In this document: positions 1 through 64,000 of the stretch, one piece after another
How the letters are laid out: each line of letters opens with the position of its first letter
How positions within the stretch are numbered: the stretch's first letter is position 1
DNA from: Agaribacterium sp. ZY112
GTDB taxonomy: Bacteria > Pseudomonadota > Gammaproteobacteria > Pseudomonadales > Cellvibrionaceae
Direction: 5' to 3'
Length of the DNA stretch: 64,000 nucleotides
NCBI RefSeq assembly: GCF_041346925.1
Contig: NZ_CP166840.1
Span: 1,364,001 to 1,428,000, forward strand
The notes under the pieces: generated by a model
Databases searched by the model: none
The model's input: only the letters and a program-made list of their open reading frames with translations
Told to the model about the DNA's origin: nothing
Program-made: the position numbers and the translations under genes

Positions 1-494
1 CTTATTAAATTGGCTAATAACTCCCACTCACTGCTGAGTTGAATATGCTTTGTAGGTAGGGTATTTACAGTGTTATTACTTGTTGGTGCGGGCTTTAGTT
101 GTTTTGCAAAAGCGAGCCAAGCAAGATCATGCTGGCTTTGCTTAAGGAGCTCAGTCGTATGCTCTCGTTTAAAAGTGCAGAGTTCAAGTAATAAGATGTA
201 GTGGTGTTCTTGCAGATTAAAGGGCTTGGCGAGTAAGCCGCCTTCTTTGTCTTTTTTAGCTATTTGTAGGCGTTGTTTTGAATATGCATTTTGTGAGAGG
301 AGTAGGGCTTTATCTGCGTCTTGATCACTGGCAAAGCTATTGCTTTGGGCGATAAGTTTGAGCTTTACGTTTTCTTCCGGCTCATCTTGCTCGGCGGCAA
401 GGTACAGAGCGGCACTAACAAGATTGGAGTGAGAGCTTGTTAGCGTTTTTAGCCAGAACTCATAGATGGTGCGGGTTGCGCAGTCCATTAGCAT
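1..494 (-). CDS. Unrecognised protein, C-terminal part cut by window edge
   Basis: An open frame of about 165 codons runs leftward from ATG at 494 (or the second ATG at 488) and leaves the window without a stop. The product starts MLMDCATRT and is soluble, Lys/Leu/Gln-rich and probably helical, with no signal peptide or membrane segment. I do not recognise a family. It lies 108 bp downstream of the molybdenum oxidoreductase gene on the same strand, so it may be co-transcribed with it. A role as a maturation partner is conceivable but nothing in the sequence shows it. Confidence 0.6.
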   Translation of the reverse strand, partial: MLMDCATRTIYEFWLKTLTSSHSNLVSAALYLAAEQDEPEENVKLKLIAQSNSFASDQDADKALLLSQNAYSKQRLQIAKKDKEGGLLAKPFNLQEHHYILLLELCTFKREHTTELLKQSQHDLAWLAFAKQLKPAPTSNNTVNTLPTKHIQLSSEWELLANLI

Positions 495-601
495 GCTTAT
501 TCTTATCTAGAAGCGATGCTTTAAGTATTGGCGCTATAGCGCAGAAATCTAGTTTGCCTCAAACATAAGTTTGAGGCTTGTTGCTAGTTTGAGTCTAGCT
601 C

Positions 602-2764
602 TTAGCTTGATGGCTTGATACTGATGGCTACGGATTTAAACGCAGGAGTATGGCTGCGTTCACCCGTTGCGCGTGGAATCAAAATATTTGCTTCTGGGTA
701 ATAGCACAGTACGTTGCCTCGGCGTACATCAAAGGCACTGACTTCAACTGCTTTCATGGTGCCGGTGTCTGTGCTGATGTCGACTTTGGCGCCAACCTTA
801 AGGCCTTGCTCGTGAATGTCTTCTATGTTCATCATCACCACCCAGCGATGCTCTTGGTCACGATAGCTGTCGCGTTCATCAAAAACGATGCTATTAAACT
901 GGGACTCGCTGCGAACGCTTGAAAGCATAAACTGGCCTGCCTTACGAGCTACAGGGCTATGAACCCGAAAAGCGGCTTTATTGTTCGCGGTATTGAAGTT
1001 GGGGCTATGCAATATGCGGCCATCGATATGGAATTCTTGTTTGCTGGCGTCAATGCTGGCCATTTTTTCCATGCCACTAACAACTTTTGAGGTTAGCTCA
1101 CGGATGCTTTGATGGCTTCGAAGCTGGCTAAAGTCGAATATGTTTTTATCTATGATCTTGCTGCCCAGCTCGGTGATGAGATCGACTTCAGAGCGCAGTT
1201 GAGGGAAGCGATTTATACCGCCATTACTCATGCGCACATAGTTAAACATGCTCTCTTGTGTGGTTGCTTGCTGCTCTTCATCTCGCACGCGAATAGGTAG
1301 TACGATCACTTCTTGGTCGACAGCGTGAACATGGCTCATATTTAAGGTGCTGTTGATATACACCTTAAATGGAATCTTATTGAGGGCGTCGGTGGCGTAG
1401 GTCGTATCTGGATTAGAGGCGAGTAAATTACCGCCTAGGTTGAATGCCAGATCCATATCGCCGTTTGCAGCGGCATCCATACAGGCCATGGTGTCTAGAC
1501 CTGCGTCGCTAGGGAAATGATGGCTAAGCTCGGCTTCTAAGGCCTTTTTAACAGGAGCTTTTAGTGATGGGGTAAAGCCCATTGTGCCAGTGCCTTGAAT
1601 GTTGCTGTGGCCTCGCAAAGGCATTAAGCCTGCACCAGGTTTGCCTATCATGCCGCGCATGAGGGCCAGTGCGGCAATGGTTTCAATGTTGGCAACACCT
1701 TGAAGGTGGTGTGTTAGACCCATTGACCATGTGAATACGGCTTTTTTAGCTTTTGCATAAATGGCTGCGATCTGGCGTATTTCTTTTTCGCTGACGCCGC
1801 TGCTATTAACTAATTCAGGCCACTTTAAACTGCGTACATGGGTGTCAAAGGCACTAAAGTCATCACAGTGTTTTTGGATAAAGTCGTGATCGATCTGGCC
1901 TTTCTCGATGAGGGCTTTGGCGATACCGAGCATTAAGGCTAGATCACCACCTAGATGAGGTTGGTAATAATGAGAAGCGACCTTTTCACCGCCAATAAGC
2001 ATCGATTTAACATCGCTGGGGGAGGCAAAGCGCTGCATGCCGAGTTCTTTGGCTGGGTTGATCACCACCACTTGGCCACCGCGACGGCGACATTCAATCA
2101 GCGTTTTCACAAAGCGAGGGTGATTGGAGGCGGGGTTGGCTCCAAATACAAAAATCGTATCAGCTTCGTATAAGTCATCGTACTCGATGGTGGCGGTGCT
2201 TGTGCCGACGGTCGCGGTAAGACCTTCACCACTTGCTTGGTGGCAATAATAAGAGCAATTGTTGATGTTGTTGGTGCCCCAAAGGCGTGCCATGAGCTGC
2301 AGGCTAAAAGCGGCTTCATTTGAGGAGCGGCCAGAGGCATAAAAGAAACTGCGTTTAGGCTCTGTTTGTTTTAGCTTTTCTGTGATTTTTTCGAGTGCTT
2401 GTTCATAAGAGATTGGGCTGTAGTGGCTGTCACCTGCTTTTTTATAAAGTGGCGTGACTAGGCGGCCTAAATCTTCAAGCTCTTTGCCACTTAGTTTACT
2501 GAGCTCGTCAATCGAACGCTGCATAAAAACGGGGTTGGCAATGCCTTCGCGAATATCGCTGAGGTGGGCCTGAATATTTTTATTGCAAATCTCAATGCCG
2601 TGGTGACGTTCATTCCAGATACCACCACTCTGACCACCAGTACCAAAGGCACAGGCTTTACAGGCGTTTTTGGAAGTCACTGTCTTAAATAGATTGATAG
2701 GCCCTATCTTCAGCGCATAGCGCCAAACACTTCGAATTGCTTTAAAGCCACCAGCAGTAGCCAT
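602..2764 (-). CDS. FdhF/YdeP-family molybdopterin oxidoreductase (formate dehydrogenase-like)
   Basis: This is a cytoplasmic molybdopterin-binding oxidoreductase of about 720 residues, resembling the E. coli YdeP/formate dehydrogenase H alpha family. Near the N-terminus a CKAC motif starts a Cys-rich segment. A stretch with CSYYCHQ is followed by FVFGANPASNHPR, typical of YdeP-type proteins. The C-terminal molybdopterin dinucleotide-binding domain follows from about residue 590. There is no Tat signal. I prefer ATG 2764 (MATAGGF) because AGGTGG lies just upstream; ATG 2776 is the alternative. YdeP-type enzymes are not all proven formate dehydrogenases. Here formate oxidation is inferred from the upstream alcohol dehydrogenase and esterase, which would make formate from formaldehyde. 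A 309-bp repeat-filled gap separates it from them, so it may have its own promoter. Confidence 0.85.
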   Translation of the reverse strand: MATAGGFKAIRSVWRYALKIGPINLFKTVTSKNACKACAFGTGGQSGGIWNERHHGIEICNKNIQAHLSDIREGIANPVFMQRSIDELSKLSGKELEDLGRLVTPLYKKAGDSHYSPISYEQALEKITEKLKQTEPKRSFFYASGRSSNEAAFSLQLMARLWGTNNINNCSYYCHQASGEGLTATVGTSTATIEYDDLYEADTIFVFGANPASNHPRFVKTLIECRRRGGQVVVINPAKELGMQRFASPSDVKSMLIGGEKVASHYYQPHLGGDLALMLGIAKALIEKGQIDHDFIQKHCDDFSAFDTHVRSLKWPELVNSSGVSEKEIRQIAAIYAKAKKAVFTWSMGLTHHLQGVANIETIAALALMRGMIGKPGAGLMPLRGHSNIQGTGTMGFTPSLKAPVKKALEAELSHHFPSDAGLDTMACMDAAANGDMDLAFNLGGNLLASNPDTTYATDALNKIPFKVYINSTLNMSHVHAVDQEVIVLPIRVRDEEQQATTQESMFNYVRMSNGGINRFPQLRSEVDLITELGSKIIDKNIFDFSQLRSHQSIRELTSKVVSGMEKMASIDASKQEFHIDGRILHSPNFNTANNKAAFRVHSPVARKAGQFMLSSVRSESQFNSIVFDERDSYRDQEHRWVVMMNIEDIHEQGLKVGAKVDISTDTGTMKAVEVSAFDVRRGNVLCYYPEANILIPRATGERSHTPAFKSVAISIKPSS

Positions 2765-2812
2765 AGTCCACCTCATCTCTTAGAAAACCCAAGATACTGC
2801 ACATGGGTTAAG

Positions 2813-2894
2813 GCAGCGGGCGGGAATTGCTTGTGGGGAGTCTCTGAGGCATGGATGCCGAGGAGAAGCCCCACAAGCAATTCCCGCTTGCTGC
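2813..2894. repeat. Long inverted repeat, REP-like element 1
   Basis: Two 26-base arms (2813-2838 and 2869-2894) are complementary with two mismatches, and 19 bases of them pair perfectly (2820-2838 with 2869-2887). The roughly 30-base loop itself contains a small hairpin around GGCATGGATGCC. There is no T-run, so this is not a classical terminator. It looks like the intergenic palindromic repeats common in marine gammaproteobacteria. Confidence 0.75.
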
Positions 2895-2935
2895 GTGGCA
2901 CCAACTAGGGTGCAAAATTAAGTAATTTATATATG

Positions 2936-3043
2936 GCTAGGGGCCAAAGTGCTCTGCTGAGACACGCCGTGAACCCATCCTTGGGGGCTCGACGACAGCT
3001 TCCTTGCTGTCGACGGTCTCATCAGGTCACTTTGACCCCTAGC
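2936..3043. repeat. Nested palindrome, REP-like element 2
   Basis: The outer arms 2936-2951 and 3028-3043 pair with one mismatch. Inner arms 2954-2963 and 3016-3025 pair with one mismatch, and a central hairpin with a CGACAGC stem lies at about 2991-3013. The whole 108 bases fold as one long interrupted stem. With the previous element it fills the gap between esterase and oxidoreductase genes. It may stabilise mRNA ends or act as a boundary; that is inference. Confidence 0.75.
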
Positions 3044-3085
3044 TTTGACTAATGTGCCAGGTTCAGAATGTTCTGAAGCTGAGCT

Positions 3086-3892
3086 TTAGCCTTTATTGAT
3101 TTCATCAAAGAAACGGAAGGTATCTTCGATGTGTTTGTTCCAGTAGGGCCATTCGTGGCCGCCGGGGAACTCTTCGTAAGTAAAATCTAAACCGGCTTCT
3201 TCAAGGCGGGCTTTGAATTTCAAGTTACCTTGGTAGAGCTGATCTTCAGTACCGCAGTCGAAGCGCATTGGGGGCATAGAGTCTTTGTTCTTCTGCATCC
3301 AATAAACGATATCGGCTTCACCTTCGGCAGCGTCAGCCGCAAGCTCGTAGTACTCGGGACCTTCTTTATTGAAATCCTGAATCTCAGCTTTGTCGGTAAT
3401 AGAGCTGTGACCACTGATACCGGCAAATTTGTCGGCGTACTTCGCACCTAAGCGAAGCGCACCGTAACCACCCATGCTCAGGCCAGTGATAAACAACTTA
3501 CTGTTGTCGCTGACGCCGTCGACGCTCTGGATCACACCTTCGAGCATGTCTTCAACTATCCACTTGTCGAAGTCGAAGTTCTTAAGCGGCAAGTAACCAG
3601 AACCTGCGTAGTAGGAGCCGTCTTCGGGCATAACCAATACAAACTCGCCGAGGCCCTGCTCACGAAGCTTGTTGTAAGCCTCGTGTACACCACCCAGGTG
3701 CATCCACACCCAGTGGTTGCCCCAGACGCCGTGCATCAGGATTACGATTGGTAAGTCTTTACTGCCGCTATAGGCGTTGTAGACACTGATGTTGCCACGG
3801 CCTTTAAGCGCTGAGCTGTGCACGGTGAGCAGCATTAGCTGCTCGTCGTTCATATACTTGGGGTTGGACTTTTCTATCTGTTGAATTGCCAT
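3086..3892 (-). CDS. Alpha/beta-hydrolase, S-formylglutathione-hydrolase (esterase D)-like
   Basis: A 268-residue cytoplasmic alpha/beta hydrolase of the esterase D / S-formylglutathione hydrolase superfamily. The nucleophile elbow reads GLSMGGYGAL (Ser about residue 139), an oxyanion-type HGVWGNHW stretch lies near residue 55, and the catalytic His is probably in GGHEWPYW near the end. Length fits the family (about 280). The start at 3892 is preceded by GGAGAG. It begins 20 bp after the alcohol dehydrogenase gene, so the two form an operon. In the classical pathway this enzyme hydrolyses the formyl-thiol made by the dehydrogenase to formate. That substrate is inferred from context; a general acyl esterase, for instance acting on acetylated sugars, is the alternative. 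Confidence 0.8.
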   Translation of the reverse strand: MAIQQIEKSNPKYMNDEQLMLLTVHSSALKGRGNISVYNAYSGSKDLPIVILMHGVWGNHWVWMHLGGVHEAYNKLREQGLGEFVLVMPEDGSYYAGSGYLPLKNFDFDKWIVEDMLEGVIQSVDGVSDNSKLFITGLSMGGYGALRLGAKYADKFAGISGHSSITDKAEIQDFNKEGPEYYELAADAAEGEADIVYWMQKNKDSMPPMRFDCGTEDQLYQGNLKFKARLEEAGLDFTYEEFPGGHEWPYWNKHIEDTFRFFDEINKG

Positions 3893-3912
3893 CTCTTACT
3901 CTCCAACAGCGC

Positions 3913-5031
3913 TTAGTCGTCGTGCTCAATAACAATCACACCCTTGGCTATGCGGCCTTTGAGCATGTCGTCAAAACCTTCCGCTGCTGTCTCGAGGGTG
4001 TAGGTCTTGGTGACCATCTCGTCGAGCATGTACTTGCCGCTGTTGTAGAGTTCAACAATGCGCGGGAAGTCACGGTCTGGGTTGCACTTGCCGTAGAGTG
4101 GGTTGATGTAGATTTTGTCCCACTCAAACAGCTCACAGTCAAAGTCGATTTTCTCTTCAATACCACTCACCTGCACTGCAGTACCTGCAGAGCGGATCAG
4201 GGCCAGAGGGGCAGAGCCTAGGGCTGGAACCGCAGTACACTCAAAGGCGTAGTCGGCGCGGCGGCCGCCGTTGATCTCGGCAACTTTTTCGCCGATCTTA
4301 TTGAAGTCGTTGTCGCCTTTAGTGGCGAGGATGCCGTGGGTGGCACCGAATTTCTGGGCTTGCTCCAAGCGCTCTTCGCTTAGATCGATTGCGATAATAC
4401 GAGCCGCACCGCTATGCAGAGCGCCCTGAATTACGTTGAGGCCAACACCACCGCAGCCGATTACGGCAACGGTTGAGCCTGCTTTAACTTCAGCGGCATT
4501 TACAACTGAACCCCAGCCGGTGATCACACCACAGCCAACAATAGAGGCTGAGGTCATCGGTAAGTCGGTTTCGCCCATAGCAACAACAGCACCCTGCTGA
4601 ACAACGGTGTACTGAGCCATGGTGCCGAGGTGGAAAGAGCGCTCGACGTCTTCGCCTTCGAGTTTGCTCGCCGCGCCGTGAGCGTGACCGCAAAGGTCGT
4701 TGCCACAAACTGGGCTGTTAACTTCACAGATGTGAGGATTGCCTTCAAGGCACTGGAAGCACTCACCACAAGGGATGGCCCAGTTAAGAATTACCTTGTC
4801 GCCAACGGCAACACGAGTAACGCCTTCACCTACAGCATCAACGATGCCTGCGCCTTCGTGGCCGACAACAAAAGTCTTGTTCCAGTTAGTAATACTGTCC
4901 CAATCCGTGTGACAGATACCGGAGGCCATTAGCTTAACGCGAACCTCTCCAGGGCCAGGATCTCCGACCTCAATTGTACGAACTTCGAAGTGGCCTTGGC
5001 CGTCTGTAATTAGAGCTTTAGATTGACGCAT
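3913..5031 (-). CDS. Zn-dependent alcohol dehydrogenase, formaldehyde-dehydrogenase-like
   Basis: A 372-residue medium-chain dehydrogenase with catalytic zinc site (ICHTD, GHEGAG) and a four-Cys structural zinc lobe (CGECFQC...HIC). The Rossmann motif is VIGCGGVGL near residue 195. Layout resembles thiol-dependent formaldehyde dehydrogenases (class III or mycothiol type), including YGKCNPDRDFPRI near the C-terminus. First gene of a leftward operon with the esterase (20 bp gap). A divergent AraC regulator lies 266 bp away. The 15-base word at 5107-5121, about 76 bp upstream of the start, recurs before the P450 gene, suggesting joint control. Inferred role: oxidation of formaldehyde released by P450 demethylation. 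It could equally act on another algal sugar aldehyde or alcohol. Confidence 0.87.
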   Translation of the reverse strand: MRQSKALITDGQGHFEVRTIEVGDPGPGEVRVKLMASGICHTDWDSITNWNKTFVVGHEGAGIVDAVGEGVTRVAVGDKVILNWAIPCGECFQCLEGNPHICEVNSPVCGNDLCGHAHGAASKLEGEDVERSFHLGTMAQYTVVQQGAVVAMGETDLPMTSASIVGCGVITGWGSVVNAAEVKAGSTVAVIGCGGVGLNVIQGALHSGAARIIAIDLSEERLEQAQKFGATHGILATKGDNDFNKIGEKVAEINGGRRADYAFECTAVPALGSAPLALIRSAGTAVQVSGIEEKIDFDCELFEWDKIYINPLYGKCNPDRDFPRIVELYNSGKYMLDEMVTKTYTLETAAEGFDDMLKGRIAKGVIVIEHDD

Positions 5032-5106
5032 GACAAATATTTACCGAACTGAATGTGGCAGGGATTACACCATCGTGTAAGTGGGCTTTCTGTAACAAAG
5101 CTCATA

Positions 5107-5121
5107 AAAAGTAGCATAATA
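5107..5121 (-). promoter_or_regulatory. Shared 15-base word upstream of alcohol dehydrogenase
   Basis: AAAAGTAGCATAATA (plus strand) lies in the gap between the alcohol dehydrogenase and the divergent AraC gene. The identical 15 bases occur at 22624-22638 upstream of the P450 gene, in the same orientation relative to the target. It is a candidate activator site, most simply for the adjacent AraC protein. AT-rich context makes chance similarity less than impossible. Confidence 0.5.
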
Positions 5122-5297
5122 TTGTCTAGTTTTCTAAAAAAGGGGAGTTATATAGTGAAAAATTCCTATCCCTATGACATAAATAGCGAAAATATAGAGC
5201 CCTCGGGAAGAAAGTGGCTTACGCTGAAGTAGTTATGGAGCATAAGCAGCGAATAATTTAAGTCTTTGTACGATTAAAGAGACGGGTAGATCCTCGA

Positions 5298-6179
5298 ATG
5301 AAAAAAAATAATACATATTGCGAACCTTTTTGCATACGAGAAGGTTACAACTTCGAAGTTCACTACGTTAGCTATGAGGAGCAGGACCCTTATTCCTGTT
5401 TTATGCATTTCCATGAAGTTCACGAGCTGATCGTTTTTGAAGAAATTGAAGGGCGCTTTTTTTACCATCAAGGTGAGAGTGACTTACAAGATCAGGACCT
5501 GGTGTTTACACCGGCCCTAGAAACACATGATTTTGAGTGTACAGATCGACAAAAATCGTGGTTTATTGTTCAGTTCCTGCCTTCGTTTCTAGAGGAAAAT
5601 GGCCTAGCTCAAGCGGAAGCTTTTTTTAAGTATGGAATGCACTTAAGGCTCGATGATGGCTCTAAAGAAAAAATTAGGCAGGTAGTAGCGTGGTTGCATG
5701 AGAGTTATGAGGCTGATCCATTTAGCGATAAAAGCCAAAGTTTGTTGAAATTATTATTAAGCTGGATTGCTGAAGTTGCTAAGCCTGTTAAAGAGCCGCA
5801 TACTCATAATCAGTCACGGCCGATGAACGATGCTCGCTTAGAACCTATTCTAAATTTATTTCGCCGCAATAAAAGCGTTGATCTTAGTTTAAATGAGGCC
5901 GCTGATTTGTGTCATTTAAGCCCCTCTTATTTTTCACGCTTATTTAAAAGTGTTTTTCGTTACAACTACAGCGAATATAGCATCCGCCATCGCCTATATA
6001 GTGCAGCTCGTTTACTTTGCCAAAGTGGCTATAGTGTGACTGATGTAAGTTATGAGTTGAATTTTTCTAGCCCTTCACATTTTATTGCTTTATTTAAAAA
6101 GCAATTTGGGGTGACGCCTAAAAAATACAAGCAAAGTTTTTTAGATCGAGCTAAAGAGGGGGAAGTAGAGGTTAGCTGA
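5298..6179 (+). CDS. AraC-family transcriptional regulator
   Basis: A 293-residue regulator. The N-terminal half (about 1-110) has a cupin-like ligand domain with HFHEVHEL and a beta-rich segment. The C-terminal ~100 residues (about 190-290) carry the two helix-turn-helix motifs of AraC/XylS proteins, with LSPSYFSRLFKSVF in the first and the PSHFIALFKKQFGVTPKKY signature in the second. It is transcribed away from the alcohol dehydrogenase operon and ends at a strong terminator. Position and fold suggest a sugar-responsive activator of the divergent operon and perhaps of the P450 operon through the shared 15-base word. The inducer is unknown. Confidence 0.92.
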   Translation: MKKNNTYCEPFCIREGYNFEVHYVSYEEQDPYSCFMHFHEVHELIVFEEIEGRFFYHQGESDLQDQDLVFTPALETHDFECTDRQKSWFIVQFLPSFLEENGLAQAEAFFKYGMHLRLDDGSKEKIRQVVAWLHESYEADPFSDKSQSLLKLLLSWIAEVAKPVKEPHTHNQSRPMNDARLEPILNLFRRNKSVDLSLNEAADLCHLSPSYFSRLFKSVFRYNYSEYSIRHRLYSAARLLCQSGYSVTDVSYELNFSSPSHFIALFKKQFGVTPKKYKQSFLDRAKEGEVEVS

Positions 6180-6221
6180 TAAATTCAGTGTTTAATACTG
6201 AAGTGACGTTGTGCAGGATAT

Positions 6222-6251
6222 AAAAAACCCAGTGTAAGCACTGGGTTTTTT
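6222..6251. terminator. Bidirectional intrinsic terminator
   Basis: A-run, a CCCAGTG/CACTGGG hairpin and a T-run lie between the convergent AraC gene (ends 6179) and GH3 gene (ends 6274), serving both. Confidence 0.9.
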
Positions 6252-6273
6252 GTTTGTCTTCTTTCTCTGTTTG

Positions 6274-8499
6274 TCAGAATGTTATTTTCTTCGAGGCAGG
6301 TTTACTGGCACCAAGTTTTTTACTGCGCTTGCTCGGTAACGCATTGGCAATGTGTACGTAGTATTTTCCAGAAAGCGCCTGTTTTTTACCTTCGTTGTTG
6401 ATTTGGCTAAGCTCATCTGCGCTTAAGCTGAAGTTAATTTGTTTTTTCTCACCTGCTTTTAGTTCAAGACGTTGAAACTTTTTAAGCACATAAAGGGCCT
6501 CTCCGTTGCTAGCCTTAACCGGTTCTAGGTAGAGCTGAGCGATGTCGCTGCCGTCTCGTTGGCCGGTGTTTTTTATGGTTGCACTGACATTTAAGCCGCC
6601 ATCTTTGGTTTTTTCGGTTTTAAGCTTGCTGTAACTGAAGTTGGTATAGCTTAAACCAAAGCCAAAGGGGTAAAGTGGTTCTTCGGTCATGTATTTATAG
6701 GTGCGCCCTTGCATGCTGTAGTCCCCATAGTCTGGTAATTGATCTACCGATTTTGGGAAGGTTAGAGGCAGGTGGCCCGACGGGTTGGCGTCACCAAAAA
6801 TGATATCGGCTACGGCATTGCCACCTTGCTCGCCGGGATACCAAACTTGTAAAACAGCATCGGCTAGGTCATGTAGCTCGCCTAGTGCTACAGGGCTGCC
6901 GCTAGCTACTACTAAGATAAGCGGGCCTTTTTTGTTTTTGGCGATGGTTTTAATGTAATCAACTTGGTTGGCTGGTAGGCTCAAGCTAACGCGGTCGCCT
7001 TTGTCGGCCGAGGCAATAGCATCGACTTCTTCGCCCTCCATATCCGCGGAAATCCCTACTACTGCGATTGTTGCATCGGCCGTTTTGGCGACCATTGGGG
7101 CCCAATTTAATGGGTTTAGGTTTTCATGGAAAGGCAGGGCGCCCATGCGGTAATTTAATGATGAAGACATAGAAAGCTTGTTAGCGATTCCTTCTAATAT
7201 AGTCACCATATTGCCGGAGATACCGTAATAATTTGCCATGAGTACATCGCTAGATGAAGCAAAAGGCCCAGTAACATAAGGCACTTTAATATCTTTGCTT
7301 AGCGGTAGGGTGTTGTTATCGTTTTTAAGTAGGACGATTGATTTAGTTGCTACTTCACGCGCAAGGGCGATATGTTCAGGGCTGTTTACTTGTTCTATGT
7401 GTACGTCGTTAAAAGGGTTTGCTTCGATAGGATCAAAGAAACCAAGGCGAAAGCGGATCAGCATAAGCTCTTTTAAACGTGAATCGATCAGCTCTTCGTT
7501 AATTAGCTTTTGATCTAAGGCTGCACTTAATTCTGGGTAGGTAAAGCCACAGTTTAGATTTACCCCAGCTTCAAGGGCTGTGGCTGCTGCCTGCGGTGGC
7601 GTTTCAACGTATTTGTGGCCGTGATGGATATCGTACAGGGCTCCGCAATCTGAGACTATATAGCCATTAAAGCCCCACTGGTCTTTGAGCAGATCTTTGA
7701 GTAGGAAATCTGAGGCGCATGCGGGTATCCCATCGACGGCGTTATAAGCACACATTAAACCTGCGACCTTTGCTTCACTAATGAGTGCTTCAAAAGCCGG
7801 TAGGTAGGTCTCATAGAGGTCTTTGGCTGAAGCTCTAGCATCAAAAGTATGGCGTTCTGCTTCTGGCCCTGAATGCACCGCAAAGTGTTTTGCAGCGGCC
7901 GCAGACTTTAAATACTTGGGGTGCTCGCCCTGTAGTCCGCGGACAAATTCACTGCCCATGGTGGCATTAAGTAGAGGGGATTCACCATAGGTTTCTTGTC
8001 CGCGTCCCCAGCGTGGATCACGGAAAATATTGATATTCGGGCTCCAAAAGGTGAGTCCGGTGTACTGTCCGCGATTGCCCGCGGACGCGGCTAGCAGGTG
8101 CTTGGCTCGTGCTTCGGTTGAAATTGCATCGGCCATGCGGTGTGCTAGTTGTGGGTCAAAACTTGCGGCAAGCCCAATAACTTGAGGGAAAATAGTGGCT
8201 CGGCCGTTGCGAGCAACGCCATGTAGAGCCTCGTTCCACCAGTTGTATTCAGGTAGGCCAAGCCTATCTATAGCCGGAGTCTTTTCGCTGAGTTGAGCGA
8301 TCTTCTCTTCAGTTGTCATTGCATTTATAAGTTGCTCTGCTCGGGACTCAAAGCTCAAGTTTGAGTTGTACCAAGCGAATTTGGGCTCAGAGCTATTTGC
8401 TTGTACCGCAGTACCTAGGGTGCTCAGGCTTACTAAAGCTAAGGTGGTGGGGCGTATTCGATGTTTGAAAAAGGCTTGAAAGTGAGCTCGTAAAGACAT
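6274..8499 (-). CDS. GH3 family exo-glycosidase (beta-glucosidase/xylosidase type)
   Basis: A secreted or periplasmic glycoside hydrolase family 3 enzyme of 741 residues. The N-terminus has a basic region followed by a hydrophobic signal stretch ending near VQANS. The motif FWSPNINIFRDPRWGRGQE is typical of the xylosidase-like GH3 branch. The nucleophile Asp is in VSDCGALYD (about residue 283). The C-terminal fibronectin III-like domain (about 620-735) is present. ATG 8499 is preferred; the longer frame would begin with TTG at 8508. Two LacI-type boxes lie in the divergent region shared with the ABC gene. In an agar/porphyran region it might act as an exo-beta-galactosidase-like enzyme, but xylose or glucose linkages cannot be excluded. 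Confidence 0.92.
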   Translation of the reverse strand: MSLRAHFQAFFKHRIRPTTLALVSLSTLGTAVQANSSEPKFAWYNSNLSFESRAEQLINAMTTEEKIAQLSEKTPAIDRLGLPEYNWWNEALHGVARNGRATIFPQVIGLAASFDPQLAHRMADAISTEARAKHLLAASAGNRGQYTGLTFWSPNINIFRDPRWGRGQETYGESPLLNATMGSEFVRGLQGEHPKYLKSAAAAKHFAVHSGPEAERHTFDARASAKDLYETYLPAFEALISEAKVAGLMCAYNAVDGIPACASDFLLKDLLKDQWGFNGYIVSDCGALYDIHHGHKYVETPPQAAATALEAGVNLNCGFTYPELSAALDQKLINEELIDSRLKELMLIRFRLGFFDPIEANPFNDVHIEQVNSPEHIALAREVATKSIVLLKNDNNTLPLSKDIKVPYVTGPFASSSDVLMANYYGISGNMVTILEGIANKLSMSSSLNYRMGALPFHENLNPLNWAPMVAKTADATIAVVGISADMEGEEVDAIASADKGDRVSLSLPANQVDYIKTIAKNKKGPLILVVASGSPVALGELHDLADAVLQVWYPGEQGGNAVADIIFGDANPSGHLPLTFPKSVDQLPDYGDYSMQGRTYKYMTEEPLYPFGFGLSYTNFSYSKLKTEKTKDGGLNVSATIKNTGQRDGSDIAQLYLEPVKASNGEALYVLKKFQRLELKAGEKKQINFSLSADELSQINNEGKKQALSGKYYVHIANALPSKRSKKLGASKPASKKITF

Positions 8500-8555
8500 G
8501 GAGGGCAAGCACCTCTATTATTGTGTATATAGTTAGGTTAGTAGGGCATTTCATA

Positions 8556-8569
8556 TTTAATCGTTTTCG
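8556..8569. promoter_or_regulatory. Possible LacI-type box, degenerate
   Basis: The minus-strand reading CGAAAACGATTAAA matches 12 of 14 bases of the box at 8652-8665. It lies 57 bp upstream of the GH3 start. Confidence 0.35.
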
Positions 8570-8651
8570 TTACGTTTTAGCTGAGGCTAAGAACTGGGTT
8601 TGCTCTTGAGTAACGGTTTATATGAATAAAATGCTTGTCATTACCGTAACA

Positions 8652-8665
8652 TGAAAACGATTACA
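8652..8665. promoter_or_regulatory. LacI-family-type operator
   Basis: TGAAAACGATTACA fits the LacI/CcpA-type consensus TGWAANCGNTNWCA at every position. It sits in the divergent region between GH3 and the ABC ATPase gene. A matching box (26951-26964) precedes the first GH50 gene. No LacI regulator is encoded in the window. Confidence 0.5.
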
Positions 8666-8759
8666 TTTGTCGAGAAACTTGTTGTATTTGATGGTATTAC
8701 TTTTGCATTTGTACCTGAAAAATAACAGCTTTGCTTGGTCCTTACACTAGGTTACTACT

Positions 8760-9488
8760 ATGAGTCCTATTTTGAGCATGAGCGAGCTCAACAAGTCCTT
8801 TGTTCAAGGCATGTCAGAAACGCTTGCTCTACGGGGCATTAATTTTAGTGTGAGTGCTGGTGAGTTTGTGGCGGTTACAGGGCCTTCTGGTGCAGGCAAA
8901 AGTACCTTGCTCAATATTGCCGGTCTATTAGATGTGGCTGATAGCGGTACTTACCTGCTAGATGGTAAGGATGTCAGTCGTTTAAAAGAACGTGAACTGG
9001 CACGTTTACGCAATCAATGTCTTGGTTATGTCTTTCAAAACGCGAATTTAATACCTGAGCTCAATGTCTTTGATAATCTCGACCTGCCCTTGCGCTATAG
9101 AGCGATGCCAGCTCGTCAAAGACGAACTCGTATTAATGACGTATTAAGTCAATTGGGGCTTAGCTCTAGAAAACATCATTTTCCTAGTCAATTATCGGGT
9201 GGTCAGCGTCAGCGTGTTGCGATCGCCCGAGCGGTTGTCACTGAGCCTAAACTTATTCTCGCTGATGAGCCGACCGGTAGTTTGGATTCATTAATGGCGA
9301 GGCAAGTCATGGATATGCTGGAGTCTTTAAACGCAAGTGGTATTGCTGTGGTGCTTGTGACTCATGACCATGAGTTGGCTCGCCGTGCTCACAGGCAAAT
9401 CCATATTGTTGACGGTCGTTTATTGGATGACCCTGTTCAGGGGGTAATGCTTAATGAGGCTTTAGTCTCTGCAGATTTAACACTTTAG
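8760..9488 (+). CDS. ABC transporter ATPase, LolD/MacB type
   Basis: A 242-residue ATPase. Walker A is GPSGAGKST (about 41-49), the Q-loop lies in FQNANL, the signature is LSGGQRQRVAIARA, Walker B is LILADEPTGSLD, and the H-loop is VTHDHE. The sequence is closest to the LolD/MacB/FtsE group that works with FtsX-like permeases and drives mechanotransmission or outward transport rather than import. It starts a rightward five-gene unit (ATPase, two permeases, response regulator, histidine kinase) with very short gaps. Substrate is unknown; antimicrobial peptide or lipopeptide export/resistance is a common role of similar units. Confidence 0.93.
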   Translation: MSPILSMSELNKSFVQGMSETLALRGINFSVSAGEFVAVTGPSGAGKSTLLNIAGLLDVADSGTYLLDGKDVSRLKERELARLRNQCLGYVFQNANLIPELNVFDNLDLPLRYRAMPARQRRTRINDVLSQLGLSSRKHHFPSQLSGGQRQRVAIARAVVTEPKLILADEPTGSLDSLMARQVMDMLESLNASGIAVVLVTHDHELARRAHRQIHIVDGRLLDDPVQGVMLNEALVSADLTL

Positions 9489-9501
9489 TTATGACTTAAT
9501 C

Positions 9502-10902
9502 ATGGGGCATCTGTTTTTTATTACGCGAGTCGCTTTTTTGAAGCTTCAGCAAAGCCTGCTTTCATCGGTGCTTGCTGTTTTAGTGTTGTGTGCCGGTGTC
9601 TCGGTGTTTTTTGTTGTGCTTACCGTGTTAGATGCAGCCTCTAAAAACCCTTTTTCTGATAAGGATGAGCGACTGTATTCGCTTCGGCTTAGTGCTTGGC
9701 AACCTGATTCTTTTGGTGGTTTGGGGCGAGCTTCTTCTCAGCAGAAGTCGATGCTCTATGAGCATGCGCCGGTGCCGAAGCAGCTAATATGGCGAGATGC
9801 ATTGGCGATTTTTAATAATAATTCGGTTTGGCCAATGTCTATTAGCTACCTGACGGGAGCTAAAATTAGTCGTGAAGGTCAAACTACCCCTCCATTTTTA
9901 GTGACATCTCGTGCTGTTACTGGGCGTTTTTTTTCTATGTTTGAGGTTCCACTTCTATATGGGGCTAGTTGGGAGGAGCGTTTTGACCGACCGATAGCGG
10001 GTTCTATGCTGCAAGATCGAGATACGATTTACCCCATCATTCTTTCGAATAGATTAAGTCAGCAATTATTTAAGCTTAGCAATAGCGTTGGTAAGCAGCT
10101 TAATTTTTCTGGGCGCCGCTTTGAAGTAGTTGGTGTGATAGATGAGTGGGCACCAGCTCCCAAGGTCCATGATTTAGAGGCGGGGGTGTTTGGTCCTGCT
10201 GATCAGAGCTTCATTCCTTTTTATTTGGCTGTTGCCCTAGAGTTGGATCGTTGGGGTGGAGTTGAGAGTCGACCTTCATTCCCGGTCTTTTCAAGTTTTG
10301 ATCAGGGGCTTGTTAGTGATTTGGCGTGGATTCAGTTTTGGCTTGAGCTAGATGGTAAGCAAGAGAAAGAAGTCTTTGAGCAGTGGTTACAAGGCTATAT
10401 CGATAGTGAGCGTAAAGCTGGGCGTTTTACTTATCAAGCTAATTTTTATTTGGATAAGCCTTCAGAGTTGCTAGTTTTGCATAGTGTGGTGGGCAGTGAC
10501 CTAAAGATGATGCTGGTTGTTGCACTTATTTTTCTTATAATTTGTATATTGAATTTCTCTCTTATTGTTTATTCTCGTTTTTCTCGGGCATCCAGCTCTT
10601 TGGGGGTCCAGCTTAGTTTGGGGGCTAGCCGTTCTAATTTATTTATTCAGCAATGTGCGGAGGTATTTCTGCTAAGCACCTTGGCGTTGTGTTTTTCAGC
10701 TTTTTCTACTCACGTATTACTGTTTGTCTTTGAGGGCCTGCATGCCAGCACGCTTTCACATCGTTTACCTATAAAAGAAGCCTTATTTTATTTCTTTGTT
10801 GTACTTATCTTTATCGTTTTTTGCGCATCTCTTCTCCCCTCTATTAAAATCATGTCTGCAACGGCCTCCTCGTTATTAAAAAAAGAGGGGCGCTATGCTT
10901 GA
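9502..10902 (+). CDS. FtsX/MacB-like ABC permease 1
   Basis: A 466-residue membrane protein with one N-terminal transmembrane helix (about 15-38), a large periplasmic domain (about 40-335), and three C-terminal helices (about 345-460), the MacB/FtsX layout. It starts 13 bp after the ATPase gene and overlaps the second permease gene by 8 bp, so translational coupling is likely. With the next protein it probably forms a heterodimeric permease. No HlyD-type periplasmic adaptor gene is nearby, unlike in MacAB efflux. Confidence 0.85.
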   Translation: MGHLFFITRVAFLKLQQSLLSSVLAVLVLCAGVSVFFVVLTVLDAASKNPFSDKDERLYSLRLSAWQPDSFGGLGRASSQQKSMLYEHAPVPKQLIWRDALAIFNNNSVWPMSISYLTGAKISREGQTTPPFLVTSRAVTGRFFSMFEVPLLYGASWEERFDRPIAGSMLQDRDTIYPIILSNRLSQQLFKLSNSVGKQLNFSGRRFEVVGVIDEWAPAPKVHDLEAGVFGPADQSFIPFYLAVALELDRWGGVESRPSFPVFSSFDQGLVSDLAWIQFWLELDGKQEKEVFEQWLQGYIDSERKAGRFTYQANFYLDKPSELLVLHSVVGSDLKMMLVVALIFLIICILNFSLIVYSRFSRASSSLGVQLSLGASRSNLFIQQCAEVFLLSTLALCFSAFSTHVLLFVFEGLHASTLSHRLPIKEALFYFFVVLIFIVFCASLLPSIKIMSATASSLLKKEGRYA

Positions 10903-12097
10903 ATTGGGTCCTGCCTTTAAAATTATGCTTCGCCACCCCATAGGCCCTTTATTGATTGTCTTTCAGTTGGCTTTTAGCTTAATTCTACTTGCCTATATTC
11001 TGATGGTTATTTCCGCCCGAGGTCAGGTGATATTGGGTTTGGATGATGATAAGAAGTCCGTGTTTTTTATACAGGTACTTGTTGATGGCGATGAGGCTGA
11101 GCGCAGCTTGCTTGTCAATCAAGACCTTAGTGCTATTCGTTCGCTAGCCGAAGTTGAATATGCCTCTGCAAGTTACTCTATTCCTATGTATGAGTCTGGG
11201 CTGTTGGCGTGGTATTGGCCGGCTGATGGCAAGCAGAATGATGCGGTCAGAGCTAATTATTACAGTAGTGATGAGTTCTCTATGAGGGCTTTGGGTTATC
11301 GGATTCTTGAGGGGCGAGATTTTGTAAGTAGTGACATAGATAGAGTGGATAACCCAATAAGAAATAATAGTAAAAATGTCATTGTTAGTGAAAGTTTAGC
11401 TGCAATCTTATTTCCGGGAGAAAGCGCCTTAGCTAAGTTGTTTTATGGCAGTGGCAACGTGGAGCTTAAGGTTGTTGGTGTTGTAGATCGGGTGCCCGGT
11501 GTGGATACATGGGATTACTCCGCTTCGGCCGTTTTCTTTCCTGATGCTCGCTACCAAAAAGGGACATTTTATATTGTTCGATGCAGTGAGGATGCTTTGG
11601 CTTATGTCAAAGAGAAAGCTGTGTCCATGTTGCTAAAAATAAATCCTGATCGAATTATTGTTAGAAACATTAGTATGTCTGAGTTGGAGAAGCAAATTTA
11701 TAACGATGACCGTTTGTTTTTAAAGTTGCTTCTCAGTGTGTCGGTGACACTGGTTTTGGTTAGCTTAATATCAATTGTTTCCTTGGTTTCGTTTTTGTTA
11801 AATAAGAGACGTAATCAAATCTCTTTACGTTTTGCATTGGGGGGTACTAAAGCATCGTTGGCTTGCTTTTTTATGGTTGAAGCTTGTTATTACTTTGTCG
11901 CGTCTTTATTTGTATCTGCTGCAGGTTTGATTGCATATAAGTATTTTTTTACTCTGGCTGTTGAAATCCCCGCTTTAAAACCAGAGTTCTTTTTTATTAG
12001 TTTTTTGACTCTACTGTGTGTGAGTCTCTTAGCTGTATTTATTACTGTGCGTTGGGCAATACGTAATGCGCCAGCAAGCTATGTTATTCAGGAGTAA
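10895..12097 (+). CDS. FtsX/MacB-like ABC permease 2
   Basis: A 400-residue paralogue of the preceding permease with the same plan: an N-terminal helix (about 15-40), a periplasmic core domain (about 45-265), and three C-terminal helices (about 275-395). The LRFALGGTKAS loop before the second C-terminal helix matches the FtsX-domain pattern. It overlaps the previous gene by 8 bp and ends 7 bp before the response regulator start. Probable partner subunit in a heterodimeric exporter or mechanotransmitter. Confidence 0.85.
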   Translation: MLELGPAFKIMLRHPIGPLLIVFQLAFSLILLAYILMVISARGQVILGLDDDKKSVFFIQVLVDGDEAERSLLVNQDLSAIRSLAEVEYASASYSIPMYESGLLAWYWPADGKQNDAVRANYYSSDEFSMRALGYRILEGRDFVSSDIDRVDNPIRNNSKNVIVSESLAAILFPGESALAKLFYGSGNVELKVVGVVDRVPGVDTWDYSASAVFFPDARYQKGTFYIVRCSEDALAYVKEKAVSMLLKINPDRIIVRNISMSELEKQIYNDDRLFLKLLLSVSVTLVLVSLISIVSLVSFLLNKRRNQISLRFALGGTKASLACFFMVEACYYFVASLFVSAAGLIAYKYFFTLAVEIPALKPEFFFISFLTLLCVSLLAVFITVRWAIRNAPASYVIQE

Positions 12098-12104
12098 GGG
12101 TTCC

Positions 12105-13463
12105 ATGTATAAAGTCCTAATTATTGACGACAATCCCGATATCGGAAGTGCTCTTAAAGTGTTGCTTTCTTTGCATCGCATTGAGTCTGAATACGCTTGT
12201 TCACCAGAGGAGGGCTTGGAGCTTATTCATGGTCACGATGATATAGGCTTGGTGATACAGGATATGAATTTCACTCATGATACAACCTCGGGTGAAGAGG
12301 GAGAGCGCTTATTTATTGCTATTCGTGAATTAAAGCCGGATTTACCCGTTATTATTATCACTGCATGGACTCAGCTTGAAGCTGCAGTGCGCTTAGTTAG
12401 GCTTGGTGCGGTAGATTATGTTGCTAAACCTTGGGATGATGAAAAACTGATGGCAACAGTTGAAAATCTATTGGAGCTTCACGAGTTACAGGCTCAGCAA
12501 CTGCTAAGCGCTAAAAGAATTAAAGATGAAAAATTAGAGCTTGCTGAGCGTGCTAATCTCTGCGGAGTGATTTATGAAGCACCTAAAATGCAGAAGTTAC
12601 TTGATGTTGCGGTGCGTGTGGCGCCTTCGGATATTCCTGTTTTAATTACAGGGCCCAATGGGGCTGGTAAAGAAAAAATTGCTGAGGTGATACAGGCAAA
12701 TTCAAGAGTAAAAGATGGGCCCTTTATCGCTGTTAATCTTGGTGCTTTACCTGCAGAGTTGATTGAAGCTGAATTATTTGGCGCTGAAGCTGGCGCGTAT
12801 TCTGGGGCGACGAAGCGTCGTATTGGGCGTTTTGAAGCTGCAGATGGCGGCACCTTGTTCCTTGATGAGCTTGGTAACCTTTCGCCTCAAGGGCAGATGA
12901 AATTATTGCGTGTTTTGCAGACAGGGCAATTTGAGCGCTTGGGCTCCAATGTGACTCAAACAGTGAGAGTTCGAGTTATTAGTGCAACCAACACTGATTT
13001 GCAGCAAGCGATTAGAGAGGGACGATTTCGAGAGGATTTATATTATCGGCTCAATGTATTGGAGTTGCAGCTGCCAGCATTAAGAGATAGACCAGAAGAT
13101 ATTGTACCTTTATTGAATCACTTTTTAGGTAGTGAGCGAGATCTGGAGCCTGAGGCTTCGCAGAAACTGCAGCGTTATGCTTGGCCAGGAAATGTTCGTG
13201 AGTTAGAAAATAGCGTGCAAAGAGCGATTCTGTTGAGTGATAGTAGAACCATTTCTTTAGCGGATTTTGGTTTGAATATGCAGGGGCAAGTTGTCACTGC
13301 TAGTGGTAATGTCGAGCCGAATAAGCAAGATGTCGAGCAGGCAATCAAAGAGTATCGTGGAGTAATTACCCATGCAGCTAGAGCTCTTGGGTTAAGTAGG
13401 CAGGCCTTATATCGCAGGATTGAGAAGTTTCAAATAGAGATTTCTTCTGATGTTAAAAAATAA
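12105..13463 (+). CDS. NtrC-family sigma-54-dependent response regulator
   Basis: A 452-residue regulator with receiver domain (Asp53 in VIQDMNF), AAA+ domain and C-terminal Fis-type helix-turn-helix (ALGLSRQALYRRIEKF). Walker A is GPNGAGKE, Walker B is GGTLFLDELGN, and the sigma-54 contact loop reads GAYSGA instead of GAFTGA, a conservative change. ATG 12105 is chosen because GGAG lies upstream; a longer in-frame reading from 12066 overlaps the permease gene. The kinase gene overlaps its 3' end by 14 bp. It probably activates a sigma-54 promoter for the ABC unit or for an unlinked target. Confidence 0.92.
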   Translation: MYKVLIIDDNPDIGSALKVLLSLHRIESEYACSPEEGLELIHGHDDIGLVIQDMNFTHDTTSGEEGERLFIAIRELKPDLPVIIITAWTQLEAAVRLVRLGAVDYVAKPWDDEKLMATVENLLELHELQAQQLLSAKRIKDEKLELAERANLCGVIYEAPKMQKLLDVAVRVAPSDIPVLITGPNGAGKEKIAEVIQANSRVKDGPFIAVNLGALPAELIEAELFGAEAGAYSGATKRRIGRFEAADGGTLFLDELGNLSPQGQMKLLRVLQTGQFERLGSNVTQTVRVRVISATNTDLQQAIREGRFREDLYYRLNVLELQLPALRDRPEDIVPLLNHFLGSERDLEPEASQKLQRYAWPGNVRELENSVQRAILLSDSRTISLADFGLNMQGQVVTASGNVEPNKQDVEQAIKEYRGVITHAARALGLSRQALYRRIEKFQIEISSDVKK

Positions 13464-14760
13464 CATTCGCCCAATTATTGCGCTTGTGGTTTTGATGTCA
13501 CTTCACGCAACGGTGTTGACTTTTTTGTTGGTGTCTATGCGTGCTGAGTCGCTTTCTGAGAAGATAATAAGTGTACTGCTTGTTTCTTTGGTTTTTATTC
13601 TTCTAGCTGGTTTTCAGCTGTATCGTTTTGTTTATTCTCGCACCTATATTTTAAAGAGGGGATTAAATAACTTTAAAGATGGGGATTTTTCAGAGAGGAT
13701 AAAAGATCCTTTTAATGATGGTTTGTCTAGCTTGATTAGAGCCTACAATGAAACAGCCGATGCCTTGCATGATGAAAGGATTAGTTTAAATCAAAGAGAG
13801 TTACTTTTGGATGCGATCATTCAAAGGGCCAGTCTTATTATTGTTTTAAGTGATGAGAGGGGGCGGGTTGTTCATGAGAATATTGAGGCGAGAAAGCTGT
13901 TGTATCAAGGGCGATCAATGAAAAATGTTGACTTTGTTTCTATCTTAAAGCAAAACGCCGATCCTATTGCTCAGACAGTATTAAATGCTAGTAATGCAAT
14001 TGTTGAGTGGGACAAAAATGATACGCGCTGCACTTATCATATTTCTCGTAGTGTTTTTAATATAAATCAGAGAGAGCATACGCTTTATCTGTTTAAGGAT
14101 TTAACTGAAGAAATTGGTCGTGAAGAGGTGAAGACGTGGAAGAAGATGATCCGTGTTATGACTCATGAACTTAATAATTCGTTAGCGCCAATCAGCTCTT
14201 TAGCTCACTCGGGAGAGAAGTCTTTATCAATGGGCGATTACTCCAGCTTACCCTTAATATTTGAAACAATCTCTTCACGAACGGCACGCTTGAATAGCTT
14301 TCTTCAAGGCTATAGTGATTTTGCCAAGCTTCCTCTCCCTCTTCTAGCTGCTGTTGATGTTGCTGATTTTTTGAATTCAATTGCTGTGCAGGCAGGTATT
14401 AAAGTAAACCATCACAATAAAAGCCAAAATGTACGATTTGACCCTATTCAAATGGAACAAGTACTACTGAATCTAATTAAAAATGCTAAGGAGTCAGGGT
14501 CGCAGGAGGGTGAGATTATTTTGTGTAGTTACATTTATTCTGATGCGCTTGTGTTCCGTGTGCAGGATAGGGGCACGGGTATGTCAGATCGTGTGCTAGA
14601 GAACTCGTTATTACCCTTTTACTCTACAAAATCCGATGGCACCGGTATTGGCCTAGCTTTATGCCAAGAGATTGTGCAGGCCCATAGAGGTTGGTTGAGT
14701 TTAAAAAACCGAAGTTCAGGTGGTTTGAGTGTTCAAATTAAACTGCCCTTGGATTTATAA
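13450..14760 (+). CDS. NtrY-like sensor histidine kinase
   Basis: A 436-residue membrane sensor. Two N-terminal transmembrane helices (about 7-28 and 36-58) have almost no periplasmic loop, so it probably senses within the membrane or via the transporter. A HAMP-like linker, a PAS-like domain (about 115-220) and a HisKA box MTHELNNSLAP (His about 239) follow. The ATPase domain has the N box (LNLIKNAKES), DRGTGMS and GTGIGLALC. It is the cognate kinase of the NtrC-type regulator, with overlapping genes. The tiny loop resembles kinases that take their signal from a partner ABC permease. Confidence 0.9.
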   Translation: MLKNNIRPIIALVVLMSLHATVLTFLLVSMRAESLSEKIISVLLVSLVFILLAGFQLYRFVYSRTYILKRGLNNFKDGDFSERIKDPFNDGLSSLIRAYNETADALHDERISLNQRELLLDAIIQRASLIIVLSDERGRVVHENIEARKLLYQGRSMKNVDFVSILKQNADPIAQTVLNASNAIVEWDKNDTRCTYHISRSVFNINQREHTLYLFKDLTEEIGREEVKTWKKMIRVMTHELNNSLAPISSLAHSGEKSLSMGDYSSLPLIFETISSRTARLNSFLQGYSDFAKLPLPLLAAVDVADFLNSIAVQAGIKVNHHNKSQNVRFDPIQMEQVLLNLIKNAKESGSQEGEIILCSYIYSDALVFRVQDRGTGMSDRVLENSLLPFYSTKSDGTGIGLALCQEIVQAHRGWLSLKNRSSGGLSVQIKLPLDL

Positions 14761-15088
14761 ATAAAGTAGTCATTTACTATAGTATTTAATTGTTATTGTT
14801 GGCCTGTCTTTTTGTGTCCGATGGTCGTACGGTGGCCGTCCGATTCCCGTCTTTTTATTTGTCTTTTGTTTTTTATCTTCGCGAAAAGCTTTGTTAATGC
14901 GGCTTATAACACTTTCTTCTGTTTTTGGATCGCTTATTGCAAAAGCCTCTAATGCACTCGAGCAGGTTCTGACTTTAGATATGTATAAATGGACTTATAC
15001 CGTTGTTAAGCCTAGTTAAGGTTTAAGCTTACGTCGACAACGAAGGCCTGCTCAGCAAAATAATAAATAATAAATCTGAGGTCAGCCC
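14761..15088. other. GH86 upstream region
   Basis: A 328-bp AT-rich gene-free stretch upstream of the GH86 gene. Apart from the GC-rich box at 14815-14844 and a GAGG ribosome-binding site before 15089, I see no RNA gene or convincing terminator. Confidence 0.7.
14815..14844. promoter_or_regulatory. GC-rich box with TGTCCGAT and CCGTCCGAT
   Basis: TGTCCGAT, 13 bases, then CCGTCCGAT stand out from the AT-rich surroundings. The same pair of words (TGTCCGAT and CCGTCGGAT, spacer 7) lies upstream of the PhoD-like gene, and CCGTCGGAT recurs upstream of the large TonB receptor. Candidate operator of a shared regulator. Confidence 0.4.
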
Positions 15089-18000
15089 ATGTATAAGCTA
15101 ACTCGCCTCTCGCATGCTGTCGGACTTGCTTCCGCTGTGTTTGCTGGTGGCCTATCTACAACGACATTGGCGAATGTCAAAGTAGACATCAATGCCAATG
15201 TTCTGCATTCGGTTAATGGTATTTCAAATTTTGGTCGTGAACGTCGCATTATGATTCACGCTACTCCAATCGAGAATGAATTTTTAGGTGAAAAAGAAAA
15301 GCTCGATTATTTAATGGAGCTAGGGGTGAGTTTTGGCCGTGATACAGGCACACCCACTTGGTACTTCAAGCAGACTCAGGGAGATTACACTCGTGAAGAT
15401 AACGGCCCTGAGATTTTTCCTTGGGGGCATGCGGGCAATCATGACCCTGAGCAATTCCAGCAGGCAGCGGGCGCTTACCATTGGGCTCTAGATAATAAGT
15501 TCGCTGATCATCAAGAATACTTTGATCGTGCGCCGGCGATGATTATGGGTTCTCAGCCTAAGCCTTCTTTTCCTAACTGGTCAGCTTATTCTTGGTTTGG
15601 TGGCGGCTTAGATACTGAAAGTCCATGGCGTCCGCGTACTATGGAGCAAGCGGCTGAATGGTATGCTGATTTTCTAGAGCAGATGTACCTTCGTGAAGAA
15701 GGTAATCCGAACCGTTTGGCTATGCCCAAATATTGGGAAGTGGTTAACGAGCCCGATATGTTAATGAATGTGCCAGGACATGAAGGGCATGTTTCTACTT
15801 GGGAAGAATTATTCCGTTATCACAATGTTGTTGCTGACGTTGTTCGTGAGCGCTTAGGTGATGACGCGCCTTTAATTGGTGGTATGACTTGGGGGTTGCA
15901 CGACCTTCAAAACGGTGACAAAACAGCAACGGGTGCACCTCGCCGTCAAGGGGACGCATTATTAAGTGCGTTTTATGGTAATGATGAAGGCTCTACATTA
16001 ATTAAAGATGCTATTACCAATGGTATTTTTGCTGAGTCTGAAAGCATGGCGGACTCCAATACAAATCGTCAGTGGTATCAGTGGGATGTTATCTGGAAAG
16101 GCTTTATGGATACGGCCGGCCAGAATATGGATTTCTATTCTATTCACACCTATGACTGGCCTCGCTGGCCCCAAGAAAATGGCGGTGTTAGGCGAACAGG
16201 TGTGCACACCGAGGGCGTATTAGACCAGCTTGAATGGTACGACATGAAAATGTTGGGTCAGCGTAAGCCCGTTATTGTTTCTGAGTATGGAACCGTTTCT
16301 GGTCGTTTCCAAACTCAAGGTACAACACTTGATCGCCACCGTATGCGCTGGGAGGCTTTAAAGCCTTTCTCTCAGCAAATGATGCAATTTATGGAGCGCC
16401 CTGATTACGTAACTGCATCCTTACCTTTTATTGTGGTTAAAGGTACTTGGGGTGATGCAGGCAAAACTGCACCGTATTCTCAGAGCCTATTAGATCGTGA
16501 TTATGATAGCTGTGAAGAAACGGCTGAGGCTTACGAGAATTGTACTTGGAACTTTAATGCTTCAATTCACTGGTATGAGTTATGGCGTGATGTTGAAGGT
16601 GAACGGGTTGATACTTATTCCAGCGACCGAGATATCCAGGTTGATGCTTATGTAAATAATAATGACATGAACGCAGAAAATCATATGTATGTCATTGTGA
16701 ATAGTTTGCATGGAGAGGAAACGAGTGTTGATTTAAGTTGGGCTGGTATTGACGGCAATGACATCAACAGCATTACCTTGCGTCACCTTTATTTAGATGA
16801 AACGCTTGATGCAGATGGTGATGTGAGTAATGGTATTGGTAAGCCTATTTTAGCTGAAGCTGAGCTTGCTAGTCTGCCGACTGAATTAACTGTGGGTGCG
16901 GATGCGACCTTTATTCTCGATATTGAATATGCCAATCCAATCGACTTAAGTCAGAGCAGTAATGAAACTAAATACGCAGCAGAGCCTTTGGCGGCTGCAG
17001 AACCCTACCGTGTAACAAGAAGCGCAACACCGTTATCGATTCAGATTAATGGTGTGGATAAGCCGGTTACAGGTGAAGCGCAATTACGAGTTACCGGTGG
17101 CTTTTTCTTAGCGAATGCGTTTAAAGGTACAGAGCAAGATCGTCGAGTTAAATTAACCGTAAACGGTAATGAAGTGGATGTGAATGCGGATTGGCGTGGT
17201 GAGAATTTTTACACGAATCGTCTGATGCTGACCATGGAGCTGCCTTTCCCTGCTGAATATTTGGCTGACGATGGCAATAACACGTTTGAGTTATTTACAC
17301 TCGCCTCTGGTGACTATAGTGCTGCGATGTTGCAGGTTTGGGATCAGAGCACGGATTTAAATCGAAGTGTTGTCACTGCGCCTTCCGGCGATGCGGTAAC
17401 AGGTTTGAGCTTGGCTGAAACCGGTACGATGAATATGAAAGTGACGGAGTCTGTCGCATTAACGGCGCAAATTGCTCCAGAAACAGCTGCTGATAAAAGT
17501 ATTACTTGGTCTTCTTCAGACTCTTCTGTTGTTAGTGTTGACCCGAATGGTCTTGTAACAGCAACGGGGCTTGGTACTGCAATAGTAACGGCAGAGTCTG
17601 TTGATGGCAGTTTTGTTGCCGACGTTGACTTTGATGTTAGTGCGCTTGTGCCAACGAGTGTTGGTATGAGTGGCGTGCCTGCCGAGCTTAATATCGGTGC
17701 TTCAAAGCAGCTAACTGCAGCAGTACGACCTATCCACGCTCAGAACCGAGCTGTTACCTGGAGCTCTTCAGACGAGAGCATTGCGACAGTTAGTGCGAGT
17801 GGTTTGGTGGAAGCTGTAGGTGCAGGTAATGTCACCATTACTGCAACAACAGTTGAGGGTGAGTTAAGTGCAAGGGCAAGCATTGAAGTTACTTCTCTAG
17901 CTTTAGATGCAATTACGATTACGCCTGAATTTACGGTACTACCTATTGCAGATGTGTTTCCTCTTTCAGTTGCTTTTACTCCTGCTAATGCAAGTGATAC

Positions 18001-19402
18001 CTCTGTGGTTTGGAGTTCTAGTAATACGAATGTTGCCACAGTAAGTGCTAGTGGTGAGGTGACGGCTGTAGCTGTCGGTACTGCAACTATTACAGCGCGC
18101 AGCAATGATGGTGAGCATACTGATGAAACTGCTGTTGAAGTTGTGGATGCTTCATCAGAAGCTGTTGTGATTGAAGCGGAAACCTTGGATGCAACAGGTG
18201 GTGCATTTGATGGTTTTGTTGTTTCCGAAACGAATATCAATACTAATCAAACCGGAGACTGGGCTGATTACAACATCAACTTTAGTGAAGCTGGGACCTA
18301 CCAAGTACAGGTTTCATTAGGCTCACCTGCTGGTGGCGGTATAGAGGCCTTTATTAACGGTGCAAGTATTGGTAGTGCAACCGTGCCTGCGACAGGTGGT
18401 TGGGATAGTTTGCAAGACATTACTGTGAGTAATGCCCTCGTTGTTGCAAGCCCTGGAACCTACACCTTGCGCATTTTGTCGGTAGGTGCTCCGGCAGCTT
18501 GGCAGTGGAATGCCGATAAACTAATGCTACGTAAGCTGACAGACAATGTGTCTGGTCCAGTACCAAGTCCATTGCCTTCAAGCGAGCCATCAGATCAGCC
18601 AACAGTAGAGCCTTCTGACGAACCAGTGGTAGAGCCTTCTGGTGAGCCATCGGTAGAACCTAGCAGTGATCCTTTACCTGAAGTAGATGACATCGTGCTT
18701 GAGTTAGAAAGTTTCATCGCAACAGGTCGTGATGATCCGGCTATAGGTGGTGATGATGATCAAGGCTTCCAAGTTGAAGATGGCATTATTAACTTTAATA
18801 CCACCGGTGATTGGGGTGATTACAGTATTGATGTTGAAACACGCGGCCGCTATCGCGCGGTGCTGAATTATGCTTCAGGTGTGCCTGTTGATAGAGAAAT
18901 AGCTGTGCGTTTGATCTCTGGAGGAAACACAATTGCTGAAACAGTATTGCCAAGCACAGGTGGTTGGGCAGCGTTTGTTGATTTTGATATCGCGGACGGT
19001 ATTGAATTTGATACGGCCGGAACTGTTTCGCTTCGAGTGCAAAGCTATGGTGCCAATGCATGGCAATGGAATGCTGACTATATCCGTTTTGAATTAGTTG
19101 AGTCGTTTGAGCCTGAGCCTGCGCCTTCGCCGGAAGCATCGGCAGAGCCTTCGCCGGAAGCATCGGCAGAGCCTTCGCCAGAAACTTCGGTAGAGCCTGC
19201 GCCAGAAACTTCGGCAGAGCCTGCGCCAGAGCCTACGCCAGAAACTTCGGCAGAACCTGCGCCAGAAACTTCGGTAGAGCCTGCACCAGAAACTTCGGAT
19301 GAAGCAGAAGAGGAAAAAGGTGGTGGTGCTTTTGATCCTTGGCAGCTGTTATTAATGCTAGGTGCTGGTTTTATTATTGCTGGCCGCAGAGTATTTAAAT
19401 AA
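15089..19402 (+). CDS. Multidomain GH86 beta-agarase/porphyranase
   Basis: A 1437-residue secreted enzyme. Order: signal peptide (1 to about 28); GH86 catalytic domain (about 30-540) with likely acid/base Glu in VVNEPDM (about 220) and nucleophile Glu in VSEYGTV (about 399); beta-sandwich domains to about 765; three Big_2 Ig-like domains (about 770-1020), each with a WSSSD/N motif; CBM6-like domain 1 (about 1020-1150); Pro/Ser/Glu linker; CBM6-like domain 2 (about 1200-1337) with WQWNAD as in the first; repeat linker; C-terminal GGGAFDPW, a hydrophobic helix and GRRVFK, resembling GlyGly-CTERM sorting tails. GH86 enzymes are endo-acting on agarose or porphyran. The adjacent P450 system favours methylated porphyran/agar, but the sequence alone does not settle the substrate. 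Strong terminator at 19431. Confidence 0.93.
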   Translation: MYKLTRLSHAVGLASAVFAGGLSTTTLANVKVDINANVLHSVNGISNFGRERRIMIHATPIENEFLGEKEKLDYLMELGVSFGRDTGTPTWYFKQTQGDYTREDNGPEIFPWGHAGNHDPEQFQQAAGAYHWALDNKFADHQEYFDRAPAMIMGSQPKPSFPNWSAYSWFGGGLDTESPWRPRTMEQAAEWYADFLEQMYLREEGNPNRLAMPKYWEVVNEPDMLMNVPGHEGHVSTWEELFRYHNVVADVVRERLGDDAPLIGGMTWGLHDLQNGDKTATGAPRRQGDALLSAFYGNDEGSTLIKDAITNGIFAESESMADSNTNRQWYQWDVIWKGFMDTAGQNMDFYSIHTYDWPRWPQENGGVRRTGVHTEGVLDQLEWYDMKMLGQRKPVIVSEYGTVSGRFQTQGTTLDRHRMRWEALKPFSQQMMQFMERPDYVTASLPFIVVKGTWGDAGKTAPYSQSLLDRDYDSCEETAEAYENCTWNFNASIHWYELWRDVEGERVDTYSSDRDIQVDAYVNNNDMNAENHMYVIVNSLHGEETSVDLSWAGIDGNDINSITLRHLYLDETLDADGDVSNGIGKPILAEAELASLPTELTVGADATFILDIEYANPIDLSQSSNETKYAAEPLAAAEPYRVTRSATPLSIQINGVDKPVTGEAQLRVTGGFFLANAFKGTEQDRRVKLTVNGNEVDVNADWRGENFYTNRLMLTMELPFPAEYLADDGNNTFELFTLASGDYSAAMLQVWDQSTDLNRSVVTAPSGDAVTGLSLAETGTMNMKVTESVALTAQIAPETAADKSITWSSSDSSVVSVDPNGLVTATGLGTAIVTAESVDGSFVADVDFDVSALVPTSVGMSGVPAELNIGASKQLTAAVRPIHAQNRAVTWSSSDESIATVSASGLVEAVGAGNVTITATTVEGELSARASIEVTSLALDAITITPEFTVLPIADVFPLSVAFTPANASDTSVVWSSSNTNVATVSASGEVTAVAVGTATITARSNDGEHTDETAVEVVDASSEAVVIEAETLDATGGAFDGFVVSETNINTNQTGDWADYNINFSEAGTYQVQVSLGSPAGGGIEAFINGASIGSATVPATGGWDSLQDITVSNALVVASPGTYTLRILSVGAPAAWQWNADKLMLRKLTDNVSGPVPSPLPSSEPSDQPTVEPSDEPVVEPSGEPSVEPSSDPLPEVDDIVLELESFIATGRDDPAIGGDDDQGFQVEDGIINFNTTGDWGDYSIDVETRGRYRAVLNYASGVPVDREIAVRLISGGNTIAETVLPSTGGWAAFVDFDIADGIEFDTAGTVSLRVQSYGANAWQWNADYIRFELVESFEPEPAPSPEASAEPSPEASAEPSPETSVEPAPETSAEPAPEPTPETSAEPAPETSVEPAPETSDEAEEEKGGGAFDPWQLLLMLGAGFIIAGRRVFK
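19105..19311 (+). repeat. Tandem repeat encoding Pro/Glu/Ser/Ala linker
   Basis: Imperfect repeats of about 24 bases encode units such as EPSPEASA and EPAPETSA in the GH86 protein, joining the second CBM6-like domain to the C-terminal anchor. Near-identical neighbouring units at the start of the tract make length variation by slippage plausible. Confidence 0.85.
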
Positions 19403-19430
19403 CTTTAAATAAATTGAAGTCCCTGCTTAG

Positions 19431-19456
19431 GCCCTCACATTGTGAGGGCTTTTTTT
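19431..19456 (+). terminator. Intrinsic terminator after GH86
   Basis: Perfect GCCCTCAC/GTGAGGGC-type stem with a two-base loop followed by seven T, 28 bp after the GH86 stop. Confidence 0.93.
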
Positions 19457-19509
19457 GTTTAATGCGCTCGCTTATTGATGTCAGCTCTAATTTTAGATCT
19501 GAATTGGTT

Positions 19510-20772
19510 TTAGATCTTAATTAGGTTCGCAGGCTTAAACTCAACGCTGGGGTCAGCGATTTTAGCCTTATCGACTTTATCGCCACCTTTAATAAACTTA
19601 GTGCCTACAACATAAGCTTTGGCAAAGTTAACGGCGTCAACAGACAATAGTTCTTCATCTTTAAAGTACCAAACTGAAAAACGTGTGCCTTCACCTTCTT
19701 CTTCACGAACGATAATGTCGCTATAACCTTGGCTTAAACCAACCATTTGCAATTTGATATCGTATTGATCAGACCAGAACCAAGGAATGGTGTTGTAAGT
19801 AACGTCTTTACCACATATGGCGGCAGCTGCGACTTTGGCTTGGTCTACGGCATTTTGTACCGACTCCAAACGAATCATGCGATCGTAGTGAGGGTTGTGG
19901 TGGACAGTACAATCGCCAATCGCATATATATTACTGTCATTGGTTTGTGCGCATTGATTTACTTTTAGGCCAACTTCAACCTCAAGACCTGCTTCTTGAG
20001 CAAGCTCGGCGTTTACTCGAATACCAACACCCACAATTATTAAATCGGCATCTAGGCGTGTGCCATCGTCACACAGCACTTGATTGCATGTGTCACCTTG
20101 TTCAATTGCGCTTACGTTTTTACTGGTAAATACATTGACGCCATTGTTAGCGTGAAGGTCTTGGAAGAACGCGCTCATATGAGGCGCAGTTACGCGCTGT
20201 AAAATACGCTCTTCGCGTTCAAGAACACTTACATCACCACCGAGTTTTTTAAGTGACGCCGCCGTTTCTAAACCGATATAGCCACCACCAATAACAACAA
20301 CGCGTTTTTGTTCGCTTTGATTAAAAGCTTTGCGGATATTATTGACGTCTTCTGCAGTTCGTAAGGGGTAGCACTTGGCGGCGTTTTCTAAACCTGGAAT
20401 AGGTGGAATAAATGGGCGGGCGCCAGTGGCGTAGACCAATTTGTCATAGGGCTGCTCGCTGCCGTCAGCTAAAAGTAAAATCTGTTTTTCTCTATCAATT
20501 TTACTGACGGTTTGGCCTAGGCGAAGTTCAATATTCGACTTCTCGTAGGTGTCGATATTTTTTAACAGATTTTTATCAATCGCGTCGTCGCTGGTTAAAT
20601 AAGCTTTTGAAAGCGGCGGTCGATGATAGGGGGTGGTTGGGTCGCTATCAATAAGAATAATCTGACCTTGCCAGCCCTCTTTGCGCATCGCAAAGGCAAA
20701 GTTGACGCCGGCATGGCTGGCGCCAATAACGGCGCAGACTTTTTGGGTAGTATCAGTTGTAGTATTCGACAT
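19510..20772 (-). CDS. Ferredoxin reductase (FAD/NADH), P450 electron transfer
   Basis: A flavoprotein of about 420 residues of the putidaredoxin/rhodocoxin reductase type. The FAD-binding GxGxxG-like motif near the start reads VIGASHAGVN; a second nucleotide-binding motif is VVIGGGYIGLE (about 160-170); ATGARP and IYAIGDC mark the FAD pyrophosphate region. It should pass electrons from NADH to the 2Fe-2S ferredoxin encoded upstream. ATG 20772 is the likelier start; an in-frame GTG at 20787 gives five more residues and neither has a strong ribosome-binding site. A hairpin plus T-run lies between ferredoxin and this gene, so it may be made in smaller amounts. Confidence 0.93.
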   Translation of the reverse strand: MSNTTTDTTQKVCAVIGASHAGVNFAFAMRKEGWQGQIILIDSDPTTPYHRPPLSKAYLTSDDAIDKNLLKNIDTYEKSNIELRLGQTVSKIDREKQILLLADGSEQPYDKLVYATGARPFIPPIPGLENAAKCYPLRTAEDVNNIRKAFNQSEQKRVVVIGGGYIGLETAASLKKLGGDVSVLEREERILQRVTAPHMSAFFQDLHANNGVNVFTSKNVSAIEQGDTCNQVLCDDGTRLDADLIIVGVGIRVNAELAQEAGLEVEVGLKVNQCAQTNDSNIYAIGDCTVHHNPHYDRMIRLESVQNAVDQAKVAAAAICGKDVTYNTIPWFWSDQYDIKLQMVGLSQGYSDIIVREEEGEGTRFSVWYFKDEELLSVDAVNFAKAYVVGTKFIKGGDKVDKAKIADPSVEFKPANLIKI

Positions 20773-20892
20773 AGTGTTAGGGTTCACTTAACTATTTATT
20801 AGCTGTCTAATGGGCTTAGTTCAGCTCTTTGGCGTGTGTCTTAGGGCTCTTTATTACTGTAATGGCGCTAAGTTTTAACTAAGAGGACAGGT

Positions 20893-20918
20893 AAAAAAAC
20901 GGCCGCTTAAGCGACCGC
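20893..20918 (-). terminator. Intrinsic terminator/attenuator between ferredoxin and reductase genes
   Basis: On the minus strand a seven-pair CGGTCGC/GCGGCCG stem (one G-T pair) with TTAA loop is followed by seven T. It lies 20 bp after the ferredoxin stop and about 120 bp before the reductase start. Confidence 0.85.
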
Positions 20919-20937
20919 ATTTTTATTTAGCAATGAG

Positions 20938-21246
20938 CTATTTGGCAACTCGAAACACGGCACCATCGAGTGCGTCAGTGACTTCTAGTTGGCAGCATAA
21001 GCGACTGTATTCGTCGGCATCGTCATCAAGCTCAAGCATGTCTTGCTCGATTTCACTGGCTTCACCTGTTTTCTCTGTGTGCTCAGGTAGAACGTGAACG
21101 TGACAGGTTGCGCATGAGCAAACGCCACCGCAGTCGCCATCAATGCCCTCAACGCCGTTGGCAACAGCCAGTTCCATCACTGAGCCTGAGTCGGCCTCTA
21201 AGGTGACTTGCTCATCATTGCTGGTAATAAAAGTAATCTTAGCCAT
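20938..21246 (-). CDS. 2Fe-2S ferredoxin, adrenodoxin/putidaredoxin type
   Basis: A 102-residue acidic ferredoxin. Cluster ligands are Cys39, Cys45, Cys48 (C-x5-C-x2-C) and a Cys of the CC pair at 84-85, the vertebrate/bacterial P450-type arrangement. It should shuttle single electrons from the reductase to the P450. It starts 91 bp after the P450 stop, on the same strand, with GAGAG upstream, and is followed by an intrinsic terminator. A third extra Cys (43) and paired Cys84/85 are visible. Confidence 0.95.
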   Translation of the reverse strand: MAKITFITSNDEQVTLEADSGSVMELAVANGVEGIDGDCGGVCSCATCHVHVLPEHTEKTGEASEIEQDMLELDDDADEYSRLCCQLEVTDALDGAVFRVAK

Positions 21247-21337
21247 TGTTTATGTCTCTCTATGTAATGCAGAGTTATAAGGTATGGGGCGCTGAACTAG
21301 GCGCCCTGAGAGTCTAATTTATCTTGTTGCTTTTGTG

Positions 21338-22495
21338 TTAGCGCGCGTTAAATTTAACGTCGATGCTGTCAAAGCCAACTTTGCGCTTAAATTGATCAAG
21401 ATCTTCAATATTTTCTTTGTAGTCTTGAATATCGATGCTTTCAACTTTTTCACATAGCGTTTCAATAAGGATGGCCATGATCGCTCGCGCATGGGTTGAG
21501 CCTAAGCAGTTGTGCGTGCCGAAACCAAAAGCTACATGTGGGTTTACTTTACGATCAAGTACCACTTCGTTTGCATCTGGGAAGGTTCGTTCGTCCCGGT
21601 TGGCAGAGGCCCAGCATAAGCCAACACGAGTATCAGCTTTAACAGCGTGTTCACACACAACTTGGTCTTCTGTAGCCACTCGCCCCATTTGTGTAAGAGG
21701 AGAAAAGTAGCGAATTAGTTCTTCAATTGCGCTGTTGCGAATTTCTGGCTCTTTGCGCAAGCGCTCAAGAGATTCGGGGTGATCGGCAAAATAAGCGATG
21801 CTATTGGTTAAGGTATTAATCACCGTGTCGCGACCGCCTGCAAAAGTGAGGATCATCACACCCTTTACCTCTTCTTTTGTCATTTTCTTGCCGTTGACTT
21901 CTGCAGCAAGTAAGACGCTATAGAGGTCTTCGCCTGGCTTGGCGATGGCTTTATCGATTTGTGCATCGATATAGTCATAAAGGATATTTGCTTTGTCGCC
22001 ATCTAGGTCCGAGTCTTCACTTCGGAAGACGTGGGTGCCCCAGTCAATCCAAACCTTGGATTCTTCGTAAGGAATATTTAGTAGAACTGTTAAGGCACGA
22101 CTTTGAAGTTTTAGGCTAAAATCACCGACTACTTCAAGTTTATCTACAGCGAGTGCGTCGTCGATACAGCCTTCGATAATGGTACGCAGTTTGGCTTGAT
22201 AGGCTTCTTCTGTTGGGCGCTTAAACCAAGGCTCAACTAAATCGCGATAGCTTTTATGTTCTGGCGGGTCAACTTCAAATGGAATTTGGCGGGTATCGCG
22301 AATGGCGACTTCAGATGGAATAACAATACGGCCAGGTTTTGCGCCACTTTGTAAGCCCTTCCAGTTGTGAGCGCCTTTACGGACATCTTTAAGGCGCAAA
22401 GCCATGAGTACAGGATCATCTTGATCGTTTTGGTGGCCAACACCTTCGCTGTCACGGGCTTCTTTGAACGGATCGGGTAGTTCACTGATTTTCAT
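21338..22495 (-). CDS. Cytochrome P450, probable 6-O-methyl-galactose demethylase (CYP236-like)
   Basis: A 385-residue soluble bacterial P450. Heme-binding loop FGFGTHNCLG has the axial Cys330; I-helix FAGGRDTVINT carries the acid-Thr pair; the ExxR motif is EELIR. With ferredoxin and reductase immediately downstream it makes a complete class I system. In marine agar/porphyran degraders such a trio oxidatively demethylates 6-O-methyl-D-galactose to galactose and formaldehyde. I assign that role from context (GH86, GH50, GH117 next door) and general resemblance, not from alignment. The shared 15-base word lies 129 bp upstream, linking it to the alcohol dehydrogenase operon. A fatty acid or terpene substrate is less likely here. 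Confidence 0.85.
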   Translation of the reverse strand: MKISELPDPFKEARDSEGVGHQNDQDDPVLMALRLKDVRKGAHNWKGLQSGAKPGRIVIPSEVAIRDTRQIPFEVDPPEHKSYRDLVEPWFKRPTEEAYQAKLRTIIEGCIDDALAVDKLEVVGDFSLKLQSRALTVLLNIPYEESKVWIDWGTHVFRSEDSDLDGDKANILYDYIDAQIDKAIAKPGEDLYSVLLAAEVNGKKMTKEEVKGVMILTFAGGRDTVINTLTNSIAYFADHPESLERLRKEPEIRNSAIEELIRYFSPLTQMGRVATEDQVVCEHAVKADTRVGLCWASANRDERTFPDANEVVLDRKVNPHVAFGFGTHNCLGSTHARAIMAILIETLCEKVESIDIQDYKENIEDLDQFKRKVGFDSIDVKFNAR

Positions 22496-22918
22496 GCTTT
22501 TATCTCTATAGTATTACTGTCGTTTGTGACTCATTCCATGGCACTGATGCGACAGAGTATTCGTATGTAAACGCTGGTCATAATAGAATCTGATTTAAGT
22601 CAAAAATACCGCCTGAATTAACCAAAAGTAGCATAATAATGCTTTTTAGCCTTTTTTTTATTAACTGTTGAGACGCTAGCTTTGGGTTTAAAGCCATTAT
22701 TTTGTCTCGATTATAGGGACTTTTTTGTCAAATTAATGGTATTTAGCCTGCTCTTATTGAGTGAATAAGTGAGTCTTAGATATCTTGTGCTTACTTTGGA
22801 AGTGGTAAGTTTTTGTTCTTTGTATGCATTAAGTTCTTTTAAAAAGCATCTGTTTTAACGGGTTTGCGCGAAAGGCATAAAGCGAATATGGTTTGTACTT
22901 TTGAGCGGGGCTTAACAT
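22496..22918. other. Divergent promoter region, P450 / halogenase
   Basis: A 423-bp AT-rich intergenic stretch between divergently transcribed genes. It contains the 15-base word at 22624-22638 and a partial LacI-like half-site (TGTAAACGCT, from 22566). No gene or RNA structure is apparent. Confidence 0.7.
22624..22638 (-). promoter_or_regulatory. Shared 15-base word upstream of P450
   Basis: AAAAGTAGCATAATA, identical to 5107-5121 before the alcohol dehydrogenase and in the same orientation relative to the regulated gene, 129 bp upstream of the P450 start. Confidence 0.5.
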
Positions 22919-24427
22919 ATGGATCATTCTCGAATTAAGCATATAGTCATTGTTGGTGGTGGAACTTCTGGCTGGATGTCGGCGGCTCTGCTCTCTAAGG
23001 CCTTACCTGACTATATTAAGGTGTCTTTAGTCGAGTCTGAGGATATCGGAACTATAGGGGTTGGTGAGGCTACTATTCCTCATATTGCTAAGTTTAATGC
23101 CATGCTCGGTATTGATGAAGCAACCTTTATGAAAGAGGTTCAAGCAACCTTTAAAATGGGGATTGAATTTATTGATTGGGGCGCTCTCGGGCAGAGCTAC
23201 ATGCACCCCTTTGGCTCTTATGGCATTCCTTTAGAGGACCTATCCTTTCATCATTACTGGCTAAGAGCGAAACAAGAGCAGCCTGATTTAAGCCTCAAAG
23301 CTTTTTCTCTTAATGAAACTGCCGCGCATCAAGGCCGTTTTATGCGTCCCAATCAAGACCCAACTTCTTTGGCTTCTCGTATTAATTATGCCTATCACTT
23401 TGATGCAAGTTTATATGCCCGATTTTTAAGGCGGTATGCAGAAAAGCGAGCGGTGCAGCGTATTGAAGGCAAAGTGGTTGAGGTTAAGCTTGATAATGAC
23501 AGTGGCGATATTAAAGCCATAAGGCTTGAATCAGGGGCGACAGTTGAGGCTGATCTTTATCTAGATTGTACAGGCTTTAAAGGCTTGCTGATTGAAGATA
23601 CCTTGCATGCGGGTTTTGAAGACTGGAGTCACTGGCTACCTATGGATAGTGCAGTAGCGGTACCGTCAGCACTAACGGCTGAACCTATGCCTTTTACTGT
23701 GTCGACCGCTAAAGAAGCAGGTTGGACTTGGCAGATACCCTTGCAGCACAGAATGGGCAATGGCCATGTTTTCTCAAGTAAATATATGGATCATGAGCGA
23801 GCCACTGACATCTTGCTTGCGGGTATTGATGGCGAGCTTTTGGCGGAGCCAAGAAGCTTTCGTTTCACCGTTGGGCGTAGAAAAAAAGCGTGGTATAAAA
23901 ATTGTGTGGCTATTGGCTTATCATCTGGCTTTATTGAGCCACTTGAGTCAACCGCTATTCACCTTGTACAAGAGGGCTTAACGCGGCTGATTACCTTATT
24001 GCCTGTCGATGGCAAGCCTTCTGATGTGAGTGTGAAAGAATATAATCGTGCGATGGCGCTGAGCTATGAAAGAACTCGTGATTTTATTCTGCTTCACTAT
24101 GTGCTTTCTGAGCGAGACGATAGCCCGTTTTGGCGAGACCTTAAGAACCTAGAATTACCTGAGATATTAACCCATAGAATGAGTTTAATGAGAGAGTCGG
24201 GTGTGTATTCGGACTATGATCTTGACCCTTTTGGTTTGGATAGTTGGGTGGCGGTTATGTTCGGGCAAGGCATGATTCCCCAGAGCTATAACCCAGTCGC
24301 CGACGCTTTGGATCAGAGAACGCTCGATCATCATATTTCTCAGTATCAACATGCGGTTAAAGAAATTAGTCGGCAGATGCCAACTCATCAACAGTTTATT
24401 GATCACTTTTGTAAAGCTAAAGCTTAA
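22919..24427 (+). CDS. Flavin-dependent halogenase (tryptophan-halogenase family)
   Basis: A 502-residue flavoprotein. FAD-binding GGGTSGW at residues 13-19, catalytic Lys79 in ATFKMGI, the halogenase WxWxIP motif as WTWQIP (about 268-273), and a Glu in GFIEPLEST (about 343) matching the PrnA/RebH catalytic pair are all present, so the fold looks active. It divides from the P450 gene and converges on a GH50 gene with a shared terminator. Members of this family near TonB receptors in marine and freshwater proteobacteria are mostly uncharacterised; some brominate indoles. A reductase supplying FADH2 would be needed and is not adjacent. Substrate unknown. Confidence 0.9.
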   Translation: MDHSRIKHIVIVGGGTSGWMSAALLSKALPDYIKVSLVESEDIGTIGVGEATIPHIAKFNAMLGIDEATFMKEVQATFKMGIEFIDWGALGQSYMHPFGSYGIPLEDLSFHHYWLRAKQEQPDLSLKAFSLNETAAHQGRFMRPNQDPTSLASRINYAYHFDASLYARFLRRYAEKRAVQRIEGKVVEVKLDNDSGDIKAIRLESGATVEADLYLDCTGFKGLLIEDTLHAGFEDWSHWLPMDSAVAVPSALTAEPMPFTVSTAKEAGWTWQIPLQHRMGNGHVFSSKYMDHERATDILLAGIDGELLAEPRSFRFTVGRRKKAWYKNCVAIGLSSGFIEPLESTAIHLVQEGLTRLITLLPVDGKPSDVSVKEYNRAMALSYERTRDFILLHYVLSERDDSPFWRDLKNLELPEILTHRMSLMRESGVYSDYDLDPFGLDSWVAVMFGQGMIPQSYNPVADALDQRTLDHHISQYQHAVKEISRQMPTHQQFIDHFCKAKA

Positions 24428-24430
24428 TCG

Positions 24431-24468
24431 TTAAAGCGGGAAGAGTGGCTTAGCTCTTCCCGCTTTAA
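24431..24468. terminator. Bidirectional terminator hairpin
   Basis: A perfect 15-bp stem (24431-24445 with 24454-24468) with an eight-base loop lies between the convergent halogenase and GH50 genes. The outer TTAAA/TTTAA pairs give weak T-tracts both ways. Confidence 0.8.
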
Positions 24469-24477
24469 GTTACTTTC

Positions 24478-26862
24478 CTACTGTGTGTCCAGCTTCTTCT
24501 CTCCGTGATAGCGGCGTTTATACATATTTGTATGCACTGCTTTTGCTGCATCAACCATGTCTTTATAAGGTGTATCAGTGACGCTGACAAACCCTACATT
24601 GTAGTTTTCACCATCGTAAGCGCGGCCGGTAATAGGCGAATCAATGTACTGAAACCAATGTGCGCCAACCATGTAGGGGTTGTCGATCACACTGTGCATA
24701 TATTCGCTATACGCGCGGGCACGATCGGCGTTGCTGGCTGCAAGAGTAACACCAGGGTGGAACATACCGGATTCAAGTGAGCCAAAGTGGAATTCACCAA
24801 TGATGCTGGGTCTGTCTAATTTTTCTAAAAAGGCCCAGCGCTTGGCTGGCATGCCATCTTTGTAGTTGTTGTAGCTCACCACATCAACAATATCTGCAGC
24901 AGCTTCAACAATGGGCCAAGGCATGCCCCAGTCGGCAAAACGAGAGCCAAGGTAGAGGTGGTTAGGCATAAGCTCTTTCATAGCCTTATTGACTGTGCCA
25001 AAGTATTTGGCGCCGTAGGCGTAGAGAAGGGCTTCATAGTCGGCAATTTGAGTCGCACGTTGAGAGCCTTCTTTAGTTAAAGTTGAATCAATACCGCGTT
25101 CAAATTCTGCCCAGCTTTGAATATGTTTGCCCCAAGCTTCGTTGAGTTGGTTTATATTGCCGTATTTCTCTTTCATCAAGCGAGTAAACTCAGCTTTTGT
25201 TGGAACCTCTTGGCCGTCTCGTTTTAGTGTATGTAGAACAATGCCGAGCTGGCTTTCAAGGGTTTCCGATCGCCCAAAACTTTTCTCATTATCGAAAAAC
25301 ACACCAACACACCAAGGGCTGCCCTTTACTTCATTGGCTACTTGCTGAACGGTGGCATAAGCTCGTTTTTCAAATTCGGGGTCAAAGACATCAGGTAGGG
25401 CTGCCCAAAAATCGTTTCCTGAACTGACGGTTTTATAGTTGCCAATAATCCAGCCATTGGCGAAAAAAGGAATACGATCATTGTCGTAGAAGCTGGGGTC
25501 TGTCCAGTTACCTAGTGCTGCAAAGCCCCAGTTCAGCATTCGGTCGACAGTGGTATCACGCCATGCTTGTAAGTAATCAGTACCGTTTTGGCCGTACTTT
25601 CGTTCAAGGTTGGCGCTATAAAAGCTAAAGGTTTCACCGCGGGCCATAGGGCCGCTATGTGCTTCACGGCGATAGCCAAAGTGTTTACCGAGGGCGTCAG
25701 CGTAGCTTGGCAGCCACTCAAACATATTTGCTCTAAGTTCACTTACAAGGTGGCGACTGTTAATCGCTTTATCAGGTACTCGATTTAAACCTTCCGAGTC
25801 TTCTGGAGTGAGGTCGTCGGCTGCACGTTGTTTAACAAGGCTGGGGTCAAAGTCATAGCCAGTCATGGTGGTTGAATTAGACAGTCGAATAATATCGATC
25901 CCCGTGCCAAAGTATAAATAACCCTCTGGGTCTACTAAATACCATTTACCTTTCACTTTTTCGGTGCGGAAATAACCCGTGGCTTTGAGTTTTGGGCCTT
26001 CAGTCCAGCCGTTAAATTTACCTCTATGCTCTGGTTTTCCTTGATTGAGGCTCTGGCGCTCGGTTTGACGTTGTTCGGCGAGTTCTGTGTCGCTGTGAAT
26101 TTTTCCGTTAAATTCTTTTTTAGCATTTTGGCCGTATTTATCGACGATTTGGCTAAGAAAGAGAGGGTCTGCTTTGGGGCTTTGAATGAGGTGGATATTG
26201 TCGATAGTGATTTCGCGGTCGTACAGGGCATAGTCCACGCTAAAGGCGATGCGCTTTATATTGCTGACATTGAGGTTTTTTTTACCCCACATCGATACAA
26301 ACATGTTGTCTTCATAGCCTTGCCACGTTGCAGGGTTCGAGCGCAGGCCACTTTCAAAATTAAGTTCGATGTTAATGTTCTCAGAGGGCGAAGCTAGATC
26401 ATGGCCATTCATTTTACCGTAATAGGTTTGCGCGGGGCCTGGAGGTACAGAGATCGCCCGGGTATAGCTTGCGCCATCGCCGTCATTGGTGTTGATCCAC
26501 AATGAGCTGCTGCGTTCACCGTCATTGGCGATATCAAGAGCAAAGCTGACATCGCCCAAAGTGCTCCAATCCCAGCCTGGATCTTTAGTAATGGCGAAGG
26601 CTGTGTGAAGGTTGGCTTGGCTGTGGAATTTGATATGCAAGGCTTTGCCACCCTTGTTATCGTCCACCAACGTTGCGTCTGCGTTATTAAAGACGAATTC
26701 AGGGGGGATGACGCCGTCGTTGAAGTCAAACAAAGTACTTATGGTGTCGTGCTGCTTGGCTTGCTGCTGCATTTTTCCGGGGGGATGTGAGGAGCTACAT
26801 CCACATAGAAACAAGGCTCCAAACATAATAGTTATGATGCCGTTATGGTGGCTTGTTTTCAT
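24478..26862 (-). CDS. GH50 beta-agarase lipoprotein A
   Basis: A GH50 enzyme of about 794 residues with lipoprotein signal (FLCGC lipobox near residue 20). An N-terminal CBM-like beta-sandwich (about 30-220) precedes the TIM-barrel catalytic domain. Likely acid/base Glu is in FFDNEKS (about 523) and nucleophile Glu in IIGEFHFG (about 689), matching the known GH50 pair. GH50 enzymes release neoagarobiose or neoagaro-oligosaccharides; exo-action is common. ATG 26862 is preferred because it leads straight into the lipoprotein signal; the frame extends to 26892. Very similar to the second GH50 at 30648-33005. A LacI-type box lies about 90 bp upstream. Confidence 0.93.
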   Translation of the reverse strand: MKTSHHNGIITIMFGALFLCGCSSSHPPGKMQQQAKQHDTISTLFDFNDGVIPPEFVFNNADATLVDDNKGGKALHIKFHSQANLHTAFAITKDPGWDWSTLGDVSFALDIANDGERSSSLWINTNDGDGASYTRAISVPPGPAQTYYGKMNGHDLASPSENINIELNFESGLRSNPATWQGYEDNMFVSMWGKKNLNVSNIKRIAFSVDYALYDREITIDNIHLIQSPKADPLFLSQIVDKYGQNAKKEFNGKIHSDTELAEQRQTERQSLNQGKPEHRGKFNGWTEGPKLKATGYFRTEKVKGKWYLVDPEGYLYFGTGIDIIRLSNSTTMTGYDFDPSLVKQRAADDLTPEDSEGLNRVPDKAINSRHLVSELRANMFEWLPSYADALGKHFGYRREAHSGPMARGETFSFYSANLERKYGQNGTDYLQAWRDTTVDRMLNWGFAALGNWTDPSFYDNDRIPFFANGWIIGNYKTVSSGNDFWAALPDVFDPEFEKRAYATVQQVANEVKGSPWCVGVFFDNEKSFGRSETLESQLGIVLHTLKRDGQEVPTKAEFTRLMKEKYGNINQLNEAWGKHIQSWAEFERGIDSTLTKEGSQRATQIADYEALLYAYGAKYFGTVNKAMKELMPNHLYLGSRFADWGMPWPIVEAAADIVDVVSYNNYKDGMPAKRWAFLEKLDRPSIIGEFHFGSLESGMFHPGVTLAASNADRARAYSEYMHSVIDNPYMVGAHWFQYIDSPITGRAYDGENYNVGFVSVTDTPYKDMVDAAKAVHTNMYKRRYHGEKKLDTQ

Positions 26863-26950
26863 TTTTGTTATCCAGTGATTAGTAGGAGGCATGTTTTATA
26901 TTAGGCCGCTTTGTAAAAAGCCCTCTATCTTTTAGGTGTTAAGCAAGAAA

Positions 26951-26964
26951 TGTAAACGATTTCA
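26951..26964. promoter_or_regulatory. LacI-family-type operator upstream of GH50 A
   Basis: TGTAAACGATTTCA fits TGWAANCGNTNWCA at every position and resembles the box between GH3 and the ABC genes. Confidence 0.5.
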
Positions 26965-27113
26965 TTTTTGTGTAAAAGTACCTATAAGAAAAATATTGTT
27001 GTGGGCCAAGCAATATTTGTAGTTAGAGGCAGGGCTCAGTGATTATTTGGGTAAGTATTTACTTTGAAGCTTATCTTATTGGTTTTTGTGCTTGTGGTAA
27101 TTTTATCATGTAG

Positions 27114-27145
27114 GGGCTCAGTTACTGCTATTTATAACTGAGCCC
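27114..27145 (-). terminator. Stem-loop after PhoD-like gene
   Basis: A perfect 11-bp stem GGGCTCAGTTA/TAACTGAGCCC with a 10-base loop lies 15 bp past the stop. There is no adjacent T-run, so it may protect the mRNA end rather than terminate alone. Confidence 0.55.
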
Positions 27146-27159
27146 TTAGTGATGGCTAC

Positions 27160-29505
27160 TTAGACCTTATCGAACTTACCTTGGTAGGGCCAACCTGAAA
27201 ATTGTTGATCTTTACTTGGATCAGCGTCGTGAGGCCAGCACTCTAATATATAGTCTTCTCTATTGGCGTTAATACGCGCGATACCATAACCCTCAGACTT
27301 TAACTTTCTATCATTAAGAAACTTACCCCATTCGATGGTGTTGTCGTCTTGATAATCTGCGTGAGATATTGGGGGGTTGGCGACGGCAAGAATACGCATT
27401 TTATTGCCAAAAGTATCGGTGAAGTCACCGGTGTTAGGGTCACCATTGCGTTGATTTGCAAGCTTACCACCGCCTTCAAACCAGCGTTGCCAAATGCTTT
27501 GTACAGCTGGGCCTGCAAAAAACAGAGGTCCGTCGTCAAAGCTGTTTACGCCTTGGCGGCACACCATGCCTAGATGTTGGTCGCCAGTGAGTACCATAGC
27601 TCCGGTGTCTTTTACCAGTTTAACCGCTCGGGTGCGACCATCAGCTGGATAGCCGTTGGCGTCGTAGTCTAACAAGCCTTTACCATCGGGGCCTGTTTGC
27701 GCTGAGCCCCAGACTGAAGCTGTAATGAGTATTTTAGGGAGGCCTTTATGCATATCCTTCCACGCTTTGAGGAAGTCCTCCTGTCGCTGACCTAATAAAA
27801 TACCTGTTTTGCTTTTGGGATCGCCTTCGTAGTCGGGGGGCGTTTTGAATTTTCGATCTTCCACTAGTGCAAAACTTACTCCGCCGTAAATAAAGGCACC
27901 ATAAGTAACTGGAATATTATATTTAATGGGCTCTGGGTCGTAGGCATCAGGATTGTGTCCGTGTTGCATGCGATAAACCATGCGCACTAAGTCTTTATTC
28001 CATTTGTAACCCCCATCTTCTTCTTTGGGCATGTCGGAGTTGCGGCCCGAGTTGCCCCAGAGATTACCCTGTAAGACGTCATGGTCATCAGCAAGCATGA
28101 CGCTTGGGGTATTGCGCACTGCCTCGCGGAAGGTCCAATACCACATGTACCAGCGATATAGGGTGTCAAGTTTGGCGTCGTCAGTATCACGGCCATAGCG
28201 GGTGGGGTAGGTTTCGTAATATTGGTCGCCACAAAAAACATAGAGGTCGGGTTTATGGCTTGCACAATAAGCGGTTGTGCTTCTATGGGGGTTACAAATA
28301 TTTTCAGGTGTATAGCGACCGTATGTGGTTTCTTCAGGGATGATCTTGGTCAAATGGCTTTTATCTAAGCTATTTGAACTTGGAGTAATGCAAGAGAAGA
28401 GGGCGATATTAAGTTCTTTATCTGCACCAGGGTCTTTGACAATAGTGCCATCAAAAACGACACGACCTTGATAAACAATACGGTAGGCTGCAGCCTTTTG
28501 AGTGTTCCAGCTGTTCAGTCGAAAGAGCGCGCTATAGCCATTGCCTATTTCTTCTTCTGGGCCTTGTAGCCACTCACTGCTGCCTTCCATTTTATAATCG
28601 AGGCGAGCTGTCCCTGTAGGCTCGACAGCAATTGGCATAAACTGCACGCTCAATTTCAGTACACTTTGATTGAGGCTGTACATGCAGCCCATGACGGGGC
28701 CGAGTCCGCGTTCTGGATGAACGCGGATTTTGTCGCCCTCAGTTGCAATATCACTAAACCACCAGCGGGCCCCAGCTTTTTTGGCTGGAGTGGAGCTAAG
28801 TAGCATCAGGCCACCTTGCAGCTTTGCCGAAGGAATTTTATCTTGTTCGAGTCTATCTAACTCTTCGCCTGTTTGAGCGTTTGACAGGGTCACGATTATT
28901 TTATGTTGGTCAGAGACACTCGCTTCCAAAAAGCAATCTAACCAATATTCCCCTGCTGCGATCGAGCCAATGCCTTTACTGGCTTGAGGGCCTCGGTCTA
29001 CACGAGCGTAATGCAGTGGTTTATTGATTTCGTTAAAGCTATCGATGCTGAGCTTTCCTTGCTCATTGACCAGTACGGCTATGCCGCCATTAACACCGGA
29101 AAAACGCTGGGCTAAAGCTGCGCCTGCGTAATCGAGCTTGCCTTCGCCGACGCCAAGTAAAAAGCCCGCAACCCCTTGCTTACCGGGTGTAATGAGGCCC
29201 AATTTAGTTCGAATACGACCTTGGCTATTACCGGCTTGTAGCTCTCGAGTTAGCAAGGCTGCTGTGCGCCCCTCTATGCCTTCTTCGCCGCGCAGACATT
29301 CAATACGGCCATTATTAAGCTGCCAATCTTGCAGGCGGTTGGCCCAGAAGTCATTACCGAGCCAAGGGCGGTGCACGGCTTGATCGAGGTCTATTTTGTT
29401 TTTAGGGCCTTGTGCTTGATTTTCTTTACAGCCACTGAGGCTGATGCCTGTTGCGGCAGTGCCTATTCCTGCGGCACTAACAGCTAAAAAACTACGGCGT
29501 TTCAT
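27160..29505 (-). CDS. PhoD-like metallophosphatase lipoprotein with N-terminal beta-sandwich domain
   Basis: A 781-residue exported protein. The N-terminus has a twin-arginine motif (KRRSFLAV) and a lipobox-like LSGC, so Tat export and lipid anchoring are likely. Residues about 40-280 look like a LamG/concanavalin-type beta-sandwich. The PhoD-like metallophosphatase domain (about 370-770) shows FCGDQYYE, ADDHDVLQG, a long His-containing DQHLG segment and SHADYQDDN. ATG 29505 has AGGA upstream. It lies between two GH50 genes and has a decayed copy upstream. PhoD proteins are Ca/Fe phosphodiesterases or alkaline phosphatases; a role on a modified galactan or teichoic-like polymer is only inference. 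Confidence 0.85.
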   Translation of the reverse strand: MKRRSFLAVSAAGIGTAATGISLSGCKENQAQGPKNKIDLDQAVHRPWLGNDFWANRLQDWQLNNGRIECLRGEEGIEGRTAALLTRELQAGNSQGRIRTKLGLITPGKQGVAGFLLGVGEGKLDYAGAALAQRFSGVNGGIAVLVNEQGKLSIDSFNEINKPLHYARVDRGPQASKGIGSIAAGEYWLDCFLEASVSDQHKIIVTLSNAQTGEELDRLEQDKIPSAKLQGGLMLLSSTPAKKAGARWWFSDIATEGDKIRVHPERGLGPVMGCMYSLNQSVLKLSVQFMPIAVEPTGTARLDYKMEGSSEWLQGPEEEIGNGYSALFRLNSWNTQKAAAYRIVYQGRVVFDGTIVKDPGADKELNIALFSCITPSSNSLDKSHLTKIIPEETTYGRYTPENICNPHRSTTAYCASHKPDLYVFCGDQYYETYPTRYGRDTDDAKLDTLYRWYMWYWTFREAVRNTPSVMLADDHDVLQGNLWGNSGRNSDMPKEEDGGYKWNKDLVRMVYRMQHGHNPDAYDPEPIKYNIPVTYGAFIYGGVSFALVEDRKFKTPPDYEGDPKSKTGILLGQRQEDFLKAWKDMHKGLPKILITASVWGSAQTGPDGKGLLDYDANGYPADGRTRAVKLVKDTGAMVLTGDQHLGMVCRQGVNSFDDGPLFFAGPAVQSIWQRWFEGGGKLANQRNGDPNTGDFTDTFGNKMRILAVANPPISHADYQDDNTIEWGKFLNDRKLKSEGYGIARINANREDYILECWPHDADPSKDQQFSGWPYQGKFDKV

Positions 29506-29933
29506 GTGTTTGTCCTGATTTAATCTCAACCCTTGTTGGGTTGTTTGAATTGGCCTTGGTGGCCGCTTTATTTTTTTCTAATACTAAAATGGCAAAAAGC
29601 GCGCCAAGCAGTATTAGCTCTCTGATTTGAGATTTAATACTTTTAGCGGTTTTTATTCTTGTATAAATACGCTTATTTTGCGTGGAAAGTGAGTACAGGC
29701 TTGGTTTGTCATTCAATATGAGGGGCTTGGTGGTGCTCGGTTTGTCCGATCGGACGTCCGTCGGATGCTGTTGGCGAGGCGCTTTATTTATTCGGGCGTG
29801 AGATTTTTTGGGAGGTTAATAGTGCTGCCAACGTAGCCCAGTCTTTTTAGTTGGGGGAGGGAGGGGCTAAGTAGCCTTAAGCTCCCTGTTGGGCTCCTTA
29901 ACTACAATGCTTTCTTTGATGATCGCCGGTTGT
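29506..29933. other. PhoD-like upstream region
   Basis: A gene-free stretch of 428 bp. It holds the GC-rich box at 29743-29766. A 74-codon frame overlapping the phoD start begins at TTG without a ribosome-binding site and is not called. Confidence 0.6.
29743..29766. promoter_or_regulatory. GC-rich palindromic box upstream of PhoD-like gene
   Basis: TGTCCGAT, 7 bases, CCGTCGGAT. It contains the perfect palindromes GTCCGATCGGAC and CGGACGTCCG. Similar words occur at 14815-14844 and 41304-41312. Confidence 0.45.
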
Positions 29934-30346
29934 TACATGACACAGGCACATACCGTAATAGCCGCACCGGCATAAAATTCTGCAACTACTTCTAGTATAA
30001 AACCCGCTACCCTGTTTTGCTTTGGTGTGATCAGACCTAGTTTGACACGTATACGTGCTGTATTACCACTTTTGTTAAGCTCGCGAGTAAGGATGGCTGT
30101 GGTACGTACGCCCTTCAAAACTCATCTCGCCTCGCGGGCATTCAATTCGGCCGTTGTTGAGCTGCCAATCTTGCAGGCGGTTGGCCCAAAAATCAGCTCC
30201 TAGCCATGGGCGTTCTACGTTTTGATCTAGTGTGATTTTATCACTCGGGGCAGGTAGCTTCGTTTCTTTACAGGCGCTTAAACCTACTCCAGCGGCGCAA
30301 CGCCAAGGCATGCGGCACTTATACTAAGAAAACTTCGATGTTTCAT
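29934..30346 (-). pseudogene. Decayed 5' fragment of a second PhoD-like gene
   Basis: Starting from ATG 30346 (MKHRSFLSISAA, preceded by AGGA) the minus strand encodes a close homologue of the N-terminus of the intact PhoD-like protein, but in three frames. After the signal start the match shifts to a frame reading VGLSACKE, then LDQ, then RPWLG and DFWANRLQDWQLNNGRIEC. A second shift near 30105 leads to ILTREL and KLGLITP, ending near YAGAA. About 130 of 780 codons remain; the phosphatase domain is gone. It is a relic of a gene duplication lying directly upstream of the intact copy. Confidence 0.9.
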
Positions 30347-30577
30347 CGGTGTTCCTGATCTTTGATTTACTTAAGTTGAAAAATTCTACTAGGGCTTTGT
30401 ATCAGCATTTGGGGGTGGCTAAACAACCAATTTTTCTTATTAGCTACTAATATAGTCGAGCATTATTAATGCTGCTGTATTGAATACGATTTGATAGCTA
30501 GTTAGCAGAGTAACTATGCTAAGTTTTTATTTGTTGTGGTTTCTTGTTTGTGTTTTTTTAGCTCGACAAGTAATTAT

Positions 30578-30619
30578 AAAAAAAGCCAATCAGAGGCCCT
30601 AGGGCTTGATTGGCTTTTA
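30578..30619 (-). terminator. Intrinsic terminator after GH50 B operon
   Basis: On the minus strand a AAAGCCAATCA/TGATTGGCTTT stem with internal CCCTAGGG loop hairpin is followed by a run of T. It ends the kdgK-GH117-GH50 operon. Confidence 0.9.
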
Positions 30620-30647
30620 GGTATTTACGCTTTGTTAATTTTTACGC

Positions 30648-33005
30648 TTACTTTTTATCGTTGTAGCGACGCTCATACATATTGTTATGTAGCTTTTTAG
30701 CAGCTTCTACCATTGGTGCATAAGGTACATCGGCAACGCTGACAAAACCTACATTGTAGTTTTCACCATCGTAAGCACGGCCAGTAATGGGCGAATCAAT
30801 ATACTGGAACCAGTGAGCACCAACCATATAAGGGTTGTCGATTACACTGTGCATGTACTCGGTGTAAGCACGGGCGCGATCTTCGTTATTGGCTGCGTGA
30901 ATAAGGCCTGGGTGATAAAGACCTGATTCAAGTGTACCAAAGTGGAATTCACCAATAATGCTAGGCATATCTAGGTCAGCAAGGAACTTCCATTTTTTCT
31001 CAGGTAAACCTTCCTTGTAGCTGTTGTAGCTAACTACGTCGACATTTTCTGCCGCAGCTTTGACAACAGGCATAGGCATGCCCCAGTCAGGGAAGCGCGA
31101 GCCAAGGTAGAGGTGGTTTGGCATTAGCTCTTTCATCGCTTTGTTCACAGTAGCGAAGTACTTAGTTGCATAAGCGTGTAATAGAACTTGGTAATCCTCA
31201 ACTTGAGCGTCTTTGTTAACAAAGCTTGAGTCTACGCCTTTATTAAAGTCATCCCAGCTGCCTAGGTTTTTGCCCCAGGCTTTGTTTAGCTTGTCGATGC
31301 TGCCGTATTTTTCTTTCATTAAACGAGTAAATTCGGCCTTGGTCGGTACATCGTTACCGTCACGTCCAAGAGTGTGAATAACAATACCTAGGCGAGTTTC
31401 ATGAGTTTCTGAACGGCCAAAGCTCTTTTCATTATCAATGAATACCCCTACACACCAAGGCGTACCTTTAACTTCCGCAGCAACTTGGCGAACAGTCGCG
31501 TAAGCGCGCTCTTCAAAGACGGGGTCAAATACATCTGGCATGGGAGCCCAGAAGTCATTTCCGGAGCTTACGGTCTTAAAGTCACCGATGATCCAGCCGT
31601 TGGCGAAGAAAGGAATACGATCATTGTCGTAATAGCTAGGGTCAGTCCAGTTACCTAAGGCAGCGAAGCCCCAGTTCAACATACGATCAACGGTAACCTT
31701 ACGCCATTCCTCCATGTAGTCGGCACCGTTAGCACCATATTTACGTTCAAGGTTGGCACTGTAGAAACTATAAACTTCGCCATGCTTCATTGGGCCACTA
31801 TGGGCTTCGCGGCGGTAACCGAAGTGCTTACCTAAAGGCTCATCGTAATCTGGAAGCCACTCAAACATATCGGCCCGCATGTCACTAACAACGCGGCGAG
31901 TAGGGATGGCGGCATCTGGAGCGCGGTTGAGGCCTTCCGAATCTTCAGGGGTTAAATCATCTGCGCTACGCTGTCTAATTTTATCAGGGTCAAAATCATA
32001 ACCGGTCATGGTGGTTGAGTTCGACAAGCGAATAATATCGATACCAGTACCGAAGTAGAGGTAGCCTTCAGGGTCAACTAAGTACCACTTGCCATCGACT
32101 TTTTCGGTGCGGAAATAACCAGTGGCTTTGAGTTTAGGGCCTGCAGTCCAGCCGTTAAATTTACCGCGATCTTTGGGTTTACCGGCTTTAAGCGCTTTAA
32201 GCTCTGAATCGCGTTGGGCGAGCATTTCTTCGTCGCTGTGGATTTTACCTGGGAATTCATTTTTAGCGTTTTGGCCGTATTGATCAACAATGCCAACTAA
32301 GAATTTAGGGTCTTGTTTTGGGTTTTTGATCAGGCGAACATTATCAATGGTGAACTCTTTATCACGTAAAGCGCTCTGTACGCTCAGTGCAATACGAACA
32401 ATACCTGAGGTATTTAAGTTCTTTTTCCCCCAAAGAGAGACAAAGATATTATCGTCATAACCATTCCATGTTGGGGGGTTAGAACGAAGGCCTGATTCAA
32501 AGTTCAGCTCAACATTCACATCACCATCTGGCGTGCCTAAGTCATGGCCACGCATTTTACCGTAATAAGTTTCGGCAGGGCCTACAGGAACGGCAATGGT
32601 ACGAGTGTAGTTAGCACCGTCAATATCGGTGATATCAACGTAGATCTGAGCACTGACGTCGCCAAGGTTACCAACATCAATAGCTAGGCTGAAGTCATTG
32701 TATTGGCTCCAATCCCAAGGCTTTTCTGGTTGAATGTGGACATTAGCGTAAGCATTCTTTTTGCTGTCTAGCTTGACGCGAAGCTCATGGCTTTTACCGC
32801 TAGGGTCTTCTATTAATTCCCCTTTACCGTAAATAAACTTCACGTCTGATGGGATAGTGTCAGCATCGAAGCTATAGAGGGTTTCTAATACTTCGTGTTG
32901 CTTAACTGCCGCATCATCGGTTTTGGTTTCTTGGCAAGCGCCTAGTAGCAGGCTACTGCAAAGCAGTACGCCAGCGGACAAAGCCTTGAGTTTGTAGTTT
33001 TTCAT
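30648..33005 (-). CDS. GH50 beta-agarase lipoprotein B
   Basis: A 785-residue GH50 enzyme with lipoprotein signal (LLGACQE). The CBM-like N-terminal domain (about 35-220) and catalytic TIM barrel follow. Likely catalytic Glu residues are in FIDNEKS (about 524) and IIGEFHFG (about 683). Long identical stretches with GH50 A show recent common origin. It is third gene of the operon kdgK-GH117-GH50 (73 bp after GH117), under the GntR-type palindrome upstream of kdgK. The operon position suggests it makes neoagarobiose for the GH117 enzyme. Confidence 0.94.
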   Translation of the reverse strand: MKNYKLKALSAGVLLCSSLLLGACQETKTDDAAVKQHEVLETLYSFDADTIPSDVKFIYGKGELIEDPSGKSHELRVKLDSKKNAYANVHIQPEKPWDWSQYNDFSLAIDVGNLGDVSAQIYVDITDIDGANYTRTIAVPVGPAETYYGKMRGHDLGTPDGDVNVELNFESGLRSNPPTWNGYDDNIFVSLWGKKNLNTSGIVRIALSVQSALRDKEFTIDNVRLIKNPKQDPKFLVGIVDQYGQNAKNEFPGKIHSDEEMLAQRDSELKALKAGKPKDRGKFNGWTAGPKLKATGYFRTEKVDGKWYLVDPEGYLYFGTGIDIIRLSNSTTMTGYDFDPDKIRQRSADDLTPEDSEGLNRAPDAAIPTRRVVSDMRADMFEWLPDYDEPLGKHFGYRREAHSGPMKHGEVYSFYSANLERKYGANGADYMEEWRKVTVDRMLNWGFAALGNWTDPSYYDNDRIPFFANGWIIGDFKTVSSGNDFWAPMPDVFDPVFEERAYATVRQVAAEVKGTPWCVGVFIDNEKSFGRSETHETRLGIVIHTLGRDGNDVPTKAEFTRLMKEKYGSIDKLNKAWGKNLGSWDDFNKGVDSSFVNKDAQVEDYQVLLHAYATKYFATVNKAMKELMPNHLYLGSRFPDWGMPMPVVKAAAENVDVVSYNSYKEGLPEKKWKFLADLDMPSIIGEFHFGTLESGLYHPGLIHAANNEDRARAYTEYMHSVIDNPYMVGAHWFQYIDSPITGRAYDGENYNVGFVSVADVPYAPMVEAAKKLHNNMYERRYNDKK

Positions 33006-33078
33006 GGCATCAGCCTTTTATGTTGAGTTCCTGGGTCTTACAACTACGTGTTTTAAATTTATTGCCTATGGCTCGTAG

Positions 33079-34161
33079 TTAGGAACCTTGGTTTTGAAAG
33101 GTTCCTGGCTCTAGGATCTGGCGCTTTGTTTTAAAGCGGCAAATATAGTTCCAGTTAAAATTTGCATCGTACTTGTGGCATAGGCCCCAAGAAATACCAT
33201 GAACTGGGTCTTTGGCGCTTTCGTAGCCTTGTTCTCGATACAAGCCAATAGCTTCTGGAGTCCTTTTAATGTGACTCATGATGTCAAAGTTTAGACCGTC
33301 TTCGGACCATTGGCAGGTGTTTTTCTCTGGTCCGTCAGTTGTTAATAAAGAGGCCATACCGCCATTCCACTCCCATACAACAACTTCATGGCCTGAGTTA
33401 GAAATCGGATTGTACTCAGACTTGGTATAAGGTCCGAGAATATTGTCGGCGATAGCAACACCGTGTTTGATTTCGCGACCACCAAAGTTCATGCTTTCTC
33501 CCATGGTTTCACCTTTGTAATACAGGTAAAACTTACCTTGATAGTGCATCAAGCATGGGTCGTGTACTTTGTGGCTATCAAAATCTCCACGCTCTTCAAC
33601 AATAAAACGATTATCTTCGTCGCCTTTCCATTTGCCGCCGGTAGAAGGGCTCAAGATAGGAGCATCACTCTTGTTCCAGGGGCCGTAAGGGCTATCCGCC
33701 CAAGCGATTGCAATTTCTTCAATCGTGCGGTTTAGATAAGGCGCTTTTACGGTTTGATAAACCAAGTAATACTTTCCTTCGTGAGCAAGTATTTCTGGAG
33801 TGAAACAGGCTCTGTCGTCAAAGCGACCTGCTTCGCCAGGCTTGATTGCTGGCCCTTCTTCTTTCCACTCATAAGCATCTTTAGAGGTGGCATGCCAAAC
33901 TTCAGTTAGGTCCCAGGGAAATACTTTGTCTTCTGGGTTGCCGGTGAAACCTGCCGTTTCGCCTTCGCCTTTGGTATACCAGCAGTGATAAACATCATCT
34001 ACTTTTATAACCGCTGTTGGGTCGCGGCGAATTACACCCTCTTCGTAGGCAAAGTCACCGCCAAGTTCTTCAACTTTAAACTCGATTACCCACTCTGGGC
34101 CTTTTTCATCGTAGCCGCGCTCAATGGCGCGCAAGCTGGCTTTACTGAGTTTCTTTTCCAT
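33079..34161 (-). CDS. GH117 alpha-1,3-neoagarobiose hydrolase
   Basis: A 360-residue five-bladed beta-propeller glycosidase of GH117. No signal peptide, so it acts in the cytoplasm, where it splits neoagarobiose into 3,6-anhydro-L-galactose and D-galactose. Visible conserved parts: RRDPTAVI near residue 42, [17 protein letters not shown] and [19 protein letters not shown]. It starts 22 bp after kdgK and precedes GH50 B. Its product anhydrogalactose is the substrate of the operon at 41643-46090. Family is confident from overall sequence; oligomer chain-length preference is not visible. Confidence 0.93.
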
Positions 34162-34183
34162 TCTTTAAATCTCTTTTGACAAA

Positions 34184-35131
34184 TTAAAGTGCTGCGTCAC
34201 GGGCTTGAGTATAGGGCTCAAGTGGAATAACTGCACCGCGATGCTGAATGACTTCGGCTGCAATCGCCGCCGCAAATGTAAGTGACTCTCGTACATCTTT
34301 ACCCATTGCGCGTGCGGCCAAGAAGCTGCCGTTAAAGCTGTCTCCGGCTGCGGTGGTATCGACCACTTTTTCTACCGGTGTTACGGTAAGGTGGAATTGC
34401 TCACTCTCATCACGATACAGCATGCCGTTGGGGCCATCTTTAATAAGCAGTGTTGCAGTTGGGTTCAGTTCCAGTAGCTTCTTGGCACTGGCTTCAAACT
34501 TAGTAATGCCGTAAAGCATTTCTACGTCTTCAAGGCTAGGTAATAGGGTGGTGCTTAGCTTGAAGGCTTTTTCGAATTCACCGCGAGCTTTATCTAGGTC
34601 GTTATTCCACAAGCGGGCGCGATAGTTCGGATCAAACAGAATGTCACAACCTTGCTCACGCAGTTGCTCAAGTAAAGGCCAAAGCTTAGAGCGGCTTTCA
34701 TCGCTCAGGATTGCCAGAGTAATGCCGGAGAAAAAGAAGACGTCTGGTTTGAGGTCTAAAAGTTTGTTATTACCTTGTTGCTCAAGTAACTCCAGTGTTT
34801 CTTTTGCTGCTGAAGTAGAGCGCCAGTAATCAAAACTACGCTCGCCATTAGCGTCAGTATTGACCATGTATAAGCCAATAGTGCGATCGGGGTGACGCAA
34901 GGTTAAGTCACTTTGAATATTTTGCTCGTGCAAGGTATCAATTAGTTGATCGCCGCTGAGGTCTTGGCCACAGGCACACATTAAGTAAGCTTTGACATCT
35001 TCCGCAAGCGCGGCGCGTTTTAGATAGAGAGCGACGCTGTGAACGTCACCTGCAAAACCTTTTTTATAGAGCTCATCTGTAGCTTTACTGAGCTCTACCA
35101 TAGTTTCGCCAAAAATAACGAGATTAGGCAT
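34184..35131 (-). CDS. kdgK: 2-keto-3-deoxygluconate kinase
   Basis: A 315-residue PfkB/ribokinase-family sugar kinase. The C-terminal signature TTAAGDSFNGSF holds the catalytic Asp and anion hole. The N-terminus FGETMVELSK matches KDG kinases. It phosphorylates 2-keto-3-deoxy-D-gluconate to KDPG, the step between the KduD-type reductase product and Eda. First gene of the operon with GH117 and GH50 B. The palindrome ATTGTTAACAAT lies 54 bp upstream of the start and is the likely GntR operator. Confidence 0.93.
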   Translation of the reverse strand: MPNLVIFGETMVELSKATDELYKKGFAGDVHSVALYLKRAALAEDVKAYLMCACGQDLSGDQLIDTLHEQNIQSDLTLRHPDRTIGLYMVNTDANGERSFDYWRSTSAAKETLELLEQQGNNKLLDLKPDVFFFSGITLAILSDESRSKLWPLLEQLREQGCDILFDPNYRARLWNNDLDKARGEFEKAFKLSTTLLPSLEDVEMLYGITKFEASAKKLLELNPTATLLIKDGPNGMLYRDESEQFHLTVTPVEKVVDTTAAGDSFNGSFLAARAMGKDVRESLTFAAAIAAEVIQHRGAVIPLEPYTQARDAAL

Positions 35132-35184
35132 GAGGGCTTCTTTTATAGCTGAAAATTTCGTGCCTCAATATAGCTTAAGTGCAG

Positions 35185-35196
35185 ATTGTTAACAAT
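35185..35196. promoter_or_regulatory. GntR-type operator upstream of kdgK
   Basis: Perfect palindrome ATTGTTAACAAT, fitting the FadR-subfamily form TNGTnnnACNA. The same pattern precedes the anhydrogalactose operon and lies between gntR and eda. Confidence 0.65.
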
Positions 35197-35245
35197 GTAG
35201 CTTGGCACACTAAAGTAGCAGGATGGCGCCTAGATTGATTGGGCA

Positions 35246-35279
35246 CAAAAAAGCCCCTTTGGTTGTTGCCAAAGGGGCT
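35246..35279 (-). terminator. Intrinsic terminator after TonB-receptor-linked lipoprotein
   Basis: On the minus strand an 11-bp AGCCCCTTTGG/CCAAAGGGGCT stem is followed by six T, 43 bp past the lipoprotein stop. Confidence 0.92.
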
Positions 35280-35321
35280 AATGTGGAGAGTGCGGAGCGA
35301 GCTCCGCAGTAAAGCTGGAGG

Positions 35322-37418
35322 TTAGTCTAGTTGAACTTCAACAAGCATTACGTTATCGATTGAAATCTTTTTATCTGGAGTCCAAAGATTTGGCGAGATA
35401 GTTAGGTTCACCGTACGACTTGCCCAGTCAGTAACAGTGGTGAACCGATCTACATCGATAATTTGTTCATACTTGGTCGTGGCGATAGTCTTTCCTGGTG
35501 TGACGTTTGCGTCTTCAGGGAAGAAATTGCGCATACGCGGCTGTGCAAGTAACTCAAAGTCAGCTTTATCAGCAAAAACGGTTACTTGGTCATCTGCGGC
35601 ATCTGCAATATAGGCTGCCATAGGGTTGTTGGAGCCGTCACCATCACTAGTCAGAACACGTACATCAAATGAAAGTAAGTATGTTTTTCCATTTTCAATA
35701 GTGCCTGCAGGTAGCGTAAGTGTTAAAGCATTCCAGCCTGTAAGAGTAAGGCTTTGATTGCCACCAAGAACTTCGTCGCCAGCGGTTGTTAGAGCCGTGC
35801 CTTCTTCACTGCTTGCAACCCAGTTTCCTATACCGTCTTCAAAGTCAAAGTTTGTGGCGCCAGCCATATAAACGGCATTATTGCTTCCGTCGATTGAGAA
35901 GCGACCCGCATAAACCTCATCAAGCTCTTTCCACTGGTTTATGTAGAAAGAAAGAGTGCGGTCATTAGACTCGTCTGCACCAACTGTAAAAGACATTGCC
36001 TGCAGCTTGTAGCTAGGGAATGGGGTCTCTGCGCCACCAACAAATGGAGGGTGTAGCTTAAAGTAGCGGTAGAAAGACTCGGCTCCCCAAGTAAGGTCGG
36101 CTGCCATTGCTTGCCAGCCAGCGCTATAGTCAGAAAATTGAACAAAGTAGTTCGCGCTGCTTTTAACGGAGAAGTCTTGCCATAAAGCGACAGTACCATT
36201 GTCCATGTGAGCTACACCGCTCATGAATGTGTCGGTGCCATGTGTTGGCATTGTTGCATCTTCCTGCTGCCAGCCGCCGTCAGTGCTCCAGAATGGGAAT
36301 CCATCATCTTCAAAGCTATAGTTCTCAATGAGATTACTATTAGCCTTTCTAGTCACGGTTAGTTCAAACCAAGTATTGGTGGTGTGACCGCCAGTATCTG
36401 GGTTGTCGCCATCGGTAATGTCATAGGTATAACGGTAAACGCCAGTCGCATCGATAGTATCCATATGAAGGGCGAAATCAACTGGGTCAACAAGCAAAAT
36501 ATTTTCAGCAGAGCGTGTGAATTTGATTGCTGGAGCGTCACCTACAGGAGTTATGGTATCAAATTCTATGGTTAGAGGATCACCGTTTTCTTCGATAACA
36601 TATATTGGGCTTGCCAAATCAACTGTGGTTACGTCTCCGTCAGTATCAAAGCTGGCGGTGTAATTGCTTTTAACTGTAGGAGGGAGAGGCTCGGTTGTAC
36701 CGTTCAATATGATTATAGTTCCTGTGCGAGGAAGGTCGTGATTATGATCAGACACCACGTAATCAATCGTATAATTTGCAGTCTCACCTTCTTCTAGTTC
36801 ACCAGCCCATGCTGTAGTGTCAATAGTCATGACATTACCTTCAACAGTATAGCGATCTGCTGGCATATCGGTGACTACGTCACTAGTGCTAAGTTCCTCG
36901 TTATCTGCATCGGTTACACCTGTAAGTAAGTCTAGCTCTTGAGCTTGACTTAAATCTGCAAATACAACCGCTAAATCTTCAAACTCTGGTGCGAAGTCAC
37001 GACCTTCAACTGTTATTTCGAAGGTTCGGTTGAGAACTTCAGTGCCATCACTAATGTCGAAGTTGTAGGTAACAGTAATCATATCCCCAGTATCAAGGAT
37101 AGGAGCTAACTCTGTCATATCTACATGTACACGTGACTCGTTGATGCTAAAGCCTATGTCAGTATTACCTGTCGAAGTTATATTTTGAACTTTAAGAAAG
37201 TCGCCGTTAGCATCGAAGACATTTTCTAGTAGTTTGTAGGATGCATAGCTGACATCTTCAGTTAATGTTTCAAATACTAGGTTGGCACTTTCGCCGGCTA
37301 CCATTTGTGGAGCGACATTAGGTTCTTGAGGTTTGTTGTCATCATCGCCACCGCAGGCGGCTAACGTAGCCAAGGTGGCAACGCTTAACGCATATTTGGA
37401 TTTTCGGAATGTTTTCAT
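35322..37418 (-). CDS. Surface-type lipoprotein with Ig/cadherin-like and carbohydrate-binding-like domains
   Basis: A lipoprotein of 698 residues with signal ending at the LAACGGDDD lipobox; the acidic Asp run at +4 onwards is common for exported surface lipoproteins. Residues about 30-340 contain repeated Ig/cadherin-like beta domains (SDGTEVLNRTFEITVEG and similar). Residues about 345-690 look like two CBM-like beta-sandwich domains (starting ENYSFEDDG and FDFEDGIGN). No catalytic motif is seen. It starts 57 bp after the large TonB receptor, so the two are almost certainly co-transcribed. I infer a glycan-binding partner of the receptor, analogous in role, not sequence, to SusD. Confidence 0.8.
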   Translation of the reverse strand: MKTFRKSKYALSVATLATLAACGGDDDNKPQEPNVAPQMVAGESANLVFETLTEDVSYASYKLLENVFDANGDFLKVQNITSTGNTDIGFSINESRVHVDMTELAPILDTGDMITVTYNFDISDGTEVLNRTFEITVEGRDFAPEFEDLAVVFADLSQAQELDLLTGVTDADNEELSTSDVVTDMPADRYTVEGNVMTIDTTAWAGELEEGETANYTIDYVVSDHNHDLPRTGTIIILNGTTEPLPPTVKSNYTASFDTDGDVTTVDLASPIYVIEENGDPLTIEFDTITPVGDAPAIKFTRSAENILLVDPVDFALHMDTIDATGVYRYTYDITDGDNPDTGGHTTNTWFELTVTRKANSNLIENYSFEDDGFPFWSTDGGWQQEDATMPTHGTDTFMSGVAHMDNGTVALWQDFSVKSSANYFVQFSDYSAGWQAMAADLTWGAESFYRYFKLHPPFVGGAETPFPSYKLQAMSFTVGADESNDRTLSFYINQWKELDEVYAGRFSIDGSNNAVYMAGATNFDFEDGIGNWVASSEEGTALTTAGDEVLGGNQSLTLTGWNALTLTLPAGTIENGKTYLLSFDVRVLTSDGDGSNNPMAAYIADAADDQVTVFADKADFELLAQPRMRNFFPEDANVTPGKTIATTKYEQIIDVDRFTTVTDWASRTVNLTISPNLWTPDKKISIDNVMLVEVQLD

Positions 37419-37474
37419 TTTAAACACCACTCTTACTAGATGTCTGGACGCTTTTGCGTCCAGACCAATTATTG

Positions 37475-40400
37475 TTAGAAGTTTACGCGAACACCAAGGC
37501 GGAAGGTGGTACCAACTTTGTACTCATATACGGTACGATCTTTCGATACACTGCTATCCTCAAGAGGATTGCCTTCGTTGAACTCTTGGTAGCTGCCTGT
37601 TGGTTGGCCGTCCGCATCAAGTACAGGTGCACCAACAGGTACAGTTCTGCTTGTGAAGTATTGGCGATAGGCTGCGTCGGTAAGGTTAATAGCTTGGAAG
37701 GTAACATCCATATACTCATTAACATTATAGGTTGCGCTTAAATCTAAAGTATCGCGGCCTTCATTCCAAAGGCTGCCACCCTTCCAAGTTCGGCCCCGCA
37801 GATTTTGTTCATTCCAGTCCCTATCTACAAGTGAATCTGTTGCGCCACGATAACTTAAGCGAACTTGGTGTCCGTCTTGCTCCCAGAAAGCTGTGAGGTT
37901 GTAGGTGTGTTCTGGTGTTTCAGCTACCGGTAGGCCTGGAGACTCAATACCGTTAACTACATCAGGTTCGTATTCGCTGTCCTGATAGGTGTAGTTAGCA
38001 TTTACGCCTAAACCGCTCAAGAAATAACCTGGCAAGAAGTCGTAGGCTTGACTATAACCAAGCTCTAAGCCAGTAATTTTAGCTGATTTGCCATTAATTA
38101 CTTGACTATAGCGAGCATCGGCACAACTGTTACGTGCATCATCTTGAAGGTGCGATAGAGTATCGTCTCCAAAACCAAAGGCAAAGTCAGTTACTGCACG
38201 TAGAGCCATACAGTTATCAAGGCCATAGTCTTCGTTTTCGGTGTCTTCTAGATTTACCGCTAGGGGTAATTCACCACCAGTGAGGCCATCCTCAAACTTG
38301 CGAGGATCGTTGATTTTGGTGATTGTTGTTGCTGTATCCGTAAAGTTGGACATGTCTTTATGGAATAGCGCTGCACTGATCATGGAGCTATCGTTAAAGT
38401 ACCATTCAACACCTAAATCAAGATTGTTTGACTCAAGAGGTTCAAGTTGGGTGTTGTAGACATTGGCGACAGTGCCGTCCTGTGCATTGCCTGTTGCCCA
38501 GTAGGCTTGAGAGTTAATTAGGTAGCCTGCGCGGGTGTCTTCAATCTCTGGGCGAGTCATGGTTTGAGATATAGCACCGCGGACAATTAGGTCATCGGTA
38601 ATTGCAAAATTCAGGTTTAAGCTTGGAAGTATATTACTATAGCTATGGGTGTCTGTAAGCTCTTGGCTGTAGGCCGATGTGAAGTCTTGTCGATTGGCAA
38701 CAGTGAAATCACCAAACTGTGTGCCAGTGCCGTTCCAGGTAATATTGGTTGGGTTGGGTGCGTCGGTATAATCCCAGCCATTATCGCGGCTGTAATCTAC
38801 ATCGGCATAACGCCACATGGTCGCCCAGTTAATAGTGGGTAAGGTTTGGTCTGCGTCATCTATACCATCAAGTCGTAGGCGTGCGTATTCAGCATACTGG
38901 GGGTCATGACATGGGCCTGCATCAGGAATACGGGTCCACTGACTAGGGTCGATAGTCCATGTATCAGTGCCTTCATCGTAGCTAGTGCCTACACTAGTAT
39001 CCCAGCCTATACCGTCAACACGATTGAACTTGTTTTCAAAGCCCTGACGAAGATTAACGGTATCTTGCGCGTCGTCATCATTCCAATTTGGCTGAGGGCA
39101 AGCGGGTAAGCTGGTGTCACGCAACTGGCGCAGTTGCATTAGATCGAATTCACTTTCGTTTGAATTGTCCGGGAAGTCATAAATAGTCATGCCCGCGTAG
39201 CCGGTACTCTCGATCTCGGTACGTACATAACGAACACCGATATCACCTGTTAGGCGGTCATCAAAGAAGGCAAAGTTCTGCTTTAAGTAAAGCGCACCTG
39301 TATCAATTTGACTTGAGCGTGTTTCTAGGTTGTTTGGGGTGCGCTGGCTGTCTGGGTCGGATACAACTAGGTCCCAAGCTTTCCATACATCAATAGGGGT
39401 CCAACCGTTAGTGACATTGGAGCGGTCGTAACCGAGTGTTTCCATAAAGTTGTCATACGGAAGGCCGTTTTCATCAGCAATTAGATTACCACGAATGCCG
39501 CTTAGAGGGCCGCCAGGCATGCCAATAACGTTTCCATCTTCATCAACGATCGGGTCGGCTGCACTAGAGCTTGAGTAGGTGAAGCGTTGATCATCTACAC
39601 TCTTTTCACGAGTGGTGTATTTGACACCAAACTCGGTAGTAGTCATACCAGCGAAGTCTAGATCAAAATCGAAATCAACCTGAGCTTGACCTAGTGTATC
39701 TTCAACAGTGCGTTGGGTTTCCACAATCGAGCCGAGGTGGAAGGAGTTTGTATCGGCAGGGTTAAAGCCCGTGGTGATAGTGTTGTCCCACCAGTCTGGG
39801 CGAAGAGCGCCGGTCTCATCTTCGTATTGGCCGGAGTCCTGCTCTCCATAATCAATCATGCCTTGGCCAGCTACGATGACGTACTTATCGCCGTCTTTTA
39901 CGTAACCTGTTTGTTCAATATCAGGGCCAACTTCTGACAGCAGTAAGTCGCCGACTTGAAGGAAGTTCTGCATATTGGTGTATAGGCTGGGTAGGCTTTC
40001 AGACTTACTTGATGAGTAGCCTACTTTAGCGTCCAAGCGGAAGCGGTCGGTCAGTTCTTGGCTTAAATCTAGAGTGGCACTGAAGTTTTCGTTTTTGGTT
40101 CCGCCTGTTGAGCGGGTCAAGTCACCTTTACCGCCACGCGCTAATTTGCTAACTAGGGTGCGGTTGCCTGTATCAACTTCGTACCAATCCGCTTGGGGGT
40201 CGTTAAATGCCATTGGGGCGGGACGATCACCATAGCCTGCTTGGTTTGAGCCAGCAAAATACATGCCTTGAACGGCATTTGGGTTGGCATCTGGGGTGCG
40301 GCTTCTAACGCCGTATAGGTCGTTAGTCTGTGTTTGTTCAGCATAAGTAGTGTTGAACATTAACTCCGTCTTATCGCTTGGAGCCCATTGGATGCCAGCA

Positions 40401-41215
40401 TTAAAGCTTTGGCGGTCACTTGTGTTTTTACTCAGTTCGTAGTTCGTGTCTTGCGGTTCCAAGGCTAAAAATTGTGACACTGCATTGCCATTTTCATCTC
40501 GAGCTATGTCAATGGTGTCTGCGGTAGCGCGCCAATCGGAAATGCGAAGCTGGTCTTTACGGTAGGTGTTGGTTTCATCAACGATGGTTGCTGTTACACC
40601 TAAGGTGTCATCTAAGAATTTCTTAGACACAGAGAACTGAAGTTTATGGTCCAGTTCTTCACTAAAGTCACTGTAGTTACCTTGAATGGTGGCGGTAAGT
40701 ACATCTTCAGCGATATCTAGTGGGCGGGTCGTAACTAGGTTAACACTTGCGCCCAATGAGCCTTCGTCGTGATCGGCACTAGGTGTTTTTACAACTTCTA
40801 GTTTTGAAAGAATATCTGAAGAGTAAGAGCTTAAATCTACGCTTTGGTTGAAGTCGGTAGAGGTTAAGGTCTGACCGTTTAAGGTGATTTGGTTTTGGGT
40901 TGCTGATGCACCACGAACGGTGATCTGTGAGCCTTCACCGTTACGGCTAACTACGGTTACACCCGTTACACGGCCTAGTGAGTCGGCGATGTTTTGGTCC
41001 GTTGTTTTACCCATGTCTTCGGCGTTAATCGTGTCAACAATGTTCTTTGCTTCACGTTTATCGTCGATTGAGCGCATCATCGCGCCTTTAATACCGGTGA
41101 CAATCAGTTCTTCTTCTAGTCCAGCATCGCCTTCTTGTGCATAGGCTACGCCGTTAACCGCCATAATCGCTGCCGAGAGGGCAGTCAACTTATAGCGATG
41201 AGAGGTGATAGACAT
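37475..41215 (-). CDS. TonB-dependent receptor, oligosaccharide uptake type
   Basis: A 1246-residue outer-membrane receptor: signal peptide (ending near AYAQ), TonB-box region ELIVTGIKG, plug domain (about 45-165; ITVRGASATQNQITLNG), then a 22-strand-type barrel ending in a C-terminal Phe (RVNF). Length and plug match the proteobacterial carbohydrate receptor group. ATG 41215 is preferred for its GGAGAG site; the frame extends to 41230. It is divergent from the anhydrogalactose operon and followed by a putative glycan-binding lipoprotein. Likely cargo is neoagaro- or porphyran oligosaccharides. A GC-rich box lies about 90 bp upstream. Confidence 0.92.
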   Translation of the reverse strand: MSITSHRYKLTALSAAIMAVNGVAYAQEGDAGLEEELIVTGIKGAMMRSIDDKREAKNIVDTINAEDMGKTTDQNIADSLGRVTGVTVVSRNGEGSQITVRGASATQNQITLNGQTLTSTDFNQSVDLSSYSSDILSKLEVVKTPSADHDEGSLGASVNLVTTRPLDIAEDVLTATIQGNYSDFSEELDHKLQFSVSKKFLDDTLGVTATIVDETNTYRKDQLRISDWRATADTIDIARDENGNAVSQFLALEPQDTNYELSKNTSDRQSFNAGIQWAPSDKTELMFNTTYAEQTQTNDLYGVRSRTPDANPNAVQGMYFAGSNQAGYGDRPAPMAFNDPQADWYEVDTGNRTLVSKLARGGKGDLTRSTGGTKNENFSATLDLSQELTDRFRLDAKVGYSSSKSESLPSLYTNMQNFLQVGDLLLSEVGPDIEQTGYVKDGDKYVIVAGQGMIDYGEQDSGQYEDETGALRPDWWDNTITTGFNPADTNSFHLGSIVETQRTVEDTLGQAQVDFDFDLDFAGMTTTEFGVKYTTREKSVDDQRFTYSSSSAADPIVDEDGNVIGMPGGPLSGIRGNLIADENGLPYDNFMETLGYDRSNVTNGWTPIDVWKAWDLVVSDPDSQRTPNNLETRSSQIDTGALYLKQNFAFFDDRLTGDIGVRYVRTEIESTGYAGMTIYDFPDNSNESEFDLMQLRQLRDTSLPACPQPNWNDDDAQDTVNLRQGFENKFNRVDGIGWDTSVGTSYDEGTDTWTIDPSQWTRIPDAGPCHDPQYAEYARLRLDGIDDADQTLPTINWATMWRYADVDYSRDNGWDYTDAPNPTNITWNGTGTQFGDFTVANRQDFTSAYSQELTDTHSYSNILPSLNLNFAITDDLIVRGAISQTMTRPEIEDTRAGYLINSQAYWATGNAQDGTVANVYNTQLEPLESNNLDLGVEWYFNDSSMISAALFHKDMSNFTDTATTITKINDPRKFEDGLTGGELPLAVNLEDTENEDYGLDNCMALRAVTDFAFGFGDDTLSHLQDDARNSCADARYSQVINGKSAKITGLELGYSQAYDFLPGYFLSGLGVNANYTYQDSEYEPDVVNGIESPGLPVAETPEHTYNLTAFWEQDGHQVRLSYRGATDSLVDRDWNEQNLRGRTWKGGSLWNEGRDTLDLSATYNVNEYMDVTFQAINLTDAAYRQYFTSRTVPVGAPVLDADGQPTGSYQEFNEGNPLEDSSVSKDRTVYEYKVGTTFRLGVRVNF

Positions 41216-41293
41216 CGTTAAGCTCTCCACTTGGTTTTATTTTTATGTGCACGTCTAGCTCTATTTGGCTGGCGTGCCCTGTAATTTTATGTA

Positions 41294-41331
41294 CCAATCT
41301 GCGATCCGACGGGCGGTTTGGTAGAGATTGG
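41294..41331. promoter_or_regulatory. GC-rich box within inverted repeat, receptor promoter
   Basis: CCAATCT (41294-41300) and AGATTGG (41325-41331) flank ATCCGACGG (41304-41312), the complement of the CCGTCGGAT word in the PhoD-like upstream box. Confidence 0.4.
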
Positions 41332-41585
41332 CTCAGTCATGGTCTTGCAAATAGGGTGTGTTGTCAATAGTCGATTGTCGCTAGAACGAGGGCTGCTTGT
41401 TGTGTTTACATATTAGTCTTGGGGCCTTTAGCGGCGGGCCTTGGCGGCTTTTGTAGGCTTTGTAAATACGCTTTGTTAGGGTGTTTGATGGCTTGTTTTT
41501 CTTGTTGGGCTGTTTTTGTGGTGGGGCTTGGTGACTCTTTCTTGGGCTTGATCAAAAAACAGTGCTTGATAGCGGTTTGACATGC

Positions 41586-41597
41586 ATTGTATACAAT
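41586..41597. promoter_or_regulatory. GntR-type operator upstream of anhydrogalactose operon
   Basis: Perfect palindrome ATTGTATACAAT, 45 bp before the cycloisomerase start. It fits TNGTnnnACNA. Confidence 0.65.
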
Positions 41598-41642
41598 CTA
41601 CAATGCTGCACAGGCAACTCTATATATAAAGAAGTGAATCCT

Positions 41643-42785
41643 ATGTCCCTTGATGTGAACGCTGAACGCGACCTGGCCAGTGTGGCCGGTCACCGTATCG
41701 CCGATGTGAAAGTCGAGTACTATCGCATCCCTCTTGCCGAAGCTCTAGCTGATGCTAAGCATGGCACCCATACTGACTTCGAGCTTATTCTAACTCGTGT
41801 TATCTGCGTCGATGGTACTGAAGGTGTGGGTTATACCTATACCGGCGGTACCGGTGGTCGAGCTATTTACTCTCTGATCTTTGATGAATACCGCGATTGG
41901 TTGATTGGTCGTGATGCGTCAGACATTCACGAGATCTGGGAAGCCATGCAGTGGAAGCTTCACTATATCGGTCGTGGTGGTTTGGTTAGCTTTGCGATGT
42001 CGACGATTGATATTGCGCTTTGGGATATTCGTTGTAAGCGCATGGGGCTTCCTATGTGGAAGGTGATTGGCGCCCACGGCAATACTACTAAGTGTTATGC
42101 CGGTGGTATCGACTTAAACTTCACTGAAGATAAGTTATTGCAGAATATCCAGGGTTATTTGGATAAAGGCTTTGAAGCAGTCAAGATCAAAGTAGGTAAA
42201 CCTAACTATAAAGAAGATGTTGCACGTGTGAAGGCTGTACGTGAGCTGATCGGCCCTGATCGTGTCTTTATGGTTGATGCTAATTACAGCATGACTCGTG
42301 AGACTGCGATTCGTTTTTCTCGCGAAATTGAGCAGTACGATATTACTTGGTTTGAAGAGCCAACTATCCCAGATGACTTTGAAGGTTATGCTGAGATTGC
42401 TCAGGCAACGAATATCCCTCTCGCTATGGGCGAGAATTTACACACTATTCATGAGTTCACTCATGCAGTGAACTACAGCAAGTTAGGTTTCTTGCAGCCG
42501 GATGCGTCAAATATTGGTGGTATTACCGGTTTAATGAAGGTGGCTGAGCTTGCGTATGCGCACAACCTGCCAGTTTGTACTCACGGTATGCAAGAGTTAC
42601 ATGTAAGCTATCTGTCGGCGATTCCTCATGCTGGCTACCTTGAGGTTCACAGCTTCCCAATTGAGCATTACACCACCCAGCCTTTACGTATCGTGGACGG
42701 GCGTGCAGTTGCGCCAAATACGGCGGGTACCGGTGTGATCTTTGATGAAGATTTGATTAAGCCTCATTTGATTAAATCAAACTAA
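41643..42785 (+). CDS. 3,6-anhydro-L-galactonate cycloisomerase (enolase superfamily)
   Basis: A 380-residue mandelate racemase/muconate-lactonizing-type enzyme. KIKVGK carries the catalytic Lys pair; metal ligands are in MVDANYS, WFEEPT and MGENLH; the catalytic His is in CTHGMQELH. It converts 3,6-anhydro-L-galactonate to 2-keto-3-deoxy-L-galactonate. The role follows from its operon with an aldehyde dehydrogenase, a KduD-type reductase and the nearby agarases, as in known anhydrogalactose pathways. ATG 41643 is chosen because the longer GTG frame would run through the operator. First of four genes, 29 bp before the next. Confidence 0.9.
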   Translation: MSLDVNAERDLASVAGHRIADVKVEYYRIPLAEALADAKHGTHTDFELILTRVICVDGTEGVGYTYTGGTGGRAIYSLIFDEYRDWLIGRDASDIHEIWEAMQWKLHYIGRGGLVSFAMSTIDIALWDIRCKRMGLPMWKVIGAHGNTTKCYAGGIDLNFTEDKLLQNIQGYLDKGFEAVKIKVGKPNYKEDVARVKAVRELIGPDRVFMVDANYSMTRETAIRFSREIEQYDITWFEEPTIPDDFEGYAEIAQATNIPLAMGENLHTIHEFTHAVNYSKLGFLQPDASNIGGITGLMKVAELAYAHNLPVCTHGMQELHVSYLSAIPHAGYLEVHSFPIEHYTTQPLRIVDGRAVAPNTAGTGVIFDEDLIKPHLIKSN

Positions 42786-42814
42786 TTTTAAGAAATTTCT
42801 TATAGGAGACAGCC

Positions 42815-43840
42815 ATGTTAGCGGCAGAATATATTGGTAATAAATCGTTTCAGGTAGTAGAAGGCACTAAAGTTGAGCCTAAAGCTGGTGAAGTTTGTTT
42901 GAAAGTTGGCTATGTGGGCATTTGTGGTACTGATATGCACATCTACCACGGTGTGATGGATGCACGTGTTGCACCACCTAAAACCACAGGTCATGAGATG
43001 TCAGGTACTGTTGTTGCTATTGGCGAAGGCGTTGAAGGCTTCGCTATTGGTGAAAACGTGGTTGTTCGTCCTTTGGATTGGTGTGGTGATTGCCCTGCGT
43101 GTAATGCCGGTAACACTCACATCTGCCACAACCTTAAGTTTATGGGTATTGATTCAGCGGGTGCTTTCCAAAACTACTGGACTGTTAAGTCACGCACTCT
43201 GCACAAGATCCCTGCTGGCGTAAGCTTGCAAGAAGGCGCTTTGATCGAGCCTTTATCTGTAGCTACTCACGACGTTAGCCGTTCACGTCTTAAAGCGGGT
43301 GAAAAAGCCGTCGTTCTTGGTGGCGGTCCAATTGGTCAATTGGTGGCTGCTGTTGCTAAGAGTGTGGGTGCAGAAGTATTGGTTTCTGAGCCAAACGAAA
43401 ACCGTCGCGCTTTCGCTGAGAAAATGGGCGTTAAAACCGTTAACCCTATCGATGAAGATTTAGCTGCTGTTGTTGATGAGTGGACTGGCACTGCTGGCGC
43501 AGACGTTGTCTTTGAAGTATCTGGTGTTAAGCCGGCTATCGATGCAATGACTGAAATCGCCGCTGTTCGTGGTCGTATTGTGATGGTTGCGATCCACAGC
43601 ACTAAGCCTGAAATTGATTTGTTTAAATTCTTCTGGAAAGAGCTTGAGTTGTTAGGTGCTCGTGTATACGAAGCGGCTGATTACGACTGGGCTATCGAGT
43701 TGGTTGCTGAGAAGAAAATCGACCTTGCGCCGTTTATCTCTTCAGTAACTGAGCTAGGCGACATCCAAGGTGCTTTTGAAGGCATGGATGGAAACCCAGA
43801 AGGTATGAAAGCACTGGTTAAGTGCACCGACGAAGCGTAA
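42815..43840 (+). CDS. Zn-dependent dehydrogenase, probable 2-keto-3-deoxy-L-galactonate 5-dehydrogenase
   Basis: A 341-residue medium-chain dehydrogenase of the threonine/sorbitol/LgoD branch. Catalytic zinc site GICGTDMH and GHEMSG; structural zinc Cys lobe CGDCPAC...HIC; Rossmann motif VLGGGPIGQL. In the anhydrogalactose route the L-sugar acid is oxidised at C5 and then reduced to the D-epimer; this gene, followed by the KduD-type gene, fits the oxidation step. Strong GGAG site; 31 bp to the next gene. Exact position of oxidation is inferred from the pathway. Confidence 0.87.
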   Translation: MLAAEYIGNKSFQVVEGTKVEPKAGEVCLKVGYVGICGTDMHIYHGVMDARVAPPKTTGHEMSGTVVAIGEGVEGFAIGENVVVRPLDWCGDCPACNAGNTHICHNLKFMGIDSAGAFQNYWTVKSRTLHKIPAGVSLQEGALIEPLSVATHDVSRSRLKAGEKAVVLGGGPIGQLVAAVAKSVGAEVLVSEPNENRRAFAEKMGVKTVNPIDEDLAAVVDEWTGTAGADVVFEVSGVKPAIDAMTEIAAVRGRIVMVAIHSTKPEIDLFKFFWKELELLGARVYEAADYDWAIELVAEKKIDLAPFISSVTELGDIQGAFEGMDGNPEGMKALVKCTDEA

Positions 43841-43871
43841 TTGCTTCCTTAGAGAGAGAGCTTAAAGAGAG

Positions 43872-44636
43872 ATGTTAGAGAAGTTTAGTTTAGAGGGGAA
43901 AGTCGCGTTAGTTACAGGATGTAAGCGCGGCATAGGCAAGGCCATGGCACTTGGTCTTGCTGAAGCTGGCGCCGATATTATCGGTGTTAGTGCAAGTTTA
44001 GAGCTTGAAGGCTCTGCTGTTGAAAATGAAGTGAAGGCACTTGGCCGCAACTTTAAAGCTTACCAGTGTGATTTTGGTGATCGTGATGCTTTGTATGGCT
44101 TTGTTGCCGCAGTTAAAGCTGACTTTCCTAAAATCGACATCTTGGTCAATAACGCCGGTACTATCTTGCGCGCACCTGCTGCAGAGCACGGTGATGACTT
44201 GTGGGATAAAGTAATCGACGTCAACCTGAATTCTCAATTTGTACTGAGCCGTGAAATTGGTAAAGACATGGTTGAGCGTGGCGAAGGTAAGATTATCTTC
44301 ACTGCATCGCTGCTTACTTTCCAGGGCGGTATTACCGTGCCAGGTTATGCAGCAAGTAAAGGTGCTATTGGTCAGTTGGTCATGGCTTTGTCGAACGAGT
44401 GGGCAAGCAAAGGCGTTAACGTAAATGCCATCGCTCCTGGTTATATTTCAACAGACAATACCGAAGCCCTACGCAACGACGCTGAGCGTGCCAATGCAAT
44501 TCTTGGTCGTATTCCTCAGGGGCGTTGGGGTCAACCTGAAGATTTCAAAGGTCCAGCTGTGTTCTTGGCCTCTGAAGCTGCTAACTATGTAAATGGCGCC
44601 ACTCTCTTAGTAGATGGCGGCTGGATGGGACGCTAA
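43872..44636 (+). CDS. KduD-type short-chain dehydrogenase (2,5-diketo-3-deoxy sugar acid reductase)
   Basis: A 254-residue SDR close to 2-dehydro-3-deoxy-D-gluconate 5-dehydrogenase. Cofactor motif TGCKRGIG near residue 17; NNAG at about 90; catalytic Ser in FTASLLT and Tyr/Lys in GYAASKGA; C-terminal LLVDGGW. It should reduce 2,5-diketo-3-deoxygalactonate to 2-keto-3-deoxy-D-gluconate, the KdgK substrate. It lies 2 bp before the aldehyde dehydrogenase gene. KduD itself works the same reaction in pectin/alginate pathways, which supports the assignment. Confidence 0.88.
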
Positions 44637-44638
44637 TT

Positions 44639-46090
44639 ATGAACTTTCAAAACAATGTAAACTTTATTGGTGGTGAGTACGTCAGCTCTAAAGTTGATGG
44701 CATTATTTCAATTAAAAGCCCTGCAACGGGTGAAGAAATTGGTCAGATTCCAAAAGGTTGTGCTGAAGATGCACAGCACGTATTGGAAGTGGCCAATGCT
44801 GCGCAGAAGAAGTGGGCAAAAATGACTGCGCGTCAGCGTCAGGGCATCTTGCGTAACTTTGCGAACAAAATTCGTGAAAATAAAGACATCCTGGCGCCAA
44901 TGTTGGTTGCTGAGCAAGGTAAGTTGATCAGTGTTGCTGAAATGGAAGTAGACGTAACGGCTACTTTTATTGATTACGCTGCCGACTGGGCTCTGACTAT
45001 CGAAGGTGACATTCTGCCTTCTGATAACGAAGACGAAAAAATCTACATCCACAAAGTACCTCGCGGCGTAGTTGTGGGTATTACTGCTTGGAACTTCCCT
45101 CTAGCATTGGCTGGTCGCAAGATTGGTCCTGCGCTTGTAACGGGTAACTCCATCATCTTGAAGCCAACTCAAGAAACGCCACTGGCGACCACCGAGCTGG
45201 GTCGTATTGCTAACGAAGCCGGTATCCCCGCTGGTGTTCTTAATGTTATCAATGGTTCCGGTTCTGTTGTTGGTCAGGCTTTGTGTGAAAGTCCAATCAC
45301 TAAGTTCATCACCATGACCGGTTCTACCGTTGCCGGTAAGATGATCTACAAAACCAGTGCTGAATACATGACGCCTGTTATGTTGGAGCTAGGTGGTAAA
45401 GCGCCTATGGTTGTGATGAATGACGCCGACCTTGATCAGGCTGTTGAGGCTGCTCTTTGGGGCCGTTTTGCTAACTGTGGTCAGGTTTGTACTTGTGTTG
45501 AGCGTTTGTACGTTCAAGAAGGTATCTACGACGACTTCATGGCTAAGTTTTTGCCAGCGGTTAAAGCACTTAAAGTGGGTGATCCAATGGATCGCGACAC
45601 ACAAATGGGCCCTAAATGTAACCAGCGTGAAATCGAGAACATCGATCACATCGTTCAGGAAAGCATTAAGCAAGGCGCAACGGTTGCAACAGGTGCTAAA
45701 ACAGCTGCTGTTGACGGTATGGAAGGTGGTTGTTGGTATGAGCCAACGGTTCTTGTTGATGTTAAGCAAGACAACATTGCCGTTCACGAAGAGACCTTCG
45801 GCCCTGTATTGCCAATCGTTAAAGTAAAAGATATCGATCAGGCGATCGAATTCTGTAACGACAGCATCTACGGCCTTAGCGCTTACGTATTCAGCAAAAA
45901 CTTCTACGACATCAATCGCTTTATTGAAGATCTAGAAGTGGGTGAAGTTTACGTTAACCGTGGTATGGGTGAGCAGCACCAAGGTTTCCATAACGGTTGG
46001 AAGCAAAGTGGCTTCGGTGGTGAAGACGGTAAGTTTGGTCTTGAGCAGTATCTCGAGAAGAAAACCGTTTACCTGAAAGAAGTAAAATAA
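44639..46090 (+). CDS. Aldehyde dehydrogenase, 3,6-anhydro-L-galactose dehydrogenase
   Basis: A 483-residue NAD(P)-dependent aldehyde dehydrogenase. Asn in TAWNFPLA, the NAD-binding [10 protein letters not shown], Glu in [11 protein letters not shown] and catalytic Cys in NCGQVCTC are visible. Related to lactaldehyde/succinate semialdehyde dehydrogenases. In this operon it should oxidise 3,6-anhydro-L-galactose, released by GH117, to 3,6-anhydro-L-galactonate, the first cytoplasmic step. Last gene of the operon, followed by a strong terminator at 46109. Confidence 0.9.
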
Positions 46091-46108
46091 GTCGCGTTAA
46101 GCGAGCAA

Positions 46109-46137
46109 AGCCGGTTAGCAATAACCGGCTTTTTTTT
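46109..46137. terminator. Bidirectional intrinsic terminator
   Basis: Nine-bp AGCCGGTTA/TAACCGGCT stem, GCAA loop and eight T, between the convergent aldehyde dehydrogenase and gntR genes. Confidence 0.94.
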
Positions 46138-46139
46138 GG

Positions 46140-46745
46140 CTATTTAATATTGGCTTTTAGTGCGTTGACGGCAGCGCGGCTATCTTGTTCTTTAAGTGCG
46201 TTCAAAATAGCTCGGTGTTCACTCACACAGGCATGTGAAGAGCTTACGCGTTTGTAGTCCATGCGCATACGCATAACAATGGGTGACCAGAGGTTGCTAA
46301 GCTCTTCGCCACCGGCGCGTTTTACCAAGAAGTGATGGAAGTCGATGTCGACTTGAGTAACTTGTTGGAAATCTTCGTTGGCAAAAGCTTGTTCGAGTTC
46401 AGTAAGTATTGTTTCGAGCTTGGTAAAATCGTTATCGCTAAGCTCACTCGTGAGTTTTTTAATTGCGTATGTTTCGATGGTTCGACGAATATCGACCATG
46501 AGCTTTTGCAGTTCAGGGTCAAGCTTACTGTTAACGCTAACGCCGCAATTACTCTTGCTAACCAATAAACCTTCTTTGGTTAGTTGTATAAGTACATCGC
46601 GAACAGGGCCGCGGCTAACACCAAAACGGTCAGCTAGACTCTGCTCATTCAACTTGGTATTTGGTTGCAGGTCGCCACTTATGATGTCAGATCGGAGCTG
46701 ATCAGCGATTTGTTCGCGTATTGGTGTGATCTTTTTTTCTCGCAT
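46140..46745 (-). CDS. GntR-family (FadR/FCD subfamily) regulator
   Basis: A 201-residue regulator with N-terminal winged helix (about 5-70; LADRFGVSRGPVRDVLIQL) and a C-terminal FCD helical domain. Likely metal/ligand residues are in DFHHFLV and SEHRAIL. It is divergent from eda and convergent with the anhydrogalactose operon. ATTGTWWACAAT palindromes before kdgK, before the cycloisomerase, and (one mismatch) between this gene and eda make it the natural repressor of the pathway. The effector is probably a keto-deoxy sugar acid or its phosphate; that is inference. Confidence 0.92.
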   Translation of the reverse strand: MREKKITPIREQIADQLRSDIISGDLQPNTKLNEQSLADRFGVSRGPVRDVLIQLTKEGLLVSKSNCGVSVNSKLDPELQKLMVDIRRTIETYAIKKLTSELSDNDFTKLETILTELEQAFANEDFQQVTQVDIDFHHFLVKRAGGEELSNLWSPIVMRMRMDYKRVSSSHACVSEHRAILNALKEQDSRAAVNALKANIK

Positions 46746-46803
46746 GCGGCCTTACCAAATTATTAAATAGTTATGACGCTTCGCTGAGCGTGGTAATTTG
46801 TTA

Positions 46804-46822
46804 ATTGTATATCGTTAACAAT
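46804..46822. promoter_or_regulatory. GntR-type operator between gntR and eda
   Basis: ATCGTTAACAAT (46811-46822) is one base from the kdgK palindrome, and an upstream half-site ATTGTAT overlaps it on the left. It sits 66 bp from gntR, suggesting autoregulation and eda control. Confidence 0.6.
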
Positions 46823-46934
46823 TTTAGCGATAGAACAAGAACATACATTGCCATATAGCAATAAAATACGAGCGTTTATTAAGTTTTATTACTTGGATGG
46901 CTGTGGCCGTTCAAATGACATATAGGTGTTTATT

Positions 46935-47558
46935 ATGATGACAAAAGCGGATTATCAAGGTTTGGGTGTGATGCCCGTCATGGTGATTGAAACAATTGAG
47001 CAGGCCGTACCTTTGGCTCGCGCTTTACAAGCTGGTGGTATTAAAGCATTAGAAATCACACTTCGATCTGACTGTGCATGGCAAGCAATTGAAACCATCA
47101 AAAATGAAGTAGAAGGTATTGCCATCGGTGTTGGGACTATTAGCACCCCTGAGCAGTTAGCTAGAGCGGCTAAATTAGAGTTGGATTTTGCTATTTCTCC
47201 GGGCTTAACTCAGAATTTATTAGCGGCGAGCAAAGACCTTGAAATTGCATTCTTGCCTGGTGTTGCGACACCTTCAGAGCTGATTTTGGGTATGGAAAAT
47301 GGTTTAGACTGCTTTAAGTTCTTCCCTGCTGAAGCTGCAGGTGGTATCCCAATGTTGAAATCCTTTGGTGGCCCTTTCCCTGACATCAGCTTCTGTCCAA
47401 CAGGTGGCATTAGCATGAATAATGTTCGTGATTATTTGGCTCTGAGCAATGTTATGTGTGTTGGCGGATCTTGGCTGGCTGAGAAAAAGCACGTACAAGC
47501 AGAAGACTGGGCGGCAATTACTGACTGCGCTAAGCAGACACTAGCTCACATCGCTTAA
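46935..47558 (+). CDS. eda: KDPG/KHG aldolase
   Basis: A 207-residue class I aldolase. Schiff-base Lys is in CFKFFPAE; the active Glu is in ALEITLR; the substrate phosphate loop is in FCPTGGI. It cleaves KDPG to pyruvate and glyceraldehyde-3-phosphate, completing the anhydrogalactose route started by the operon upstream and continued by KdgK. ATG 46935 is preceded by AGGTG; the longer GTG frame from 46926 would place that site inside the gene. Followed by its own terminator. Confidence 0.94.
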   Translation: MMTKADYQGLGVMPVMVIETIEQAVPLARALQAGGIKALEITLRSDCAWQAIETIKNEVEGIAIGVGTISTPEQLARAAKLELDFAISPGLTQNLLAASKDLEIAFLPGVATPSELILGMENGLDCFKFFPAEAAGGIPMLKSFGGPFPDISFCPTGGISMNNVRDYLALSNVMCVGGSWLAEKKHVQAEDWAAITDCAKQTLAHIA

Positions 47559-47568
47559 GCTGTACTCA

Positions 47569-47604
47569 ATGCCTTAAGTGAACGTTGATACTTAAGGCAT
47601 TTTT
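47569..47604 (+). terminator. Intrinsic terminator after eda
   Basis: Ten-bp TGCCTTAAGT/ACTTAAGGCA stem followed by five T. Confidence 0.92.
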
Positions 47605-47719
47605 CTTATTGCGCTGACTTGTTCTGGGTTAGCCAGAAAGGCACTATACTTCGCCTATCCTATAGAGGTTTGTTTGCCTCTGCTGTAAGGAATCTAACAA
47701 GGATAAGGATAATGCCAAG

Positions 47720-49021
47720 TTGAATTCCCGTTACTCTCTTTTGCTTAGTGCTATGTGTACAGCTATTACACTGGCTGCTCAGGTGTTTACTCTCATTCTA
47801 GCGCTCAGCAATGCTGCATACGCTAATGATGAGCCTGTAGAAAAATCAGTAAAGGTCGCGATTCAAGTTGGTGATGGCAAACATCGGGTCTTTATCAAGC
47901 AGGTGCTTGGTGAGTTTGAACGCCGCTACCCCAATATTGCTTATGAGCTGATAGTTTTAAGAGATGTTCAGCGTTACCCTTTAATGGTGGAAGAGTGGTT
48001 AGCCAAGGGGGAAGGGCCTGACATTATTTATTGGTATGCCGGGCAGCGTATAAAGCACTTTCAAGATATGGGGCAGTTGCAAGATATCAGTGCTTTTTGG
48101 AGTAAAAACAAGCTTGATCAAGCCTTTCCCAAGGCTGTTGTGGATTCCATAAAAATTGATAACAAAGCTTGGGCGATTCCTGTTACCTATTTCTTATGGG
48201 CGCTATATTACCGGGAGCATAGCTTTAAACGTTTAGGTCTTGCTGTACCTACAACATGGGCGGAAACGCTACACGCTTGTAAAAAATTTCGTGAGAACGG
48301 TATAGACTTGTTTGCCTTTGGTAGTAAAACTGCTTGGGCTTCACATGCTTGGTTCGACTATATTAACTTGCGCTTAAATGGTCTGTCGTTTTATCGGGAT
48401 TTATTGGCCGGTCGTATTGCATATACTGATGACAGAGTGAAATTAGCCTTAAGGTATTGGCGTCAGCTATTGGATAATGAGTGCTTTAATGCAAATTATT
48501 CTTCTTACACGGTTTGGCAGGCTTTTCCCCGAGTCTTACATGGCCTCTCGGCTATGACTTTGGCCGATGGTGTACCGCAAATCGACATGCCACGAGAAAT
48601 TCGTGATGATATTCGTATGGCATATTTTCCTGAAATTACAGAAGCTATGCCGCGTTATACAGTGGCACCGGTTAATGTTTTTATGGTGCCCGCTTATACT
48701 AGGATGAGACCAGAGCTTGAAAAGATGCTGATGTTTTTAGCAAGCCCAGAGTTCCAAGCTAGCTTTAATGCGCCTATCTCTCGTCCAGCAGCCCTGATTA
48801 CTGCAGATAGAGGAAGTGATGTTTTGGCTCAAGAAACATTTCAAGCTATTGCAAGCTCTCCCGGTGGAATTCAGTATTTGGATCGTGATACGGATATTCG
48901 TTTTGCAAATAAGACTCCTGCGATTCTGGTCGATTTTATGCAACATCGAGATGTTGATAAAACAGCTAAAGACTTGGAGTCTTTACGAAAAGAGATATTT
49001 GGCCCATTACTTAAAAAATAA
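47720..49021 (+). CDS. Orphan extracellular solute-binding protein, family 1
   Basis: A 433-residue periplasmic binding protein of the sugar-ABC (UgpB/MalE-like) family. A long hydrophobic signal region ends near AYANDE. FERRYPNI near residue 70 and WAIPVTYFLWALYY near 150 are typical of the family. The start appears to be TTG at 47720; a downstream ATG at 47753 would shorten the signal. No ABC permease or ATPase gene is near. It precedes a TonB receptor and a RegB/RegA-type two-component system, so it may serve sensing or hand-over rather than ABC import. Ligand unknown. Confidence 0.82.
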   Translation: MNSRYSLLLSAMCTAITLAAQVFTLILALSNAAYANDEPVEKSVKVAIQVGDGKHRVFIKQVLGEFERRYPNIAYELIVLRDVQRYPLMVEEWLAKGEGPDIIYWYAGQRIKHFQDMGQLQDISAFWSKNKLDQAFPKAVVDSIKIDNKAWAIPVTYFLWALYYREHSFKRLGLAVPTTWAETLHACKKFRENGIDLFAFGSKTAWASHAWFDYINLRLNGLSFYRDLLAGRIAYTDDRVKLALRYWRQLLDNECFNANYSSYTVWQAFPRVLHGLSAMTLADGVPQIDMPREIRDDIRMAYFPEITEAMPRYTVAPVNVFMVPAYTRMRPELEKMLMFLASPEFQASFNAPISRPAALITADRGSDVLAQETFQAIASSPGGIQYLDRDTDIRFANKTPAILVDFMQHRDVDKTAKDLESLRKEIFGPLLKK

Positions 49022-49129
49022 TGGATTAGCTGTTTGATGGCCTTAAACGTGGTGTTTGTTACATGGCCCTGCGACAAAATGTCGCAGTTTGAATGCTTTT
49101 TCTGTTTCTATTTTTAGTTCCGTTCAAAA

Positions 49130-51223
49130 ATGGCGCGCTTAATTACTTTGGACTGTTTTATGCGCTGCTTTTCCTTAAGGCAAGTTTGTTTAGTACTTAC
49201 TTGCACGGCCTCTTCGTGGAGTTTCTCTGACCAGCATCTAGTTGCTGTTGAAACTGTGACAGTTTTTGCTCCTCAACACAATAATTCTGATGTTCAGGTA
49301 AGTGAAGGATCTTATACAAAGCCTGATGTGGCTCAGTGGTTAGATCTTGTGCCCGGCGCTAATGTGAATCGCAATGGCCCAACTACGGGTATTGCGCAAT
49401 ACCGAGGCCATTATGGGGATAGAGTTTCTGTGAAGTTAGACGGCCAGGCTGTTGTTGGTGCTGGCCCTAATGCTATGGATACCCCTTTGAGTTATGCGGC
49501 GCCGGTTCATATTGAAAAGCTCACTATGCATAGAGGTATTGAGCCTGTTTCTTCTGCGGTAGATAGTTTAGGTGGTGTTATTCAAGTTATTGCAAAGGAA
49601 GCGCAGCTTAGTGAATCTGACGAGCTGGCAGGTTCTGGCTTGTTATCGGCAGGGCTGCGCAGTAATAACAATGCCAAGCAGGTTTCGGGGCTTGCCAATG
49701 TCGGTTCAGAAAAAAGTGCCCTGATAATTTATGGCAATGCACTAAGCGGCGACAACTATGAAAGCGCTAATGGCACTGAAGTTAGTCCTACAGGATATGA
49801 AAAATGGCAAGCTGGTGCCGATTTCCGCTATACACATCAAGAGCATGATCTAGGCGCAAGTTTTCAAAAGCTGAATACCAGAAATGCAGGTACACCAGCC
49901 TTGCCTATGGATATTGCCTATATAGAAGGCAAGCGTGGAAAAATTGATGCTGAACATCAATTCGGAGCTTGGCAATTAAGCTGGTTGTTAGCAGGTATGA
50001 GTGCCCAACATGAAATGGATAATTACAGTCAGCGCTTAACTATGAATCCAATGATGACGCGCTCTACTTACGCTGATTCAAGTAGTGAGAATTTTTCAAT
50101 TCAACTTGGTAGTGGCGCTTGGTTGTTTGGTTTAGATGGTGTTCGAGCTAATCATAATGCAACAGTGACTAGCCCTGATAACCCTATGTTTGAAGTGAAA
50201 AACTTCAACGCTGTTGCTGATCAGCGCTTAGGTGCTTTTGCGCAGTACACGCATAATTTAAGTGAGCAGACAGAAATAGAATTGGGGGGGCGTATAAAGC
50301 AAAGTAAGGCCAGTGCCGGTAAAGTCAGCCATCATATGTACGGTATGAACCCGATTATTACTGCGTTACAAGATCGTTTTAATAATGCCGATCGCGACGT
50401 TAGTGACATGGGCCAAGATGTAAGTCTTAATTTGACTCATGAACTTAATCAGCAGTGGTCCTTATATGCGGGTTTAGCTTATAAAGAGCGAGCGGCTTCT
50501 TATCAGCAGCGCTATTTATGGCTACCTATGCAGGCAACTGGTGGTTTGGCTGATGGTAAAACGTATGTGGGTGATATTAATTTAAAGTCTGAAAAAGCGA
50601 AGCAAATAGACCTTGGTTTTGCGTATGTAGGTGAGGCCTTACGCGTGAGTCCTCATGTTTATATGCATAAAGTAGAGGACTACATTCAAGGTGTTGCCAG
50701 TGTAGACATGCAGGTTAATATGGCGGCTCAAATGATGTCTGGCGCTTTACCTTTAAAGTTTGCCAATGTTGATGCCACTCTTTACGGATTAGATTTAAAT
50801 TACAGTTATCTTATTTCGTCGCAATGGTATGTCGACGGTATTGCTGCCTATGTTCGAGGTGAGCGAGATGACGTTAATGACAATCTCTATCGTATTGCCC
50901 CTGCTAATGCCAGTATTAATTTGCATTACCAAAACCAAAAAGTGGATGCCATGCTAGGTAGCCGTTTGGTTGCTGCTCAGAATAAGGTGAGTGATATTAA
51001 TGGTGAGCAGGCAACAGCTGGTTATGCATTGTTAAATGCTGCTTTGAGCATCTCTATATTGAATTCAATGGAAGTGCGTTTAGGTGTGGATAATCTTCTG
51101 AATAAACAGTATCAAGATCATTTGGGTGGATATAATCGTGTACACGTTGGTGATTTGGCGCTTGCTGAGAGGCTGCCTGGTGAAGGTATAAGTGCTTGGG
51201 CTGAGTTAGATTATCGTTTCTAA
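49130..51223 (+). CDS. TonB-dependent receptor, Met-rich, copper-receptor-like
   Basis: A receptor of 697 residues (687 if started at ATG 49160): Cys-containing signal peptide, TonB box VETVTVFA, plug (about 50-160) and a barrel ending in aromatic F. Met/His-rich loops such as MNPMMTR, HHMYGMNP and MQVNMAAQMM recall the OprC/NosA copper receptors. The DATLYGLDLNYSY and late DNLLNKQYQDHLGGYNRV segments are typical of small-ligand receptors. It lies 108 bp after the solute-binding protein and before a strong terminator. A metal or metallophore cargo is my inference; a sugar cargo is possible given the neighbour. Confidence 0.82.
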   Translation: MARLITLDCFMRCFSLRQVCLVLTCTASSWSFSDQHLVAVETVTVFAPQHNNSDVQVSEGSYTKPDVAQWLDLVPGANVNRNGPTTGIAQYRGHYGDRVSVKLDGQAVVGAGPNAMDTPLSYAAPVHIEKLTMHRGIEPVSSAVDSLGGVIQVIAKEAQLSESDELAGSGLLSAGLRSNNNAKQVSGLANVGSEKSALIIYGNALSGDNYESANGTEVSPTGYEKWQAGADFRYTHQEHDLGASFQKLNTRNAGTPALPMDIAYIEGKRGKIDAEHQFGAWQLSWLLAGMSAQHEMDNYSQRLTMNPMMTRSTYADSSSENFSIQLGSGAWLFGLDGVRANHNATVTSPDNPMFEVKNFNAVADQRLGAFAQYTHNLSEQTEIELGGRIKQSKASAGKVSHHMYGMNPIITALQDRFNNADRDVSDMGQDVSLNLTHELNQQWSLYAGLAYKERAASYQQRYLWLPMQATGGLADGKTYVGDINLKSEKAKQIDLGFAYVGEALRVSPHVYMHKVEDYIQGVASVDMQVNMAAQMMSGALPLKFANVDATLYGLDLNYSYLISSQWYVDGIAAYVRGERDDVNDNLYRIAPANASINLHYQNQKVDAMLGSRLVAAQNKVSDINGEQATAGYALLNAALSISILNSMEVRLGVDNLLNKQYQDHLGGYNRVHVGDLALAERLPGEGISAWAELDYRF

Positions 51224-51276
51224 ACTTATTTTTAAATGTACTCATACATAAGCTTTTAGCGTCTATAAAGTAAATT

Positions 51277-51304
51277 AGGGCAGGGTGTTCCTGCTCTTTT
51301 TAAT
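51277..51304 (+). terminator. Intrinsic terminator after TonB receptor 2
   Basis: Eight-bp AGGGCAGG/CCTGCTCT stem with one G-T pair, then five T. Confidence 0.8.
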
Positions 51305-51321
51305 GTTCTTATTCGTCTGTT

Positions 51322-51849
51322 TTAGTTTCCTGGTTTTTTATTGAGTTTTCTCTGTAGAGTGCGGCGGTGCATATTAAGCTGCCGAGCCGTAGCTGATATA
51401 TTGCCTTTATTGAATTTTAAGGCCTGCTGTATATGTTCCCACTCAGCTTGTCTTGCTGAAAGGCTGCTTACGTCATCTTCTTCGCTTTTACTCTGCTCAA
51501 CTTTGCCAAGTGCACGTAATAAGGTGTTTGTATCAGCAGGTTTACTTAGGTAATCATCAGCTCCTAGTTTAATGGCATCAACAGCGGTAGCGATACTTGC
51601 AAAGCCCGTTAGTAATACAATTCGACTTTGAGGAAGTACATTCCTTAGCGGACGAATAAGTTGCATGCCACTCTCGTGTTCAAGCTTCATATCTAATAAT
51701 ACAAAGCTTGGTAGGTGTTGGCGGGCTAATAAAAGAGCGTCGCTGGCATGCTTGGCCCAAATACAATTAAAGCCATGTTTGATCATGCGTCGTTGTAAGG
51801 CCGTCGCATAACATTCGTCGTCTTCTATTATTAACAACTTTGCTTTCAT
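51322..51849 (-). CDS. regA: RegA/PrrA-type response regulator
   Basis: A 175-residue regulator with receiver domain (Asp53 in FVLLDMKLE; LLTGFASIATAV; LSKPAD) and a C-terminal Fis-type helix-turn-helix ISATARQLNMHRRTLQRKL, nearly the classical RegA/ActR/PrrA ending. Such regulators control redox-dependent genes. It lies 24 bp after the kinase gene on the same strand. The SBP-TonB receptor genes converge on it and may be targets; this is inference. Confidence 0.9.
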   Translation of the reverse strand: MKAKLLIIEDDECYATALQRRMIKHGFNCIWAKHASDALLLARQHLPSFVLLDMKLEHESGMQLIRPLRNVLPQSRIVLLTGFASIATAVDAIKLGADDYLSKPADTNTLLRALGKVEQSKSEEDDVSSLSARQAEWEHIQQALKFNKGNISATARQLNMHRRTLQRKLNKKPGN

Positions 51850-51873
51850 TCTAGGTTTGAGTAAATAATATAG

Positions 51874-53127
51874 TTATATAAATGGGATATGAATTTCAGC
51901 TAGGCCATGGTGGTCTTTGTTGTTCTTAAGAATGAGTTTGCCGCCTAATCGCTCAATAGTTGTATGGCTTAAAAAAACGGCAAGGCCTAGGCCGTCTTTA
52001 CTCTCAACAGGTGCCTCACCTAGTTCGCTTAAACGTTCATCTGTAAAGCCTGTGCCGTAGTCTTGAACTTGAATTATAAGGTGTTTTATAGGATTTGCAT
52101 TTTTATCTGAGCTTTCTTTCTTTGATATTAAGCTTATATCGACCTTTGAATTATTATTTCTCAAGCTTGCCCTAAGTGCGTTTTGTAGCAAGTTAATAAT
52201 TGCGCTAACGAGACCGCTTTCACTCGCTATAAGCGGGCTGCTATCACCTGCAAGGGTGAGTGAAATATTGGCATCTGAGAAATTAAGTTGTAGATGTTCT
52301 TCTAGCTCACAAAGTAATTCCTTCACGCTGATGTGTTTTATGCTTTGTTCTTTTGAGTCTACAGCCAGTTGGCGAAAGTGCTCAAGGTTGTTTGAACAGC
52401 GCTGCATTTGTTCTTGTATTTGAGAGAGTAATACTTCGTTGGGGTACTCTTCTTCAAGTTCATCTATAAGTAGTTGAATGCTAGCAAGTGGTGTTGCGAG
52501 CTGGTGCGTCACTTGGGCCGAGGCTAAACCAAGGCTAAGTACCTGCTCCTGCTTCAGCTGTTCTTCACGAAATCGGGCAATAGAGTTATTGCGTTTATTG
52601 ACTTCGTGGGCGAGCTTGCCAACCAGCAATGAAATAACTGCGCACGAAAATAAAAAATTTAACCACATGCCAATGTAGTGCTCTTGCATACTACCGTGAT
52701 GCATATGAGGGGAGGGTAGGGCAAATAACAATAAACTGTAACTGCTTACAGCAGCTATGCTAATGAGCGCAAGCCAGCGAGCGTTAACACTGACGGCTGC
52801 GATTGCGACGGGTAATAAAAGCAAAGAAACAAAGGCATTGGTGGCTCCGCCGGTAAATAAAAGCAGTAAGCTGAGAAAGCCAAGGTCGGCCAAAAGTTGC
52901 AAACTCAATTCCCAGTTCTTAGCATGCAAGCGTTTTTTGTAGTAAGTCAGGCTGAAAATATGAAAGACCAACTCTAATGTTAGTACGATCAGCACCTGGG
53001 CTTTCTCGATAGGGTAGTCATCCAGACCTAGGGCTAATGCTAAAAGCGCAACTTGAACGGCGATAGCAAGGCTGCGAAGGTTTAAGACGCGGTGCATATG
53101 ATAAGAGCTGAGAATAAACTGAAGCAT
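51874..53127 (-). CDS. regB: RegB/PrrB-type redox sensor kinase
   Basis: A 417-residue membrane kinase with about six N-terminal transmembrane helices. GGATNAF near the third loop corresponds to the quinone-sensing GGxxNPF motif of RegB, with Pro replaced by Ala. The H-box is THQLATPLAS; 36 residues on, MQRCSNNL carries a Cys at the place of the RegB redox-switch Cys. The ATPase domain has NLLQNALRAS and DYGTGF. It forms an operon with the RegA-type regulator. The retained Cys supports true redox sensing. Confidence 0.9.
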   Translation of the reverse strand: MLQFILSSYHMHRVLNLRSLAIAVQVALLALALGLDDYPIEKAQVLIVLTLELVFHIFSLTYYKKRLHAKNWELSLQLLADLGFLSLLLLFTGGATNAFVSLLLLPVAIAAVSVNARWLALISIAAVSSYSLLLFALPSPHMHHGSMQEHYIGMWLNFLFSCAVISLLVGKLAHEVNKRNNSIARFREEQLKQEQVLSLGLASAQVTHQLATPLASIQLLIDELEEEYPNEVLLSQIQEQMQRCSNNLEHFRQLAVDSKEQSIKHISVKELLCELEEHLQLNFSDANISLTLAGDSSPLIASESGLVSAIINLLQNALRASLRNNNSKVDISLISKKESSDKNANPIKHLIIQVQDYGTGFTDERLSELGEAPVESKDGLGLAVFLSHTTIERLGGKLILKNNKDHHGLAEIHIPFI

Positions 53128-53279
53128 AGGCGGTGAGCTGGTTGGTTGAATACTTGCGGCTAAGAGTTATTTAAACTTAGCCATTGATGGATTGTTAGCT
53201 AGTGTTGCTTGTATTGCAAGTCTCTATGTTATGCTCTTGCTATCTTATTTGTAGGTGCTTAGTAGGAGTAGTAAGAGAC

Positions 53280-54479
53280 ATGGATGCGTTATTGTTGCAG
53301 GCCTTGCCAAATTTAAGTCATACCGAGTGGATAGCTCATGTTGCTGTCTTTGCATTAAATATCATTCTACTGATCTTTGCCCCGTTTATATTGCGCTTAC
53401 TTGAAAATGGCGGTGATTTACGTGCCCGCGTTCATTTGTTGCGCTATCTTAATATTCTAGTTCTAGGCCTGCATGGTTTTGATATCTTTATGTTGAAGAT
53501 AAACCCCGCCTATCAAAACTACTTTATCAATGTTGGTCTCAGTTTGATGGTGGTTTATGCCGCATTGTTTATCTATAGCCTATTTTGTTTCTTCTCAAAA
53601 AAACGCTTTGGTAAGGAGAAGGAGATAGATGGGAAGGCGGTTTATTTAGACACCTATAGTTCTCGCCTTATTGATTTAGTGATTCTGTGTATTACTTTAA
53701 TTACGACAGTTTATGTACTAATTAAAATATGGCATGCCGACAGCATGCTAGAAACAACAGGGATCTTTGGTATTTTTGTCGCATTTCTTGCATTTACCAG
53801 TTCAATCTGGGCGCCTGATATTATCAGTGGTTTGATTATTCTTAATACAAAAATGCTTGAAGACGGTGATGTCGTTTTAGTGGATGCGTATCCTGATGAA
53901 TATATCATTAGCCGTGTTAGTCTGATCTATGTTGTCTTATTTGATGTAAGAAATAACCATAGAACACTTATTCGTAATAGCCGCTTCACTAATAGTAAAT
54001 TGGATAATATTAGCCGTGTTGCTGGTTCTGATGGTATAAGGCAGAAGTTAAGCTATAAGATCGGTTACCCCAGTTTTGATGCCGCAAGCTCAAAAGAGCG
54101 AGTTGTTCAGCATCGCTCGTTTATGAATCGAGTTGATCGTATGTTTAAGCGAGCTGAAGAAGGGGCCTCTAAAGATGCCGATATTAAGATCAACCGTTCG
54201 CGTGATTTTAGCTGGTCTATGACTAATGCAGGTGATTACGCCTTGGAGTTTACACTTTGGTTTTATTTGGAGCGACTTCCCAATACCCGGCTTACAGGCA
54301 CGATTCGTCGCCACTTAATTGCTAGTACCTATAAAGTGAATGAAGCTGTGTACGAGGCTTCTATTTTTGAAGGTTTAAATCTGGCCACTCCAGATTTATT
54401 AAGTGTTGAACGAGTGGCTCCGGTAGAACGGCACTCATTTGAAGAGAAGTTTGAAGGCGGGCTTGAAGAGAGCGCTTAA
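53280..54479 (+). CDS. MscS-family mechanosensitive channel
   Basis: About 399 residues. Four to five transmembrane helices (about 15-35, 55-75, 85-110, 140-165, 175-200) precede the MscS pore segment, where SSIWAPDIISGLIIL is characteristic. A cytoplasmic beta/alpha domain follows with LEDGDVVLVDAY. ATG 53280 (MDALLLQ) is preferred; the frame can be read from 53202 but adds a Cys-rich non-homologous stretch. Expected to release solutes on hypo-osmotic shock. It is divergent from the RegB-like kinase and convergent with the LuxR regulator. Confidence 0.88.
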   Translation: MDALLLQALPNLSHTEWIAHVAVFALNIILLIFAPFILRLLENGGDLRARVHLLRYLNILVLGLHGFDIFMLKINPAYQNYFINVGLSLMVVYAALFIYSLFCFFSKKRFGKEKEIDGKAVYLDTYSSRLIDLVILCITLITTVYVLIKIWHADSMLETTGIFGIFVAFLAFTSSIWAPDIISGLIILNTKMLEDGDVVLVDAYPDEYIISRVSLIYVVLFDVRNNHRTLIRNSRFTNSKLDNISRVAGSDGIRQKLSYKIGYPSFDAASSKERVVQHRSFMNRVDRMFKRAEEGASKDADIKINRSRDFSWSMTNAGDYALEFTLWFYLERLPNTRLTGTIRRHLIASTYKVNEAVYEASIFEGLNLATPDLLSVERVAPVERHSFEEKFEGGLEESA

Positions 54480-54540
54480 GTAGCTACAGCCTACTGAAAA
54501 TAAAACACTATCCCAATATAAACTATGGGCAGTTATGTCT

Positions 54541-55143
54541 TTAAAGCCATCCCTGTTGCTGGGCCAGGCGAGCTGCGTCTATGCGATTGGTGGCATGCAG
54601 CTTTGATATCGCTTCTGATAAATAGTTGCGCACGGTGCCTTCCGATAAGAAAAGCTTGCCTGCTATCTCTTTGGTTTTAAATCCTTCAGCTGCAAGGCGT
54701 AAAGCCTGACGCTCTTTATCGTTAAGTGGGTCTTTATCTCCGATGGCTAATAAAGCTAGCTCACTGTTGATAATGCGCCTGCCATTTTTTACCTCATGCA
54801 AGGCATCAACAAGCTCTTGTGTTGGTGCTTCTTTTAATAAGAAACCATCGACGCCAGCATCGATGGCTCGTTTGATATAACCGGCGCGACCGAAAGTAGT
54901 GATAATAACGGTCTTTAGTTGGGGCTGATGCTTGGCAATCCACTCCACTAGCTCTATACCCGTCATCTCTGGCATTTCTATGTCGCTAAGTACAAGCTCA
55001 ATATCCTTGTGTTTGCTTAGTAAGTCGACAGCTTCCTGACCATTTGCACATTGGTAGGCAACCTCAATATTAAGCTCCATATTGAGAAGAGCACTTAAGG
55101 CGCCACGTACCATAGCTTGGTCTTCAACAAGCAATACTTTCAT
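54541..55143 (-). CDS. NarL/DesR-type response regulator
   Basis: A 200-residue regulator: receiver domain with Asp54 (VLSDIEMPEM) and a C-terminal LuxR-type helix-turn-helix (EGFKTKEIAGKLFLSEGTVRNYLS). The gene overlaps the 3' end of the kinase gene by 20 bp, so the pair is translationally coupled. Overall resemblance is to DesR-like regulators working with DesK-like kinases. Target unknown; the TPR-protein gene upstream of the kinase may belong to the same unit. Confidence 0.92.
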   Translation of the reverse strand: MKVLLVEDQAMVRGALSALLNMELNIEVAYQCANGQEAVDLLSKHKDIELVLSDIEMPEMTGIELVEWIAKHQPQLKTVIITTFGRAGYIKRAIDAGVDGFLLKEAPTQELVDALHEVKNGRRIINSELALLAIGDKDPLNDKERQALRLAAEGFKTKEIAGKLFLSEGTVRNYLSEAISKLHATNRIDAARLAQQQGWL

Positions 55144-56224
55144 CTAGGCTGATCTCCGTAGTCATGCCGTTTTTTATTTGGAATTGGATCTTACCACCTA
55201 GTTTTTCGATGCGCTCACGCATACCTTGAATGCCGTTGCCTTCTACAAGCTTTTTAATTTGGCCGTTATCACTGATAGTAAATACAAGCTTATTGTACTT
55301 ATCTATTAATGAAATATGCACCTTATCGGCTCGGCTATGGCGTAATATATTTGTTACGGCCTCAGTGGCAACAAGCGTTAGGGCTGTTTCAGTTTCAGCA
55401 TTAAGTTTAAGGTTGGCAAGATCTGTACTTACTTGTATGTCAGCGCTATGCAGTTTGGCAACAAGGCTTTTAATCTGCTCATTAAAACTTCGTTTTTTAT
55501 AATTCCCTATGGCTTCACGGACTTCTTGTAAAGCTGTGCGACTGAGCTCAGAAACTTCCTCTATCTCTGTTTTAGCTTTTTCAATATTATCTGTGTTGAG
55601 TAGCTTAGCTGCCAGTTCAGATTTTAAGGCAATACAGGTTAGGCTATGGCCTAGTAGGTCGTGCATATCGCGGGCTATTCTTTCGCGCTCTGCAATTTGG
55701 GCAAGAGACTCAATTTGTTGGTCTTTTTGCTTTTTAATGATGTTGTCTAATTTGAAATACTGACCAACCGAACCAAAAAACCAAGTAGATACTAGCGGTA
55801 GAATGGAGCTGAGTAAGAAAAATAAGACATTACCATGGCTTAGTATTTGTGATGCAACAACAGCACTGACAATGTTAACGGCTAACAGAGCAATGGCCGC
55901 CTTGCGTTTATATAAATAGCCGCAAAAATAAGATGAAGACCATAAAAGAGCGTAACTAGAAAAAAGTATGCTGCTGATGCCAATACATAAAAGTATGATT
56001 CCCGCTATATAGATGAGGGCACGCTTATGATCGAGGTAGATAGCCGTATATAAAAATAGGTAAAGCGCATAGGCTGCGAGTATTAAGGCAGTTTTTTCGC
56101 CGCTAAAGTCTTCGAAAAAGAAAGCCAGAAAGTAGAAGGCTGAATAGAGCATTGGCGAGAAAAAAAGCCAGCTTTTTAAGCCGTCAAAAGGCTGTTCAAT
56201 AAAACTAGAAAAAAAGTCTTTCAT
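55124..56224 (-). CDS. DesK-type sensor histidine kinase
   Basis: A 366-residue kinase with about five N-terminal transmembrane helices (to about 165), a short coiled linker, a HisKA_3 box RERIARDMHDLLGHSL (His about 196) and a compact ATPase domain with ATEAVTNILRHS and DNGQ...GIQGMRER. Matches the NarL-partner kinase group such as DesK, which senses membrane state. Preceded on the same strand by the TPR gene (72 bp) and overlapping the regulator gene. Confidence 0.9.
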   Translation of the reverse strand: MKDFFSSFIEQPFDGLKSWLFFSPMLYSAFYFLAFFFEDFSGEKTALILAAYALYLFLYTAIYLDHKRALIYIAGIILLCIGISSILFSSYALLWSSSYFCGYLYKRKAAIALLAVNIVSAVVASQILSHGNVLFFLLSSILPLVSTWFFGSVGQYFKLDNIIKKQKDQQIESLAQIAERERIARDMHDLLGHSLTCIALKSELAAKLLNTDNIEKAKTEIEEVSELSRTALQEVREAIGNYKKRSFNEQIKSLVAKLHSADIQVSTDLANLKLNAETETALTLVATEAVTNILRHSRADKVHISLIDKYNKLVFTISDNGQIKKLVEGNGIQGMRERIEKLGGKIQFQIKNGMTTEISLDESIAC

Positions 56225-56296
56225 ATATGTAGGTGGCTTGGTATCGCATTTCTCTTGCTTGTGACACTCAAGCCATGGCTCCTTTTGTTGCTCTAC

Positions 56297-56986
56297 TTAT
56301 TGGTTTTGTTCTAATAAAAAGGCTGGCCAAGCATAGTCGGGTGCAATACGCAAAGCTTGCTGCCAATGCTCTAAAGCCTTATTTTTATGCCCTGTTTCTA
56401 ATAGAGCTAAGCCTATCCAAACTTGAGCATCCGCATGCCCCCAGCTGCTATCGTTGCTTTCAAATAGTTCAATAGCGGTATTAAAGCGCGCTATGGCTTT
56501 CTCTTTGGATCCACCGTATTCCGTGGGAGTGTAATACTCTCCTATACCTGCAATCAATTGTACACGCGGATTTGTTGCATCAATACTCAATGCTTTATGC
56601 ATTGCTTGGCCTGCCTGAGGCCCCAGAAAAGCAGCTTTCTCAGGAAACATATGGCTTTGCAAACCGTAAATATTGGCTAATAAGGCAAGCGCTTCTGCGT
56701 TCTTTGGCTCTTTTTCTAATAGCTGCTCCAGTTCGCTTTGTGCAGTAAGAATACTCTTGTTGCGCTGTTCAGCGTTGCCGCTGTAGTTATAAATCGTGCT
56801 AAGGCGATAAGCTGCAAAAGCTTGGTCATAGTCATCGGCTTGTTTGGCTAGTTGAATGATTCCGGCTGTATCTGCTCGCATAAAAGCTTCATCAATGTCT
56901 GTTGTCGTTGAAGCAAAACTTAAGCTGCTTAGGCTAAATAGAGCGGCAGTACTGGTGTTAATTACTATTTTTACTAGCTTGTTCAT
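56297..56986 (-). CDS. Periplasmic TPR-repeat protein
   Basis: A 229-residue exported protein with Sec signal (cleavage near SFAS) and several tetratricopeptide-like helices from about residue 45 to the end (for example KNAEALALLANIYG and NKALEHWQQALRIAPDY). Probably a small interaction scaffold in the periplasm. It lies upstream of the DesK/NarL-type pair on the same strand and may be part of that unit. No enzymatic motif. Confidence 0.85.
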   Translation of the reverse strand: MNKLVKIVINTSTAALFSLSSLSFASTTTDIDEAFMRADTAGIIQLAKQADDYDQAFAAYRLSTIYNYSGNAEQRNKSILTAQSELEQLLEKEPKNAEALALLANIYGLQSHMFPEKAAFLGPQAGQAMHKALSIDATNPRVQLIAGIGEYYTPTEYGGSKEKAIARFNTAIELFESNDSSWGHADAQVWIGLALLETGHKNKALEHWQQALRIAPDYAWPAFLLEQNQ

Positions 56987-57297
56987 GGTGGGCTCCGAAT
57001 GCGTCCGTGTTCTTTAATATGATATGCCTAGTAAGCCTTTTTACGCTTTTCTAGCGCTAGAGGGCTTGTTGTCGTGGCATGAACTCAGTGTCGTTGTAAT
57101 TCGACTTTTTAGTAATGGAGCTTTGTCAGCTATTCAGGTGACATTTGTCATAAGCTGGACGGACAGGTAGGTAGGAGGCTGCCTGGGTAGTCTGTGTTTG
57201 GGGGGGGGATAAGTTGCTGCCCTGAATAATACTGTCGGGCAGCGCTTCGCGTGCAGATCGAGAGCGGGTATAAACTAGCGCCCTCGGTCTTACTGAT
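56987..57297. other. Gap between TPR gene and metE
   Basis: 311 bp without a gene. A nine-base G tract near 57199-57207 is notable. No terminator-like hairpin with T-run was seen for metE. Confidence 0.6.
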
Positions 57298-59613
57298 TTA
57301 AAAAAGCTTAAGCTCGGCGGTTCTACTGCCTTTGTTTGATGCCTCTTTGCGCAGTTGTTTACTGGCTTTAACCATATTTTCCAGTGCGGGCAAAACCTCA
57401 TCCCACTGTCTTGTTTTAAGGCCGCAATCTGGGTTTAACCACAGTCGTTCAGGTTGAATATAGTTTTCCGCCTTGCGGATCAACTTAACAACGGCATCTA
57501 CGCTTGGGATGTTGGGGGAATGAATGTCGTAAACACCTGGCCCGATAGCGTTAGGGTAAGCAAATTGCTCAAAAGCATCGAGTAGCTCCATATCCGAGCG
57601 TGAACACTCAATGGTAATGACATCCGCATCCATATGGGCAATAGAGGGCAGGATGTCATTAAATTCGCTATAACACATATGGGTATGAATTTGCGTTTCA
57701 TCTTTTACGCCGTTAGCACAAATGCGATAACTTTCTACAGCCCAGGCTAAGTACTCCTGCCATTGCTCTTGGCGTAGAGGTAGGCCTTCACGCAAAGCGG
57801 CTTCATCAATTTGAATGATATTCACGCCTGCTTTTTCAAGGTCTAAAACCTCTTCACGAATGGCCAAAGCGATTTGCAAGCAGCTGTCTTTTCTTGGTTG
57901 ATCATCGCGCACAAAAGACCAGTTAAGAATCGTTACTGGGCCTGTTAGCATGCCTTTCATTGGTCGCAAGGTTTGTGCTTGGGCATAGCAAGTCCAATCA
58001 ATGCTTATGGCTTTTTTACGTTGTACATCACCAAATAAAATGGGTGGTTTCACACAGCGAGAACCATAGCTTTGTACCCATGCAAGTTGAGTAAAAGCAA
58101 ACCCCTGAAGTTGCTCACCAAAGTATTCAACCATGTCATTGCGTTCGGCTTCACCGTGTACAAGAACATCGAGCCCTAGCTTTTCCTGCTTGCTAATACA
58201 GTCGCGAATCTCTTGCTTCATCGCTTCTTCGTATTCGGCTTGTTTTAGCTCACCGTTTTTAAATGCACGGCGTGCCGCGCGGATAGTGGTTGTTTGTGGG
58301 AAAGAGCCAATGCTCGTTGTTGGATAAGCCGGCAGCTTCAATTTTTCTTGTTGAAGTTTAGATCGACGTTCAAAGCTATGTTGGCGTTCACCGAGGCTTG
58401 GGTTTATGGCCGCTACGGCCTTTTTAACCTCATCTTTATGGACCTGAGAGGAGCTTTGACGCTGCTCGATACAAGCACGATTGTGTTGTAATTCGTCTTC
58501 TACAGAGCTTATTCCTTCATTAAGGGCCCGGCCTAAGATACTTAACTCTTCAATTTTTTGTTTGGCAAAAGCGAGCCAATGATAGATATCAAGTTTTGAA
58601 GGGGATTCACTTTCAAGGTCAACAGGTACGTGTAGAAGTGAGCATGAGTGACTCAACCACAGTCTGTCACCCAGTTTTGAATGTAAGGGTTTTAGTAATT
58701 CAATAAGGCTACTTAAATCGCTTTTCCAGATGTTTCGCCCATCGATCACGCCAAGTGATAAGACTTTATAGTTGGGTAGCCAATCTATTATTTTGTTTAA
58801 TTCCGAGCGTGCTCTGACAGCATCGATATGCAAACCGGCCACAGGCAGTTGGCAAGCTAACTTTAAGTTTTCTTTTAGTTCTCCAAAATAGGTGCTCAGC
58901 AATAATTTGAGCTTTTTATGTTGAAGATAGTGATAAGCTCGTTCATAGGCTTGTTGCCATTGCTCATCTAAATTACAAACGAGTGCTGGCTCATCTATCT
59001 GCACCCACTCAACACCACTGTTGGCAATATCATCAAGTAACGCACGATACAGTGGTAATAAGCGCTCTAATAAATCGAGTTTGTTGCTCGCATCTTTGCT
59101 TTTACCTAGCCACAAATAACTTAAGGGGCCAATGATAACGGCCTTTACACTGTTTCCAAGAGCTTGAGCTTCACTTATTTGTTTAATTAATTTTTTGCTG
59201 TTGAGTTTAAAGTCGGTCTCGTTTGAAAACTCAGGCACGATGTAGTGGTAATTTGTGTCAAACCACTTAGTCATTTCTGCTGCATGGCTGCAGTTGCAGG
59301 CGCTGTCAGACGCTGAGCGTCCTCGAGCTGCACGAAAATAATTATCAAGATCGCTACTGTTTTCTTTTATGGCTCGTTTAGGTAGGTTGCCAAGTAGTTG
59401 ACTCATATCAAGCACTTGGTCGTAAAGTGAAAAATCACCAACACTTACAAAGTCAAATGATTTTTGTAGTTGCCAGTTGTATTGGCGGATTTCAAAGGCT
59501 TGTTGCTCTAGCTTGGCTGCTGAATCCTCGGCGCGCCAATAGCGCTCTAGTGCAAATTTAAGTTCTCGTTTAGGGCCTATACGTGGTAGGCCTAGACAAT
59601 GAAGAGTTGCCAT
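57298..59613 (-). CDS. metE: Cobalamin-independent methionine synthase
   Basis: A 771-residue MetE. N-terminal barrel shows [22 protein letters not shown] and [12 protein letters not shown]; the C-terminal barrel holds the zinc ligands in HTHMCYSEF (His and Cys), TIECSRSD (Glu) and NPDCGLKTR (Cys), with SIGSFPQT at the methyltetrahydrofolate site. It transfers the methyl group from methyl-tetrahydrofolate to homocysteine. Start has AGGAAC upstream. A perfect 16-base palindrome lies 18-33 bp before the start; no cobalamin riboswitch was recognised. Confidence 0.97.
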
Positions 59614-59630
59614 GCTGTTGTTCCTTTTAG

Positions 59631-59646
59631 TTTGAATTAATTCAAA
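59631..59646. promoter_or_regulatory. Palindrome upstream of metE
   Basis: TTTGAATTAATTCAAA is perfectly palindromic. It contains TGAA and TTCA halves as in MetR sites, but with a four-base rather than five-base spacer. Confidence 0.4.
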
Positions 59647-59980
59647 TAGGTCAAAGATGGCATTAATGTAGAGAAAATACTCTATGAATAATAATGGTAT
59701 ATTTTCATTGTTTGATTAGTTTCTGTCATGCTTTAGAGGCAGCCTAAATGCTGAGGTAATGCATGAAGTGGCTCTTCGCTAGTTTACTGAATTAATTTAC
59801 TGGTGCGGGTGTGCTTGCTGGTTTTTTGATGAGCAAGATCTTTTTTTGGGGATATATGAAAAAAGAAAATTAGCGCGTACTTAGATCTTATTCGAGGTCT
59901 ATTTTATTTAGGGGAGGCTTCTATTGCGTAGAAAGGCATGGACGTTAATAACGTAGTTTTTATTAACGGTGATTTTTATG

Positions 59981-60015
59981 AAAACCCCGCTACGTCTCTA
60001 ACGCAGCGGGGTTTT
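59981..60015 (-). terminator. Intrinsic terminator after nucleotidase gene
   Basis: AAAACCCCGCT/AGCGGGGTTTT-type stem of about 14 pairs; on the minus strand it ends in TTTT. Confidence 0.9.
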
Positions 60016-60021
60016 AAGGCT

Positions 60022-62214
60022 TTAAGGGGCAATAAAGTTATTGATAACACTTAAGTTTTGAATTCTACGGTCTTCTGCAGGAATAGTTTCGGCAATATTA
60101 AAAGGGTTTGATGAATCAGGATAATTCGCTAAAAAGTACTCTGCAAGTGCATCCTGCTCACCACCGCTATAACTGAAGCTAGACTGCAAGCCTGCATCGC
60201 ATGCGGTCAAAACAGGGAAGTCTGGCATCTCGTTTTCATCCACATCAGGGTCGCCAAAACCAACGGAGTTGTAGAGTTGACGTCGCTCAGGTGCGCTTAA
60301 CTGTGCAAATGGATAATCGTCACCACCGTTAGCCAAGAAGTTTAATGTCACGATTTGAAATACTTCCGAGGCAGCGGCTTGAGCAGTACCAGCGCTATAA
60401 AGTGCGGTATCAGGAATGTTGTCGGTATCGGTATCAACCCAAAGGTCGGTGATACGTGATCCAGCATCCAACGCAGGGTCAAAGCCGAAGGAGATACCTG
60501 CAACTTGAGGGAAGCGACCCGGTGTTGCACCAGTCTCACTTTCTGCTACCCCATGTTCAAGCAATGTTTTTAATTCACTACCTGTTACATCTAAAACAAC
60601 AAGGCCGTTATCAAAACGAAGTGTGCCACGGAAGTGCCCCTCACTCACATCTCCTGCGTCAACGCTTAAGCCATCATTAAATGGAGGGAAGAATTCGGTT
60701 GTTATACCTGTTGTTACAGCATTGCCAATTTCAGCACGAATGCCGCCGCCATTTTTTAAGGCTAAAACATTGTTTAATTCATTACAGCTTTCTGCATAAG
60801 CGAGCATGGAATCGGCGGTGAGGTTACCAAGATTTGTTTCTTGTGTGCGAACTTGGCTGCGTCGGCCTTCAAGAAAGACATCACTGTGTCCAACTATATT
60901 TTCAAACTGAGTCTCAATGACGGTCTGTACGGCGTCACGAGTTTGAACAACTTGCTCATTAGCGGTGCCCCCTGCAAGGGCCACATTTTCTGAGGTGCTG
61001 GCCCAGGCGCCACTAATGCTTTCGTCAAGGCTTTCAGGAATGATATAGCCAGCCTCGTCAAAGGCAACAACTAGGCGGCCAAGGTATTTATAATCACCAT
61101 CGACATTAACGATTAATGTTGGTTTGCCGTCAGCATCTTTGGTTTGAAAAGGGTAGGCTTCGGCAAAAACGGAATCACCAGGGAATAGAGTGTCTGTTGA
61201 ATCGCCCATGCGGGTATTTGAGCCGCCAGCAACAATAATATCGACACCATTGAGTGCGGCAGCAAGTTCTTTTTCTATGCTAATTTGCTGCATGTGAGCA
61301 AGAACAATAATCTTATTTACACCGTTTGCAGTAAGCTCATCAATTGTTGGCTGTAGTGCGGCAGCAAGTTCTGTAATAACTGTGCTGCCTGAAATGCTAA
61401 GGGCGCCGGTGGACGTTATGTTGGCTAGCTCGGGTGTCGAGGCGCCAACTAGACCAACAAGCTCATCGCCAACTCGAGCAACGGCGCTACCAGCAACTTG
61501 GCCAGTCATTGTTTGAACCTCCTCACCGTCCATGCCGATAAGAGAGGTGAAGTCTCCGTCATCGCTAAAGTCGATATTTGCGGCAAGATAAGGGAATTGT
61601 GCTCCGGGGAATTCTACACCGTCACGTGACTCACTTGAGATAGCATCGGCCAGTTCACCAGGACCCTGATCAAGTTCATGATTGCCCACAGCTGAAGCTA
61701 CTACACCGAATGAATTCATCCAAAGGTGGTCAACGTGTCCGGGCTCGTTACTACCAGTAATCGCGCGCACTGCGCTATTTTCGGCTGCAAACCAGCGTGG
61801 CCCAGGGATGACGTTATCACCAGAAGAAACAACTAAAGTATTTTCTGCGTAGCGTTGATTATTGCTAAAGCCATCTACTAAGGCTGAGAATTCATCAACG
61901 CTATCTAGGGCTGTTGCTTCATTACCGTCAACATCGGCAAAGTGCAGTAATTGCAGCCAAAAGCCATCCTCGCAGCTGTAGTCCGTTGTGTTTATTTCGT
62001 CTGGGTCTAATGTACCGTTGCGGTTCTTATCCATACCACTATCGACTTGAACACCACCGAAGGTACATGCGCTACCTGTACTGATGTTGGTCTCTGTAGT
62101 TAGTGACTTAAGGCCTTTTTTCGTATCATCACCGCCACACGCGGTTAGTATAAATGAAGTGGCGACTACACCAACGGATAGCATGCGGCGTAGCTGATAG
62201 CTTTTGTTCATCAT
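60022..62214 (-). CDS. 5'-nucleotidase/UshA-like metallophosphatase lipoprotein
   Basis: A 730-residue lipoprotein (lipobox ILTACGGDD). After it comes a small EF-hand-like segment DKNRNGTLDPDEI. The calcineurin-like metallophosphatase domain begins LLHFADVDGN, with GNHELDQGP and LAHMQQ motifs; the C-terminal 5'-nucleotidase domain (about 440-700) contains LKNGGGIRAEI and NFLANGGDDYPF. It hydrolyses nucleotides or cyclic nucleotides outside the inner membrane, releasing phosphate and nucleosides. Own terminator downstream; no operon partner. Confidence 0.92.
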   Translation of the reverse strand: MMNKSYQLRRMLSVGVVATSFILTACGGDDTKKGLKSLTTETNISTGSACTFGGVQVDSGMDKNRNGTLDPDEINTTDYSCEDGFWLQLLHFADVDGNEATALDSVDEFSALVDGFSNNQRYAENTLVVSSGDNVIPGPRWFAAENSAVRAITGSNEPGHVDHLWMNSFGVVASAVGNHELDQGPGELADAISSESRDGVEFPGAQFPYLAANIDFSDDGDFTSLIGMDGEEVQTMTGQVAGSAVARVGDELVGLVGASTPELANITSTGALSISGSTVITELAAALQPTIDELTANGVNKIIVLAHMQQISIEKELAAALNGVDIIVAGGSNTRMGDSTDTLFPGDSVFAEAYPFQTKDADGKPTLIVNVDGDYKYLGRLVVAFDEAGYIIPESLDESISGAWASTSENVALAGGTANEQVVQTRDAVQTVIETQFENIVGHSDVFLEGRRSQVRTQETNLGNLTADSMLAYAESCNELNNVLALKNGGGIRAEIGNAVTTGITTEFFPPFNDGLSVDAGDVSEGHFRGTLRFDNGLVVLDVTGSELKTLLEHGVAESETGATPGRFPQVAGISFGFDPALDAGSRITDLWVDTDTDNIPDTALYSAGTAQAAASEVFQIVTLNFLANGGDDYPFAQLSAPERRQLYNSVGFGDPDVDENEMPDFPVLTACDAGLQSSFSYSGGEQDALAEYFLANYPDSSNPFNIAETIPAEDRRIQNLSVINNFIAP

Positions 62215-62512
62215 CGTAAAGGTGTCCTAAGGGCGGTTAACTTAAAGCGAGAACAAAGAACGGTAAATCAGATGGGTTAAAGCTTTATGACAGTATTCAT
62301 CTCAGAAGTTGATTTTTTATGTTCAGGGGCATAGACCACCCTTGCCACTCAAAACACACCTTCTTTGATTTGGAAGTTATTTATAGCGAGGTAGCTTATA
62401 GAAGAGCAGTGCCTTCTAAAGAATTTTATTAAATGAAGTTTCAGGTTTTACAAAATCAACTATGCGTTGACGTAGCATTAGGTAGATCGCTACTGTCTTT
62501 TGGTTATAGAAA

Positions 62513-63277
62513 TTACTCAAACAACCATGATGAATTATTTAGCGAGCCGTATTCCCAACTTTCATGGATAAGCCTTGTTGAGGATTTTTTCGCGGCACCC
62601 ATGGCAATAAGCAATGGAGCATAGTGCTCTAAGCTTGGATGAGCAAGCTGGGCGTGTTCGCAGTATTTATAAGGCTGACAAAGTTGGTCTATATCCCATT
62701 CGGCCACACAGCGCTGTAACCATGTAACAAAATGTTTAGCCCACAGAGGTGTTTGGCCACTTAGGCTTAAGGCCCGTAAATTATGGGTGGCGCTGCCTGA
62801 AGCTAAAATCAATACACCTTGCTGGCGCAGATCGGATAGGGCTTGGCCTAATTCATATAGTTTTTTTAAGTCGTTGACTTGGGGCAGGCTAAGTGCGGCT
62901 AAAGGAATTTGTTGGTTGGGGTAGGCTAATTTCAGTACCGACCATATTCCGTGATCGAGCTTATACGAAACGGGTTTGGCTTTAAGTGAGTGTGTGTTTA
63001 GGCTTTTGTTTATTGCGTCACTTAACCATGCAGGTTGTTCTGACTGATAAGAAAAGTTGTATAAATCCTTAGGAAACCCCCAGAAGTCATGTTGGCTATC
63101 TAGTTTTCCAGTTTGGCTTATGCAGAGCTCTCGGCTTTGCCAGTGTGCAGAAATAACAACAATTGCTTTAGCCTTTTTAGTTAATAGGTTGGGAAACTTT
63201 TCTAAGAACTGTTTTGCTGGTGAGTTATAAAGTAGGCGGTCAGGAGGCCCATGAGAAATAAAGCTTGAAGCTATCAT
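62513..63277 (-). CDS. ygiD: 4,5-DOPA dioxygenase extradiol-like (LigB family)
   Basis: A 254-residue class III extradiol dioxygenase homologue of E. coli YgiD. Metal-binding His are in SFISHGPP, SAHWQS and DHGIWSVL; GSATHNLRA and HPSLEHYAPLL are family marks. It overlaps the start-distal end of the yqjG-like gene by four bases (ATGA), so they are translationally coupled. Catalyses ring opening of catechol-type substrates in vitro; the physiological role is unclear. Coupling to a glutathionyl-hydroquinone reductase suggests quinone/catechol detoxification. Confidence 0.92.
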   Translation of the reverse strand: MIASSFISHGPPDRLLYNSPAKQFLEKFPNLLTKKAKAIVVISAHWQSRELCISQTGKLDSQHDFWGFPKDLYNFSYQSEQPAWLSDAINKSLNTHSLKAKPVSYKLDHGIWSVLKLAYPNQQIPLAALSLPQVNDLKKLYELGQALSDLRQQGVLILASGSATHNLRALSLSGQTPLWAKHFVTWLQRCVAEWDIDQLCQPYKYCEHAQLAHPSLEHYAPLLIAMGAAKKSSTRLIHESWEYGSLNNSSWLFE

Positions 63278-64000
63278 AACTTACCGCCTTGATTGCATTG
63301 TTCTATGTTATTTTGATTTATCTTTTTATAAAAATCACTATCTGGCCCAGAAGGCACAATAGAATTTGGATTTAGATCTGAAATAGAGTAATAACCCTGT
63401 TTGATATGGGCTACATTGACAGTTTCAGCTACGTCTTTAATGTCATAGATGTTTTGAATGTAGCGATAGAGATGCGGGTAATCTTCTATTCGTTTTAGAT
63501 TGCATTTAAACAAACCATAATATGCCAAATCGAAACGGATAAGAGTTACAAATAAGCGAATATCACTTTCTGTGAAATGTGAGCCTAGTAAGTATTGGCT
63601 AGTGCTTAGCCTTTTCTCTAACTTGTCTAAGCTTCCAAATAAATTAAATAAGGACTTTTCATAAGCTATTTGAGTTTGTGCAAAACCTGCTTTGTATACC
63701 TCATTGTTGATGTTTTCATATAAAAATAAATTAAGATCGTTTATTTGTTTGATTAATGCTTTGGGGCGTAAATTTATTGTATCTGGACAGCTGTTTTTTT
63801 CTTGCTCGTCGTGTCTTGACCCCTGTTTTGAATTTCTATCCTTTGAGTGTTTTCCATTTGCAAAATCCAAAAAAACTTCATTCATCATAATAAGGATGTC
63901 GGCGCTTTCATTATTGACGATACATTGATTTTTCTTATCCCATAATACCGGTACTGTAGCTCGCCCGTTTACTGTATTAAGGCTGTGGCTATAGAGCTCG
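63274..64000 (-). CDS. yqjG: Glutathionyl-hydroquinone reductase, N-terminus cut by window edge
   Basis: The frame is open to the right edge. Upstream of the internal ATG at 63888 it reads ATVPVLWDKK and IVNNESADILIMMNEVF, the YqjG/ECM4-type thioredoxin-domain end, so the gene continues beyond the window. The C-terminal helical GST domain includes YLLGSHFTESDIRLFVTLIRFD. The catalytic Cys (in the N-terminal CPWA motif of the family) lies outside. The enzyme removes glutathione from glutathionyl-hydroquinones. The segment after residue MMNEVF is Lys/Ser-rich and slightly unusual. Confidence 0.9.
   Translation of the reverse strand, partial: ELYSHSLNTVNGRATVPVLWDKKNQCIVNNESADILIMMNEVFLDFANGKHSKDRNSKQGSRHDEQEKNSCPDTINLRPKALIKQINDLNLFLYENINNEVYKAGFAQTQIAYEKSLFNLFGSLDKLEKRLSTSQYLLGSHFTESDIRLFVTLIRFDLAYYGLFKCNLKRIEDYPHLYRYIQNIYDIKDVAETVNVAHIKQGYYSISDLNPNSIVPSGPDSDFYKKINQNNIEQCNQGGKL

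Follow-up and report, generated by a model that had tools for sequence, protein, structure and literature searches.

A predicted AraC-type operator common to a P450 demethylase operon and an alcohol dehydrogenase-esterase operon in marine Gammaproteobacteria

Why do two operons 17 kb apart carry the same 15 bases upstream? In the 64,000-nucleotide stretch of the Agaribacterium sp. ZY112 genome analysed here (the window), the word AAAAGTAGCATAATA stands at 5107-5121, before an operon of a Zn alcohol dehydrogenase (ADH) and an esterase, and again at 22624-22638, before an operon of a cytochrome P450, a ferredoxin and a ferredoxin reductase. Both copies are on the + strand and both operons on the minus strand, and hence the word reads alike against its genes; the distances are 75 bp to the start of ADH (5031) and 128 bp to that of the P450 (22495). 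The original prediction of a single regulon under an AraC-family protein was right about the word, its two positions and its common orientation. Moreover, the genome-wide search that it proposed, at up to one mismatch, returns these two copies and no third in the 4.28 Mb genome. Within the window, the word by itself is a weak statistic and no better than chance: it is the sole 15-mer pair between two different intergenic segments, and at least one exact 15-mer common to intergenic segments turns up in 89 of 400 dinucleotide shuffles of the window's intergenic DNA (mean 0.325 shared pairs per shuffle), as a simple repeat of an AT-rich word would have it. Only through comparison with other genomes does the word gain significance.

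The P450 (21338..22495, minus strand) is a predicted 6-O-methyl-galactose demethylase. It is an orthologue of the P450 in PDB 6g5o (612.6 bits, spanning the full length; the runner-up has 148.5), which we take to be such an enzyme, and it is partnered by a 2Fe-2S ferredoxin (20938..21246, minus strand; Pfam Fer2), which comes after the P450 in the relatives carrying both at the locus, and by a ferredoxin reductase (19510..20787, minus strand; Pyr_redox_2 and Reductase_C). The sugar cluster of the window is, we assume from its GH50, GH117 and anhydrogalactose genes, mainly agar-type, and porphyranase-type domains (Pfam) are found in 15089-19402. For the porphyran loci of Flavobacteriia, the main text of PMC10033563 describes oxidative demethylation of 6-O-methyl-D-galactose by a P450, together with the alcohol dehydrogenases FoADH and ZoADH and an esterase; in both systems, ADH and esterase form one gene set with a related P450 and its redox partners. 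Unlike the flavobacterial system, the present one belongs to Gammaproteobacteria, is divided between two separate operons in an agar-type cluster, and has a common operator predicted to be AraC-type; words beginning AraC or regulat are absent from the main text of that paper.

De novo search of 38 P450 upstream regions from marine Gammaproteobacteria gives the motif AGCATAWATTTGATATTTTT, and a separate de novo search of 43 ADH upstream regions gives it again, the best run being shifted by two bases. The two words are parts of 20-bp minus-strand sites, the predicted box 1 of each operator: AGCATTATTATGCTACTTTT at 22624..22643 for the P450 operon and GACAATATTATGCTACTTTT at 5107..5126 for ADH-esterase. 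Under a matrix of 59 sites from other genera, they rank first (20.0 bits) and second (16.3 bits) in the window. With both copies at the top of the window by this outside measure, and the same motif arising de novo in both gene sets, a chance repeat has become a negligible explanation. The matrix trained on P450 upstreams exceeds all 60 shuffles in 24 of the 43 held-out ADH upstreams, and all shuffles in 36 of the 38 regions of its own training set, failing in Glaciecola KUL10 and Aestuariibacter A3R04. The other 19 ADH upstreams do not exceed all shuffles; among them, Pseudoalteromonas and Neiella have little room between ADH and AraC (36 bp and about 110 bp), and Cellvibrio, G035, G009 and some Colwellia show no good ADH site. 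Since the ADH sites in the column, matrix, site-count and offset analyses were placed with the P450 matrix, the reverse test is not independent, and the separate de novo search of the ADH upstreams serves as the independent check on circularity. Across 42 loci, sites of at least 18 bits, training sites counted, number 45 in the target upstreams (41,540 positions) against 2 elsewhere (1,586,856 positions). The operator also precedes genes outside the training sets: PhyH-type genes (at least 18 bits in four of five, 14.4 in L074), all three reductase-desaturase operons (18.3-23.8), and, in 4 loci, a sodium:solute symporter gene divergent from AraC (17.7-25.4).

What kind of promoter would such sites serve? 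At the P450 operon, a second box, GTATTT (22604..22609, minus strand), lies in conserved columns 24 bp past the TG of box 1, and a -10-like hexamer, TATTAT (22580..22585, minus strand), follows at +48. Among the sites scoring at least 9, which form the rows of the column analysis (37 of 38 P450 and 27 of 43 ADH), 14 of the 37 P450 sites have GTATTT at +23 or +24, and it is absent at all other offsets from 8 to 60, while the loose pattern TRNNNT occurs at +47 in 30 of them (next best offset, 12). At ADH-esterase the second box is TTACAG (5090..5095, minus strand), 21 bp past the TG of box 1; the 27 ADH sites have ACAG at +23 in 13 cases, TGACA at +21 in 7, and an extended -10-like element, TGnTnAAAT, at +43 to +45 in 15, of which the window holds a one-base variant at +44 (TGGTGTAAT, 5064..5072, minus strand). 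A consensus promoter scan gave no score above its shuffles. The second box and -10-like element at fixed spacing suggest a promoter resembling araI1-I2 of araBAD, where an AraC-family activator has two in-line half-sites. The likeness would lie in two in-line boxes, here about 21-24 bp apart, in a second box near the -35 region with a -10-like element at fixed distance, and in a regulator gene divergent from a target. The box sequences differ from those of araI1-I2, and the second box, which resembles box 1 only partially and is TGACAG at ADH sites versus GGTATTT at P450 sites, may not truly repeat it.

The proposed reader of both operators is the AraC-family protein encoded at 5298..6179 (+ strand; HTH_18/HTH_AraC). 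Its C-terminal DNA-binding domain is clear (PF12833, 7.6e-21; PF00165, 1.1e-18); the N-terminal half has no Pfam match at 1e-3, and its alignment contains a conserved HFHEVHE block that looks cupin-like to us. Of ten genomes chosen by hand, the seven that have a close P450 orthologue also have both ADH and AraC; in the other three neither was found, and in one of these (G008) the sole P450 is a distant one of 26% identity. ADH is divergent from and adjacent to AraC in 33 of 42 AraC loci, and in such loci the ADH operator, where seen, falls within the AraC-ADH gap; no ADH match was found in L067 and L083, though AraC and P450 are present. The divergent AraC gene is the likely regulator of both operons. 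Could the operator be real and AraC a mere neighbour, the true reader being the GntR-type protein of the agar cluster (46140-46745) or a repressor of a palindromic core? The P450 site does contain AGCAT-N4-ATGCT, a perfect inverted repeat, and a partly palindromic core makes a dimeric repressor possible; the palindrome is lost in the motif consensus (AGCA versus TGAY), whereas the spacing of second box and -10-like element is kept in many sites. Eight of the 42 AraC loci (L048, L049, L051, L052, L064, L067, L083 and L086) also contain a GntR homologue, and none was seen in the other 34, counting the loci only. With the divergent, adjacent position of ADH also against it, another reader is very unlikely.

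The common operator, its spacing, the genome-wide rarity of the word and the co-occurrence of the genes are observed; binding by this AraC, activation and the nature of the effector are inferred. On comparative grounds it is highly probable that the word forms the operator core for the AraC-type regulator, with the P450-ferredoxin-reductase and ADH-esterase operons as its regulon, which is the single regulon originally predicted. The effector, a methylated galactose or something formed in its breakdown, would bind the N-terminal domain of AraC; the regulator would then occupy the two in-line boxes just upstream of the -10-like element and activate both operons; the P450 would take the methyl group off the sugar, with ADH and esterase acting on some product or by-product. 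Marine Gammaproteobacteria would in this way have a predicted regulator, operator and promoter layout for their methyl-sugar demethylation genes.

The function originally given to the ADH-esterase operon fares less well. It had been read as a formaldehyde-oxidation operon, with a dehydrogenase, a formyl-thiol hydrolase and a formate-type oxidoreductase, co-regulated with the P450. The co-regulation holds, and the arrangement, Zn ADH then esterase, is that of adhC/frmA-fghA; unlike that pair, both proteins fall below the family cut-offs. The formaldehyde part mostly fails, because the ADH (3913..5031, minus strand) is an orthologue of FoADH/ZoADH (8h2a/8h2b, the closest of the solved ADHs; 475.4 and 454.1 bits against 182.2 for the next) and the genome has a true adhC-fghA pair 2.2 Mb from the window, without the operator. 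Against the glutathione formaldehyde dehydrogenase family TIGR02818 the window ADH scores 202 bits, below the curated cut-off of 543.95; the 721-bit member at 3.535 Mb has a hydrolase gene beside it, and such an enzyme is above cut-off in 43 of 44 genomes, that of the window included. The esterase (3086..3892, minus strand), which is kept after ADH and adjoins it in relatives, is by family not the S-formylglutathione hydrolase that had been proposed (24.4 bits to TIGR02821, cut-off 281.7; among PDB entries, 87.6 bits to its best match 4rgy and 25 to the hydrolase 6jzl). In the main text of PMC10033563, FoADH and ZoADH show no activity on formaldehyde, either with NAD, with thiols (glutathione, mycothiol, bacillithiol and others) or as dismutases, and an ADH knockout impairs growth on 6-O-methyl-galactose. 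Family cut-offs, the separate adhC-fghA pair and these published assays of two orthologues rule out formaldehyde oxidation as the main reading. That the operon nonetheless removes formaldehyde is unlikely, even with ADH and esterase accompanying two other oxygenases, of which formaldehyde could be the common by-product, and with Brott et al. (PMC10033563) allowing for some further thiol beyond those tried. What is sharpened is the puzzle of what FoADH and ZoADH, enzymes needed for normal growth on 6-O-methyl-galactose, act on. The FdhF/YdeP oxidoreductase gene (602-2776, minus strand), also placed in the unit by the earlier reading, does not appear to be a regulon member: it is on the same strand, yet 309 bp from the esterase, across a gap containing a 40-nt inverted repeat; among 42 loci it adjoins the set only in a sister species (L047), L065 having a 34% homologue elsewhere in the locus; and the 12 best operator-like sites of the window include none before it.

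The predicted operator also occurs in genomes without the P450. Six of the 44 genomes searched (L086 left out) lack this P450, and all six carry another oxygenase behind the operator: a PhyH-type dioxygenase (such as the Marinomonas protein at L059:10965-11804), a desaturase-Rieske fusion (with its reductase at L072:2342-4911, for example), or both. ADH and esterase are found with both of these oxygenase types. Neither oxygenase was found in the 38 P450 genomes; the P450 was scored as absent where no match of its type reached E <= 1e-60, and PhyH where none of its type reached 1e-30. L072 and three P450 loci (L060, L067 and L087) do carry a PhyH protein, of a different kind. On sequence comparison, some relatives retain the predicted operator but swap the demethylating P450 for unrelated enzymes. 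It is an evenly balanced possibility that three unrelated sugar O-demethylases can stand in for one another under a single regulator and with a single ADH-esterase pair, the pair acting on a common product, possibly formaldehyde bound to some thiol. The three would be the P450 system, the PhyH-type Fe(II)/2-oxoglutarate dioxygenase, and, with its own reductase, a membrane desaturase-type diiron-Rieske fusion. If true, the PhyH-type and desaturase-Rieske candidates would be new carbohydrate demethylases. The question raised is what product these three enzyme types would share. All five PhyH proteins from relatives without the P450 contain PF05721, with H126, D128, H212 and R223 invariant, presumably the conserved HxD...H and R residues of Fe(II)/2-oxoglutarate dioxygenases. 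They match SnoK (5epa) and MysH (9c9n) by profile, including an Arg 11 residues on from the motif; the similarity is weak (54 and 53 bits) and, unlike SnoK and MysH, they are tied to the ADH-esterase regulon. An AlphaFold2 model from the five sequences had a mean pLDDT of 53 and was kept out of evidence.

As to sampling, a class-level genome draw found the P450 orthologue at 1e-90 in 1 of 369 genomes, that of the window itself, and hence gave no test of P450 without AraC; an order-level draw found AraC at 1e-70 in 5 of 390. L054 and L057 are metagenome assemblies, and L087 was omitted from the tree for frame breaks. The loose pattern of box 1 matches 95 places genome-wide versus 52 for its reversed control, and a genome-wide regulon from box 1 alone was rejected as non-specific; with all 95 scored, the window sites rank second and seventh, the latter tied at 16.3. 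The better-scoring matches include 3743458, and also 3020316 and 1863384, both inside ORFs. Another, at 4255045 (18.6 bits), is intergenic, with no same-strand gene start within 400 bp downstream; near it are an aldehyde dehydrogenase and a GH86-like gene, both named by eye.

The 15-mer does stand twice in the window, as the original prediction held, at 5107-5121 before the alcohol dehydrogenase (ADH)-esterase operon and at 22624-22638 before the P450-ferredoxin-reductase operon. No further copy turned up across the whole 4.28 Mb genome, even with one mismatch allowed, and the prediction thus withstands its own check for many genomic copies. By within-window statistics the word is not special (shuffled intergenic DNA of the window held some common 15-mer in 89 of 400 trials), and its rarity by itself is insufficient as proof.

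The P450 (21338..22495, minus strand) aligns over its full length with PDB 6g5o, which we take to be the Zobellia 6-O-methyl-galactose P450, at 612.6 bits, the next match reaching 148.5. The ADH (3913..5031, minus strand) matches FoADH and ZoADH, identified in PMC10033563 as PDB 8h2a and 8h2b, with scores of 475 and 454 bits; the next match scores 182. This P450 or a close orthologue (at least 55% identity) is present in 7 of 58 genomes, comprising the window's own and its relatives; ADH and AraC were both found in all seven, and neither was found in the three comparison genomes searched alongside them (G002, G004, and G008). An AraC alignment used to scan public genomes picked out 42 loci of marine Gammaproteobacteria, including Agaribacterium, Gilvimarinus, Marinimicrobium, Catenovulum, Paraglaciecola, Colwellia, Pseudoalteromonas, and Marinomonas, and in 33 of these, by a hand count, ADH adjoins AraC divergently. 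In the window's agar-type cluster, a tryptophan-halogenase-like gene (22919-24427) is divergent from the P450 and has its upstream region in common with it.

Motifs were sought in the upstream regions of 38 P450 genes and 43 ADH genes. Expectation-maximisation on the P450 set alone yielded AGCATATATTTGATATTTTT; the best run on the ADH set alone yielded ATAGCATAAATTTGATATTT, which is the same motif shifted two bases left, with near-equal runs giving AGCATAAATTTGATATTTTT. The P450-trained matrix scored above all 60 shuffles in 24 of the 43 ADH upstream regions, at sites lying mostly 89-120 bp before the start. When every window position was scored on both strands with a matrix of 59 sites from other genera, the two words ranked first (20.0 bits) and second (16.3 bits), followed by an intragenic position at 13.6 bits. 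Over the 42 loci, 45 sites of at least 18 bits fall in target upstream regions versus 2 elsewhere, training sites counted in. The sequence link between the two operons is thus real, and the 15-mer sites are very probably an operator. Counted downstream from the TG of the 20-bp site around each word (box 1), ADH promoters carry ACAG at +23 (13 of 27) and TGnTnAAAT at +43 to +45 (15 of 27), P450 promoters carry GTATTT at +23 or +24 (14 of 37) and TRNNNT at +47 (30 of 37), and both window promoters match these offsets to within one base. Box 1 with its fixed downstream elements appears to be the promoter layout of an AraC-type activator, presumably comparable to araI1-I2. Elsewhere in the window's genome (L152:10340-15145; G000:C1, about 4.253-4.258 Mb), an intergenic operator-like site of 18.6 bits, in an orientation unsuited to a target gene, lies near two genes named by eye, one for an aldehyde dehydrogenase and the other a second GH86-like gene.

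The palindromic core of the operator would suit a dimeric repressor, which is a possible reader. The leading candidate for the reader is AraC (5298..6179, plus strand): its gene is the one that accompanies the operator, and an operator also lies between AraC and a divergent sodium:solute symporter gene in four loci from relatives, assigned by similarity (L061:154-1716 and L085:8101-9660) or by Pfam (L062:8046-9608 and L087:8224-9792). This symporter is a candidate methyl-sugar transporter. Its homologues in L060 and L069 yielded no site of their own of at least 15 bits; that in L060 is divergent from the P450 and the P450's site. The proposal of one AraC regulon holds in its main line, with a common operator and AraC travelling with it.

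Its formaldehyde chemistry, in which the ADH operon oxidises formaldehyde released by P450 demethylation, is unsupported as stated. In PMC10033563, FoADH and ZoADH had no formaldehyde activity with NAD or NADH alone or with glutathione, mycothiol, bacillithiol, cysteine, CoA, or ergothioneine, and no formaldehyde dismutase activity; a Zobellia ADH knockout was impaired in growth on 6-O-methyl-galactose and unimpaired on galactose. The window ADH scores 202 bits against TIGR02818, below the cut-off of 544, and a member above the cut-off is encoded elsewhere in 43 of 44 genomes. In the window's genome this is 3,535,545-3,536,648, beside a formylglutathione-hydrolase-like gene (assigned by eye), and no operator was found near it (best 5.0 bits in 5.5 kb). 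Nor is FdhF/YdeP (602-2776) conserved with the set: across the 42 loci it adjoins the ADH set only in the sister species. Between it and the esterase (3086..3892, minus strand), a 40-nt inverted repeat (2813-2894; 83% complementary, 2 nt between arms) may separate the two transcripts.

The wider comparison also gives two candidate new sugar demethylases. Among the 44 genomes, a P450 of this type was not found at 1e-60 in six that carry AraC and ADH (G423, G424, G427, G431, G432, and G433); it is present in the other 13 of the 19 searched at this threshold and, from earlier genome and locus searches, in the remaining 25. Five of these six have a PhyH-family dioxygenase gene immediately after AraC and behind an operator (L054:10966-11808, 18.7 bits; L055:9171-10037, 18.1; L059:10965-11804, 20.8; L071:10972-11805, 21.5; L074:10930-11790, 14.4). 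The sixth, Pseudocolwellia agarivorans, has a reductase and a fatty-acid-desaturase/Rieske fusion behind an operator of 18.3 bits (L072:2342-4911), a pair that two of those five genomes also carry (L116 and L117; operators of 18.6 and 23.8 bits). In the Marinomonas flavescens genome the pair is divergent from ADH. PhyH of this type (1e-30) occurs in 5 of 44 genomes and the fusion (1e-15) in 3, and neither was found at these thresholds in the 38 P450 genomes. One or the other in 6 of 6 P450-negative versus 0 of 38 P450 genomes gives 1 in 7,059,052 by Fisher's test, worked by hand, a figure whose true weight is lower since three of the six are Marinomonas, and on which it also bears that the fusion was first noticed through its operator in L072, from a genome lacking the P450. 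Mapped on the AraC tree, "PhyH or fusion" as a character takes four changes. Well-supported branches force at least two of these, so a single regulator has seen repeated changes of oxygenase type, which may have run in either direction. Judged by position and operator, the PhyH and desaturase/Rieske enzymes would demethylate sugars, and may act on a substrate other than the P450's. In two Marinomonas loci the gene after the esterase (L055:5812-7047 and L059:6546-7769) resembles, by eye, an ABC sugar-binding protein, and a protein similar to it, also by eye, is encoded elsewhere in the window's cluster, at 47720-49021.
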